The notes beneath the pieces were generated by a model, which worked only from the letters and a program-made list of their open reading frames with translations, was not told where the DNA came from and ran no database searches. 50,024 nucleotides of DNA from the NCBI GenBank assembly GCA_029233965.1, contig JARGOP010000019.1, positions 1-50,024 on the forward strand, given 5' to 3'. Shown piece after piece: positions 1 to 50,024 of this stretch (the stretch's first letter is position 1; each line of letters starts with the position of its first letter). This DNA is from Verrucomicrobiales bacterium. GTDB lineage: Bacteria; Verrucomicrobiota; Verrucomicrobiia; Verrucomicrobiales; DEV007. A program made the translations under genes and the position numbers.

Positions 1-63
1 CCCGCCAGTCCCGCCAGTCCCGCCAGTCCCGCCAGTCCCGCCAGTCCCGCCAGTCCCGCCAGT
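1..63 (-). repeat. Seven tandem 9-bp units coding (Thr-Gly-Gly)n
   Basis: Seven perfect copies of cccgccagt continue to the window edge, so the true copy number is unknown. In the giant gene's frame each unit encodes Thr-Gly-Gly. As a multiple of three, length change would alter the linker without breaking the frame. Confidence 0.95.
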
Positions 64-3000
64 CGGAGGAGCATTCAGCTCGATTGTATCGTAGTAGAAG
101 GCGAATCCGGCAATATTTTGAGGTGCCGGGTCAGTCAAACTACCGTAGTCATGCTCAAGAGGACTGCTTGGATTGGTTCCGGTGATGTGCCGCGTGAATT
201 CGTCATCACGCTGCGTCTCGGAAGGATCCACCGGAGTGTCAATCCAAGCCTGGCCATTGATCATCGCATCAGCTGCCATCTGGTTGTTTGCTCTCGTTGG
301 GAGATAGACCCTGAGATCTTCTTCTCCGTATACCTGGCTTCCTGAATCCACGATAAAATCGCCACCAGCAGGATCAGTTTGCGCGTCACTGCTCACCGTG
401 AGTATCGTGCCGCTTGCAGGATCGACCGGGGTGAGCGCGGAATTAGCGAGATCGTTCACATGACCGACAAGCGCATTCAACAGACGAATATCATCCGTCG
501 CACTGATACTAATATCTCCGTCACGGCTCCCGGTTCCGCCAATTGCAGACAAGCTGCCACGGAGGTCATCTCCATGACCAACTTTCGCATAGGATCCCTG
601 TGTGGGATCATTTCCTGTTATCCGGACACTTCCACCCGTTGTCGTCACCTCAATATCACCTCCGAAAGAGTTACTGACTTGAGCGCCACCATTTCCAATC
701 TGAGCAAAAGAGAATCTTCCCGATCCTGCGCTCACAAAGACATCGTTACCCGCAGAAACCGTCAGATTCCCACTCAGTTCAGCGGCCTGCGCGTTCGCCC
801 CACCGTGACCAATTTGCACGGTTGAAGCATCAGCGTCGCCACCTAACAGGAAGACGCCCGTGACAGCGGATACGCCGACTGATTGATCAATGACATTGCC
901 ATCATACCCGGCTCCACCGTGACCAATCTGCACACTCGAAGACTGCCCCACATCACCGGAAACCATCTCAATAGCTCCGGCGGTGGCAGCAACATTCAAG
1001 ATACCGGACACAGAGCCCCCACCATTCGTTCCACCGTGACCGATCTGTGCAAATGCAGCATCACCGACACCGCCACCCATAATGATCGTTCCGGCACTGA
1101 GCGAAACATCGCCCTGCTTGTCACCGCCAGCATCGACGCCACCGTGACCAAACTGCGCACTTGCGCCGTTCCCACTGCCGGCATCGAAAATGGCCTGGCT
1201 GAAGGATCCCTCCGGAGTAATCGATCCAACCATGATTCCAGTATACCCTGCGCCACCATGACCAATTTGAGCGTAGGCGCTCTGGCCACTCGATCCGGTA
1301 ATCCCAAGACCGCCGGGCTGCAGCTGACGAATACTGATATCGGCGATCACATCTCCTCCCGCGGAGGTGCCCCCTCCGTGCCCTATCTGAGCGAAGCTAT
1401 TTTCTCCGGCTCCGGCGTCAACCGAGATACCCCCTGAGCTTGCAGAAAGATTCAGCGCGCCGGTGATCGCACCGGAGTTATCCCCGTAGAATCCGAGCTG
1501 CGCATAGCTACCATCGGTCGCACCACCGGCAACTGTAATACCGCTTCCCAGCACCTCGGTGACACCCGTCTTAGAGCCGACGCTCACTCCCGACTCCTGC
1601 GTGCCGTCCCCAATCCGCACAATTCCGTTATTCGCGCCGAACTCGGTCGCGGCAACAACTCCGGTAATGGAGATTGGAGCAAAGTTCGGAAGTGAAATAT
1701 TTCCAAGCGCCGGGTTCGACGCGTTGTATGTGCCGGTCATGACAGGCGCAGTTGCCGCCGTCGTTCCCGTGTTTGCCCAACCAGCCAGCAATCCAAGACC
1801 TCCCGACCCGGAATTTTGAAATCCAATAAGGAGAGTGAGATCGCCCCCGCTAAGAAGACTCAGCTGATTCGTTGAGTTGAAAGCCAAGTTGGACAGCGAA
1901 CCGGAACCGATCGTCAGCGACGAAGTTCCACCCGAAGCAATCGTGACGTCCCCCAGGGTAAGGGCAGCACCAATCGTCTCAGCGAGAGTGATGAGAGTTC
2001 CCGCCGCTCCCACACCGGTCTGCTGGCGGAGAGTTGGATCGAGATTGACCCCGGACAACCCGACGATGGAATAGCCGGAGTCTCCTCCATTCGTTCCACC
2101 GGCATAGTTCACCGATCCAGGACCGTCAGCGGTCTGGTGACTGATGAGGGAAGCTCCGGTCGAGCCATCCGTGAGCGAAATCGAGCCGTCGGTGTAGATA
2201 TTGAGGCCTCCGGTTCGTGTTCCGGTCGCATCGCCTGCCGAGGCACCGTGCCCGATCATGGCTCCGCTTCCGTCTCCGGTCAGAGAAATATCACCGCCTG
2301 CGACGATCGAGACACTGCCGTTCAGATCATTCGCCCCCGTACTACTCAGGTAGTGTCCGATCATCGCTTCCGAACCCGGGGAAGCGCCACCGTTGAGCGT
2401 AATCGCGTTGGTCACGTTTGTGGTGACAAATCCGGTGATAATGGCATCCGCCCCCGCATAGCTATTCCCGATCAGGGCAGGATTGCCCCCGGTTCCGGCG
2501 CCGCCATTGAGAGTGAGGGAGTCTCCCCCGACCAGCACATTTCCGGTGATATCACCACCATCCGCATCTGTTCCTCCGCTCCCGATCTGAGCATAGGACC
2601 CGGATGTCGCAGCCCCCGCCGTGAGGACGATATCGCCTGTGCCGGTTACTGCCGTGTTGCTGGTGATGACGCCGTCGGCATCATCGCCTCCGGCACCAAT
2701 CTGCACGTAGCTGTTCAACCCACCACTACTTGCGTCGAGGGTGAGTCCGTTACCGAAAGTGACCGTCGTGTCACCGTTCATGGTCGCCGCATCAGCACCG
2801 CGTCCGCCAATACCAATCTGTGAGAAACTGCCAAAGACGCCGCTATTGCCCCCGGAACCCATCGTGATCGACCCGGTCGCTGCCACCGTGGTGGCCCCGG
2901 CGATCGTGCCGACGAACGGATTGTCCCCGCCGCTGGCTCCACCGCCTGCCCCGATCTGGGTAAAAGCGGAATCTCCGATTCCTCCCGTCATTGTGACGTT

Positions 3001-6000
3001 CGTCGCGGTCACGGACGTGGCGGCATCCGTCAGATCAGCATTGACTGCTGTGTCTCCGATTCCGACGCCGCCCAGACCGATTCTTGCGGACCGATTGCTG
3101 CTGTCGCCACCGGTGAGGATGACATCTCCGGAAGCGGTGACGGTTGTCGTGCCGCTCATGGCGGAGTTATGAAGCGATCCTCCTCCGCCAATCTGCACAT
3201 AAGCCTGCGCGCCGGTTCCGGATGCATCCAGCGTCACGTCACCGGACGCTGCATTCACCGTCACGTTCGACGCAATCGTTCCGGAAGGCTGCTCCACGTC
3301 GGAGTTAGAGGTGATCCCACCCCCGGAGCCAATCTGTGCGTAGGCATCCTGGCCGTCGGAATTCAGCGTCACCGCGTCCCCTTCGACACGGACATCACCG
3401 GATTTGTCACCATCGGTCTCAGCCCCACCGAGGCCGATCTGTGCGTAGGCGCCCTGGCTTGCACCCGCGCTCAGGTTGATCGCTCCGCCGCCCTGCTCTG
3501 TCATCGTAGCAGGATTAAAATTTACATAGGTATTCCCGACCAGAGTTCCATCGAGATCGTAGCCACCAGCCCCGATCTGTGCATACGAGCGGTTACCGTT
3601 TCCGGTGAGACTTACTCCATTGCCGGCAATCACCGTCGTCAGGTTCCCGGCAAGACCGTGCGCCCCGTCCGCGAGATGACCACCGTGACCGATCTGGACG
3701 TAGGCGTCGGAACCGCTACCGGCGTTCATCGAGACCGCTCCTGTCGTTCCGACCACAATCAACCCGCTGGTGTCGCCAGCATTTTCATCACCACCGTGAC
3801 CAATCTGAGAGTAGGCATCGGCGGCTCCATTTCCTCCGTTCATCGCAACCGAGGTGAATCCTCCGATGAGGATGTCTCCGGACTTTGTGTTCGTCTCGGA
3901 GCCACTGTTCGCACCACCGTGTCCAATCTGGGTGTAGGCATTGTTAGAGGCAGCCGAATCCATTGTCAGTGCACCAGTCACTCCGGCGAGCGGACTCTGC
4001 GTCGCTTCGCTGAAGTTGATGTAGAGAGCGGAAGTGAAGACCCCGTCCGCGTCATACCCTCCATGGCCGACCTGAGCGTAGGCGCCGCTTCCTCCTGCGT
4101 TCAGATCGAGGGAATTTGCCTCGAGGCGGATCACGTCGCCGACGACACCGTGATTCCCGTTTGCAAGGTGGCCCCCGTGACCAATCTGAGCGTAGCCATC
4201 CGTGGTCGCTCCACCGGTGACATCGATCTCGCCGCTGCTCACTACCGTGATGTTTCCGTTCGTGTCACCGCCATTCTCGTTTCCTCCATGCCCGATCTGG
4301 GCATACGAATCCGGGCCGGATCCGCCAGTCAGCGTGACCGCCGCCGTTTCGAGGAGAGTGATGTTGCCCGACTTCGCCACCGGCGCACTGAACCCGGCGC
4401 TCCCGGCTCCTCCGTGTCCAATCTGCGCGTAAGCGCGGGTCCCTCCGCCAAGAAGCTCGACATTGGCTGCTTTCCCGATGAGAATATTGCCGGTGATGGT
4501 TCCCTCACGGTCGCGACCACCATGTCCGATCTGGGTGAATGCATCCGTGGAGCCTCCGGTGGAGTTCAGGATGATATTTCCGCTTCCACCGACTACCGCT
4601 CCGACTCCACCATTCGCGTTCGGATCGAAGTTCACGAAGATATTTCCGGAAAGCACCCCGTCGGTGTTGGCATCATCTTCGAACCCACCATGACCGATCT
4701 GAGCATAGGACTCAGGCGTCGTGCCACTGACCAAATCGATGGCATTGGCGAGAACAACAATCGCACCACCCTGGGCGCCTTCAACTTCGTGACCGCCGTG
4801 CCCTACCTGGGCGAAATTCGCGGTAGTGTTCACTCCGCCGCCACCAGCCACCGTGAGGGTGCCATTGCGGGCATCGACGCGAATCGCGCTGTCCGTCGTC
4901 GAAGTCATCTGCGCACCACCATGACCAATCATCGCGTAAGCGTCATCGGTCGTCGTGCTCGCCCCACCGCGCACCGTAACATCTGTCCCTGCCGTGACCT
5001 CGATCGTCGAATTCACGGTTGGGCTGCCGGTGTTGTCCAGGCCGCCATGACCGATCATCGCAAACGAATTGTCTTTTGCGCCTCCCAGAACCTCTACCGA
5101 AGTTCCGGCATTCACGCGAATGAAATCGTCTGCGTCACCGAGATCACCGGCATAAGTGATGCCTCCATGTCCAATCATCGCGAAACCACCGGTTCCGGTT
5201 GTTGAGTCGGAACCAGCGACCCGGATGAAGGTATCAGCTTTGACGTCAATAAAACCAGTCATCTCTCCGTCTGCGCCCGCTCCGCCATTGCCGATCTTGG
5301 CGACTGCATTATCCCCGTTGCCGGCGTCCACGGTGACCGATCCCCCGTTCGAAGTGACAGTGATATTGCTGTCCATATCCCCGTCAGCCCCGTTGCCTCC
5401 CATCCCGATCTGGGCGTAGGCCGTATTTCCATCACCTCCATCGAGGGAGATGTCGCCCCCGGCGGTGACCGACACATCACTCACGTGATTGTTGGAGGGA
5501 TTCCCCTGGCCGCCCGCTCCAATCTGCACATAAGAGCGCGTTGCCGCGCCGGCATTCATGTCGATGGCCCCGGCGACAGTCACGACCGTGTCACTGAGAG
5601 TGATCAAGCCGCCACTCGCGTGGCCTCCGTTTCCAATGAACACGAAGGCGTCCGCTGTCGTAGCTGAGTCTCCTCCGGTCATCGTCAAGCCACCGCCGGA
5701 GCTGGTCACACTCACCTGTCCCTGCTTCGTGCCACTTCCCCCGTTTCCGCCAAGGCCGATCATGGAGAACGCGTTCTCGCCAAGTCCACCCGTCATGAGG
5801 ATGTCGCCGCCCGTAGCAACAGTGACGGCACCGAACAGATTCCCTTCCGGCACAGCTCCTCCGAGACCGATCTGGGCAAAGGAGTCCTCGCCTCCTCCCG
5901 CAGTGAGAGTGATGTCACGGGAGGCCGTGATGTCGATATTCGCCGTCATCACTCCACTCACGGCGCGTCCACCGTGACCGATTAAGGCATGGCTTTGGGT

Positions 6001-9000
6001 GCTGCCTCCACCTTCGAGAGTGATGTCGCGGAAGTTGGTCAAAGTAATGTTGCCCGAAGCATCGGCATCGGCATCACTGCCGCCGTGACCGATCTGGAGG
6101 AAATTTCCAGTTCCTGTGCCGGCAGCATCGCTGAGGAGAGAGACGTCGCCCTGATCCGCCAGTGCCGCAGCTCCGGTCAGCGTGATCAACCCCGACTTCG
6201 TTCCGTCATCGTTCGTGCCGCCATGGCCAATCTGAGCAAAAGCTCCGGTTTGACCGGCAGGTGTCGCCGTGAGGGTGACATTGGAAACGTTCAAGAGCGA
6301 GATGTTACCACCTCGAGTGCCCGTCCCATTGGAGATCCCGTGACCGATCTGAGCGTACGATCCGTTTGCTCCGGCCAACTGCCCGCCGCTCAAGGTGACT
6401 CCGGCCGGCTCGCAGAAAGAGATGTAGATTTCCGCGTCGACGTTGATTCCGGTAGTCGATCCCGCTCCGCCATGACCGATTTGGGTAAAGGCACCTGCTG
6501 CGTCCCCGCTGTTCAAGGTCAGCCCGCCTGCACGCGCCTGGACATCGATGCTCGGACGGTAATTGATCGGCCCGGGACCGGTGATGTCACTCGCCGGGTT
6601 GTGGAAACCGATCTGGGTAAAAGCATTGGCTGTCGTATCGCTGGAGATCAGCTCGATTTCATAGCCGCGAAGAACGGTGGACCCACTTTGTGATCCCACC
6701 ATGACGGCTTGCGTCTGCGATGCATTACCGATCGTCAGTTTACCCTGGGTGTGAATCGAGCTGGACGTATCCGCGAAGGTATTTCCCCAGGCGTCCTTGT
6801 CATCGAAATCAATCGCACCCGGCGTGATGTTCGGGTCACAAGCCCCGTTGTTGAAGTCAATCGTGGAAGCGTCCTGGACTCCGTTCCAACCGGCGACAAG
6901 AGCGATGAGACCGTTACCCGCATTCTGGACACTCCGGTTGAAGTTGATGTTACCTGTGGCGAGGACCACGAAGCTGAAGCTGTCGTTTGTGAACTGATCG
7001 CCGGAGTTGGCAGGAATCCCCACTTCGACGTCCGCCCCGGTATTGTCAGTGATAAAGATATCCCCCGTTCCGGCGATACCGTTGACGATGACGCCCTGAT
7101 TTTCACGGGAACCGGAAGCCGCATCGTTTCCGATCGTCGAACCGTTCACGATGTAGCGGTAGCTGTCGCCACCAAGGTAGGTGGAGTCGCTGAGCCCCCC
7201 ACCGGTGTTAGTACGGTGAATCAGATGAACGTTTGAGTTCGCCCCTGTTCCGGAGTTCAGAACCGCATCGCCATCGACAAAATACTGAAGGCCACCCTCC
7301 CGGGTCCCGCCTGAGATGCCGCTGCCAAAGTTCCCATAGGCCCCGAATCCATCCCCGTGTCCTGCCATGACGTAGCTGCCGTCGCCGGCGCCGCCGGTCA
7401 TGACAAGGTCACCTCCGTTGTTCGCGACGACAAAGATATCTCCGGCGAGATCCATGTTTCTACCCGTCACCCCGGCGCCATGCCCAATCTGGACGAACCT
7501 TCCATTCGTGTCGCCACCGAGCATCGTGACTCCGCCCGCGTTGGTAAACCCGGAGACCACCGTGACATCACCGGCATGATTGCCATCGGCATTCTGACCG
7601 CCGTGACCGATCTGCACATACGCGTTGGTCCCTGCAGAATCGTTCGCCGCCGCATCCAGCGTCCAGGTTCCGCCGACGTGCACGCAAATATCGCCGAGTT
7701 GATTGACGACCCGGGCGTTGGTCCCGCCGTGACCGATCTGGGAATAGGCATTATTCCCGTTTCCGGAAACGAGGCTTCCGTTTCCGGCGATGGAAATATC
7801 GATCGCAGAGCTGGTCACCGAAGTGCCGCTGGCCGTTGCGGTATTCACGCCTCCATGACCAATCTGGGCAGAGGCGGAAGATCCGCCGGCGGTCAGACTG
7901 AGGGAGCCGCTGTTGCTCGTGATACTGATCGTTCCGTCATTCAGTCCGGCGCCGGAATCAGCGTCGTTACCACCGTGACCGATCTGGGTGTATGCCCTCA
8001 CAGCATTGCCGGAGGCCAGGGTGATGTCATTTTCCGTCGAAAGAACAACGTCGCCGCTGAGGGAACCTTTCGCGAGTCGTCCTCCGTGGCCCAGTTGCGC
8101 ATAGGAATCGGTATTTCCAGTCAGTGTCTGAAGTTCAAACGCTCCGGTCGATCTCAGAGTGATTGCTCCTTCATGATCGCCACTCGTCCGAATGCCACCG
8201 TGCCCAATCTGAGTGTAGCTGCTGCCCGCCGTGCCCGCCCGAAAATTGGCATCCGCCCCGGCATTCAGTAGCGTCGTGCCATCCGCTGCATATCCGGCAA
8301 AGACCTGGATCGCTCCAGCGGAACCCAAAGCGGTCGTTACCGGCGTATTGAGATGAAAGCCCGCCGATCCGGAAGGTTCCGCCGCCGGAACAATTGACGG
8401 ATCGAAGGAGGCGTCAATCCCGCCGTGGCCAATCTGGGCGTAGGAGTTGGCCCCACCGCCTGCAAAGTTCACCCCGGTGGCTCCGGAAACAGTGATCGCA
8501 TTTTCCAGCCCGCCGGAGCCGTTGGCGTCGAAAAGACCGTGGTTCCCCATCGATCCGGAACCGCCGTGTCCAATCTGAGCAAAGGCATTGCCGGCCGTGC
8601 CTGCGGTGAACTGGATCGCGCCATTTGTTGAGGTCACGTCAATACTCCCTTCATGACCTTCGTCCGCGATCGCTGCGCTGCGGAAACCGCCGTGCCCGAG
8701 CTGCGCATATCCGACACTACCGCCGTTCCCACCTGTGAAGGAGATATCCAATCCTGCGGTAACGGCGATGTTGCCCGAGAGCGTGCCCGGATAATAGCGA
8801 TCATTGATATTATTCCCCGGCGTAGCTCCGGTTCCACTCTGACGATAGTCATTGCGTCCCCCGTGACCGAGTTGAGCGAAGCTGCTCCCGTTCGCCCCAC
8901 TCGTGAAGCGAATCTCGCCGCCGACACCGGCCGTGACGTCAATGTCACCCGTGTGCGAACCGGAAGCGAAGAAACCGCCGTGACCAAGCATAACGTAGCG

Positions 9001-12000
9001 CTCATCCGGGTTGTCGGCCCCGGTCGCGAGATCCACATCAACCCCGTCGAGAAGCGACTCAAAACGAATCGCTCCCTCCGTCGCGTCCACCGAGATCGTT
9101 CCGGTATGGTCGCCAGCCGTGGAATGCCCCCCGTGACCGAGCTGGGCAAAATTACGATCCTGTGATCCGGCGGCAAAGGAAATGTCCCCGGTCGCCGTCA
9201 CCACGGTGATGTCAGCGGTGTTTCCGACCCGCTCCGCCGGAGTGGGGAAGCCGGGAGTCCCGGCGGTGTTGTCCGCGTAGTTGCCGGGATTCGGATTGTC
9301 GGCATCGTGTCCGCCGTGACCGAGCATCGCGTAGGCAATGCGCTGATTCTGGGTTTCGAGGAGACCGGAACCACCACTGAACGAAATTCCGCTGGCGGCT
9401 CTGACGTCAATGACTTCCGTGGCGAGACCGTGATCGCCCCGCGCCCCGTTTCCACCGTGACCGAGCTGCGTGTAGGCGTTGATCGCGTTACCCGCCGTGA
9501 ATGAAATCGCTCCCGTCGTGGTCGGAGTTCCGAAGGAAACAAAGTTGAGGCCGAAGAAGAAGTTCCCGCTCGTTCCCGCGCTGGCATAAATGCTGCCACT
9601 GTGATTGCCGGCCGCTCCGTTGCCACCATGACCGAGTTGAGAGTAGCCATTGTTCCCGTTTCCGGAAACGAAGGAGAGATTCTCTCTCGCCCGCACCGCA
9701 ATTGTCCCGCTGTGATCGCCCTGGTTGCTGATTCCGCCGTGTCCGAGCTGGGCATAGGCATTCACCCCGTTTCCTCCGGTGAAGGAGATGCTTCCACCGG
9801 TGGAAGCCACCTCAATTTCACCGACAACACCCGGGGTGCCGGCACCATCATTGTTGGGACTATCAGCATCATAGCCTCCCTGTCCAATCTGGACATAAGC
9901 TCGTGACCCATCGCCTGACTCGGCGGTGATATCACCACCCGCAAGAATGAAAATGTTTCCGTTCTGATCACCTCGCGAGGCATAGCCGCCATGACCCACC
10001 TGGGCGAAGGCGTCTTCTTCTCCACCGGCAATGAGATCAAACGTGCCGCCTGCCGTGATTCGGATTTCGCCCTCGTGATTTCCCGGTGCGGAACGACCGC
10101 CGTGACCGATCATGGAAACAGCACGTAAGCCGTCACCGCTTCGAACCGCAAGGTTCCCCGTCGCCGCTACCGTGATCGCTCCGCTGGAATCTCCGGAGGA
10201 AGCGCGACCCGAGTGACCGATTTGGGCAGAGGAATCCACATGTGCGACATCCGTCCCCCCACCTGCGAGGGTGATGTCGGCACCGCGGACGCCGATGGCT
10301 CCAGAGTGACCTGCCGCGATGCTGCGACCGCCGTGACCGATCATGGCCCATTGCTGATTGGCATTGCCTGCGAGAACGGTCACATTTCCTCCCGCCCCGA
10401 AGGACGCATCTACCGAGATGTTACCGCTGTGGGAGGGGTCAGCAGGATCGTTCGCTGCTCCCAACGTCGAATCATCACCTCCATGACCGATCTGGGCAAT
10501 GGCGCGCAATCCGGCTCCGGCTTCGACGCGGACACCGCCGTCGGCGGCGTGAACCGTGACATCACCTGTGGCCGACCCGGCGAGATCCGCGTCACCGAGG
10601 TCATCGACCGCATTGACGCTGCGGAATCCGATCTGGGCATACTCATTGAACCCATTGCCTCCGAGGACTTCCACACTGCTGCCGGATACCGTCGTCGTCC
10701 CATCACGGCTCCCCACCGCGATGGCACGGGGAGTAGCGTCAATAATCACGGAACTTCCATTGAATCCGAGACTCCCCGCAGCGCTGACCGCAGCCATGTT
10801 GAGCGAACCGACGGGGGGACCGAAGAGATGATCAATCTGCTGAAAATCGTCCGTTCCGATCGACGGGAAGTCAATGATCCCCCCGGCCCCGCTAAAGAAA
10901 TCAGAGCCGAACTGCGTTCCGGCAATCAGGTTCACATCACCGGATCCGGGATTTTGAATGCTGAAATTGACGGCGATATTGCCCGAGGCGAGCAGGCTGA
11001 AGTTGTTGCTGCGATTCGTCGCATCAAAAAGCGTGGCCCCGTTGAGCAGACTGTTGACCGTGATGTTTCCGGCGCTGTAGGCAAAATCACCGAAGGCCAT
11101 ATTCGGACGGATAAACGTATCACGGAAGGTGTCCGTGATCGTGATATTGTTGTTCGTGTTAGCCGTTCCGTTGTTCGCAGAGATCAGCCCGTCCCGGGCA
11201 ATAACCTGGTGCCCAAGCGGGACATAGCTGCTCCCCACCTCAAGGTTACTCATCGAAATATTGGCTGCCCCGAACGGATTCTGAACGTCATCAGTCCGCT
11301 CAAACTCATGACCGATCCAGGCAGTCCGGTTGCCGTTGCGATCAAGGGTGATCGTATCAGCAAGGGCGAATATGCGCCCTTCCCGTTTTCCGCCGAGGTT
11401 GTCACGGTTGTTATTGTCGTCACTGCCGTGTCCAATGAGAGCGTAGGAATTCCAGCCACCCGCCTTGAGACTCATATCACCGCCCTCGCTGATCACGGAA
11501 ACGTCCCCTACCGTATCGACTGCGCGGGTGTTGTTCACGTCTGAAGCATCGTCCCATCCGCCGTGACCAATCTGGGCGAACCTGCGGGTTCCCACTCCGC
11601 CAAGAAGGGTGATATCCCCCGTTGCTGACACTCCGATATCCCCGGTGTAGAGGTCGCTGCCGACTCCCTGGCTCCGGTTTCCGCCGTGTCCGATGTGAAC
11701 TTCCGAGTCTTCCCGTCCGGACCCACCATTCAAGGAAATTGTTCCCAGCGTCGGATCGAGAGTCGTGAAGGTGACATTGTCCTTTGTCCCATCGAGATCA
11801 AAGTCAAAGACATCATTGAAGATGCCGGTTCCAAGACTGGTGAAAAGCGCACCGGATCCGGCACTCACCATGATGTGGCCGGACTTATCCCCCTCAGAGT
11901 CATACCCCCCGTGACCGACACGGGCGTTGGCCCGGGCACCATCGCCCGCATTCGCTGCAAAGGCTCCCCCGGCACGGATGAAAATATTCGCGCTTTCGTC

Positions 12001-15000
12001 GACGCCGCTACCGCCGATCAAGCCTCGCGTGCCTCGAGACCCATGGCCCACCATCGCAAAAGTGTCATCGTCGTGACCACTGTTGATCGTGACATCTCCC
12101 GTGCGAGCGACGATCGAAATGTCGCCGACATAGGCCCGATCAGCCGGATCATTGTTCGGAAGATCGGCATCGTAGCCACCATGTCCTACCATGGCATAAG
12201 CACGATCCGTCATCGTCGATTCGTAAACGACTCCGATATTGGATGTCCCCCCATAGGCATTCGCACCCGGGTTGACATCCTGAGTAAACTGAATCCGACT
12301 CGCGGTGTAACTGCCCACGGTGTCCCCAACCGCCACCGGATCGACATTTGTGATGCCCGCATCGACAGTTTCCACAACGAGGTTCCCGTTATTATTGGGA
12401 TCGTGAAGAGTCATCACAATGTTATTCGAATCGTCCCGGATGATTACCCTTAGCGTTCCCGTCTGGACCTGGTTGAAATTGAAGTCAGCCTCACCGGCTG
12501 CGCGTGCTGCGCCCGCAGCCGTAGCCTCAAATTCGCCGGCCCGGTCGAGATTCCGGAACGAGTTGCCATCCGTCGAAGGTCTGGTAAATGCGTAAGCTGC
12601 CGTATAGCTCCCCGTCGATCCGTCCGCCTTCATCTGGCTCCCTTCGATGAGAACACTTCCATTCGCGAGAACCTGAATGTCGCCGGAGTGGTTGCCGCGT
12701 GCATTGTAGCCGCCGTTACCCAGCTGGACATAGTTATTTACCCCACCTGCCGTGGTGAACGTGATGTCGCCGCCGGAGCTGACCGAAATGACCTCGGTGG
12801 CAAGGCCGAAGTTTCCTGCAGAGCTGGCCGCATTTCCATCCATACGCCCGCCGTGACCGAGCTGAGCATAGTTGTTGTTGTCCGCCCAGTCATCAAGCGT
12901 TCCGCCGCCACCTGCAAAGAGAATGCGGGAGTTCGCGTCAAGGACGTTGCCGTTCCCGTCAATACCGGCACGCACCTCGATGTTGCCATGATGATCGCCC
13001 TGGGCATTCGCGCCACCGTGACCGATCTGCGCGTAATGATAACTGCCCCCGCCGTCTCCGGGCGTCGCCTCAAAGCCGCTCTGGGACGCAAGGAAGGAGA
13101 TATCTCCGGAGGTCGTGACGACGGAGATGTCGCCGCTGTGACCTTCCAGCCCGACAGCAAGGACGCGATCGGGGTCCTTGTAGGCATCTGCATTGTAGCC
13201 TCCATGGCCAATCTGCGTGTAGTTCTGGGCCTCGTTGCCGACATCGAACGGATTGCCATTCTTGAAGTAGGAACCGGCCGCAAAATGAATGTCTCCATCC
13301 GCAAGAATTGTGATGGATCCTTCGAAACCCTCACCGCCTTGTGCTACGGTGCCGTAAGTTCTCGTGCCATGTCCTCCATGACCAATCTGCGAGCTGTTGT
13401 TGAGATGATCGCCCGAGCGGAAAACAATACCCTTTCCACTCTCAGGACCCGCCGCAAAGGAGCCGGCAGTGACCGCGATATCCCCGGAATGGGAGCCGTC
13501 GGAATCGTTACCACCATGTCCGAGTTGGACATAGGAGCGCTCGTTTCCTCCCGGATTGGTGTTTCCGGCCGATGCGTCAACGCCGGCAATAAAGCGGATA
13601 CCGCCATCGACGTTGACCGTGATATCTCCAGAATGTGTGTCCCGGGTCGAACGTCCGCCATGTCCAAGTTGAGCGTAGGTGTCGGAATCCTTCCCGGCGA
13701 GGAATTCAAGATCTCCTGCCGTGACCGTGACCGTGATGTTGCCACTGTTTCCGAGGTCATCATCCGAAGTTTTCTGATTTCCGTCGGCATCGCGAACGGC
13801 TTCATTGTATTGACCGTGATCATCGTCTGAATTGTATCCTCCGTGTCCGAGCTGGACAAAGCCCACGTTGGCACCATCGACAGAATTCCCTCCGACGAAA
13901 GAAATTGTATCAACCGAACTCACGATGATGTCCCCATTGTATTCGCCACCCGATTCGTATCCACCATGGCCGAGAAGGGCATAGGCAGCCCCATGGTTTG
14001 CGGTACGGGTTCCATCTCCCTGGACTGCGTTAAAATCAATCCCCCCGGCGCTTTCCACGGTGATGTTCCCGACAACGTCCCCGAATGTCCGGAAACCTCC
14101 ATGCCCGATCTGGGCATAAGATTCCCCGGCATTGCCGTAGATGGTACCTTCCGCTTCACTCGGTGCAAGCATGCGGATGTCTCCGCCCGCGTTCGTGGTT
14201 CTCACGGTGATGTTCCCCATGAACGTTCCCAGCGTTGCCGGTCCGACCGTGCTCGTTCCTGTCGGGGTGATGAAATTTTCGGTCCCGGGCACGACTTCAT
14301 TGATCGGACGACCTGTCAGAAAGTCCAGCGCAAGCCCATCCGGGTTGGTGGTGTAGGGCTCCCACGGGTTGCGTCCGGCATTATTCGCGACAAGACCTCC
14401 ATTATCGTAGCCCCCGAGAATTGCGAAGAGATTACCATCCATATCCTGAACATCGCGGAAGCTCGATCTCCAGCCACCATGACCAATCTGAGCAAAATTG
14501 CGTGCGGTGTTTGTATTCGAAATACCGGTTGCTTTGAACGTGACGCCATCGCCTGCCTCGACGAGAATATCAGAGTTCAGGCGGTTATCAGATCCGTCGC
14601 CCCCGTGGTTGCCGAAAGTCTCGTAGCCGCCATGACCGATCATGATATAGTCACCGCGACGGCTTCCTCCTTCGAAAAGAATCTCGCCGGTCGCGGAGAC
14701 ATCAATGTTTCCACTGTGACCGTCACCGTATGCGGATGCCCATGGATTCGCTGCGACCTGGCGTCCGCCGTGACCAATCTGGGCAAACCCGAGATCACCG
14801 TCATTGTTTCCCGCGTTGAACAGGATATCCCCGCCGCTCTGAACATCAATGTTTCCGGAACGGGTTGCGGGACGGTAGCCGCGATCATTGGAACGGCGAT
14901 GCGCCGCATTGCTTCCACCCCACCGGTCGGTGCGGGTTCCCCCGTCCGCGAAGCCACCATGACCGATCTGGGCGAAAGAGTTGCTGTCTCCTCCGTCAAA

Positions 15001-18000
15001 ATCGATGTCACCGGCGGCACTCACGAAAATGTCCGACCGGATTTCACCATCCGAATAGAAACCACCATGACCGATCTGGGCATAGGTGTTGTTGCCACTG
15101 CCTGAAAATCCGGCATTGCTCCCGTGGAGATCCACATCCGCATTGAAGATGATGCTTCCGACCGTAGCCTTCACGTCGATCTTTCCGTCATGATCCCCGG
15201 CCACTTCATAGCCACCGTGTCCGATTTTCGCGAACGTGCTGTGTGCATTTCCGCCCGTGAAGGTAATATCCCCCCCTGTCGCGAGCACCGTGACATCTCC
15301 GCTGAAGCCATCATAGAGAGGGACTCCCTGGCCAAGAGCCGGGTCGACCGAGTTGTCGATAGGCCAGAAAGGGAATCCCGTTCCGTCGAGATTCGAGGGC
15401 TGGTTAAAATCATCGGCATGAGTCATCGTGCCCGTCACGATGTTGCTCCGATATTGGCGGTAGGAAAAATATCCCCCGTGTCCAATCTGGGCGAAATTGT
15501 AGGAACCGGCATTGTCAGACTCACCGTCCTCCCTCTCGGCATCGAGAACCGCTCCGCTGAACGAAATACCGTTTCCGGCAGTGACGTTGATCTCACCCGT
15601 CTTGTCTCCATAGACGAACGTTCCGCCATGACCGATCATCGTGAAGTTTTCGTCGGCGCGCGCCCGGTTGCGATGATTTTCATCCTGGTTGTTGGGCCGA
15701 TTCAGGGTGTAGACATGAGCGGCGTAAGGAACCGCCGAGCCAAGATTGTTCTTGGGTGTTCCATGAAAATCAATCAGTCCTCCTGCGGTGACGTTGATGT
15801 GTTCGCCGATCCGACCGAGGTTACCGGTCATCCCGTGGCCACCATGGCCGATCATCGAATAGGCCCGGTGATCCACGTTGTTGCCGTCATAGGTCTGGCC
15901 ACCACCAACGAATTCAATATTTCCATTGATTGACTCGACATCAATATTCCCATGGTGATTTCCGTTTGTGTTGAGACCGCCGTGACCAATCTGGGTGAAG
16001 TGACCGTAGCCGCGGCCGCCGCCGGCCTCAAAATTGATGTCCCCGTCATTCGCCTGCACAAAAATATCCCCGTTGTGCCCTTCGCGGGTCGAGAGGGGAT
16101 CGTTGCTGTTGTTGTCGAGACTGCCGTCTGCATCTGAATTGACACCACCATGACCGATCATCGCGTAGTTGTAATCCATATAGAGGATTCCCCGGTTGTC
16201 GGTTCCTCCGGGCACACCGGCAACTCTCACATTGTTAGCGCTGGCAGGCTGACTTGGATCGTAGTTCCACGCAACCGTGAAATCATCCTGAAGCGTGTCC
16301 CCGCCCTTGAAGCGAATGCCGCCGTCGGCTCTCACGTCGATCGTTCCGGCGTAGAACCCGTCGGTCGGGGCGATGCTCGACACGCCACCGTGACCGATTT
16401 GAATAAAGTTTCGTCGGTCATTGCCCGCGAGTCCGGTGATGGTTCCCCCGGTTCCAGTGTAGTCGCCCTGGGCGTCAACGCCCGCGCGAACCTCGATATT
16501 CCCACTGTGCCCGCGCTGATCAGCTGCACCGGTTTCGGGGTGCGTATTCGTCAGCGGGGTGGCATCCAATCCGCCGTGACCAATTTGAGCGAAAGAGTTG
16601 ATCGCATCATTGCTGATATGGGTCGTCGTGTTGTAATTCACGAAGAGGTCAGCCTCGTCTCCCGCGTTGACGATGACAGCCGTGTTCCAGGTGATTTCGC
16701 TCGTCGCGTAGTCAATCGTTCCCACGACGTCGCCGGCAACCGCCTGTCCATTGGCCAGATCGACCTGCACGACGAGATTTCCGGTACCGTTTCCATTATC
16801 CACATCGATGATATCAGCGGGAGCGCTGCCGTCGTAGGCATGGGTTGCATCCGCAATCCGGAACTCAACGCTTCCCGCCGTGACATCGTCGCTCATGAAG
16901 CGGGTTTTCTGCCCGTTACCGACTCCGGCCGCCTCGTCCATCATGACGTAGCCCGGTCCATCCTCCGTATTGCCCCAATAGACATTAAACTCGGAGATAT
17001 CGTTGTTGTTCCCCCCGTTCGCTCCACTCATATCCTGGAACTCTGCGATGCGGGTCACTTCGCGCTGCAGGGCAACGCCGCCCATCAAATTGATGTCGTT
17101 ACCGGCATACACCTTGATATCGCCGAGGAAGGTTCCGTCGGTTTCCCGGCCTCCGAGACCGATCTTGGCCGAGTTACTCTGGCCACCACCGGCAACCAGA
17201 TTGACATTTCCATTGGCTCCCAGCGCCATCACTTCGATGGATTCATCACTGCGCCCGAGGTGTCCGTTGGGACCTCCATCCTGATACTGGTAGGTGTGAC
17301 CGATCTGAGCAAAATTGGAAAGGCGGGAGTCGTTATCGTCGGAATACATCCCGCCACCGACATTGACACTGCCGTTCTGCGTCACGACGGAAATACTTCC
17401 ATGGTGATCACCGCTCGTGGTGATGCCTCCATGACCAAGCATGGCCGAATGGAAGCGCCCGACCCCGTCGCCGTGACTGACAAGCACATCCGACCCGGTG
17501 ATCGGCCCGATATTGCCCTCGGGATCGAGTCGGTCCGCCAGAGCAATGTTGTTGCCCGCCATGAAGCTGATGTCACCCTCTGTCGTGTTGAGCACGATAT
17601 CACCGAAATGCCCCCAACGACCGGCCCCCACTCCGGCTTCACCGGCAGTCGTATCACCAATCGAAGTCCGGCTGAAAAGAGCATTTGTCACCCCGAAATT
17701 GTTATTGTTGCTCTGCTCCGGATCGGCGTCCCAGCCGCCGTGGCCGAGCTGGGCGTAGTTCCGGAAATCATCGCGCCACGCGTCATTGTTTCGGATTCCG
17801 GTTCCGGCAACAAAAGCGATGTCCCCCTTTGTCTGGATCACAATATCGCCGTTCAAGCCGAACGACTGCGAACCATCGGCGGTATCTTCACCCGAGCGTG
17901 AGCTGCGACCGCCATGACCGAGCTGAGTGTAGTTGTCCTGATTCGTTCCCGCCTTGAAGAGAACGCCGAAGCCATCCGTATCATTCTTCCCGTTCGTGAT

Positions 18001-21000
18001 CGTGATGTCCCCGTAGTGATTGCCGTTCGCGGCATAACCACCGTGGCCGAGCTGGGCATACGCTTGATAATCGCGGTGCCGCGCGCCGTTTACACCGGCC
18101 AGCATCTCCAGTTTGCCGCCGTCGGCCCCTGCGACGATATCAATAGTGATATCCCCAGAATGCGCCCCTTTGGTTTCGTGGCCACCATGACCGATCTGGG
18201 CATAGGCACGATAAAAGGCCCCTGCATGAACCCGGAGATCATCTGCCAGCGTGATCGAAATATCCCCGGAGTTTCCTCCGCTGGTGCGGTTGTTATTAGG
18301 ACCTTCAGACTCGTGTCCCCCGTGCCCCAGCTGGGCATAGGCACGTTCCTTGTAGCCCTTCACCGAATCGTATTCCACTGTCGTGACCGTACCGGCGACA
18401 ACCGTGTTGAAGCGAACGATGCCACGTCGATAATCGACATCCCCCACCGTGTTTCCGTTCTGGTCCACGAGAATACTGCCATCGTCCGTTAGATTCGGGT
18501 TCGAGCCTCCGTTGTTGTCCGTGTCCTGTTCATCGTTATCGGCATCGGGAAGATCCGTGATAACGACCGTCCCACCCGCTCCATCGTCCATCACGATCCT
18601 GAGCGAACCCGGCGCGACATTAACGGGCCCGTTCGAAACGGCGAATTCCGTCGCGACCGTTGCGGCCGTATCAGTCCGGGGGGAGAGTGAGGTCCAGAAA
18701 TTTGCCCCGGCTCCAATCGCGTTTTGCACGGAACTCAAGTCGTCCGTATCCGCAGAGAAGCTCTGTGAGGTGATGGTATTGTTGACTGAACCGATCATGT
18801 CCAGTCCGCCGTACGAAGTGATCGTGATATCACCACTATGCCGCCCCCGGGCCGCGTAGCCTCCGTTACCGATGTGAATGTAGGACTCCGCCCCGCCCTC
18901 AAGAGCAAGAACCGTTGTGGTATTTGAGACTCCATCAAAGCTGCGACTTTGACGCACGTAACGGGTCCCACCTTCGATACTACCATCGAAGACAATACCT
19001 CCGCCGTTTGAAGCGATCGTTATATCGCCCGAGAACCCGTTGTCATCATTGGCACCGTTCGAACGCCCTCCGTGACCAATCTGCGCAAAATCGCGGTTCT
19101 GATTCCCGGAGATGAAGGTGATTCCACCGGTAGAGACATCGTTGTCGATGTTCTGAAGATCCCCGGTTCCGGAGGTGATCGTGATGTCGTGACTGTTCGC
19201 CATGATCCCGTCCGCATCATTCCCGCCGTGACCGATCATGACATAACGATCTTCCACATTGTAGTATCCGTTTCTCGTCGCCCCATTATTGAGATCATTA
19301 AACCAGAGATTCGCATAAGCCGTCACTCCGAGCGCGTCAGCCGAACCGGATGCCCCGGACTCAAAGTGAATATCACCGAAGGCTGTGACCGTGATTTCCG
19401 AGTCATTATCATTTCCGGCAAGCGCCCCCCTCGTGGCCCCGTAGTTCCCGTTGGAGGAATATCCTCCATGGCCGATTTGCGCAAAGCTCTCATAGTGTTT
19501 TCCGGCGAAGAAACGGATATCCCCGTCGGTGGCACCGGCACCCTGGCCTGCCTCCACCGTAACCAGACCGCCCTTGGCACCTTCCGCATCACGCCCGCCA
19601 TGACCGATCATGGCGTGGTTGCGACCGTAGCCCCAGTCGCGGTTGGAAGCCTTGTCGGCACCACCGGCAAAAAGAATATCCCCCTGGGTTGCTTTGACAC
19701 TGATATCCCCCTGATACCCCTCTCCACCGAGAGCACGCTGGTTCGCACCACCGTGTCCAATCTGGGCATAACTGTAGAGCTGGTTGCCGGCGCGGACTCC
19801 GATTCCCACTTTCGAACCGGCATCATTCGGATCGACGTAAGTTCCATTGGCGAGCACGATGACATTTCCAATCGAGCTATTTTCCCCGCGGATTCCCGTG
19901 ATGTTAAAGCTGCCCGCACCGCCTGAAAAGGTCCCGTTGTTCGCGGGAGCATCCGCTTGCGCTCCTCCATGACCGATCTGCACATGAGAATATTGATCAG
20001 CGCGGTTGTCGGTCTGGGTGTAACCCTGCATGCGGATCGCACCGGTTTCCGCAGTCACCGTTATGTCACCACTGCGCTGCATGTCAAAAATAGAACGGGG
20101 ATTCCCCTCGCGCGTGTGGCCATGACCAATCTGAACAAACCGGGTGTCAGAGCGCCCCCCGATCATGTCGATGCCAATACCGGCAAGTCTCGCCAGCCCT
20201 GCGGTGTCGGCCTCGCCACTTCCAACGGCGCCTTCCGCGATGACGGTGACGTCTCCGTGATAGCTACCGGGGTTCTCCGCTCCACCATGACCGATCATGG
20301 CATAGTTTCCGGCCCCGGCGTTGGTGTTCGCGACATTATTCGGGTCAGTCGTGATCCCCGGAGCCGCCAACATCTCAATGTCACCGGCAGCCTGAATCGT
20401 GATGTCCCCTTCCACCCGGAAAAGACTTCCATTCAGTGGATCAGCTTCCGTGTTCGTCTTCCAGGTCGTGCCAAAGAAGGTGCGGGCATTGGTCGTATCG
20501 AGAACATACCCATCACGGGTCGTTCTGGTCTCCCCGGTCGACACGGCCCTTTGCTCAAACCCTTCCTGACCGCTGCCGCCGTGACCGATCTGGACATAAC
20601 TGCGGGTCGTTCCGGCCTGCATATCGAGTCGACCGCTGAGACGGGCCGTGATGTCACCTTTGGCTCCGCTTCCCGCTCCCGCGAAGGATCCGACACCTGC
20701 GGTGCTGTCCGGCGTGCCTCCAAGAAGAGCAATGTAGTCCTTCCCGGTCACCGCATCAGTCCCCGTAAACCCGGTCCCGCTCCCGTCGGCTGCCGAGAAA
20801 CTTCCCCACCACTCGTTGTGGAGACCATTATTGATGCCGTTTCCAACCCCGTTGCCGTTGCTGTCCTGGTTCGTGTCCGAAATCTGATATTCCGTTCCAT
20901 TGTCTGCAAAACCAAGCTGGACGTAGGCTTCGTTCGTGTTGCCATCGGCCTGCATGATCAAATCATGAGCCGCCAGAAGAGTGTGCCCGAAGCGGGAACC

Positions 21001-22899
21001 CACATTGATCTGCACATTCGCGTTATTGTTTCCGATGAGGACAGATCCGCTATTCTGTCCCGCCGCATCAGGATTGCCCTCACTGGCTCCACCCGGCATG
21101 GTGTCGAGGACCGCCGCCATGTTGAAAGCGCCCGGAGTCGTCTCAGCGTTTGCACTGAGAGGATCGACAATGCCGGTGATCCCGTCCCAGCCGGCGACAA
21201 TATTGATTCCACCTTCGCCCGCACTGCGGACTGCGTCGTTGATGATCACATCCCCCATCGCAAGAAGAGACAGCGTTCCGCCGGACGTGCCGGGCGCATC
21301 CTGATACCACTCCACCCGATCATTAACCGTGATGTTGCCACGCGGCCCTGCGAGGCCGAAGTTACTCGTGATGATCACATTGGTTCCCGCATCCAGCGTG
21401 TTGGAAAGATCAACATTGTTCACATTATCAACGCCGACAGCAGCAGAGGAAATCGTGATATTGGTCGGATCAAGCAGAAGCGTGCCGCTCAATCCGTGAT
21501 CCGAGCTCAGATCCACCATTCCCCGATAACCCAGCGTCTCCTTTCCGGAAACCTCCGCAAAACCTCCGTTTCCGACAATACCGGCACCACGAGCCGAAAT
21601 CGACCCCGCGAAATCGGTGGTTTCATCCGACCACAAGATAATGACGCCACCATTTCCGGCATCGGTCGCGTCCGCGGAAAAGGCCGCCCCGTCCAAAACC
21701 GTGAGACTGTTCGCATTATCGATATCCGCATTCCGCCCCTGAAAGCCTCCCCCGATCTGCACACTGCCACCACCGGTGCCGCCTGAGGCATTGAAACTGG
21801 CCGTTTCTGTCACGAGAATATCCCGCGCCTCGACCACGACATCCCCGCCACCTGCAGTGGCTGAACTCACGTCAATGCCGCCGGAAATCAATGCTTCGCG
21901 AGACGCAGCAACCTCCACTCTCCCCTGCTCTGCAGCGATCATACCATCGACCCGTGCATAGGCCGCCTCAATGAGAACGCGTCCACTGCTTCCGATTCCG
22001 GGTCCACTGGCCTGGATCGATCCGGAGTTACTTACCCAACCGTCAGTTCCCTTGAGAAAGACACGCCCCCCGGATGTCGCTGCTCCCGTGGCACGAACCG
22101 ACCCCTTGTTGTTGATCGCAAGCGCATACATGTTCCCATGCGCCTTCAGTTCGATCGCGGCTCCCTCAATCGTTCCGTCGTTGAGAACCCCGGTTCCGCT
22201 GGCGCCGGCACCGGTTGCGCGGATAAACATGCGCTCTCCCAGGGCATTCGACTCCGCTTTGAGTAAAATTTCCTCTCCGGCACCCATGCCTACGGTTCCT
22301 GAAGCCTTGATTGAACCGGTGTTGGTCACCGTTTTTCCGATCAGGAAAACATCACCCCCGATTGCATTGATGCGCCCCATGTTGGTGACCCCTTCCCCAT
22401 TTCCATTCCCTTTGAAGACCATATCTCCGCCGGCCAGAAATTCCCCGTTGTTGATATCCAGCGTTGAAAGCACCAACCCGTGCACGTCGATCGTTCCACT
22501 CGCCCCCACGAGGATCCCGTTCGGGTTGATCACGAAAACACTTCCGTTCGCCTGCAGCGCCCCGTGAATTTCACTCGGGTTTCCTCCTGTCACCCGGTTG
22601 AGCACGGCCGCATTGATTCCCGGTTGGTTGAACTGCGTCAATTCCCCGGCGTCGATTGAAAAGTCGTCCCAATTGATAATCGCGTTCAGCGAACTCTGAT
22701 TGATCTGGAGATTCCCGCCTGTTCCGGCTCCGATACTGACATCACCATGAACCACCACGCCTCCGCTTGGGTTCGCTTGAATCGGAACCGCAAAAAACGT
22801 CAACCCCGGAGTGAGGCAGGCGACAACAAAAGCCTGGAAGCGCATTGAAGCACGCCAGCGCGAACACAGATATCTCTTCTGAGTACAAGGTTTTCTCAT
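1..22899 (-). CDS. Giant filamentous-haemagglutinin-like TPS exoprotein with GHGG repeats (3' end outside window)
   Basis: One uninterrupted minus-strand frame runs from an ATG at 22899 to the window edge: 7,633 codons without a stop. Residues 1-42 form an extended signal peptide with a basic start, a hydrophobic core near residues 21-40 and a likely cut after IQA. Residues 43 to about 300 match the haemagglutination-activity/TPS domain, with the NPNGI motif at 125-129. The remainder is Gly/Asp/Thr-rich alternating beta sequence dominated by a module containing [YF]xQ[IL]GHGG followed by GDIxVxA- and GxIxFxAG-like strands, as expected for a long right-handed beta-helix. TPS-family proteins cross the outer membrane through a TpsB partner; none is encoded in this window. 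The start is fixed by the signal peptide, but no Shine-Dalgarno is evident. A sulfatase gene lies upstream on the same strand. The role (adhesion, biofilm or predation defence) is inferred from the family. The C-terminus, and so the anchoring or release mechanism, is unseen. Confidence 0.93.
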   Translation of the reverse strand, partial: MRKPCTQKRYLCSRWRASMRFQAFVVACLTPGLTFFAVPIQANPSGGVVVHGDVSIGAGTGGNLQINQSSLNAIINWDDFSIDAGELTQFNQPGINAAVLNRVTGGNPSEIHGALQANGSVFVINPNGILVGASGTIDVHGLVLSTLDINNGEFLAGGDMVFKGNGNGEGVTNMGRINAIGGDVFLIGKTVTNTGSIKASGTVGMGAGEEILLKAESNALGERMFIRATGAGASGTGVLNDGTIEGAAIELKAHGNMYALAINNKGSVRATGAATSGGRVFLKGTDGWVSNSGSIQASGPGIGSSGRVLIEAAYARVDGMIAAEQGRVEVAASREALISGGIDVSSATAGGGDVVVEARDILVTETASFNASGGTGGGSVQIGGGFQGRNADIDNANSLTVLDGAAFSADATDAGNGGVIILWSDETTDFAGSISARGAGIVGNGGFAEVSGKETLGYRGMVDLSSDHGLSGTLLLDPTNITISSAAVGVDNVNNVDLSNTLDAGTNVIITSNFGLAGPRGNITVNDRVEWYQDAPGTSGGTLSLLAMGDVIINDAVRSAGEGGINIVAGWDGITGIVDPLSANAETTPGAFNMAAVLDTMPGGASEGNPDAAGQNSGSVLIGNNNANVQINVGSRFGHTLLAAHDLIMQADGNTNEAYVQLGFADNGTEYQISDTNQDSNGNGVGNGINNGLHNEWWGSFSAADGSGTGFTGTDAVTGKDYIALLGGTPDSTAGVGSFAGAGSGAKGDITARLSGRLDMQAGTTRSYVQIGHGGSGQEGFEQRAVSTGETRTTRDGYVLDTTNARTFFGTTWKTNTEADPLNGSLFRVEGDITIQAAGDIEMLAAPGITTDPNNVANTNAGAGNYAMIGHGGAENPGSYHGDVTVIAEGAVGSGEADTAGLARLAGIGIDMIGGRSDTRFVQIGHGHTREGNPRSIFDMQRSGDITVTAETGAIRMQGYTQTDNRADQYSHVQIGHGGAQADAPANNGTFSGGAGSFNITGIRGENSSIGNVIVLANGTYVDPNDAGSKVGIGVRAGNQLYSYAQIGHGGANQRALGGEGYQGDISVKATQGDILFAGGADKASNRDWGYGRNHAMIGHGGRDAEGAKGGLVTVEAGQGAGATDGDIRFFAGKHYESFAQIGHGGYSSNGNYGATRGALAGNDNDSEITVTAFGDIHFESGASGSADALGVTAYANLWFNDLNNGATRNGYYNVEDRYVMIGHGGNDADGIMANSHDITITSGTGDLQNIDNDVSTGGITFISGNQNRDFAQIGHGGRSNGANDDNGFSGDITIASNGGGIVFDGSIEGGTRYVRQSRSFDGVSNTTTVLALEGGAESYIHIGNGGYAARGRHSGDITITSYGGLDMIGSVNNTITSQSFSADTDDLSSVQNAIGAGANFWTSLSPRTDTAATVATEFAVSNGPVNVAPGSLRIVMDDGAGGTVVITDLPDADNDEQDTDNNGGSNPNLTDDGSILVDQNGNTVGDVDYRRGIVRFNTVVAGTVTTVEYDSVKGYKERAYAQLGHGGHESEGPNNNRTSGGNSGDISITLADDLRVHAGAFYRAYAQIGHGGHETKGAHSGDITIDIVAGADGGKLEMLAGVNGARHRDYQAYAQLGHGGYAANGNHYGDITITNGKNDTDGFGVLFKAGTNQDNYTQLGHGGRSSRSGEDTADGSQSFGLNGDIVIQTKGDIAFVAGTGIRNNDAWRDDFRNYAQLGHGGWDADPEQSNNNNFGVTNALFSRTSIGDTTAGEAGVGAGRWGHFGDIVLNTTEGDISFMAGNNIALADRLDPEGNIGPITGSDVLVSHGDGVGRFHSAMLGHGGITTSGDHHGSISVVTQNGSVNVGGGMYSDDNDSRLSNFAQIGHTYQYQDGGPNGHLGRSDESIEVMALGANGNVNLVAGGGQSNSAKIGLGGRETDGTFLGDIKVYAGNDINLMGGVALQREVTRIAEFQDMSGANGGNNNDISEFNVYWGNTEDGPGYVMMDEAAGVGNGQKTRFMSDDVTAGSVEFRIADATHAYDGSAPADIIDVDNGNGTGNLVVQVDLANGQAVAGDVVGTIDYATSEITWNTAVIVNAGDEADLFVNYNTTTHISNDAINSFAQIGHGGLDATPLTNTHPETGAADQRGHSGNIEVRAGVDAQGDYTGTGGTITGLAGNDRRNFIQIGHGGVSSIAPTDGFYAGTIDVRADGGIRFKGGDTLQDDFTVAWNYDPSQPASANNVRVAGVPGGTDNRGILYMDYNYAMIGHGGVNSDADGSLDNNSNDPLSTREGHNGDIFVQANDGDINFEAGGGRGYGHFTQIGHGGLNTNGNHHGNIDVESINGNIEFVGGGQTYDGNNVDHRAYSMIGHGGHGMTGNLGRIGEHINVTAGGLIDFHGTPKNNLGSAVPYAAHVYTLNRPNNQDENHRNRARADENFTMIGHGGTFVYGDKTGEINVTAGNGISFSGAVLDAEREDGESDNAGSYNFAQIGHGGYFSYRQYRSNIVTGTMTHADDFNQPSNLDGTGFPFWPIDNSVDPALGQGVPLYDGFSGDVTVLATGGDITFTGGNAHSTFAKIGHGGYEVAGDHDGKIDVKATVGSIIFNADVDLHGSNAGFSGSGNNTYAQIGHGGFYSDGEIRSDIFVSAAGDIDFDGGDSNSFAQIGHGGFADGGTRTDRWGGSNAAHRRSNDRGYRPATRSGNIDVQSGGDILFNAGNNDGDLGFAQIGHGGRQVAANPWASAYGDGHSGNIDVSATGEILFEGGSRRGDYIMIGHGGYETFGNHGGDGSDNRLNSDILVEAGDGVTFKATGISNTNTARNFAQIGHGGWRSSFRDVQDMDGNLFAILGGYDNGGLVANNAGRNPWEPYTTNPDGLALDFLTGRPINEVVPGTENFITPTGTSTVGPATLGTFMGNITVRTTNAGGDIRMLAPSEAEGTIYGNAGESYAQIGHGGFRTFGDVVGNITVESAGGIDFNAVQGDGTRTANHGAAYALLGHGGYESGGEYNGDIIVSSVDTISFVGGNSVDGANVGFVQLGHGGYNSDDDHGQYNEAVRDADGNQKTSDDDLGNSGNITVTVTAGDLEFLAGKDSDTYAQLGHGGRSTRDTHSGDITVNVDGGIRFIAGVDASAGNTNPGGNERSYVQLGHGGNDSDGSHSGDIAVTAGSFAAGPESGKGIVFRSGDHLNNSSQIGHGGHGTRTYGTVAQGGEGFEGSITILADGDIHFAAGSYFKNGNPFDVGNEAQNYTQIGHGGYNADAYKDPDRVLAVGLEGHSGDISVVTTSGDISFLASQSGFEATPGDGGGSYHYAQIGHGGANAQGDHHGNIEVRAGIDGNGNVLDANSRILFAGGGGTLDDWADNNNYAQLGHGGRMDGNAASSAGNFGLATEVISVSSGGDITFTTAGGVNNYVQLGNGGYNARGNHSGDIQVLANGSVLIEGSQMKADGSTGSYTAAYAFTRPSTDGNSFRNLDRAGEFEATAAGAARAAGEADFNFNQVQTGTLRVIIRDDSNNIVMTLHDPNNNGNLVVETVDAGITNVDPVAVGDTVGSYTASRIQFTQDVNPGANAYGGTSNIGVVYESTMTDRAYAMVGHGGYDADLPNNDPADRAYVGDISIVARTGDVTINSGHDDDTFAMVGHGSRGTRGLIGGSGVDESANIFIRAGGAFAANAGDGARANARVGHGGYDSEGDKSGHIMVSAGSGALFTSLGTGIFNDVFDFDLDGTKDNVTFTTLDPTLGTISLNGGSGREDSEVHIGHGGNRSQGVGSDLYTGDIGVSATGDITLLGGVGTRRFAQIGHGGWDDASDVNNTRAVDTVGDVSVISEGGDMSLKAGGWNSYALIGHGSDDNNNRDNLGGKREGRIFALADTITLDRNGNRTAWIGHEFERTDDVQNPFGAANISMSNLEVGSSYVPLGHQVIARDGLISANNGTANTNNNITITDTFRDTFIRPNMAFGDFAYSAGNITVNSLLNGATLFDATNRSNNFSLLASGNIAVNFSIQNPGSGDVNLIAGTQFGSDFFSGAGGIIDFPSIGTDDFQQIDHLFGPPVGSLNMAAVSAAGSLGFNGSSVIIDATPRAIAVGSRDGTTTVSGSSVEVLGGNGFNEYAQIGFRSVNAVDDLGDADLAGSATGDVTVHAADGGVRVEAGAGLRAIAQIGHGGDDSTLGAANDPADPSHSGNISVDASFGAGGNVTVLAGNANQQWAMIGHGGRSIAAGHSGAIGVRGADITLAGGGTDVAHVDSSAQIGHSGRASSGDSSGAITVAATGNLAVRSGDGLRAVSMIGHGGRSAPGNHEGEIRITAGGTFDLIAGGEEDAFAQVGHGGYASRGDQNGNIFILAGGDITAESGDGSRAYVQIGQGGYDADSPNNDGAGTPGVVGEIEVASTGGSISFTGGNGVNAYAQLGHGGISNQGDHSGTIAVRARENLSFVSGNGNNGYSQLGHGGNGAAGNHSGSIYASAGTSGNFFFGLNFVSFGTPTTTGAISFTAGNAINAYTQLGHGGNGARGDHGLATEVIDVRAASGISFSGGSGLLETQNQRIAYAMLGHGGHDADNPNPGNYADNTAGTPGFPTPAERVGNTADITVVTATGDISFAAGSQDRNFAQLGHGGHSTAGDHTGTISVDATEGAIRFESLLDGVDVDLATGADNPDERYVMLGHGGFFASGSHTGDIDVTAGVGGEIRFTSGANGSSFAQLGHGGRNDYRQSGTGATPGNNINDRYYPGTLSGNIAVTAGLDISFTGGNGGSVGYAQLGHGGFRSAAIADEGHEGSIDVTSTNGAIQFTAGTAGNAFAQIGHGGSGSMGNHGLFDANGSGGLENAITVSGATGVNFAGGGANSYAQIGHGGIDASFDPSIVPAAEPSGSAGFHLNTPVTTALGSAGAIQVFAGYAADGTTLLNAGADANFRAGTAGSSYTQIGHGGIRTSGDHEGAITLRSTGAFELQTLTGNTDSYAQLGHGGRLAKGSLSGDVVLSTENDITLASGNAVRAYTQIGHGGNDADSGAGLNDGTISITSNSGSLSLTAGGSSASAQIGHGGVNTATASGTSVTSSAIDISIAGNGSLVSGNGNNAYSQIGHGGTNARVVNQLGDICVHVGGTWTLDAAANDSAGTNAYVQIGHGGQNADGNHAGDVTVVSGFTNAGGVTMLGGDTNGRFVQIGHGAGVTGRNMDLAGDIFVVANNGGDLVMTGGAGDGSYVMAGHGDGFGAYGNFGSGISGGTREGGLQYFVDGDAVLNSGTGANSNVHLIHRTNTGGGLSDSTYLGGDSYRYIVNGSTIGNDAASGSRENQGVIVNGIAGTGDIFITDNTGADVEVGIPANSGDQFTNDSFSFVVLATGNINFNRSVQNAGNGLIALVAGWNGVQDASTIDFNNGACDPNITPGAIDFDDKDAWGNTFADTSSSIHTQGKLTIGNASQTQAVMVGSQSGSTVLRGYEIELISSDTTANAFTQIGFHNPASDITGPGPINYRPSIDVQARAGGLTLNSGDAAGAFTQIGHGGAGSTTGINVDAEIYISFCEPAGVTLSGGQLAGANGSYAQIGHGISNGTGTRGGNISLLNVSNVTLTATPAGQTGAFAQIGHGGTNDDGTKSGLITLTGAAALADQGDVSLLSDAAGTGTGNFLQIGHGGSDADADASGNITLTNFRDITLEGGGSTQSHALIGHGGRAVSGVMTANIDITASRDITLTAGGGEDSFAQIGLGGAVPEGNLFGAVTVATGGDILMTGGLGENAFSMIGLGGNGGSGTKQGQVSVTSSGGGLTMTGGDSATTADAFVFIGNGGHASGGLITLSDTVVTVAGAIDMNAGAATRSYVQIGAGGQGNPSNNHVSDVSVTAGGDISLDGGDGNTAYAQIGMGGNGADGDMDSNITVTSNGGSVTVDAGNGDNAVAKIGNGGAGADGEMTGFIDVKADTFIRVAGSDSTTGTGGFAMIGHGGITYAGDLGDADDFIRVNAGTSVEVLGGAKDNSFAMIGHGGLDNTGSPTVNSTIEVTAGTDVTVRGGASTTTDDAYAMIGHGGAQMTSTTDSAIRVDARNGTLTVAGGGGVNTTANFAQVGHGGHEVEGAQGGAIVVLANAIDLVSGTTPESYAQIGHGGFEDDANTDGVLSGNIFVNFDPNANGGVGAVVGGSGNIILNSTGGSTDAFTQIGHGGRDREGTITGNILIGKAANVELLGGGTRAYAQIGHGGAGSAGFSAPVAKSGNITLLETAAVTLTGGSGPDSYAQIGHGGNENGGDTNGNITVVSSGEIDVTGGATTDGYAQIGHGGHLANGNHGVVGDVIRLEANSLDLNAGGSGAYAQVGHGGYDADGVFTSALYINFSEATQSPLAGVTGALTMDSAASNNAYTQIGHGGANSGSETNTKSGDILIGGFTSVAMNGGNGAADAYSQIGHGGDENAGDTSGLIVVGTTGAVSMNAGSGSDAYVQIGHGGHLADGAHGLAGNLTTVIAGNGVSLTGNGNRSYAQIGAGGYDLDGTLVGNTYVNFNPATMTEQGGGAINLSAGASQGAYAQIGLGGAETDGDKSGDVRVEGDAVTLNSDGQDAYAQIGSGGGITSNSDVEQPSGTIASNVTVNAASGDVTLDASGTGAQAYVQIGGGGSLHNSAMSGTTTVTASGDVILTGGDSSNRSARIGLGGVGIGDTAVNADLTDAATSVTATNVTMTGGIGDSAFTQIGAGGGASGGDNPFVGTIAGATTVAATGSITMGSGGNSGVFGSFSQIGIGGRGADAATMNGDTTVTFGNGLTLDASSGGLNSYVQIGAGGDDADGVITSNTAVTGTGDIVLTAGAATSGSYAQIGSGGTDADGGDITGNVLVGGDSLTLNGGAGTGGNPALIGNSYAGADAIITGFVTTNVTNAITLNGGASPGSEAMIGHYLSSTGANDLNGSVSIVAGGDISLTGDGSGAMIGHGASAGDATGTRTGGLNIYTDGSISLTDGSTGASLISHQTADGPGSVNYAGGTNGGDSGYSIVGLSGVNLDPTLRQQTGVGAAGTLITLAETIGAALTLGDVTIASGGTSSLTIGSGSLSNLAFNSTNQLSLLSGGDLTLLIGFQNSGSGGLGLLAGWANTGTTAATAPVMTGTYNASNPALGNISLPNFAPISITGVVAATEFGANNGIVRIGDGTQESGVSVGSKTGVTEVLGSGITVAGGATDGSYAQLGFYGDNSGAITGALNLSASSGGISVDAGAGENSFAQIGHGGGTSAGGDVIADISIRQLQPGGLGITGSSGQSAYAQIGHGGAGYTGIMVGSITPEGSFSQAIFDAGSGNGASAQFGHGGVDAGGDKQGDVSLSAGTIIMGGGVGDAAFAQIGHGGTNGGGSVSGILNVAATAGAIEMVSGDVGQSSSVQIGHGGAGYDGNVIDQSVGVSAVTGVFLLGGDADASTVQIGHGGANAQAAELSGNLTVSAGNDVFVSAGSGRFSFAQIGNGGAQVSNSFGGDIEVTTTGGSVRITGNDPTQGSYAKVGHGDDLRGSLSAIGGTGSRDGDISISATDDIRLLNALVGHVNDLANSALTPVDPASGTILTVSSDAQTDPAGGDFIVDSGSQVYGEEDLRVYLPTRANNQMAADAMINGQAWIDTPVDPSETQRDDEFTRHITGTNPSSPLEHDYGSLTDPAPQNIAGFAFYYDTIELNAPPTGGTGGTGGTGGTGGTGGTGG
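540..6640 (-). repeat. GHGG repeat array, block 3 (most C-terminal in window)
   Basis: About 48 copies by eye, with the most regular spacing of the three blocks at roughly 110-130 bp (about 39 residues). Many copies between about 2.5 and 3.6 kb and between 5.3 and 5.9 kb replace the His of GHGG with Ala, Ser, Ile or Leu, giving cores such as YAQIGSGG, VQIGAGG and ARIGLGG. The last copies near 590 and 690 are degenerate (VGHGD, IGNGG). A non-repetitive C-terminal stretch follows. Confidence 0.88.
6601..7081 (-). repeat. Type A module, copy 3 (heads GHGG block 3)
   Basis: Contains GDIFITDNTG, LATGNINFNRSVQNAG, ALVAGWNGVQD, a VGSQSG segment and the terminal FTQIGF. Most similar to copy 1 at the VAGW(D/N)G core. 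Confidence 0.7.
7300..10650 (-). repeat. GHGG repeat array, block 2
   Basis: Same module as block 1, with copies near 10485, 10335, 9995, 9745, 9630, 9135, 8985, 8690, 8425, 7975, 7730 and 7485. The period is mostly 110-180 bp. The block is bounded by type A modules: one on its N-terminal side at 10621-11160, and the one that starts block 3 at 6601-7081. Confidence 0.88.
10621..11160 (-). repeat. Type A module, copy 2 (heads GHGG block 2)
   Basis: Contains NITITDTFRD, SLLASGNIAVNFSIQN, GSGDVNLIAG, a VGSRDG segment and the terminal YAQIGF, in the same order as copies 1 and 3. The Gly-Trp-Asp-Gly of copy 1 is replaced here by a GTQFG segment. Confidence 0.65.
12241..12490 (-). repeat. Type B module, copy 3
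   Basis: Segment with TGTLRVIIRDD, LHDPNNNGNLVVETVD, VGDTVGSYTASRIQFTQDV. It is the most divergent of the three copies: the DY of the other two is replaced by SY. Confidence 0.45.
16621..16900 (-). repeat. Type B module, copy 2
   Basis: Segment with AGSVEFRIAD, DVDNGNGTGNLVV, VVGTIDYATSEITWNT and VNAGDEADLFVNY. It has the same motif order as the copies at 18361 and 12241. Confidence 0.55.
18361..18660 (-). repeat. Type B module, copy 1 (inserted in block 1)
   Basis: Segment with FAVSNGPV, APGSLRIVMDDG, VITDLPDAD, an Asn/Asp-rich stretch, then VGDVDY and IVRFNTVVAG. The order, a PGSL strand, an Asp/Asn-rich loop and a G-x-(V/I)DY-x-x-x-I-x-(F/W)N strand, is shared with two other places in block 1. 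It looks like a small beta-sandwich insert; the fold is inferred. Confidence 0.55.
20890..21345 (-). repeat. Type A module, copy 1 (heads GHGG block 1)
   Basis: Protein segment running from GNITVND through a strand ending LLAMGDV, then SAGEGGINIVAGWDG, an Asn/Ala-rich loop, a VGSRFG segment, and ending YVQLGF. It differs from the GHGG module and recurs at 10621-11160 and 6601-7081 with the same order of motifs. Confidence 0.7.
22000..22773 (-). other. TPS / haemagglutination-activity domain of the giant protein
   Basis: Residues 43 to about 300 begin directly after the predicted signal peptide. The segment has the typical order of the FHA secretion domain: a GDVSIG-like first strand, an INWDDFSI strand, a VLNRVTGGNPSEIHG segment, then FVINPNGILVG at about 122-132. 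In this family the domain is recognised by POTRA domains of a TpsB transporter and nucleates the beta-helix. The far boundary is estimated. Confidence 0.85.
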
Positions 22900-22907
22900 A
22901 ACAGGTG

Positions 22908-22923
22908 TTTTTTTTGGGGGGGG
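22908..22923 (-). promoter_or_regulatory. T8/G8 homopolymer pair upstream of the giant gene start
   Basis: On the plus strand eight T are followed by eight G, ending 8 bases from the ATG of the giant gene; in the gene's sense this is C8 then A8. Tracts of this kind are prone to slipped-strand mispairing and sit in the promoter or leader of many phase-variable surface proteins. A regulatory effect here is inferred. No convincing sigma-70 boxes or Shine-Dalgarno were found in 22900-23172. Confidence 0.4.
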
Positions 22924-23172
22924 ATTTTCCCAAAAATTCGGAGGAGGAATTTCGGGCTAACTCTCAAACTAAGAAATTGATCTGTCATCTGTCGACTTTT
23001 TTCTATCCTTTTTTTCGCATCTCGATAACTGAATTACAGCCACTTAGCCAATTCCTCCCGTTTGCCACTATTGAATGTGACAAAATCACCGCATGACAGC
23101 CTCTCAAAACCCCTTTTTGTCACCCCCTCCGGAAGCACTCGCGCCCCCCGGGGCACGCCGCTTTTTTCGCGG

Positions 23173-24741
23173 TCACGCCCCATTCTTCCTGGTCTTGCCG
23201 CCTTTTTTCCCGCCTTTACCCGGCTGCAGTACTTCCACCGGATCAGCACCGACCTGATAATATTCGCGGAGACGTTCCAGTTCCTTCTTGAGCTCCTTTT
23301 GCTTGTCCGCGTATTCAGGCTCTCCGTACACGGAATTCAATTCATCGGGATCAGCCTTCAGGTCGAAGAGTTCCCATTCCCCCAGTTCGTAGTAGTGAAT
23401 CAGCTTGTGCTTCGCATCGGTGACGCCGTAGTGCCGGGCCACACTGTGCGCCCCCGGGAACTCGTAGTAGTGATAGTAAAAGGTTGACCTCCAGTCCTCC
23501 TCCGCCACTTCCCCTTTGAAGACAGGAACGAGACTTTCCCCCTGCATATCGTCCGGCACTTCGACACCGGCGGCGTCGAGAAATGTCTCGGCAAAATCCA
23601 AATTGGACACGATGAGGTCGCTTGTTGTGCCCGCCTCGATCACGCCCGGCCATTTCGCGAGCAGCGGGGTTTTCAGCGACTCTTCATACATCCAGCGCTT
23701 ATCGAACCATCCGTGCTCCCCGAGATACCAGCCCTGATCACTGGCATAAATCACGAGCGTGTTGTCTTCGAGCCCGGCTTCTTTCAGATAGTCGAGGACA
23801 TCCCCGACCGAATCGTCGACTGATTTGACGCAGCGGAGGTAGTCCTTCACGTAGCGCTGATATTTCCACTGGATCACTTCCTTCTCTGTCATCGTGTCGC
23901 GACGGGAAAGATAATCGGAATTCTTTTTGTGGTAGGCCTTGTTCCACATCGTGAGCTGATATGGATCTAGGTTGGTCGGTGCGACCAGCTTCAAATCGGA
24001 GGGCGTGAGGTGTCGCTTGATCTCCATGGTCTGATTCGCCGCCGGACTCGCCCGGTTCGAATAGTCATCGAAAAGTGTGTCCGGCTCCGGGATCGTGACG
24101 TCGTCGAGCCAGTTCAGGTACTTCGGTCCCGGCTGCCAGTTCCGATGCGGCGCCTTGTGCTGAAACATGAGCAGGAACGGCTTCTCCGGATCCCGCTCCT
24201 CTTTAAGCCAGGCGAGGGTTTTGTCTCGAATGATATCCGTCGTGTAGCCGGTGTGCTCCCGCCTGGTCGGCTCGGCTTCAATGCCGCCGAAGAGCATCGG
24301 CGGGTTGTAATACGGCCCCTGCCCGATGAGAACGTCGAAGTGATCGAATCCCTGCGGCGTCGACTTGAGATGCCATTTGCCGATTACGGCGGTCTGATAT
24401 CCCCCTTCGCGAAGAAGTTTCGGAAAGGTCTGCTGCGATCCGTCGAAAGTATTCCCGTTTCTGACAAATCCGTTCAGATGGCTGTATTTCCCGGTCTGAA
24501 TCACGGCGCGGCTGGGGCCGCAAATGGCATTCGTCACGTAGCACCGGGTAAACTTCATCCCACCGGTCGCAATCCGGTCCAAATTCGGAGTCGCCATCCT
24601 CGTTGCGTCGTAGGCGCTCAGGGCCTGCTCGCAGTGGTCATCGGTGAAAATAAAGAGAATATTGGGTCTCGTTCCCGCATGAGTTGAAACCGCCAGGGTC
24701 GAGATTACGGAAAAGAGGAGAAAGAAGCGTTGGAGCATCAT
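23173..24741 (-). CDS. Secreted type I sulfatase
   Basis: Hydrolyses sulfate esters, probably on polysaccharides, outside the cytoplasm. The mature part opens with the sulfatase strand PNILFIFTDDH, whose Asp pair binds calcium. The active-site motif CGPSR follows (C-x-P-S-R type, formylglycine formed from Cys, so an anaerobic or aerobic maturase encoded elsewhere is needed). A GKWHLK motif and a late ASDQGWYLGEHGWFDKR segment complete the pocket. The chosen ATG gives 522 residues and a clean signal peptide cut near THA; an earlier in-frame start at 24846 would add 35 residues with no signal-peptide character. The C-terminus is Lys/Gly-rich (GKGGKKGGK). The substrate class is not certain, though the sequence resembles the iduronate/glucosamine sulfatase branch of family S1. 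It lies 273 bp upstream of the giant adhesin gene on the same strand. Confidence 0.9.
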   Translation of the reverse strand: MMLQRFFLLFSVISTLAVSTHAGTRPNILFIFTDDHCEQALSAYDATRMATPNLDRIATGGMKFTRCYVTNAICGPSRAVIQTGKYSHLNGFVRNGNTFDGSQQTFPKLLREGGYQTAVIGKWHLKSTPQGFDHFDVLIGQGPYYNPPMLFGGIEAEPTRREHTGYTTDIIRDKTLAWLKEERDPEKPFLLMFQHKAPHRNWQPGPKYLNWLDDVTIPEPDTLFDDYSNRASPAANQTMEIKRHLTPSDLKLVAPTNLDPYQLTMWNKAYHKKNSDYLSRRDTMTEKEVIQWKYQRYVKDYLRCVKSVDDSVGDVLDYLKEAGLEDNTLVIYASDQGWYLGEHGWFDKRWMYEESLKTPLLAKWPGVIEAGTTSDLIVSNLDFAETFLDAAGVEVPDDMQGESLVPVFKGEVAEEDWRSTFYYHYYEFPGAHSVARHYGVTDAKHKLIHYYELGEWELFDLKADPDELNSVYGEPEYADKQKELKKELERLREYYQVGADPVEVLQPGKGGKKGGKTRKNGA

Positions 24742-24818
24742 GGGGTTCGGTTTAGCCTGACCGAAAATTTTCCGCAAAGAAAAAACAGAGCGCATTCCGG
24801 CGCATCTGCGGCATATGA

Positions 24819-24846
24819 TTGACTCGTTACCTGTCTTTGATATCAT
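24819..24846 (+). promoter_or_regulatory. Candidate sigma-70 promoter for the haem c/SHD1 gene
   Basis: TTGACT at 24819-24824 and TATCAT at 24841-24846 are separated by 16 bp, ending 20 bp before the ATG at 24867. Both boxes match the vegetative consensus well. The implied leader is only about 15 nt. Confidence 0.4.
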
Positions 24847-24866
24847 CCCGCAGTGATTTTCGAGCC

Positions 24867-25499
24867 ATGAACCCCAAGCCTTTCCACGCCCTCTCCGTCG
24901 CGATTCCCATCCTGGGATTCACCCTCTCAATCCAGGCGGTCGATTACGAAGAGGAAATCCGTCCCATTTTGAACGAGAAGTGCTTCAAATGCCACAGCGG
25001 TCCCCGTGCGAAAGGCAAGCTCCGCATGGATGACAGGGAAAATTTCGCGGATCGAATCGGCGGTGACGATCCTGTCATCGTTCCCGGTAACCCTGCGAAC
25101 AGCCTTCTCACGATCAAAGCCGGTCTTCCCCGCGATGACGGCGACGCGATGCCTCCCCCTCCGGCGCGGGCCCGGGGCGCTGAACCCATGACTTCGGTGG
25201 AACTCAATCTCGTCAAACAGTGGATCTCTCTGGGTGCGAAATTCGAAGCCGGTGAAATGACCGAAACGACCGCGCCGACCGAAGCCGCCCCGCCGACCGA
25301 ATCCTCTGAGTCGACAATGGCGAATGAGATGCGTGCCTGGACCAATTTCGAGGGCAACACCGTCAAAGCAGCGTTCATCCGACTCGACGGCACGAACGTC
25401 GTCATCCGATTGGAAAATGGTTCGGAGATCCCCTACGCGCTTGAGAAGCTCAGCAATGAGAGTCAGGCCCTCGCCAAAAAACTGGCTGCCGCTCAGTGA
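24867..25499 (+). CDS. Secreted planctomycete-type cytochrome c / SHD1 domain protein
   Basis: 210 residues with a signal peptide (residues 1-24, cut after IQA). A PSCyt1-like haem c region follows, with CFKCH at 39-43 and the family's IRPILNEKCFKCHS lead-in, plus an MPPP segment near residue 100 that could supply the distal haem ligand Met. After a Thr/Glu/Pro-rich linker (about 130-150), residues 155-205 form an SHD1-like domain (WTNFEGNTVKAAFI, then IRLENGSEIPYALEKLS). Haem c domains of this kind often sit at the N-terminus of much larger DUF1549/DUF1553 proteins; here the domain stands alone with SHD1, so electron transfer or substrate binding is only inferred. It is divergent from the sulfatase, and its stop is 3 bp from the stop of the convergent GNAT gene. 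The ATG at 24867 is chosen because it gives the signal peptide. Confidence 0.8.
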   Translation: MNPKPFHALSVAIPILGFTLSIQAVDYEEEIRPILNEKCFKCHSGPRAKGKLRMDDRENFADRIGGDDPVIVPGNPANSLLTIKAGLPRDDGDAMPPPPARARGAEPMTSVELNLVKQWISLGAKFEAGEMTETTAPTEAAPPTESSESTMANEMRAWTNFEGNTVKAAFIRLDGTNVVIRLENGSEIPYALEKLSNESQALAKKLAAAQ

Positions 25500-25502
25500 A
25501 CT

Positions 25503-26426
25503 TCAGGCCGACTCCGGCAGGAACGCCGGCATGATGATGCCAGCGATCGGCTGGGCGTCTCCCCTCACCTGGGCAAAGTGCATCTCGCAGTTTCTCGCCC
25601 CGAGCCTGTAGGCGACATCGACCAGTTCCCGTTCCTTCGCAGGGAGCAGAAAAACCACGGTTTTCCCCCGGAAAGTATCCAACTGCGCCCTCAGGAGCGC
25701 TTCCGCGACCTGCGCTGATTTAGACACGCCGGGCCCGATCATGCAGCTCGCCGGCTCATCGATCGAGACGAGAAATCCGTCGATCCCGCCCTCCCCGTTC
25801 TCCACGACCAACGTCGTCCACAGCTCATTTTTGTTCTCGAGGAAATAGCAATAGTCCCGCTCCCGGGAAATCCCGCTGACCTCAAATTCGACTCGTCCCA
25901 TGCCGACCAGGTCAGAGGGATCTGCTTCGCGAACAGCGGGAAGTGATTTTCCCGGGGATGGCAATCCCTTTTCCGGAACCGTGATGATCAGATCCTGATA
26001 GATCTCAGAAGGAGTGAATCCGAAACGGTTGTAGAGCGAATAGGAATCCAAATTCAAGGCGCTGGAAATCAGGCGCAAGGGCAGCTGCCTTATCTCCGCC
26101 TCCTCAATGATGAATTTGAGCAGACGGGCCGCGACCCCTTTTCCAAAGTAGCTGGGATGCACATTCATGATTCCGAGGGAGACATGGGTTTCCCGGGGAT
26201 GAAAAAAGCACGAACCCACGATCCTGCCGGTGGAGACATTCTCCACGACGAGACCACACTCGGGATCCAGATCCTCGTAGACTTCGCAAAACAAACGGCA
26301 ATCAGCCGGATCCCCTTGAAAGATCTTGCGGCCGAGGTGCTCCTGATACCACGAGTTGGTGGAAAGAAAGATCAGTTCAGCGACTTCATCGAAGTCTTTC
26401 CGGAGCATCGGACGCAGGGAAAGCAT
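25503..26426 (-). CDS. GNAT-family acetyltransferase, two-part
   Basis: 307 residues from the ATG at 26426. The N-terminal half is a GNAT fold with the acetyl-CoA motif A in SLGIMNVHPSYFGKGVAARL, followed by YSLYNRFGF typical of motif B. The C-terminal half (about 160-307) resembles a second, weaker GNAT-like domain without a clear motif A. The acceptor is unknown. A GTG at 26495, overlapping the fabG stop by 4 nt, would add 23 residues and is a real alternative because it would couple translation to fabG; the ATG was preferred because the GNAT fold begins right there (LSLRPMLRKDF). Probably the last gene of the fabG transcription unit. Confidence 0.75.
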   Translation of the reverse strand: MLSLRPMLRKDFDEVAELIFLSTNSWYQEHLGRKIFQGDPADCRLFCEVYEDLDPECGLVVENVSTGRIVGSCFFHPRETHVSLGIMNVHPSYFGKGVAARLLKFIIEEAEIRQLPLRLISSALNLDSYSLYNRFGFTPSEIYQDLIITVPEKGLPSPGKSLPAVREADPSDLVGMGRVEFEVSGISRERDYCYFLENKNELWTTLVVENGEGGIDGFLVSIDEPASCMIGPGVSKSAQVAEALLRAQLDTFRGKTVVFLLPAKERELVDVAYRLGARNCEMHFAQVRGDAQPIAGIIMPAFLPESA

Positions 26427-26491
26427 CCCTGCGGTGTAACGAAGGGAGCCCCGTTTGGCAATCAGAAAAGCCGCCGCAAAACCGATGCTGA

Positions 26492-27238
26492 TCACATGAC
26501 CATGCCACCATCAACCGTCAGAACCTGACCGGTGATGTAACGGGCGCCACTCCCTGCAAGGAAAAGCACTGCGTTGGCGATATCGTCCGTCTCCCCGAAA
26601 GAACCCAGCGGGATGTCTTTTTTGATCGCCTCCTGAACCTCCGCGGTCAATTCATCGGTCATGTCCGTCACGATGAAGCCGGGCGCGACCGCATTCACAC
26701 AGACCTGACGGGCCGAAAATTCCTTCGCGAGTGCTTTCGTGAAACCGATGAGACCGGCCTTGCTGGCCGCGTAGTTTGCCTGCCCGGCGTTCCCCATAAG
26801 GCCAATTACCGAGCTGATATTAATGATTCGGGCCCCCTCAGCTTTGAGCAGGCTGCGCTGAAATGCCTTCACCGCATTGAAAGCTCCCTTGAGGTTGGTA
26901 TCGAGCACCGTGTCCCAGTCCTCTTCGCTCATGCGCAGAGCGAGTCCGTCCCGGGTGACGCCGGCATTGTTCACGAGAATACTGACCGGGCCGAGATCGG
27001 CGGCAACCTGCTTTCCGAATTCAATCGTCGAGTCGTAATTCGCAATATCGACCGCATAGCCCTTCGCCTCGCCCGGCCCGATTGCGTTCAGTTCATCAGC
27101 GGCCGCCTGAGAATTGGCCTCCGTCCGGCTCGCCACCGCCACTTTGGCTCCGGCTTCGACAAAACGCCTCGCAATCTCTTTCCCGATGCCACGGCCGGAA
27201 CCGGTGACGACAACGACACGATCTTTAAATTCGCTCAT
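26492..27238 (-). CDS. fabG: 3-oxoacyl-[acyl-carrier-protein] reductase
   Basis: NADPH-dependent reduction of 3-oxoacyl-ACP in fatty acid elongation, cytoplasmic. It is a 248-residue classical short-chain dehydrogenase, the usual FabG length. It has the TGSGRGIG cofactor loop at 12-19, NNAG at 90-93, the catalytic set Asn115, Ser142/143, Tyr156 and Lys160 (YAASK), and the PGFIVTDMT segment after the active site. It ends GGMVM, like typical FabG. The gene is not in a fab cluster here, so a reductase for another carbonyl substrate cannot be excluded, but overall similarity is FabG-like. Its stop overlaps the possible GTG start of the following GNAT gene. Confidence 0.88.
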   Translation of the reverse strand: MSEFKDRVVVVTGSGRGIGKEIARRFVEAGAKVAVASRTEANSQAAADELNAIGPGEAKGYAVDIANYDSTIEFGKQVAADLGPVSILVNNAGVTRDGLALRMSEEDWDTVLDTNLKGAFNAVKAFQRSLLKAEGARIINISSVIGLMGNAGQANYAASKAGLIGFTKALAKEFSARQVCVNAVAPGFIVTDMTDELTAEVQEAIKKDIPLGSFGETDDIANAVLFLAGSGARYITGQVLTVDGGMVM

Positions 27239-27310
27239 GCGCCGTAGTTCTCACACCCCGCCGTTCGCTGCAACCAAAAATGAGCGGCCACCTCCGGCCC
27301 GCGTCCCAAT

Positions 27311-27340
27311 GAAGGGTCGATGTTCACCCCGACCGCAGGA
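27311..27340. repeat. Intergenic palindromic element, copy 1
   Basis: The sequence from GGGTCGA to CGACCGCAGG forms a stem GGTCG/CGACC (27315-27319 with 27330-27334). It shares its arms, loop GTTC-ACC and the trailing GCAG(A)GGAC with a second intergenic copy at 33238-33268. It lies in the 159-bp fabG/CPBP gap. Confidence 0.45.
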
Positions 27341-27397
27341 CAGCGCATTCGAGACCGGACGTAACAGGGTCAGGTCCCCGGCCCAACAGGGTTTTGC

Positions 27398-28198
27398 CTA
27401 GACCGGCACCGATTCCGAGAATCGCATCACCATGAACATCGCAAAAGCGTTGTTCACAAGATGAATCAGGATCGGAGCATAGATCGAACCGGTTTTCCAA
27501 CGCGCCACTCCCAGCACAACTCCGAGGGCAAAAATAAATATCAGCCCGTAGACATCATACTGCCCGTGAATGAGCGCCCAGGTCACTGAGGTAAACAGGA
27601 TCGTCCCCACGACCCCGAGACGCGACTCCTCCCATCCCCGAAAGAGAAAGCCGCGAAAGAGAAATTCCTCTGCAATCGGAGCAAAGAGAACGAGACCGAT
27701 CAGAACCGAAGGATGCTCACGCGCCGAAGCCGCAATTTGCAGCATCCACTCGTTTGACTCCGGCGCTCCGGCGCACTGCAGGAGACAGCCCAGTGCAAGC
27801 GAGAACCCCACCGTAAAAAGAGGCAGGAGCAGCCACCACACCTTGCGCATCGGCTTGAGAGAAAAGTAGTCCCGGCAACTCATGCCGCGCCTGAGGTGAG
27901 CGAAGAAGAGGCACCCGGCCAGCATCACCGGAAACGAAATCAACATCGAAACCGAAAGGACCCGTCCGTCATGAATGAGCGTTTCCACGTTCTCGAGCAA
28001 ACCGGCCATCCCTTCCGGCCCCTCCCAATGGAAAAAGAAAACGAGACCGATCGCGACGAAGGACTGGATCGTGGTAAATACCATCGCAATGGCAACCCCC
28101 ATTCCCAGAGTGGTCCAGAATCGCCACGGAGACGGCTTCGCAACGGGAACCTGAGGCAGGGGCGGCGGCGCAGCCACGATGGTCCCGGGATCAGACAT
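27398..28198 (-). CDS. CPBP-family intramembrane metalloprotease
   Basis: 266-residue polytopic membrane protein of the CPBP (Abi/CAAX-protease-like) family. The conserved motif 1 Glu-Glu (EEFLFRGFLFRG) is at 177-178 with Arg182. Motif 2 His is at 211 (ALIHGQYD) and motif 3 His/Asn at 246/250 (HLVNN); all catalytic positions are present. Around six membrane segments lie between residue 28 and the end, after a Pro/Ala-rich N-terminus. Known relatives cleave prenylated or membrane substrates or maintain bacteriocin immunity; the substrate here is unknown. The ATG at 28198 overlaps the end of the ClpX-like gene by 8 nt, indicating translational coupling. An in-frame ATG at 28225 would lie deeper inside that gene. 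Confidence 0.85.
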   Translation of the reverse strand: MSDPGTIVAAPPPLPQVPVAKPSPWRFWTTLGMGVAIAMVFTTIQSFVAIGLVFFFHWEGPEGMAGLLENVETLIHDGRVLSVSMLISFPVMLAGCLFFAHLRRGMSCRDYFSLKPMRKVWWLLLPLFTVGFSLALGCLLQCAGAPESNEWMLQIAASAREHPSVLIGLVLFAPIAEEFLFRGFLFRGWEESRLGVVGTILFTSVTWALIHGQYDVYGLIFIFALGVVLGVARWKTGSIYAPILIHLVNNAFAMFMVMRFSESVPV

Positions 28199-29822
28199 CA
28201 CCGCTGTCCCCGGACGAATTTTCATCCTCTTTATAGCTGCTCACAACGAGACCGCTTAGGTACTTGTCAGGGTTTTCAACAGCCGCGGTTGACAGGGTGA
28301 AACTCTGCTGCCCCGTATTTTGACGAATAAGATTCAATCCGAATTTGTAATCCCGGAACAACTCTTCGCAGAGCTGCAGGACACTGCGCCCCTGCTCAGC
28401 GGCAATTTCCCCGAGACGGTTGATGGCGCCACTCTCAAAGAGAAGCCGGCAGCCATGCTCCTCCTCAAACTTACGGCGAAAAGCAGAGACCTCCCCCATG
28501 AGACGGGAGTCTTCGACCGAGCCTGCTTTTTCGAGGACGGCCGCCAGTGAAGCCTTTGGATCCCCGACCAATTCGCCATCGATGATCAACTCCGTCACCG
28601 GCGTTCCCGGGAGTTCGAATTTAAACTCCCGGAAAAGACGCTCACAGACCGTCATCAGCCCCCGGGCCCCGGTTTTCTCCTCCGCCGCTTCCACCGAAAT
28701 TTTCTCCAGCGCCGAATCCGCAAATTGTGCCTGAATTCCATAGGCTTCAAATTCGCGCTCATACTGGCGGATCAGACTTCCCTCGGAATGCTTCATAATG
28801 TCGAAGAGATCACCGGCTTCGAGATGATCGCAGACCACCCGGACAGGAAGACGTCCGATGAATTCGGCTTCGAAACCGAATTCAATAAAGTCCTGGGTCG
28901 TGACGGACTCCTGCAAGATGGCAGTCTTGTCGGAAACGACGGTATCCGCCCCGAAGCCGATCGACCCCTGACGCAAACGACGTTCGACAATCTTTTCAAG
29001 ACCGGAAAACGCCCCGCTGACGATGAACAAAATGTGCCGCGTGTTGATCGTTTCCCGACTCGGCTTGCCACCGCGACTCATGTCAAACATCGCCTGCATC
29101 TGCGACTGCATGTCCTGTGGATTACGAACCGCCACTTCCGTCTCCTCCATCAGCTTGAGGAGCGTCGTCTGGACTCCGCGCCCGCTGACATCACGCCCCC
29201 CGGTATTCGAAGCCGTCGCGATTTTATCGATTTCATCGATGTAGATGATCCCGTATTCGGCCAACTCAACGTCGCCGTCCGCTTTCCTGACCAGTTCCCT
29301 GACAAGGTCGTCAACATCCGCCCCGACGTAGCCGGTTTCCGAGAATTTTGTCGCGTCAGCTTTGACAAAAGGAACCCCGATCAGTTCGGCGATGTGCTTC
29401 ACCAGATAGGTTTTTCCGACTCCGGTTGGCCCTACCACGATCACATTCTGCTTCGCAAATTCGACTTTGGCAACTTCTTCCGGGGCGGTCTTCGCGAGTC
29501 GCCGGAGATACTTCGCATGATTGTAGTGATCACAAACGGCAATCGAGAGCGCCTTCTTCGCTTCATCCTGACGGATCACAAAGCGATCGAGATGATCCTT
29601 AATTTCGCGGGGAAGAAGATCAAAATCGAACACGTCAGTATTCTTCTCACGGAGATCGTGATCCTCGCAGCCCTTCTCCTCCGCAGGAGCGAACGGGTTG
29701 GCACCGGAAGGCATACTCGAAAAGGAGACCTGGTCCCCAAAATTCGATTTCAAAAAATCGGAGAGGCGTTTCGAAATTTCCTCTGGATCAGGGAATGGAG
29801 GTTCGTCGTCTTTATCCGGCAT
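28191..29822 (-). CDS. ClpX-like AAA+ unfoldase, no zinc domain, duplicated small domain
   Basis: 543 residues. Walker A GPTGVGKT at 131-138, pore-1 loop GYVG at 164-167, Walker B IIYIDE at 192-197, sensor-1 region near 269, the ClpP-docking IGF loop at 288-290, and the GAR sensor-2 at 385-388 are all as in ClpX. The N-terminal C4 zinc-binding domain of canonical ClpX is absent; instead there is an acidic stretch of about 65 residues. After the normal small domain (about 365-425) there is an extra C-terminal region. Its segment around 477-494 (GRSVLQLCEELFRDYKF) mirrors 386-402 (ARGLMTVCERLFREFKF), pointing to an internal duplication. It is likely to unfold substrates for a ClpP-type peptidase. 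It is co-directional with the kinase upstream and overlaps the CPBP gene downstream. A canonical clpX may exist elsewhere in the genome. Confidence 0.85.
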   Translation of the reverse strand: MPDKDDEPPFPDPEEISKRLSDFLKSNFGDQVSFSSMPSGANPFAPAEEKGCEDHDLREKNTDVFDFDLLPREIKDHLDRFVIRQDEAKKALSIAVCDHYNHAKYLRRLAKTAPEEVAKVEFAKQNVIVVGPTGVGKTYLVKHIAELIGVPFVKADATKFSETGYVGADVDDLVRELVRKADGDVELAEYGIIYIDEIDKIATASNTGGRDVSGRGVQTTLLKLMEETEVAVRNPQDMQSQMQAMFDMSRGGKPSRETINTRHILFIVSGAFSGLEKIVERRLRQGSIGFGADTVVSDKTAILQESVTTQDFIEFGFEAEFIGRLPVRVVCDHLEAGDLFDIMKHSEGSLIRQYEREFEAYGIQAQFADSALEKISVEAAEEKTGARGLMTVCERLFREFKFELPGTPVTELIIDGELVGDPKASLAAVLEKAGSVEDSRLMGEVSAFRRKFEEEHGCRLLFESGAINRLGEIAAEQGRSVLQLCEELFRDYKFGLNLIRQNTGQQSFTLSTAAVENPDKYLSGLVVSSYKEDENSSGDSGDV

Positions 29823-29910
29823 AGCTGTGAAAGTTTCTAGGTATGGAGGTTACGACGCAGACTGTCGAACGCGATTACAAGCATAGCCCCGCTTTATACT
29901 CCCGTCCGCG

Positions 29911-32334
29911 CTATCCCGAACGGAGCCTCGATATCATCTCCCACCGTTTCGCAAAGGATTCATCCAGACCAGCCAGCACCGCAGCGAGACGCTCGGCCTC
30001 TCCCGGTTGCTGGGTCGCGAGCGAAAAGAAGATCACTTTTTCCCAGTCAGCGAGGCTGGACGGCGCCGGCGCTCCCATGAGCGATTCAGCCACTTCCCGA
30101 AGCCAGTCCGGGGCAAATTGATCCACACTCACTTCGTTGGGTCCGAATCCGAGATCAACGACAAAGAAGGAGGGATTCGCCGAGGTGATTTCAGCATCGA
30201 GAGGCACCCCCTCGCGCCGACGAATCGTGCCCGTGAAACCCTCTTCATCGAGCGCACCGGCAACGAGAGCAATGAACCCTGCCGCGTCTTCGTATGCAGT
30301 GACCAGTTCACTCTTCCACGCCGCACCCAGTTCCGAAGTCACCTCCAGACCGCCGATGAGAGTTGCCGCTTCCGCAAACTTAAGCGAAACCTGAAACCCG
30401 CTTGCTTCCTGCAACGCTCCCAGCAATCGCTCGCGGTCGGCCTGTTCGGCAGGGGTCAACTCCCTCGTCTCCGTGACCGCCACGACAGGGACAGAATCAG
30501 GGTCCGGAGCCGACGTGGTTGATGTCACCGGGGCAGCCTTCTCTTCCTGCTCCCGTTTCTCTGCCTCCTTGATCGCTTCAATTCTGGAAAGGCGCAATTT
30601 CACGAGGTGGGGAGCCGCTCCACGGGTCTGAATTGTACCGGCGACGGCTTCAAGCGCCTCTCGATTCGCCGCGAGTTCTCCACGTTCTTTCCGGCTTGGA
30701 TTGGGGAGTGTCTCAAGAATCCTCCAGTCTTCCCGGAAGGGCCTCGTCGAGGTCTTGAGCCCGTTCATCCACTCGAACGCTGACGGAACGGTGGCCGCAT
30801 CGCAGGCGTCAAGAAGACGGATCGCAGACTCAAACTGCCCGTGCTGCCAGTTTTTCACCGCTGCGGTGAGAAGCCCCATCGCCTCCAGATTGCTACCGGC
30901 GAACACCTCCGTCGCGTCAATCAAAGGAAGGGGTGATGAAAACGTCTTTGCCGCCTTCGCCATGAAATCGCGAATCTGATCCATTTCAGCGCCTTCCGCA
31001 TCCGGCACTGCCGCGATGTATCCGAACGACTCCCGCGCCTCAACCTCACGGCCGAGAAAAAGCCGGGACAATCCCTGAAAGTAGAGGCTCCACATCCGCG
31101 TCGCCGATGCCATACCGGTCTCACCGGCGAGTTCATCAAAAATCGGTGCCGCCTTTCTAAAATTCCCCGCCATGATCCAGTCCCGTCCCTCGAGAAATTT
31201 TCCAGTATTGTTGTTGTCACCTGCGCTGATAACCCGCTCCTCGGCACTGATCCCGAGGCCTTCTTCGGTTTCCGTGTCCTGATTCGAAATCACCCCGGCA
31301 ATAACAGCCACGAGGACGGCGAGCGCGAGTCCACCGCCCACCAGAATCTTAGGCGTGAAAGAACTCTTCTTCTTCGCCCGCTCTCTCGGACCGGCACCGA
31401 ACTGCTTCGACTCGATTTCCTCGATCTTTTCCAGGATCGCCTCATAGGAATCAATTCGGTCTCCGGGTCGATAAGCCATCATCTTTTCGATGAGCCTCAA
31501 GGTCGGCTTACTCAGACTGGGGGCTTCCCCTTTCAAATTGAGCGGCTGCTTTTTGATCTCCTTTAACTCGTCCATCGACGAGGTGTTGGCTTCAAATGGC
31601 GGCTTTCCGGCAACGGCGTGGAACAAAGTCGCGCCCAGACTGTAGATATCGCCAAGGTAGGTATCCGACTCGCCGTCGAGCTTCTCCGGCGGCACGTAGT
31701 AGGGCGTCGCCCAGAGCTCCTCGGACTCATCTTCACCATCCTGATGCACCGCAAGACCGAAGTCGACCAGCTTGGCGGTGCCGTTATCCATCACGAGCAT
31801 GTTGCCAGGCTTGATATCCCGGTGAATCAGCCCCTCATCATAGGCTGCCTTGAGCCCGCTCGTGACGTCATGGGCGATATGGAGCACTTCGCGCTCCGGA
31901 AGACACCCTTTGTCGGCGATCATCTGCTCGAGACTGACTGCCTCGATGATCTCCATCGCGATGAAGAAATACCCCTGGTCGCGGCCGACGGTGTAAACCT
32001 TGACCACATTCGGGTGCAAAATCGATGCCGTCAGCTTCGCCTCACGCTCAAACATCGCGGTAAGCGAACTGTCCAGACTGAGGTTCTGGTGTAAAATTTT
32101 CAGCGCCACCTCACGCTGCAGGTGGACATCGACCGCCTTGAAGACCTGGCTCATCCCGCCTTCGCCAAGCAATCCGGTGATGTGATACTGCCCCATTGTC
32201 CGGCGCATTCTCACCATGGATTTGCAATGGGGACAGGCAATCTCAGCAAAGGGGGAAAGCGCCGAGACGTCGATCGCCTGAGAGCAATCGGGACATTCGT
32301 GAATGACGGGAGCTTTCGACTCGGGTTCTTCCAT
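29911..32334 (-). CDS. Transmembrane Ser/Thr protein kinase with N-terminal zinc ribbon
   Basis: 807 residues. Cys14-x2-Cys17 and Cys34-x2-Cys37 form a zinc-ribbon-like knuckle ahead of the kinase domain (about 50-310). The kinase has a GEGGMSQV nucleotide loop, Lys79, HRDIKPGN at 171-178 and DFG at 191-193; the APE position reads PPE. All catalytic residues are present, so it should be active. A single membrane segment at about 329-350 places the C-terminal ~450 residues outside the cytoplasm. That part is mainly helical and looks TPR-like (MAGNFRKAAPIF, WQHGQFESAIRLLDAC), with a Glu-rich coiled linker near 590-620. It is a Hanks-type receptor kinase; signal and substrates are unknown. It lies 88 bp upstream of the ClpX-like gene and may be cotranscribed with it. 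Confidence 0.88.
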   Translation of the reverse strand: MEEPESKAPVIHECPDCSQAIDVSALSPFAEIACPHCKSMVRMRRTMGQYHITGLLGEGGMSQVFKAVDVHLQREVALKILHQNLSLDSSLTAMFEREAKLTASILHPNVVKVYTVGRDQGYFFIAMEIIEAVSLEQMIADKGCLPEREVLHIAHDVTSGLKAAYDEGLIHRDIKPGNMLVMDNGTAKLVDFGLAVHQDGEDESEELWATPYYVPPEKLDGESDTYLGDIYSLGATLFHAVAGKPPFEANTSSMDELKEIKKQPLNLKGEAPSLSKPTLRLIEKMMAYRPGDRIDSYEAILEKIEEIESKQFGAGPRERAKKKSSFTPKILVGGGLALAVLVAVIAGVISNQDTETEEGLGISAEERVISAGDNNNTGKFLEGRDWIMAGNFRKAAPIFDELAGETGMASATRMWSLYFQGLSRLFLGREVEARESFGYIAAVPDAEGAEMDQIRDFMAKAAKTFSSPLPLIDATEVFAGSNLEAMGLLTAAVKNWQHGQFESAIRLLDACDAATVPSAFEWMNGLKTSTRPFREDWRILETLPNPSRKERGELAANREALEAVAGTIQTRGAAPHLVKLRLSRIEAIKEAEKREQEEKAAPVTSTTSAPDPDSVPVVAVTETRELTPAEQADRERLLGALQEASGFQVSLKFAEAATLIGGLEVTSELGAAWKSELVTAYEDAAGFIALVAGALDEEGFTGTIRRREGVPLDAEITSANPSFFVVDLGFGPNEVSVDQFAPDWLREVAESLMGAPAPSSLADWEKVIFFSLATQQPGEAERLAAVLAGLDESFAKRWEMISRLRSG

Positions 32335-32452
32335 GTGGCACCTGTCCCGGACCGCGGATCAAACCGCCTTCCTCCCGGGAGTTCGAAAGTGTATCGCCGC
32401 GATTCCAGAGGTCCAGATTTTTCGATGAGGAATGGGGAAAGTGATTAGGCAT

Positions 32453-32482
32453 AAAAAGACCGCTCACTTTGAAGAAGCGGCC
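32453..32482 (-). terminator. Rho-independent terminator after the ClpP-like gene
   Basis: In the minus sense GGCCGCT pairs with AGCGGTC (seven pairs including one G-T) around an 11-nt loop and is followed by five T. It lies 30 bp beyond the ClpP-like stop and 119 bp before the kinase ATG, separating those two genes transcriptionally. An alternative stem, GAAGAAGC/GCTTCTTC, overlaps it. Confidence 0.55.
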
Positions 32483-32511
32483 GCAAGAGGCTTCTTCGGA
32501 CTTTCTGAAAA

Positions 32512-33147
32512 CTAGTTCCCGCTCCAAATCTCATCCGCAACACCCATCTCAACCGCCTCCCTCGCACTGAAATACTGCAATTCCTCGTCGCGGCTCATGA
32601 GCCACGCTTCGGGAAGGTTCGCGTGCTTTTTCCAGAACATGAGGTAGCGGGACTCGAAAAGCTCATCTTCGTCCGCTCCGGCTTCGTGGTAGCCGAGGAT
32701 CGTGTTTTCGTAGACGATCCGCTTCCCCGTCCCGGCGGCAAGGATCATGGCCCCCGCCGAGTGGACTTCGCCGAGAGCGTGGACATTCACGGGCGCCTGG
32801 ATCGACCGGATCGTGTCGATCACGGCGAAGGCATCGGCTTCCCACCCACCCTCGGTGCGAAGCAAAAGGTCGATGGGCTTCGTGGGATCATCATGGTCGA
32901 GGGCCCGCAGCTGGGAGATGATCGACTCCGAAAAGTCTGCGTTCACGTCAGTCATCGAAATGATGATTCGACGCTCAAAAAAGCCCGGGCTCTCCAAGTC
33001 AACCGGGTCATGAATCCCCGAGTCCACGATAGCGTCCACCACGTCGAGGTAGTCCGTGCTTTCCTCAGGCGCTCGCAGATCGATGAGATAAAGGAAGGCT
33101 CCGGCGACCAGGCCGATGATGACGGCCTGAAAAAGGTTGGATTTCAT
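32512..33147 (-). CDS. Membrane-anchored ClpP-like serine peptidase
   Basis: 211 residues, starting with a signal-anchor helix (about 6-23) and then a ClpP/crotonase-fold peptidase. The ClpP triad is visible: Ser130 in EVHSAGAMILAAG, His154 in ILGYHEAG, and Asp187 in SRDEELQYFSAREAVEMG, which aligns with the end of ClpP including the F-S-A-x-E-A-V signature. Oxyanion-type glycines (RTEGGWEADAF) are present. Canonical ClpP is soluble; an N-terminal anchor makes this nearer to membrane-bound ClpP-class proteins. Whether the catalytic part is cytoplasmic or periplasmic cannot be told from sequence alone. Whether it assembles with the ClpX-like protein 2.7 kb downstream is an open question. Confidence 0.82.
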   Translation of the reverse strand: MKSNLFQAVIIGLVAGAFLYLIDLRAPEESTDYLDVVDAIVDSGIHDPVDLESPGFFERRIIISMTDVNADFSESIISQLRALDHDDPTKPIDLLLRTEGGWEADAFAVIDTIRSIQAPVNVHALGEVHSAGAMILAAGTGKRIVYENTILGYHEAGADEDELFESRYLMFWKKHANLPEAWLMSRDEELQYFSAREAVEMGVADEIWSGN

Positions 33148-33528
33148 GAATGATCAAGTGTGCGTCCTCTTAGTTAGCGCCCCGGAACCTTCCGTCAATG
33201 AAGAACGACTATCCGCCCGAATCGCATTCGACCGTGGAGGGTCGAGTTCCACCTCGACCGCAGAGGACGGGGATCGCGCCGGCAGGGGCAACGCGGGTCA
33301 CGCAGGCGTGGGATGAAACTTGCCCCTCCACCGGAAGGAAAAGACTGAAGCTGCTCGTCCGGAGGATTTCCCATCTTCTTCTGCGATATTTCGTCGCAGC
33401 TGACCCGAAGCCGCAGGGGAAGCAAGGCAGACCGATCCACGTTCATTTAGAAACCGATTGAAACCGTGCCATTCTTATCCGCCCCAAAAGTTGCGACCCG
33501 CAATCCTCCAAGCTAGACTGCAGTGTCT
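33148..33528. other. 380-bp divergent intergenic region
   Basis: Lies between the ClpP-like gene (minus) and kdsA (plus) and should carry both promoters, though no clear -35/-10 pair was recognised. It contains a palindromic element at 33233-33332. An 87-codon open frame at 33198-33461 has no protein-like features and is not called. Confidence 0.7.
33233..33332. repeat. Intergenic palindromic element, copy 2, with long inverted arms
   Basis: An inner hairpin GGTCGAG/CTCGACC (33240-33246 with 33253-33259, 6-nt loop) is nested in a wider imperfect inverted repeat. GTGGAGGGTCGAGTT near 33234 pairs with AACTTGCCCCTCCAC ending at 33331. The inner part matches the element at 27311-27340, also intergenic. 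It resembles a REP-type interspersed palindrome. Confidence 0.5.
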
Positions 33529-34365
33529 ATGGGAAATACTTCATCAACGGTCTCGATCGGGGACTACGAGCTGGGCGGTGACCGCCCGGTTTTCATTCTT
33601 GGTCCCTGCGTGATCGAGTCGGAGGGATTCATCCGCGAGATTGCGCCGAAGATCAAAGCGATCACCGACGAAGTTGGAGTCGATCTTGTCTTCAAAGCGA
33701 GCTACGACAAGGCGAACCGAAGTTCCGTGTCCTCATTTCGCGGCATGGCCTGCCGCCCCGGTTGCGAACTCCTTCACTCGATCGGGCAGGAATTGGGCGT
33801 TCCCGTGACCACCGACGTGCACACGATCGAGGAAGCCACGATCGCCGGTGAATACATCGACGTCCTGCAGATTCCCGCCTTTCTCTGCCGTCAGACCGAC
33901 CTGATCGAGGCGGCCGCCCGGACCGGTCGGGTCGTGAATGTGAAAAAAGGCCAATTTCTTGCGCCCTGGGACGTTAAGAACATAGCCGACAAGCTGGAGG
34001 CGTTTGAGTGCCGGAATTATTTCTTCACCGAACGGGGCAACAGTTTCGGCTACAACACTCTCGTAGCGGATATGCGATCAATTCCCTGGATGCAGGAAGA
34101 CGGCCTCAAAGTCGTCTTCGACGCGACTCACTCGGTGCAGCGCCCCGGCGGCGAAGGCACGTCGAGCGGGGGCGACGGCTATCTCGCTCCCGTTTTGGCC
34201 CGCTCTGCCATGGCCGCCGGTTGCGACGGGGTTTTCATGGAAACGCATCCGAATCCCGCGGAAGCACTCAGCGACGGCCCGAATCAGGTCCCGCTCGACC
34301 AGCTCGCCGGTGTTCTCACGACCCTGAACCGGATTTTCCGCCTCGTCCGGGGCCTTCCTCTCTGA
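33529..34365 (+). CDS. kdsA: 3-deoxy-8-phosphooctulonate synthase (Kdo-8-P synthase)
   Basis: Condenses phosphoenolpyruvate with arabinose 5-phosphate to Kdo-8-phosphate for the LPS inner core; cytoplasmic. 278 residues, a normal length. The start of the barrel reads ILGPCVIESEGF: Cys27 in the place of the Asn of E. coli KdsA marks the metal-dependent class. The other expected metal ligands are visible at His201 (DATHSVQ), Glu238 (METHPNP) and Asp249 (SDGPNQ). VFKASYDKANRSS and RGMACRPG supply PEP/phosphate contacts. GTG at 33523 is an alternative start two codons upstream. It begins a plus-strand operon with the Lpt genes; its stop overlaps the next ATG by one base (TGATG). Confidence 0.95.
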   Translation: MGNTSSTVSIGDYELGGDRPVFILGPCVIESEGFIREIAPKIKAITDEVGVDLVFKASYDKANRSSVSSFRGMACRPGCELLHSIGQELGVPVTTDVHTIEEATIAGEYIDVLQIPAFLCRQTDLIEAAARTGRVVNVKKGQFLAPWDVKNIADKLEAFECRNYFFTERGNSFGYNTLVADMRSIPWMQEDGLKVVFDATHSVQRPGGEGTSSGGDGYLAPVLARSAMAAGCDGVFMETHPNPAEALSDGPNQVPLDQLAGVLTTLNRIFRLVRGLPL

Positions 34366-34907
34366 TGCGCAAACGCCGAACCAGTTTCTTCAGCTTGATG
34401 GCGATTTTCGTCATTGCGACAGCGTCGGCTGATGACAAAGAGCCGTCCCCTTCACCAACGGCTGCCGAGCAGGCGAGCAACGTCATGCAGCAGGCACTCC
34501 CCGCTGAATTGACCAATCTTTTCCCGATCGGCCGGGAGTTCAAAGGCGTCGCGATTCCCTCCTATGACGACACCCGATTGAAGTCGGTCATGAATGCCGA
34601 TTCGATCATTCGGATCAATGATCAGTTCCTCGATCTCACCAATCTGGTTATTCTGGTCTACAACGGAGCCGGCGAGCCAGAGACCACGATCAGCATGGAC
34701 GAGGCCGCCTACGATCTCACGATCGGGGTGCTCACGAGCAAGACCCCTTCCGAAATCAAACAACCCCGTTTCACGATGACGGGTGACAAGATGATCTTTA
34801 ACTCCAACACCCAGGTCAGCATGCTCGAAGGCAACGTCCGCGTTGTCGTTCCGAATGTCGGCAAGATGCTCCCTCAGTTCGGCATGCCCGGAATGGGAGG
34901 CAAATAA
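34365..34907 (+). CDS. Periplasmic LptC-like / OstA-like protein
   Basis: 180 residues with a signal peptide or anchor (residues 1-22, ending ASA) and then a short beta-rich domain: FKGVAIPSYDD, MNADSIIRIND, ISMDEAAYDLTIGVLTS, FTMTGDKMIFNSNTQVSMLEGNVRVVV. The strand pattern and the MLEGNVRV ending resemble the beta-jellyroll repeats of the LptA/LptC family, and the position between kdsA and lptA/lptB-type genes fits LptC. It would bridge the inner-membrane LPS exporter and the periplasmic LptA filament. Similarity is weak, so LptC is a context-supported inference. The start overlaps the kdsA stop by one base. Open frame upstream of 34365 in the same phase is an antisense-free shadow of kdsA. 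Confidence 0.6.
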   Translation: MRKRRTSFFSLMAIFVIATASADDKEPSPSPTAAEQASNVMQQALPAELTNLFPIGREFKGVAIPSYDDTRLKSVMNADSIIRINDQFLDLTNLVILVYNGAGEPETTISMDEAAYDLTIGVLTSKTPSEIKQPRFTMTGDKMIFNSNTQVSMLEGNVRVVVPNVGKMLPQFGMPGMGGK

Positions 34908-34933
34908 ATTCACCCCTTTCCCATCCGCTTCTC

Positions 34934-36172
34934 ATGAAAAAAGTCACCTTCGTCATCGCCGTGCTCATTGGCGCGACCCAGCCGATGCTGCTCAACGCAC
35001 AGGATTCCACGACTGAGCAGGCCGAAGCGGCCGGGCGCTCTCTTCTCGCTGACCCGCGACTTCAGAACATGCTGCGCTCGGTCAAGAATGACCCGGAAGC
35101 GACCGTAAATTCGATCAAAGCAGATCCTGAAAACTCGGTTCGCGAAGCCACGCAGATGTTCATTGAGGGAAAAGAGCAACTCGAATCGAGCAGCCTCAAC
35201 ACCCCTGAAAACAGGGAGAAGGCCCGCCAACTCACCGAAAAGGCTGTTTCCACCGCGACCGAAATAGCGGGAAGTAATGAGGAAACGGTGTCCGAAGTCC
35301 GCTCTGCCCTTGAAGCCGCAACCGGGGCGGAAATCCCGGCAGTTGTGGCTGCGCCGATCGATCCGGTCGCCGCCCCGGTGCCATCGAATGTTCCAGCGAC
35401 CCGCCCTGCCACAAACACGACGCGATTCGTGACCCCGATCGCGATGCCAACCAGTGATGCCGTGGTCCCGCTCGCTGCCGATGCAATGCCACAGCCCGTC
35501 ATCCAGAATGAATCCATCGAGCCGATTGCCAGCGCTGCCCCCACGCAGCAGGAGATCCCCGACTCTCCGGGCCTGGATCCCGGCGATGTTCCCGCACCAC
35601 AACCTCTCGCTCCGAAATACAACACCAGTTCGGGGGGCTACAGCGGCGGAAGCGACAATCAGATGGTGATCACTTCCCGGAACTCAGTGATGGACAACAA
35701 TTCAGGTCTCCTCACCTTTAGCGGCGACGTCTTCGTCGATTATCCTGACTTCGACATCAAATGTGACCGCCTCGAGATCTACATGGACAAGGCCCCCGGC
35801 GCTGCTCCGACCGAAGGTGGCGGTTCTTTCAAGAAAGCGATTGCTTCCGGCGGCATGGTTGAGATTCGCCGCCTCGCGGAAGGCGGAAAAAAGCAGATCG
35901 CGATGGCACGCCGCGCCGAGTTTGACAATCTCACCAAAGACGTCGTTCTCTCCGGCGGACCTCCCTACATTCAGGACGGTGAAAGCTTTGTCGAAACCAA
36001 CTCGGTTGACGCTAAAATCATCATGCGGGGAAACGGCAAATATGAGATCACGGGCTCCGACGCAGGAACCAATGGTCGCAGCCGCATTGTCATTCCCGTC
36101 AAAGACACCGGCCAAAACGCTGATGCCGGGATTGGTGGAGGATTGGGTGGCATTCTTGACCGTGGTCGTTAA
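34934..36172 (+). CDS. LptA/OstA-like LPS transport protein with long N-terminal extension
   Basis: 412 residues. Signal peptide at 1-22 (ending LNA), a helical, low-complexity region at about 25-130, a Pro/Ala-rich linker at about 135-230, and a C-terminal OstA domain at about 236-385. The OstA domain has MVITSRNSVMDNNSGLLTFSGDVFV, FDIKCDRLEIYMD, IASGGMVEIRR, ARRAEFDNLTKDVVLSGGP and ETNSVDAKIIMRGNGKYEI. This is the characteristic alternation of damage-like strands and 'SG(D/G)V' turns in LptA. Canonical LptA is about 170-185 residues, so the 210-residue extension is unusual. It lies 26 bp after the LptC-like gene and 33 bp before lptB. Expected role: periplasmic LPS bridge. Confidence 0.75.
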   Translation: MKKVTFVIAVLIGATQPMLLNAQDSTTEQAEAAGRSLLADPRLQNMLRSVKNDPEATVNSIKADPENSVREATQMFIEGKEQLESSSLNTPENREKARQLTEKAVSTATEIAGSNEETVSEVRSALEAATGAEIPAVVAAPIDPVAAPVPSNVPATRPATNTTRFVTPIAMPTSDAVVPLAADAMPQPVIQNESIEPIASAAPTQQEIPDSPGLDPGDVPAPQPLAPKYNTSSGGYSGGSDNQMVITSRNSVMDNNSGLLTFSGDVFVDYPDFDIKCDRLEIYMDKAPGAAPTEGGGSFKKAIASGGMVEIRRLAEGGKKQIAMARRAEFDNLTKDVVLSGGPPYIQDGESFVETNSVDAKIIMRGNGKYEITGSDAGTNGRSRIVIPVKDTGQNADAGIGGGLGGILDRGR

Positions 36173-36205
36173 GATACCCTCACCTCCACTTGTTTCCCCT
36201 ATCGC

Positions 36206-37576
36206 ATGAGTTACACCGACGATCGCGACGATCTTGCTGAATTGCTGGGTCTCGAACCCAAATCAAAGAGCGGCTACTCGGAAGAAATTTCGGACACGCC
36301 GTCATCGACGCCCGGGCCCAAAGGGACCCCTTCCCGCGAGGCCCTGCCTGAGCCAAGGGAAAAGGTGGGAGTAAAAACACCGGTGAAGCTCCGTCCTCCG
36401 GAGCATCTGGATGTCCCCCTCCCGGTCACGCCGGCTCCTGCGCCTGCTAAATCTCAGCCCCCACCCCGGCAGGAGTCTGTAATCGAAGACGAAGAGATGT
36501 CGATTTACGACAGCAGTCCCCCGGATCTGTCCGAACTTGATCTTGTCCCGCTTGATAAGGAAACAGCGAGACGATCCATTCGCAGAAAGGAGGCTCCAAC
36601 AAAGCAACCTGCCGCTTCGAAACAGAGCGCAGCAACGCCGTCCCCCCCTCCGGCCCGGGCAACGCCTCAGCGGCAGGAACAGACCCCGCCTCAACCGGAG
36701 GCGTCCATCGTCGCCCGCGAAGCGGCAGCGCCTCAGCCCGCCGCCGGAAAGGTTCCTGAAAAAACGGTCACCACCAGCGAGCCGGCAGCCCCCGGATCCG
36801 CAGCGCGCGACGATTCCCCGTTTGCGGAAGGCCGGGGAAAGCCCACCTCGGACAAGCTCCTCCTCGACACGCAAGGCCTCGTCAAGATTTATGACGGTCG
36901 GACCGTCGTCAATGGGGTCGACATCAACGTCAGACCCGGTGAAATCGTCGGACTTCTCGGACCGAATGGAGCCGGAAAAACGACGAGCTTCTACATGATT
37001 GTCGGACTCGTCCCCCCGAACGGTGGTCGCGTCCTTTTCAACGGCGCCGATGTAACCCAGGAGCCCATGTATCAGCGGGCGCGACTCGGGATGGGTTACC
37101 TTCCGCAGGAGGAATCGATATTCCGAAAACTAACCGTCGAGGAAAACATCATGGCGGTAATGGAGACTCTTCCGATTTCGAAGAAGGAACGACAGTCCCG
37201 TTGCGACGAATTACTGGAGCGGTTCAGCATCACTCACATCCGCAAAAACGTCGCCCTCACCTGTTCGGGCGGGGAAAAACGACGTCTCACGATCGCCCGG
37301 TCTCTCGTTACTCAGCCCAGCCTGCTCATGCTTGACGAGCCTTTCTCCGGGGTGGATCCCATCGCCGTGAACGAGATTCAGACCATTGTCGAGGACCTGA
37401 GAAAGTCAGGCCTCGCGATTCTCATCACGGACCACAACGCGCGGCAGACTCTGGAACTGGTCGACCGGGCCTACCTCATTTACGAGGGCAAAGTGCTTCG
37501 CGAAGGATCACGGGATTTCCTCATCAACGACCCGGTCAGCCGCGAGCTCTACCTCGGCGACCGTTTCACGATGTAA
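36206..37576 (+). CDS. lptB: LPS export ABC transporter ATPase LptB with Pro-rich N-terminal extension
   Basis: The last ~240 of 456 residues are a complete LptB-type nucleotide-binding domain: Walker A GPNGAGKT at 252-259, Q-loop GYLPQEESIFRKLT (Gln301), signature at 353-357, Walker B LLMLDE at 373-378 and the H-loop His410. The wording (SIFRKLTVEENI, LDEPFSGVDPIAVNEIQ) is LptB-specific. The signature reads CSGGE where LptB normally has LSGGE. The first ~215 residues are a Pro/Ala/Gln-rich, probably disordered region that standard LptB lacks. The ATPase powers LPS extraction with LptF/LptG, which are not in this window. Fourth gene of the kdsA operon. Confidence 0.9.
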   Translation: MSYTDDRDDLAELLGLEPKSKSGYSEEISDTPSSTPGPKGTPSREALPEPREKVGVKTPVKLRPPEHLDVPLPVTPAPAPAKSQPPPRQESVIEDEEMSIYDSSPPDLSELDLVPLDKETARRSIRRKEAPTKQPAASKQSAATPSPPPARATPQRQEQTPPQPEASIVAREAAAPQPAAGKVPEKTVTTSEPAAPGSAARDDSPFAEGRGKPTSDKLLLDTQGLVKIYDGRTVVNGVDINVRPGEIVGLLGPNGAGKTTSFYMIVGLVPPNGGRVLFNGADVTQEPMYQRARLGMGYLPQEESIFRKLTVEENIMAVMETLPISKKERQSRCDELLERFSITHIRKNVALTCSGGEKRRLTIARSLVTQPSLLMLDEPFSGVDPIAVNEIQTIVEDLRKSGLAILITDHNARQTLELVDRAYLIYEGKVLREGSRDFLINDPVSRELYLGDRFTM

Positions 37577-37709
37577 GGCGCTGAAGTTCAGATCGTAAAA
37601 ATTGTTTCCGACTTGAACAGGCAACAGAGAAAGCTTGTCAAACCCCGTCAGGAGTTGGTACTCTTCCAGCTACGTTGAGCGCCATAGCTCAGACCTAAAC
37701 AGCTACATT

Positions 37710-38297
37710 ATGCAAACCCAAAACGTTAATCTCCCAATCACTGTCACCGGCCGCCATGTCTCAGTGACAGACGCGATGCGCGACCACGCCTACAAAAAAA
37801 TTGAAGGCCTGCACCTTGATTATCCGAAGATTATCGAAGCCAAAGTTCTCCTCAATGTGGAGCAGGACAGGCATATTGCTGAAATCATTCTCTTTTGCGC
37901 CAACCACATCGTGATCGAGGCCGATACGATGACGCAGGACATGTATGCCTCCATCGACGAGACGATTTCCAAGATCGCCCGACGCATGCGCAAGCATAAG
38001 ACCCGCATGCTCAAGTCCCACCGACCGAAGCGGAACCAGAAGCAAATCCGTCACATTTCGGAAGCCATTTACACGGGGGAAATCCCGGAAGAGCCGGAGG
38101 AAGAGCACGAACCGGTCATCATCCATAAGGAGAAATACAAAGTGAAGCATCTCTACTCAGACGAGGCGATCATGGACATGGAAATGAACGAAAAACCGTT
38201 CATTCTTTATCACGACGCAAAGTCTGATGTGCTCTCGATCATCTATCGGCGCGAAGACGGGGACTACGCGAAAATCGCCCCGGTCGAAGATATCTGA
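37710..38297 (+). CDS. hpf: Ribosome hibernation promoting factor, long form
   Basis: 195 residues from the ATG at 37710. The N-terminal domain (1-105) has the HPF/YfiA beta-alpha-beta fold (ITVTGRHVSVTDAMRDHAYKKIE, MYASIDETISKIARRMRKHKTRM), which sits in the 30S decoding centre. An acidic linker (EEPEEEHEP) leads to the C-terminal dimerisation domain (HLYSDEAIMDMEMNEKPFILYHD) that pairs two 70S ribosomes into 100S dimers. The in-frame start at 37635 would add 25 residues foreign to the family. It follows lptB after 133 bp. In many Gram-negatives rpoN separates lptB and hpf, but it is absent here. Confidence 0.92.
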   Translation: MQTQNVNLPITVTGRHVSVTDAMRDHAYKKIEGLHLDYPKIIEAKVLLNVEQDRHIAEIILFCANHIVIEADTMTQDMYASIDETISKIARRMRKHKTRMLKSHRPKRNQKQIRHISEAIYTGEIPEEPEEEHEPVIIHKEKYKVKHLYSDEAIMDMEMNEKPFILYHDAKSDVLSIIYRREDGDYAKIAPVEDI

Positions 38298-38312
38298 TTC
38301 GTTCAGGATTTG

Positions 38313-38343
38313 AACAGGGTTAGGTCAATGACCTACCCCTGTT
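38313..38343. repeat. Near-perfect inverted repeat after hpf
   Basis: AACAGGG-T-TAGGTCA and TGACCTA-C-CCCTGTT are 14-base arms around a single base with only one mismatched pair. It starts 16 bp after the hpf stop and has no T tract, so it is either an mRNA 3'-end hairpin or an interspersed palindrome. A related AACAGGGTCAGGTCC is seen at 27363-27377 in another intergenic gap. Confidence 0.55.
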
Positions 38344-38451
38344 GAACCGGCCCTGTCCTTCGATAAGGGGGTAAAGCTCATCCCGCCACACGTTTTTCAG
38401 GCTGGAGCGACAGTTTCCACGCTGTCAGCATTGCCCCGAAACTGCTGCCCG

Positions 38452-39351
38452 ATGACCGCCAAACCTCTGCCCTCCGCACGTTCCGTCAGCGAAGGATCAC
38501 GTCTTGCCATTGTCGCTCCGTCAGGCCCCTTCGACGAAGAGGCATTCACCGCCGGTGTCACCTGGTTGAGGGAAAGGTATGAGATCGTTCACAGTGACGG
38601 AATTTTCTCCCGCTTCGGCTACCTCGCAGGAAGTGACGAGCATCGACTCCACGATCTTCAAACCGCGATCCGCGATCCATCCGTCGATGCGATTCTCTGT
38701 GCGCGGGGAGGATTCGGAGCGACCCGTCTTCTGCCGCAGCTGGATCTCGAAACCATCGCGGAAGCGAACAAACTGATTGTCGGTTTCAGCGATATCACCG
38801 CCCTTCACTCCCTCTGGGCGAGGGCCGGGGTTCGCTCCATCCACGCCCCCATGGTCGCAGCACTGAGCCGCGCGAGCGACAGGATCCGCACGCAGTGGAT
38901 CGAAACGATCGAGAATCCTCTGCGCTCGAGCCGCTGGAATCTCAATGCCTTCAACTGCGCATCAAGTGACAGGGCTGAAGGAATCCTCATCGGGGGCAAC
39001 CTTGCCGTGCTCGGAGCGCTCAACGGCACGCCCTATGCCCCGCCTCTCGACGGGTCGATTCTCTTCATCGAAGATGTCGGTGAGCGCCCCTATCGAGTAG
39101 ACCGGATGCTAACGACGCTGACTCAATCAGGCTGGTTCGACCGCCTCGGAGGCGCCATTATCGGAGCCTTCACCGAAGGAGATCCGGGCCCCGACGGCAT
39201 CTCGATCGACGAGGTCATGCGGCGACACTTTGACGGGGCCGACTTTCCAGTCCTCACAGGATTCTCAGCCGGTCACATCGACGAGAACGTTCCGCTGCCG
39301 TTCGGTTCGACCGCAAAGATTGAGGGCGAGGAGTTGTTGATCAACGCCTAG
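38452..39351 (+). CDS. LD-carboxypeptidase (peptidase family S66)
   Basis: Cleaves the L,D bond that releases the terminal D-alanine from the murein tetrapeptide during peptidoglycan recycling. 299 residues from the ATG at 38452. The S66 Ser-Glu-His set is visible: Ser113 in IVGFSDITALH, Glu207 in LFIEDVGERPYRVDRML, His275 in FSAGHIDEN. The typical ILCARGGFGATRLLP segment at 81-95 precedes the nucleophile. No signal peptide, so a cytoplasmic LdcA-type enzyme. A TTG at 38431 could add 7 residues. Converges on the MGMT gene with a 22-bp gap. Confidence 0.9.
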   Translation: MTAKPLPSARSVSEGSRLAIVAPSGPFDEEAFTAGVTWLRERYEIVHSDGIFSRFGYLAGSDEHRLHDLQTAIRDPSVDAILCARGGFGATRLLPQLDLETIAEANKLIVGFSDITALHSLWARAGVRSIHAPMVAALSRASDRIRTQWIETIENPLRSSRWNLNAFNCASSDRAEGILIGGNLAVLGALNGTPYAPPLDGSILFIEDVGERPYRVDRMLTTLTQSGWFDRLGGAIIGAFTEGDPGPDGISIDEVMRRHFDGADFPVLTGFSAGHIDENVPLPFGSTAKIEGEELLINA

Positions 39352-39373
39352 CCCGCATTTTCCAGTCTTCCGG

Positions 39374-39856
39374 CTACAAGCAGAGAATGCCCTCGTGCAC
39401 GAGCAGCCAGCGCTTCCGTTCCAGCCCGCCGGCGAACCCGGTGAGAGTTCCGTTGCTTCCGACGACCCGGTGGCAGGGAATCAGAATCGAAACAGGGTTG
39501 CGACCGACCGCCGCACCTACCGCGCGCACTCCCCTGGGTGAACCGATGCGATTCGCGATGTCGGCATAAGTCAGCGTCCCGCCTTCAGGAATGCGGGACA
39601 ACTCGTCCCAGACCCGGCGCTGAAAACCGGTCCCCGCGACGAGATCCAGCACTGGTAATGGTTTTCGAATCCTCTCCCCGAAGTAGGCTTCGAGCCACGA
39701 TTGGGCGGCCTCGAAATACGGGTGACGGTTCGGGACAAACTCCATCTCATCCTGCGGCGGGTGCTGATGATTTTCGAAATAGAGGCCGGAGAGCCCTCCT
39801 TCCGTGGCGGTGAGGGTGAGCTCTCCCAGCGGACTGTCGAGAGTCGTCGCCGTCAT
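39374..39856 (-). CDS. ogt: Methylated-DNA--protein-cysteine S-methyltransferase
   Basis: Suicide repair protein that removes O6-alkyl groups from guanine. 160 residues, the usual length. The acceptor Cys128 lies in IPCHRVV, and the helix-turn-helix part reads GGTLTYADIANRIGSPRGVRAVGAAVGRNPV with the arginine finger (RGVRAVG). There is no Ada N-terminal domain. Its ATG is only 7 bp after the stop of the oxidoreductase gene, suggesting a polX-oxidoreductase-ogt unit. Confidence 0.93.
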   Translation of the reverse strand: MTATTLDSPLGELTLTATEGGLSGLYFENHQHPPQDEMEFVPNRHPYFEAAQSWLEAYFGERIRKPLPVLDLVAGTGFQRRVWDELSRIPEGGTLTYADIANRIGSPRGVRAVGAAVGRNPVSILIPCHRVVGSNGTLTGFAGGLERKRWLLVHEGILCL

Positions 39857-39863
39857 TTCACGA

Positions 39864-40886
39864 TCAGGAAAAGGAGATCACCACTTTCCCGAAATGACCT
39901 GCGCCTTCCAATTTTCCGTAGGCAGCCGGAGCCTCATCGAAGGCGAAGGTATCACTGATCACCGGATGAATTTCGTGCTCGCTCAAAAAGGCATTGAAGC
40001 GCTCGAACATGGCACGACTGCCCACATAGATTCCGCTGAGGTCGACATTGCGGGTCACGAGGGGAAAGAGACTGGCATCCGGAGCATCGAACCCGGTGAG
40101 AACCCCGATCAGGGCAATAGAGCCACCCGCTGCGACCGAGTTCATTGACTTGGGCAGGGTCCCGGGACCACCCACCTCGATGACGTGATCCACCCCTTTT
40201 CCTCCCGTCAGTTCATAGACGGCTTTATCCCAATCCGGATTCTCGCGGTAATTCACGATCCCGTCCGCGCCGAGCTCCTGCGCCCGTTTCAGTTTTTCAT
40301 CGGAACTGCTCGTGAGGATCACTTTCGCGCCAGCCGCCTTCGCAATCTGAAGTGCAAAAATCGAGACGCCTCCGGTTCCGAGACAGAGCACCGTATGCCC
40401 TGCCTCGAGCGGTCTGCTGCGCTCCATCAATCCATGCCAGGCCGTGAGCCCGGCACAGGGAAGCGTCGCCGCTTCGTCCATCGAAAGATAACCGGGCAGC
40501 CGGACAAGGCTGTGCGCCGGTGCCACCACCTTCTCCGCCAGAACCCCGTCGCAGGAGCCGCCGCGTGCCGCCTGGTGATATTTCGTCTCAAAGCGCCCGT
40601 CTTCCCAGTCCCGAAAGAAGGTGAGCGCGACACGATCTCCCACTTCCCATGGGGTCACGCCTTCGCCAACGGCTTCAATCGTTCCCGCCCCGTCCGAGAG
40701 CGGAACAACCGGATCACCGCCACTCGATGCCGACTTTCCGGATTGCATGAGCAAATCACGATAGTTCAGCGAAGCCGCTTCGATCTTCACGAGGACCTCA
40801 CCGGGGCCCGGGGCGACATCTCCGGTGGTTTCACTTTCCACGGCGAAAGTTCCGCCGTCTTTGGGTTGGAGTACGTATCGTTTCAT
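39864..40886 (-). CDS. Zinc-independent medium-chain dehydrogenase/quinone reductase-like protein
   Basis: 340-residue NAD(P)-dependent oxidoreductase. It has the MDR N-terminal fold (GEVLVKIEAASLNYRDLLMQSG), an AGLTAWHGLMERSRPLEAGHTVLCLG substrate/cofactor junction and the Rossmann loop G-T-G-G-V-S. The Cys/His zinc ligands of alcohol dehydrogenases are missing at both sites, which places it with quinone oxidoreductase-like MDRs. The substrate cannot be deduced. Its ATG overlaps the end of polX by 4 nt (ATGA). Confidence 0.85.
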   Translation of the reverse strand: MKRYVLQPKDGGTFAVESETTGDVAPGPGEVLVKIEAASLNYRDLLMQSGKSASSGGDPVVPLSDGAGTIEAVGEGVTPWEVGDRVALTFFRDWEDGRFETKYHQAARGGSCDGVLAEKVVAPAHSLVRLPGYLSMDEAATLPCAGLTAWHGLMERSRPLEAGHTVLCLGTGGVSIFALQIAKAAGAKVILTSSSDEKLKRAQELGADGIVNYRENPDWDKAVYELTGGKGVDHVIEVGGPGTLPKSMNSVAAGGSIALIGVLTGFDAPDASLFPLVTRNVDLSGIYVGSRAMFERFNAFLSEHEIHPVISDTFAFDEAPAAYGKLEGAGHFGKVVISFS

Positions 40887-42631
40887 GAAACAGGGTCGAG
40901 TTTGAGAAAAGTTTCCATTTCGGAAAGGTCGAGCGTGTTGATGACATCCTCGCGCGTAAGCCAGCCTTTCCGGGCAAGCTTCACCCCGAACCAGAGAAAG
41001 TCGAGATGGGCAGTCGCATGAGCGTCAGGGTTGATGGCGCACTTGACGCCCTTTTCCGTCGCGAGCTTCCACCAGCGCCAATCCATGTCGAGACGCCATG
41101 GATTGGCGTTCAATTCGATTATCGTTCCGGTGTCGGCACAGGCATCGATCACGGCAGGCACGTTCACCGCATACGGTTCACGACGCAGCAGAAGCCGACC
41201 CGTGAGGTGTCCCAGCATTGTGACCGCCGGATGACTCACCGCCTTGATGATCCGATCCGTCATGTCCTTTTCCGAAAGAGTCATCGCATTGTGGACGGAG
41301 GCGACGACGTAGTCGAGTTCACCAAGCATTTCGTCATCAAAATCGAGCGATCCGTCTTTCAAAATATCCACTTCGTTTCCCGCGAAAATCCGGAATTTGG
41401 TGCCTTCCTCAGCAAATCTCCGATTCAGTTTCCGAATCTCCCCGATCTGCTCGCGAAGCCGCGTTGCGTCGAGACCATTGGCCTGGAAAGAGCTCTTTGA
41501 GTGATCGGCAATGCCGAGATACTGCAGTCCCAGCTCGATCGCCGCCTGCGCCATTTCCTCGAGCGTGTTCTTTCCATCGCTGGCGATGGTGTGGTTGTGG
41601 AATGTGCCGCGCAAATTTTCGACTTCGATCAAGCGGGGCAGATCACCACTTTCCGCTGCCTCCACTTCTCCGGTATTTTCCCGAAGTTCCGGGGCGATGA
41701 ATTCCAGATCGAGAAACTCGTAAAGCTGTGCTTCCGATTCGAAAACCGGCGGCTCGTCCCTGTCGCCTCCCTCTTTCAGACCGAGACGATATTCATTCAG
41801 CGTGTAGCCCCGCTCGAGGGCGCGGCCTCGCATCACGACGTTGTGCTCCTTGCTCCCCGTGAAGTAGGCGAGGGCGCAGGCGAATTCTTCATTGCTGACG
41901 ACACGGAGATCGCACTGCAGGCCGTTCTCCAGATACACGCTTGCCTTGGTGTCCCCTTTCGCAATGACCTTCTGCACCCGGTCGGAGGAGGTGAAATGAT
42001 CAATGATCGCCCCGGGGCGGGACGAAGCGACGAGAAAATCCACGTCATGCACCGTCTCTTTGGCACGACGGTAGCTGCCCGCAGCCTCGGCACGGAGGCA
42101 GTCAGGATGTGACTTCAGAAAATCCAGAATCTCCGCGACCGGAGCGGCGACATCTCCCAGTCGAAAACGATCCGCATTCGATTCCCGGAAGGCAATCGCC
42201 TCCAGAACTTTTTCAGCGGTTTTGGCCCCGAAGCCGGGAAGCGCGGCCATTTCCCCCGACGCGGCGACCTCTTTGAGCCGGGCTATCGAATCGACCTCCA
42301 GTGAGTCATAAAGTGCCTTGATCTTCTTCGGTCCCAGCCCGGGAATTTTGAAAAGGTCAAAAAGGGATTCAGGAAACTCAGCACGAAGATTTTCGTGAAA
42401 AGCCAGCTTCCCGGTCGAGGCCAGCTCGTGCAACTTTTGCTGGAGGGCGTCACCGATCCCTTTGATTCCCTTCAATTCATTTTCGCGGGCAAGCGCGACG
42501 ATATCCCCGGAGAACTGACGAACCGTTTCCGCCCCGGAGCGGTAGGCTCGAATCTTAAACGGGTTCTCCCCTTTCAATTCGAGAAGCAGGGCAATTTCCT
42601 CCAGAGTATCAGCTAAATCGTCGCGGGTCAT
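40883..42631 (-). CDS. polX: Family X DNA polymerase with PHP domain
   Basis: 582 residues. An N-terminal helix-hairpin-helix/8-kDa region (LKGIKGIGDALQQKL and FKIPGLGPKKIKALYD) leads to a family X palm with AGSYRRAKETVHDVDFLV; Asp196 and Asp198 pair with Asp241 in the CDLRVV strand as metal ligands. A C-terminal PHP domain from about residue 340 has HNH at 345-347 (TFHNHTIASDG), DHS near 377 and late NPDAHA. The architecture is that of bacterial PolX, which couples gap filling with 3'-5' exonuclease or AP-site processing in base excision repair. First gene of a unit with the overlapping oxidoreductase and ogt; the last of these fits a DNA-repair theme. Confidence 0.93.
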   Translation of the reverse strand: MTRDDLADTLEEIALLLELKGENPFKIRAYRSGAETVRQFSGDIVALARENELKGIKGIGDALQQKLHELASTGKLAFHENLRAEFPESLFDLFKIPGLGPKKIKALYDSLEVDSIARLKEVAASGEMAALPGFGAKTAEKVLEAIAFRESNADRFRLGDVAAPVAEILDFLKSHPDCLRAEAAGSYRRAKETVHDVDFLVASSRPGAIIDHFTSSDRVQKVIAKGDTKASVYLENGLQCDLRVVSNEEFACALAYFTGSKEHNVVMRGRALERGYTLNEYRLGLKEGGDRDEPPVFESEAQLYEFLDLEFIAPELRENTGEVEAAESGDLPRLIEVENLRGTFHNHTIASDGKNTLEEMAQAAIELGLQYLGIADHSKSSFQANGLDATRLREQIGEIRKLNRRFAEEGTKFRIFAGNEVDILKDGSLDFDDEMLGELDYVVASVHNAMTLSEKDMTDRIIKAVSHPAVTMLGHLTGRLLLRREPYAVNVPAVIDACADTGTIIELNANPWRLDMDWRWWKLATEKGVKCAINPDAHATAHLDFLWFGVKLARKGWLTREDVINTLDLSEMETFLKLDPVS

Positions 42632-42869
42632 GATCGTTGGGCACGCTATGCCGAGCGAACTGTGGTGTCATCCCATTTTAGTGGTCGACAAGGATTCAGG
42701 TTTCGTGCAAAACGTTTCCCTCAGTTACGCACCGTATCTATCCAACCGGCTCAGTGTGATTTTTTCAAAAACCCGGATTAACCCGTGAAAAAGAGTTCAT
42801 TGCCATCTATATTCCGGCGACACGCCGCCGGGTGCCTCATGAGCCTGCCTCGCGCGTTCTGACTTCCTT
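42632..42869. other. 238-bp divergent promoter region, polX / second kinase
   Basis: Separates divergent polX and the kinase at 42870. It is more AT-rich than its flanks around 42740-42800 (GATTTTTTCAAAAACCC), so promoters are likely, but no unambiguous boxes can be named. Confidence 0.4.
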
Positions 42870-45419
42870 ATGAGCGACCGTTACGAAATCCGCGAGCAAA
42901 TCGGCAAAGGAGGTCTTGGCGCTGTCTACAAGGCCTTTGACACTCAGCTGCAGCGTGAGGTCGCGATCAAACGGGTTTTGTCTCCCGACCAGGCGACCGA
43001 AGAAGAGGTGGACGAAGCAGCGCGCAAGCTGATTGCAGAGGCCCAAACGCTCTCGACTCTCAACCATCCCAACATCATCACCGTCTTCGATGTCGGAAAA
43101 GATGAGCAGGGCGGATTCGTGGTCATGGAGCTCCTCAAAGGGGAGACTCTCGATGAAACGATCGAACGGGGTGTCCTCACGCAGAGCGATTTTACCGAAG
43201 TCGTCTACCAGTCAATGGAGGCGCTCATCGCGGCGCAGGCGAGCAACGTGATTCACCGTGACATCAAGCCGACCAACATCATGGTGATCTGGCAGGCGTC
43301 CGGAAAATTCCAGATCAAGATTCTCGACTTCGGTCTCGCCAAGTTCAGTAAGAGTCCCTCGGTCCAGACGATGGACCAGGAGGAATCCGTCCTCGGCTCT
43401 ATTTTCTTCATGGCCCCGGAGCAGTTCGAGCGCGGGGAACTCGATGCCCGGACCGACATCTATCAGATGGGCTGTGTCTACTACAACGCTCTCACCGGTC
43501 AGTATCCTTTCAACGGGGAAACCGCACCGCAGGTCATGAACGCCCACCTGCAGCACAAGGTCGTTCCCCTTGATCAGGTCCGTCCGGATCTTCCCCCGGC
43601 GATCTGCCAGTGGGTCATGTGGCTGATCAATCGTGACATTGAACACCGCCCCCTCGATGCCCGCGACGCCCTGAAGCGCTGGCCGAAAAATCCCGACCCC
43701 GCCGGCGAGATTCCCGTCGCGAAAGCACTCCTCGTCGAAGACACTCCCGAGGTCTCCACCGGTGAAATCAAAATTGTGACGGCGAGCAAGGCCTCGGCGC
43801 CTCCGGCTTTGATCGTGCGCAAAGGAGATTCCTCTCCTGTTGCCGGATCACGAACCGGCCGGCTCCGAAGCGGCAGTCAACCGATTCGTTCCCGCACCGC
43901 GACGGGCCCGTTAACCGGAACTCCGGGAAGGAACCGCCCGAACGTCCGGAAGTCCGGGGAAGAGAACAACCCGAAGCTGAAGCTCTACCTCTTCGCCGGA
44001 ATCGGCGCGATCATCCTGGCTTTCATCGGCATCAAAGTGGCAGGCAGCGCCAGCGCGAAAAAAGCCGAAGAGCGGATCTCAACTCTCGCCTCCTCAGATC
44101 CTGACGGTGGAACCGCTGCGGACATCAGGCTCGCCCTCGAGTTTCTCGAAAATACAAAAGCCTCCATTCCGGTGAGACGCGATTCCGTCACGATTCTTGA
44201 AGCGTCGGAGGCAGACGGCACGGATGAGATCATTCTCAACGCCCTGAGGGAGTCCGACTATCCACCACTGCAACTGCAGCTCTCCGGGATTCTCGCAGAG
44301 CGGAATTATGAAGATGCTGTGCCGACGATCATTTCGAGCTTTGCCAACGCCGCGACGGACGACCAGCGCCTCGAGTTTCTCCGTTTTCTGAGAAATCTCG
44401 CGGGGGTTGAGGACATCGAACCACTCCTGGAATCTCTTCTCGGAAATCACAGTCTCGCCGTGAGGCGCGCCTATGAGAATGTCGTCCTCGCGGTGCTTCG
44501 AAAGTCCGATGTTTCGCCTTCCCTCGTCGATGATCTCCTCACACGCACGTCGACGACCAGCGGCGCTCCCCGCAAAAGTCTTTTCCGTCTTCTCGGAGTC
44601 CTCGGCGGAGAGAAAGTGCTGACCCGCCTCACCAGCGTCTACAGCAAAACGGACGATCCGGAATATCAGCGCGATGCCATGATCGCCTACCTGAGTTGGT
44701 CCGACGGCAGTGTCATTCCCCGCGTCGAAGAGATCATCAACTCCACCTCCGACGATGCCCTGCGCTCCGCGGCGGAGCGATCCTACGCAAGCCTTGCGAT
44801 TCTTCCGGCCCCCGAGCCGATTGAAGAACTGGTGAAAAAATGGGACAAAGCGTTTAACATGGTGGGATCGGCCAGCGATATCCAGCGGCTCATTCGCACC
44901 GTGATTTCCCATCCCTCCCGGGAGTCTCTGGCGCTGCTCCGAAAGTGGGGACAGAACGAAACCTTCGGAGCCTACGCAAGAAGCTCGATCCAAACTCTTG
45001 AGCGATCGATGAACAGCGTTCCAACGGTCGCTCCCGGCGGGGAATTGAAAGGAAACAGGGCCAGAGTCCAGGGTGACAATGGAGCGGCGATCGACTCCTC
45101 CTTAGGCTCCCTCACGAACTGGGTTTCTCCTGACACCTGGTTCACCTGGAACTTCAAAGTCAGTGAGCCAGGCGACTACCGGATCGAAGTGAGCCAGGCA
45201 ACCCTCGAAAAGGAGCCCAGCGAGTTTGAAGCCTACCTCGCCGGCCAGCGCTTCGAGGGACGCTCTCAAGCCACGAACGATCTCAAAAACTTCACCACGG
45301 TGAAAATGGAGGGCAGCGTTGCCTTACAACCGGACCGGATCTACACCCTGGTTCTGAAAGCGGGAGAAAAGGTTCAGCCCCGCATGATGGACATCGGGGC
45401 GGTGAAACTGGTGAAGTAA
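42870..45419 (+). CDS. Transmembrane Ser/Thr kinase with extracytoplasmic HEAT-like region
   Basis: 849 residues. The Hanks-type kinase domain at about 5-270 has GKGGLGAV, Lys34, HRDIKPTN at 129-136, DFG at 153-155 and APE at 182-184; all catalytic residues are intact. A Ser/Thr/Arg-rich juxtamembrane linker (about 290-365) offers autophosphorylation sites. A single membrane helix spans about 372-391. Outside, residues about 400-700 are helical repeats of HEAT type, for example LQLSGILAERNYEDAVPTII and FLRFLRNLAGVEDIEPLLE. The last ~110 residues form a beta-sandwich-like domain (TWFTWNFKVSEPGDYRIEVS, IYTLVLKAGEK) reminiscent of carbohydrate-binding folds. Ligand unknown. It is transcribed alone and divergently from polX. 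Confidence 0.9.
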   Translation: MSDRYEIREQIGKGGLGAVYKAFDTQLQREVAIKRVLSPDQATEEEVDEAARKLIAEAQTLSTLNHPNIITVFDVGKDEQGGFVVMELLKGETLDETIERGVLTQSDFTEVVYQSMEALIAAQASNVIHRDIKPTNIMVIWQASGKFQIKILDFGLAKFSKSPSVQTMDQEESVLGSIFFMAPEQFERGELDARTDIYQMGCVYYNALTGQYPFNGETAPQVMNAHLQHKVVPLDQVRPDLPPAICQWVMWLINRDIEHRPLDARDALKRWPKNPDPAGEIPVAKALLVEDTPEVSTGEIKIVTASKASAPPALIVRKGDSSPVAGSRTGRLRSGSQPIRSRTATGPLTGTPGRNRPNVRKSGEENNPKLKLYLFAGIGAIILAFIGIKVAGSASAKKAEERISTLASSDPDGGTAADIRLALEFLENTKASIPVRRDSVTILEASEADGTDEIILNALRESDYPPLQLQLSGILAERNYEDAVPTIISSFANAATDDQRLEFLRFLRNLAGVEDIEPLLESLLGNHSLAVRRAYENVVLAVLRKSDVSPSLVDDLLTRTSTTSGAPRKSLFRLLGVLGGEKVLTRLTSVYSKTDDPEYQRDAMIAYLSWSDGSVIPRVEEIINSTSDDALRSAAERSYASLAILPAPEPIEELVKKWDKAFNMVGSASDIQRLIRTVISHPSRESLALLRKWGQNETFGAYARSSIQTLERSMNSVPTVAPGGELKGNRARVQGDNGAAIDSSLGSLTNWVSPDTWFTWNFKVSEPGDYRIEVSQATLEKEPSEFEAYLAGQRFEGRSQATNDLKNFTTVKMEGSVALQPDRIYTLVLKAGEKVQPRMMDIGAVKLVK

Positions 45420-45433
45420 CCGGCTCAGCCGGT
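45419..45433. terminator. Short GC hairpin between convergent genes
   Basis: ACCGGC-TCA-GCCGGT forms a perfect six-pair stem overlapping the kinase stop codon, in the 33-bp gap facing the GspC-like gene. No T run on either side, so terminator function is weakly supported. Confidence 0.25.
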
Positions 45434-45452
45434 CGGGCACTGGCAGAGCAGG

Positions 45453-46139
45453 CTATCGGTCGCCACCGGAGTCCGCAGGCTTCCAGTCAAGTTCCTGTCC
45501 GTCGGAAAGACGAATCAAGGCACCTCGCATGAGATTGCCACGCTCCTCCCGCGGCATATCCGGATACGTTTGCATAACATGTCGGATATACTCCTGGAAG
45601 ACCTTTTGCTTCTCCGGAGCCAGAGCCTTGTAGCGCTCCATCTCTTCTTTGGACGGACCGCGACGCTTTTCTCCATCGCCGCCTTTCCCCTTTCCTTGCT
45701 CTCCACCTCCGGATCCCCCGCGCGGGGCCACCGTAAATTGCCGGGGATCATAAACCAGTTCCACTTCTTCTCCCGCGAAGGAAACGCGTGCTTTCACGCC
45801 TTCCAGCTCCCGGTTTCGTTCAATTTCAACCAATTGAATTCCCTCATCCGAGGCGGTCTCCGGAGTCACCACGAAGGTCTTTTTCGTCTCCCGGTTGTAG
45901 AGCGTGGCCACGGCGACATCATCCACTTGCGCGACGCCGCGAAGGGCATAGGTCTCCGCCGGATTCAGAACCCGGACAAAAGGACTCGCCCTGCGCAAGG
46001 CTGAAAAATCCTCTTCCCCTGTCGCTGCCGGGACCTCAATCTCCGCAACAGCCCGGCTGCTGAAAACCCCGGCCGCGATGAGAACGGAAATCGCGGAAGA
46101 CCGCCTCAACCAGAGATGACTGAACCCTGCCTGCTCCAT
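45453..46139 (-). CDS. Single-pass protein, possibly GspC/PilP-like platform component
   Basis: 228 residues. One membrane or signal segment at about 15-32 (ISVLIAAGVFSSRAVA), a beta-rich central region at about 45-140 (YALRGVAQVDDVAVATLYN, FVVTPETA, GVKARVSFAGEEVELVYDP), a Gly/Lys-rich linker, and a charged helical tail with MQTYPDMPREERGNLMRGAL. The 'LRGVA...A.LYN...V..I....V' pattern resembles the homology region of GspC/PilP. The gene starts 3 bp after the GspM-like gene, which supports a role in the same complex. The family assignment is tentative; without the context I would call it hypothetical. Confidence 0.5.
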   Translation of the reverse strand: MEQAGFSHLWLRRSSAISVLIAAGVFSSRAVAEIEVPAATGEEDFSALRRASPFVRVLNPAETYALRGVAQVDDVAVATLYNRETKKTFVVTPETASDEGIQLVEIERNRELEGVKARVSFAGEEVELVYDPRQFTVAPRGGSGGGEQGKGKGGDGEKRRGPSKEEMERYKALAPEKQKVFQEYIRHVMQTYPDMPREERGNLMRGALIRLSDGQELDWKPADSGGDR

Positions 46140-46142
46140 TCC

Positions 46143-46739
46143 TTACCCCTGTTGATCTGTTGCCCCGCCGGGAGACTCTTTCGTCAAGGGCTGACCATCG
46201 GCCGGAGCATACCAGCGAGCAATCGTGATTTCACAGACAGCCTGCGGCTCCTCCTCTTTCGCCTTTGAATCAATCTCCAACTCCATCGCCTTGATGACCC
46301 GGAACTCTTCCGGTCCCTGGAGTGAAATCAACCAGTCGATCACGTCAGCCTCGTTCCCGCGAACCCGCAGGCGAACCGCGACTTCAGTGTAGAAAATTTC
46401 CTGCTCAATGTCCTGCAAACTCTGTTGCTCTATCTTGAGCTTCCGCTCGAACAATTCATCCTGCATCAACTGGAGAAAATCCCCCTGCTCTTTCCCGAGA
46501 GTCGTCCCCGCCAGCGTAGGCATTTTTTCATGCAACCACCGCTCCCGGGCATCGGCCATGGCCGCTTCCTCCAGCCACATCTCCTGATCTGCGAGTTCAC
46601 TTTTGAGCGCCGCGATTTTGTCTCCACTGCCCCTCAGATTTTTCACGATGGAGCGGGCGGCAAATCCGTTCACCACGAGAAAGATCACCGCAAAACACGC
46701 CCCGAGGAGGATTTTTTCTCTAGCTGTCAGCTCCCGCAT
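46143..46739 (-). CDS. GspM/PilO-like inner-membrane platform protein
   Basis: 198 residues: a short cytoplasmic start (MRELTAREK, typical of GspM), one membrane helix at about 10-28, a coiled-coil at about 36-75, then a ferredoxin-like alpha/beta domain (EIFYTEVAVRLRVRGNEADVIDWLISLQ, FRVIKAMELEID). This is the topology of GspM and PilO, which link the cytoplasmic motor to the pseudopilus or pilus machinery. Its start overlaps the GspL-like gene by 20 nt, as in gspL-gspM pairs. Confidence 0.65.
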   Translation of the reverse strand: MRELTAREKILLGACFAVIFLVVNGFAARSIVKNLRGSGDKIAALKSELADQEMWLEEAAMADARERWLHEKMPTLAGTTLGKEQGDFLQLMQDELFERKLKIEQQSLQDIEQEIFYTEVAVRLRVRGNEADVIDWLISLQGPEEFRVIKAMELEIDSKAKEEEPQAVCEITIARWYAPADGQPLTKESPGGATDQQG

Positions 46740-47943
46740 GTGACGGTTTCCCTTCTATTTCAAATGTAGCGGTGTTGTTTTTCTCCACCTTGGGATTCGG
46801 CATGCTCCACTCGTAGGCGTCAAAGGCCTCCATCGCCCGGAGGTCTTCGAGGAGACGGTTTGCCAGTTGAACGTCTCGCGCCTGTCCCCGAATACGAAGG
46901 TTCCGACCGGTCGTGCGGAACTCCCGGACGACGACTCCACTTCCCGGCAATGCCGAAGTGAAGGCATTCAACTGCACGAGAGGAAACCAGGATTTTTCAA
47001 AGGCCGGCTCAAGACGGGACCAACGCTGTGAAATCTCCTGAATTCTGGTTACGTCAGGTTCAATGATGGCAAGCTGGCGCTCCAGTGAATCAATCTCACG
47101 CACCGCCCGCTTACCTTCCACCCAGAGCCAGGAAGCGGCCACGAGATAGACGACGAGGAGAACACTCAGCACTGCGGCGACTTTCTTCTTCGTCCCCCGG
47201 TTTCTCCGGAATCGCGCGATGCGGTCAGGCAGTAACCTGTTCTTCCCTGCCGGGTTCGATCTCGCCTCAACCCTGTCGCGATAGGACGTTACCGGGAGAC
47301 TGAGCCCCTTTTCGAAATCTTCTTTCGATGAGGGAGAAAGCTTCCCCACCGCCACCTCGAGGCCGGCGGGAAGCATTTGCGAAAGGGCCTCATCCCCGCC
47401 CAGGCTGAGCAGCAGGAGGGAAACCTCCTGAGCCGCCGACGCATTCAGCTCGGAACCACAGCTCAACGCCTGAACGTGCACAGGTTCGTCATCGTGATAG
47501 ATCCCGAGAACGAGTCGATCGTGTTCACGCCACAGCCGGGCGCCACCAGCCGGCGCCACCAGCAGCGCTGCCGTTGGAGCGTATCCCTGAACCTGAGGAA
47601 GGATCCATTCATCATCGAGCGGGGCAACCACGGAAACCGCAAAGGTCTCTCCCGACTCATCGCTCTTCACTGAAACAAAATCGTAGACCGTTTCTGATTT
47701 CGAAGCCGTGGCAAGCCCCCGCTTTTCGATCTGGGCAAAGATCATGCTCTCGTGGAGCGAAGCATCGGTGAGCGGAAGGTGAACGCAAAACGTGGACACT
47801 TTTGAAGCGGGCAACCCGATCACAACATCGCTCCGCTTTCCAACGGCGGCGGACAGGGTGGAATCCGCAGCCTTTGTCTCACCTCCGGAAACAAGAACCC
47901 AGCCCGGGCCTGGAGAGGGAAGTGCTGTCAGAGTAACGGGCAT
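46720..47943 (-). CDS. GspL/PilN-like inner-membrane platform protein
   Basis: 407 residues. The cytoplasmic region at 1-250 has alternating strands and helices compatible with the degenerate actin-like fold of GspL (VIGLPASKVSTFCVHLP, ALLVAPAGGARLW). A basic stretch (RIARFRRNRGTKKK) precedes one membrane helix at about 254-274. A coiled-coil (REIDSLERQLAIIEPDVTRIQEI) and a PilN-type ferredoxin-like domain (VVVREFRTTGRNLRIRGQARD) follow. Start at the ATG 47943; a TTG 39 nt upstream is less likely. With the GspM-like and GspC-like genes it forms a three-gene overlapping operon. Secretin, ATPase and pilin genes are not in the window. Confidence 0.6.
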   Translation of the reverse strand: MPVTLTALPSPGPGWVLVSGGETKAADSTLSAAVGKRSDVVIGLPASKVSTFCVHLPLTDASLHESMIFAQIEKRGLATASKSETVYDFVSVKSDESGETFAVSVVAPLDDEWILPQVQGYAPTAALLVAPAGGARLWREHDRLVLGIYHDDEPVHVQALSCGSELNASAAQEVSLLLLSLGGDEALSQMLPAGLEVAVGKLSPSSKEDFEKGLSLPVTSYRDRVEARSNPAGKNRLLPDRIARFRRNRGTKKKVAAVLSVLLVVYLVAASWLWVEGKRAVREIDSLERQLAIIEPDVTRIQEISQRWSRLEPAFEKSWFPLVQLNAFTSALPGSGVVVREFRTTGRNLRIRGQARDVQLANRLLEDLRAMEAFDAYEWSMPNPKVEKNNTATFEIEGKPSHAGADS

Positions 47944-48047
47944 ACAAATGAAATAGACATCGGGAAGACGTGAAGTTTTCAACCCCGCGAATCTCCCGAA
48001 GTTTCTTCAATTTTCGTCGGCAATTCAAGCCCTCATCCACAGATTAG

Positions 48048-48866
48048 TCAGAAGTCTCCAATGAGAAAATTGGCGACGATGAGAAAGCGCTCATGCCATT
48101 CGAGGAGTCGGGGCTGCAAGGTGGTCGCCTCCGGTGCCGCCGCAACGAGGAATGAGCGGCCGTCGAGCCATTCACCACTTGGCTCAACCCCTTTCAGGGC
48201 ACGAAACGATTGAGCGCCCTCGCGATAGAGATAGATGGCGATTTCCCTTCCCTCCCAGGGATCAAGGGCGGTGGCCAGAAATCCTGAATTGGCCTCGAAA
48301 TCCCCGACGTTCGTCACGACGACATTGTGATGAGGCCCGGTTTCCCAGGCGGGCCCGCCGTTTTTCTCCTCCTGTCGGCGGACGTAAAAGGCCCGCAGGC
48401 TCAGAATCGGAGCCACCTCCCTTTCGAGTGACTTTGCCATCATTCTGTGAACCCGTTTCGCGAATTCCAGGCTGGGCTCACCCTCAGCCCGGTCGAGATA
48501 GGCCCCGGCCAGTGCTCCGGACTCATGATCCTGAAGGAGCTCATTCAATCCTGTGACTAAGTCGGCGGTCGCGACTCCGTGGATCCCCCATCGCTTCTGC
48601 CCCGGATAGACAACCGAATCCCGATGACGGAAATACCGGTCCACCACGAAACGGATTTTCACGCCGTCGTTCGATCCGAGAAGGCTTCCATAGATCTCAC
48701 GATACTCCGGTCGGCTGAACTTCAGGCAGTTCAAGATCGACGCGGGGCCGCAGGCGTTGTTTGAGTCGGCGTAGTCTCTCTGATCAACGATCGTGTCGTC
48801 CTGGGAAACGCCCCACTCCAGACCGCACAGTCCCAGAAGGAACGTTGCGACGAGAAAGGGTTTCAT
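48048..48866 (-). CDS. Secreted C39-like papain-fold protein
   Basis: 272 residues with a signal peptide (about 1-21). The segment NNACGPASILNCLKF puts Cys39 in the C39 peptidase consensus. A possible catalytic His is at 179/180 (TGPHHNVVVTNV) and an Asp at 202 (ALDPWEG), giving the Cys-His-Asp order of C39/papain-like proteins. C39 domains process double-glycine leader peptides or act on other peptides; this one is free-standing and exported, with no transporter part. Function beyond the fold is unknown. The stop of prfB lies 8 bp upstream, so it is probably in the prfB transcription unit. Confidence 0.6.
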   Translation of the reverse strand: MKPFLVATFLLGLCGLEWGVSQDDTIVDQRDYADSNNACGPASILNCLKFSRPEYREIYGSLLGSNDGVKIRFVVDRYFRHRDSVVYPGQKRWGIHGVATADLVTGLNELLQDHESGALAGAYLDRAEGEPSLEFAKRVHRMMAKSLEREVAPILSLRAFYVRRQEEKNGGPAWETGPHHNVVVTNVGDFEANSGFLATALDPWEGREIAIYLYREGAQSFRALKGVEPSGEWLDGRSFLVAAAPEATTLQPRLLEWHERFLIVANFLIGDF

Positions 48867-48874
48867 GATGCCGG

Positions 48875-49985
48875 TTATACCTCTTCGTTACTCTCCCCGG
48901 CAACCAAACCCCGCAGTTTGGCCTCGATAAACGGATCGAGAGCTCCATCCATCACCGCCTGAATATTCGCGGTCTCACAGCCTGTGCGGTGATCTTTCAC
49001 CATTTGATACGGCTGAAAAACATACGAACGGATCTGACTCCCGAAACCAATCTCACCCTTTTCGCCATACGTCTGTTCCATCTGGGAACGTTTCTTATCC
49101 TCTTCGATCTGGAGCAACTTCGTTTTCAACAGCTTCATCGCGACCTGGCGGTTCTTGTGCTGGCTCCGCTCGACCGTGCATCGAATCTGAATCCCGGAAG
49201 GAAAGTGCGTGAGGTGAACTGCGGTTTCGACCTTGTTCACGTTCTGCCCCCCTTTTCCGCCGCTTCGAGCGGTCTTGATCTCGATGTCCTTCTCATCGAT
49301 TTCCAACTCCGGTTCTTCGGCAAGATCCGGCACCACGTCGATGCTCGCGAATGAGGTGTGGCGACGGGACTGGGAATCGAACGGGGAAATCCGAACGAGG
49401 CGGTGCACGCCCCGCTCACAGCTGAGATAACCGTAGGCGTTCTCGCCCTCGATCCGCATTGTCGCTCCGCGGACACCGGCTTCCTCTCCCTCCTGGAGAT
49501 CGACCATTTCCACCTTGAAATCCTGCTGCTGAGCCCAGCGCTGATACATCCGGACGAGCATGTCAGCCCAGTCACAGGCTTCCGTCCCACCGGCTCCGGC
49601 GTGAATCGTGATGAAAGCGCTTTCGGCGTCATGAGGACCATTCAAAAGGGTCTTCAACTCCAGCTTGTCGATCTCGGCATTGATACTTTCCAACTCCGGC
49701 TTGAGCTCCGCGAAAGCCGCCTCGGTGTCCTCCTCCTCCTCCGCAAACTCGACGAGGACGGCGAAATCCTCGACGCGACTTTCCAGGGCCTTTTGCGGAG
49801 TAATCTTATTTTTCAGAACGGAGACCTCCCCCATTCTCGCTTGAGCCTTGTCGTTGTCGTCCCAAAACCCGGGCGCGCTCATTTCGGCTTCGAAAGCCTC
49901 TAATTCCCGTTCCAGCTTTTCGAAGTCAAAGATAGTGGCGGAGCTTCCTCAGCCGCGCCTGTAAAGATTCTACTTCTTCGTTCAT
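48875..49985 (-). CDS. prfB: Peptide chain release factor 2, programmed +1 frameshift
   Basis: RF2 recognises UGA and UAA stops and triggers peptide release. The ATG at 49985 opens a 19-codon frame ending TAT CTT TGA C; the TGA is at 49928-49926, and after a +1 shift over the T at 49928 the frame continues as Asp-Phe-Glu-Lys-Leu for 350 more residues, 369 in all. The stop-recognition motif SPF lies in [15 protein letters not shown] and the catalytic GGQ in [11 protein letters not shown]. The autoregulatory shift senses RF2 level: low RF2 pauses at UGA and allows the shift. A gene model starting at 49882 misses the first 53 residues. It is unusual that the internal Shine-Dalgarno-like AGGAAG lies about 12 nt before CTT instead of 3. 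Confidence 0.95.
49925..49934 (-). promoter_or_regulatory. prfB +1 frameshift site
   Basis: Minus-strand TAT CTT TGA C is identical to the classical slippery core of prfB. The zero-frame stop TGA is followed by C, a weak termination context. Both sides of the site encode continuous RF2 sequence when joined by +1. Confidence 0.93.
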
Positions 49986-50024
49986 AGTGACTAAGTTGTT
50001 CCACAAATCTGGAAAGATTCAATC

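Follow-up and report, generated by a model that had tools for sequence, protein, structure and literature searches.

A giant gene of the TpsA type occupies the minus strand of positions 1-22899 of the window, the 50,024-nt stretch of Verrucomicrobiales DNA that was analyzed here, and very probably runs on into a second contig of the same assembly. Its product is supported at the sequence level as a TpsA exoprotein with a TPS secretion domain, and most likely is a long surface adhesin fiber. Taken as a whole, the best explanation, to which we assign a probability of roughly 0.7, is a giant TpsA protein made of solenoid arrays that would be exported in trans and act as an adhesin or scaffold fiber at the cell. 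The secretion route and the fold class are already known, and the repeat itself is new to Pfam-A, NCBIfam and the literature that we searched.

Extent of the giant frame and the contig junction

The frame comprises 7,633 stop-free codons (residues 1-7633) from an ATG at 22899 down to base 1. Within this interval, the five remaining frames contain 202, 328, 45, 323 and 367 stops. The probability of 7,633 codons without a stop, computed from the base composition at 58% G+C, is about 10^-116, and base composition differs between the codon positions of the frame as in coding DNA. Upstream of 22899 the frame stays open for 19 further codons (7,652 codons in total), and the ATG at 22899 is the putative start. 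The preliminary description of this DNA had proposed a giant (>7,633-residue) TPS exoprotein gene filling nearly half of the window; the stop-free frame, its TPS domain (see below) and the occupied share of 46% bear out both statements. On the plus strand opposite the gene, the longest open frame within window positions 1-22899 measures 793 codons between stops, and such antisense frames are probably a mechanical result of the codon usage of the giant gene.

That the frame meets no stop in the window is due to the assembly, which is cut at window base 1, where contig G000:C77 starts. This contig begins inside a run of a 9-base unit, (ACTGGCGGG)n at 1..64, which codes for a Gly-Gly-Thr linker on the minus strand. 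When three copies of the unit were used as a query with up to 3 mismatches, it was present in this genome only at the start of C77 and at the end of C40, a contig of 16,959 bases whose terminal 9-base repeat carries the same frame on, along the minus strand, to a stop at C40:16508-16510. The part after the linker is an acidic tail of 129 residues. We compared both sides of the junction with a profile built on the C-terminal 260 residues of 15 proteins from relatives, chosen from 41 C-termini by a D/E-D...W-x-R motif. The region ahead of the linker (residues 7449-7613, 61..555) matched this profile with an E-value of 2.5e-54. The C40 tail, which itself does not have the motif, scored 6e-11 (search set of 1,003 sequences), and none of 1,000 shuffled versions of it did better than 0.8. 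In many relatives, too, the two C-terminal pieces are separated by a linker that varies in length and is rich in Gly, Pro or Ser. Since the C40 tail resembles the C-termini of the relatives, the gene would span the two contigs, and the stop expected to the left of the contig, for which the preliminary description had advised a search, was located on C40. The gene is thus very probably complete, with 7,633 residues, the linker and 129 residues. The protein would have a mass of ~775 kDa including the signal peptide (linker copies between the two contigs not counted) and a pI of 4.4, being acidic, Gly-rich and nearly Cys-free.

Domain anatomy, the YAQIGHGG repeat and its predicted fold

All features described here lie on the minus strand. 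A putative signal peptide covers about residues 1-43 (...PIQA/NPSGG, 22771..22899) and is followed by the TPS secretion domain (22012..22779) with its NPNG motif at residue 125. The domain matched PF05860 with an E-value of 2.8e-32 (113.1 bits against a cut-off of 33.5) and NCBIfam TIGR01901, and gave PDB sequence matches to EtpA (8cpk, 5e-38), HMW1 and HxuA. Both elements had been described as intact from the letters; for the TPS domain this is upheld by the family match, and for the signal peptide it rests on inspection by eye. A Pfam search of residues 1-966 returned the TPS domain only, and residues 967-1966 returned no match.

The rest of the window part consists of four modules, in each of which an opening segment is followed by a repeat array. 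The opening segments lie at residues 456-660 (20920..21534), 3881-4110 (10570..11259), 5196-5450 (6550..7314) and 6886-7140 (1480..2244), and are mutually homologous by pairwise BLAST (E-values of 4e-9 to 4e-18, composition correction off). Array 1 spans about residues 767-3815 (11455..20601) and has many long loops, array 2 about residues 4134-5173 (7381..10500), array 3 about residues 5451-6879 (2263..6549) with mostly tightly spaced units, and array 4 about residues 7132-7473 (481..1506). At least three loops, all in array 1, hold an inserted domain of ~110 residues, at residues 1406-1516 (18352..18684), 1986-2093 (16621..16944) and 3455-3565 (12205..12537). The copies align at 24-27% identity and are probably related; a profile built from the three of them also found the domain in relatives (L102, 3e-25; L026, 4e-13). 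No Pfam family reached its gathering score with the inserted domain (DUF4140 came closest, at 0.039), and the best PDB sequence match of the domain was at 0.11. The second copy was predicted by AlphaFold2 to be all-beta (pLDDT 75, pTM 0.70), and this model gave no Foldseek match below 0.001. Its best structural neighbors, phage capsid and tail proteins with Z-scores of at most 6.6 (9ukm, rmsd 4.1, 96 aligned), lie in a range that the tool describes as common and do not identify the domain.

A profile built from 50 clean units of the giant protein found 113 repeat units at i-E <1e-3, 109 of them over 8 bits, giving about 110 in all. The core of the unit is [AS]-[YF]-A-Q-[IL]-G-H-G-G, and the commonest spacing is 37 residues (median 46 in the giant protein and 43 in relatives). 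The repeat had no match in NCBIfam, individual Pfam families each matched at most 1 of the 23 repeat segments searched (best E-value 0.0027), and no paper on the YAQIGHGG repeat was found in the openly licensed PMC literature, so that the architecture which the preliminary description did not recognize is indeed unfamiliar to these resources. The core histidine, which would fall at the same turn of each coil, is kept in 81% of 100 anchored units of the giant protein and in 78% of 2,729 units of relatives, where asparagine is its commonest substitute (12%), which fits a hydrogen-bonding ladder better than metal binding.

We modeled a segment of seven units from array 2 (7384-8220) with AlphaFold2 on an alignment of 22 homologous rows. 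The model (pLDDT 91, pTM 0.92) has three strands per unit, and the repeat segment is thereby modeled as a beta-solenoid. Foldseek gave no match to the PDB at E <0.001. VIA-align placed beta-helix proteins at the top. They include the TpsA hemolysin HpmA (5keh; Z 10.5, rmsd 3.7, 161 aligned) and an adhesin, SRRP (5ny0; Z 11.2, rmsd 3.5, 187 aligned); unrelated beta-helices score only slightly lower. The tool itself rates Z-scores of 10-11 as middling where repeat folds are concerned, and Foldseek returned no match, so the alignment supports the fold class only. Within that limit, and handedness aside, the imperfect repeats that form a right-handed beta-helix in TpsA proteins are found here as well, as indicated by the 113 units, the AlphaFold2 model and VIA-align. 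The repeat profile had also matched designed 'Cake' proteins (6tjg, E 8e-9), which we take to be propellers; this match rests on a similar period and glycines, and a beta-propeller was set aside in view of the alignment of the AlphaFold2 model with beta-helix proteins.

In the VIA-align results, the seven units of the model (residues 2-275) match residues 132-270 of 3p4g (Z 8.2, rmsd 2.4, 138 aligned), an antifreeze protein with presumably about 19 residues per coil. The matched stretch would then hold about seven coils for seven units, which suggests one coil per unit. A beta-helix rises by about 0.48 nm per coil; at this value the arrays alone would extend over ~53 nm, and with the other parts the fiber would perhaps reach 50-90 nm.

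Distribution, conservation and the candidate TpsB partner

The repeat profile matched 28 of 56 related genomes, namely 27 of the 33 genomes of the genus (its own included) and 1 of the 23 outside it. In a phylum-wide sample, with at most 8 candidates scored per genome, the repeat was found in 1 of 387 genomes, its own. A scan of the genome_contigs collection with a peptide pattern gave 221 stretches, 177 of which were confirmed, and the best 80 of these 177 fell into 55 loci; 49 of the 55 are labeled Verrucomicrobiota at some rank. The other six carry the labels Gammaproteobacteria, Alphaproteobacteria, Roseibium, OCS116, Anaerolineae and Theseobacter exili (one each), labels that may reflect MAG contamination. 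When three of these six were searched with Pfam, two had a TPS domain (L031, L052) and L037 had none at E 0.01, despite an N-terminus that looks TPS-like by eye. L037 (labeled Alphaproteobacteria) and L056 (labeled Anaerolineae) have a nearly identical C-terminus, for which gene transfer or a binning error is possible. A repeat segment (window:9640-10233) had no plasmid or phage match at E 1e-3, and spread of the repeat on mobile DNA was rejected on this ground; the TPS region matched 172 plasmid records, all below 60% identity.

Some relatives carry several giants per genome. Among the matches listed, their open frames reach 8,899 (G026), 8,293, 8,173, 8,043 and 7,923 codons, so the present gene is not the largest. 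A repeat that has no Pfam-A or NCBIfam model thus builds frames of up to 8,899 codons within one Verrucomicrobiales genus, and the giants are not unique to the present genome, recurring through the genus and staying collinear between species. The closest copy compared (G023) is 59% identical over residues 31-2337 and is split into two frames, the second of which matches on from residue 2332; the collinear copies in G025 and G026 are 45% identical over residues 492-5497 and 44% identical over residues 540-5644, respectively. Over the 2,230 codons of the closest comparison, the proportion of differing bases is 0.28 at first, 0.24 at second and 0.63 at third codon positions; differences are biased to the third position, and the frame has therefore been kept as a protein. 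No dN/dS value is given, as dS lay outside the range of the correction for 8 of the 11 comparisons and exceeded 2 for the remaining three. Conservation outside the units compared with that of the units minus the core motif was 0.55 vs 0.62 in the closest comparison and 0.46 vs 0.51 for G025, and residues outside the units were gapped more often (220 vs 105 gapped residues, G025). The loops are conserved nearly as well as the units and are therefore not mere slippage debris.

The preliminary description had also called for a search for a TpsB gene. This search was successful for the genome, which has four ShlB matches (on C113, on C11, on C135 and in a fragment at the start of C10), but not for the neighborhood of the giant gene, as neither C77 nor C40 has an ShlB match. 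A TpsB is therefore encoded somewhere in the genome and not in the same operon. The proteins on C11 and C135 adjoin shorter TpsA genes. The C113 protein (621 aa, ShlB and POTRA_2, C113:142456-144318) is encoded on a contig with no TPS match. At 60% identity or more, 31 of the 33 genus genomes have an orthologue of it, full-length in 26 and partial or split in 5; the genomes without one are G003 (53% complete) and G032. Among the matches listed, all 19 of the 19 repeat-bearing frames of at least 4,000 codons lie on contigs without an ShlB match. A tree of the TPS domains, with a bootstrap that is not settled and 11 of its 22 inner branches open, gives short branches to most of the unlinked giants and places the TpsB-linked paralogues of the present genome at a distance; the long repeat proteins L044 and L040 group with the linked paralogues, and the row of L037 (branch length 10, mis-extracted) was disregarded. 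We infer that the unlinked C113-type TpsB is the likely exporter of the giants in trans, as a best guess from these sequence comparisons. G032 contains three giant frames (6,478, 6,371 and 5,761 codons) and its best match to the C113 TpsB is at most 41% identical; therefore, either its assembly lacks that TpsB or another TpsB serves. The C113-type TpsB also occurs in 5 of the 6 repeat-less genus genomes (2 full-length, 3 partial or split), and is therefore not dedicated to the giants. According to PMC5422565, an operon is the usual and not an obligatory arrangement of TpsA and TpsB genes, and secretion of more than one TpsA by the same TpsB also occurs. These findings raise the question of how several fibers of this size could leave the cell by way of an unlinked TpsB.

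The TpsA paralogues on C135 and C11 have TPS regions 49-52% identical to that of the giant protein, whereas they are far shorter and adjoin a TpsB. At 190-15321 of C135 (L020, minus strand), two TpsA genes (1,827 and 2,376 aa), which share the repeat with 14 and 11 units, are followed by a TpsB frame of 899 aa; the open frame of the C11 paralogue is 1,723 aa. TpsB frames of 840-867 aa and TpsA frames of ~2,000-2,400 aa likewise share a contig in G007, G012, G015, G025 and G026. On C10, where no TpsA was found, the C-terminal fragment of the fourth TpsB lies near the contig start (L022, 358-981, plus strand). A TPS fragment at G000:C81:31105-31806 (L002, L024) is 58% identical to the N-terminus of the giant protein and contains one stop, and by its sequence is a decayed TpsA copy.

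Proposed mechanism and alternative readings

In the mechanism that we propose, Sec would carry the protein across the inner membrane, and an unlinked TpsB, for which the C113:142456-144318 protein is the best candidate, would recognize the TPS domain. The chain would then fold one coil after another while emerging at the cell surface, with the whole array probably forming one long solenoid. The finished fiber, of some 50-90 nm, would present its loops to other cells, surfaces or polysaccharides and would act as an adhesin or scaffold, the C-terminal region presumably holding it at the cell. An adhesion or scaffold role is favored by the type of protein and by the conservation of its loops, and also because no enzyme or toxin domain was found in residues 1-1966, the repeat segments, the inserts or the tail, which were the parts scanned. 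Which surface such fibers grip, in a lineage of which the named relatives are mostly environmental genomes, is a further question. A bolder version, in which a distinct beta-solenoid carries a histidine ladder tens of nanometers long that binds a ligand or metal or stiffens the fiber, and one orphan TpsB of the genus core exports several unlinked giants, strikes us as improbable.

HMW1/HxuA-type TpsA proteins are anchored by a Cys pair near the C-terminus. This anchor is not present in the giant protein, which has no Cys in its 129-residue tail and whose last Cys in the window part is residue 5496. In common with the TpsA adhesins FHA, HMW1 and EtpA, it has an N-terminal TPS domain with the NPNG motif and long imperfect repeats that form a beta-helix with projecting loops (PMC5422565 and PMC10284417 for the adhesins), as modeled here. 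It differs from them in its own unit of ~37 residues with the YAQIGHGG core and in having no TpsB beside the gene. PMC5422565 gives a length of 500 angstrom for FHA and masses of ~100-650 kDa for TpsA proteins, compared with ~775 kDa here.

Instead of an anchored adhesin, the product might be a released matrix or coat protein, such as a biofilm matrix or a shell fiber. The acidic pI of 4.4, the high glycine and near absence of cysteine, the sheer size, the Cys-free C-terminal tail and the presence of several giants in some relatives all agree with release, but the conserved C-terminal tail suggests some step of retention or processing, and we regard release as possible but doubtful. Giant size also calls to mind the very large predicted proteins of Omnitrophota and other PVC lineages (PMC12057145, PMC11573180), for which a role in predation or cell-wall attack has been proposed in the former. 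In contrast to those, the present protein is a TPS exoprotein mainly of one repeat, with no enzyme or binding domain in residues 1-1966, the inserts and the repeat segments, so a gene of that kind is very unlikely.

CdiA-type contact-dependent inhibition, in which a TpsA stick carries a C-terminal toxin with the immunity gene downstream, would agree with a TPS domain in so large an exoprotein, CdiA proteins having 180-650 kDa according to PMC5422565. However, VENN is absent from both the window part and the tail (some CdiA proteins use other motifs, according to the same text), the C-terminal region and the tail are common to relatives, and a Pfam search of the tail at E 1 returned no family. 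Where the immunity gene would be expected on C40, there is a convergent gene, a frame of 186 aa that ends 13 bases from the stop of the giant gene and reads like a methyltransferase by eye; frames opposite it, on the strand of the giant gene, are of at most 63 aa. Together these points make contact-dependent inhibition very unlikely as well. As for the frame itself, the short tandem repeat at the contig end resembles the kind of site where short-read assemblies break, which would be in keeping with repeats mis-joined into one frame. However, the units have diverged in DNA (the best ungapped pair is 62% identical over 108 nt, with means of 0.41 for neighboring and 0.40 for distant units), and collinear relatives exist in three other genomes. 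The frameshift or misassembly that had been named beforehand as the finding that would overturn the gene is hence unlikely, notwithstanding the split copy in G023, and an assembly artefact is the least probable of the readings considered.

No Rfam family was found in the window. A frame at window 46720-47982 (minus strand) has a PilN match just above the cut-off and adjoins two frames without a Pfam match, and this region is possibly a cluster for assembling a type IV pilus or a type II secretion system. A sulfatase gene (window 23173-24846, minus strand) is the direct upstream neighbor of the giant gene on the same strand, and three frames near the C81 TPS fragment (L024) are also sulfatase-like by eye; the sulfatase genes suggest a life on sulfated polysaccharides.
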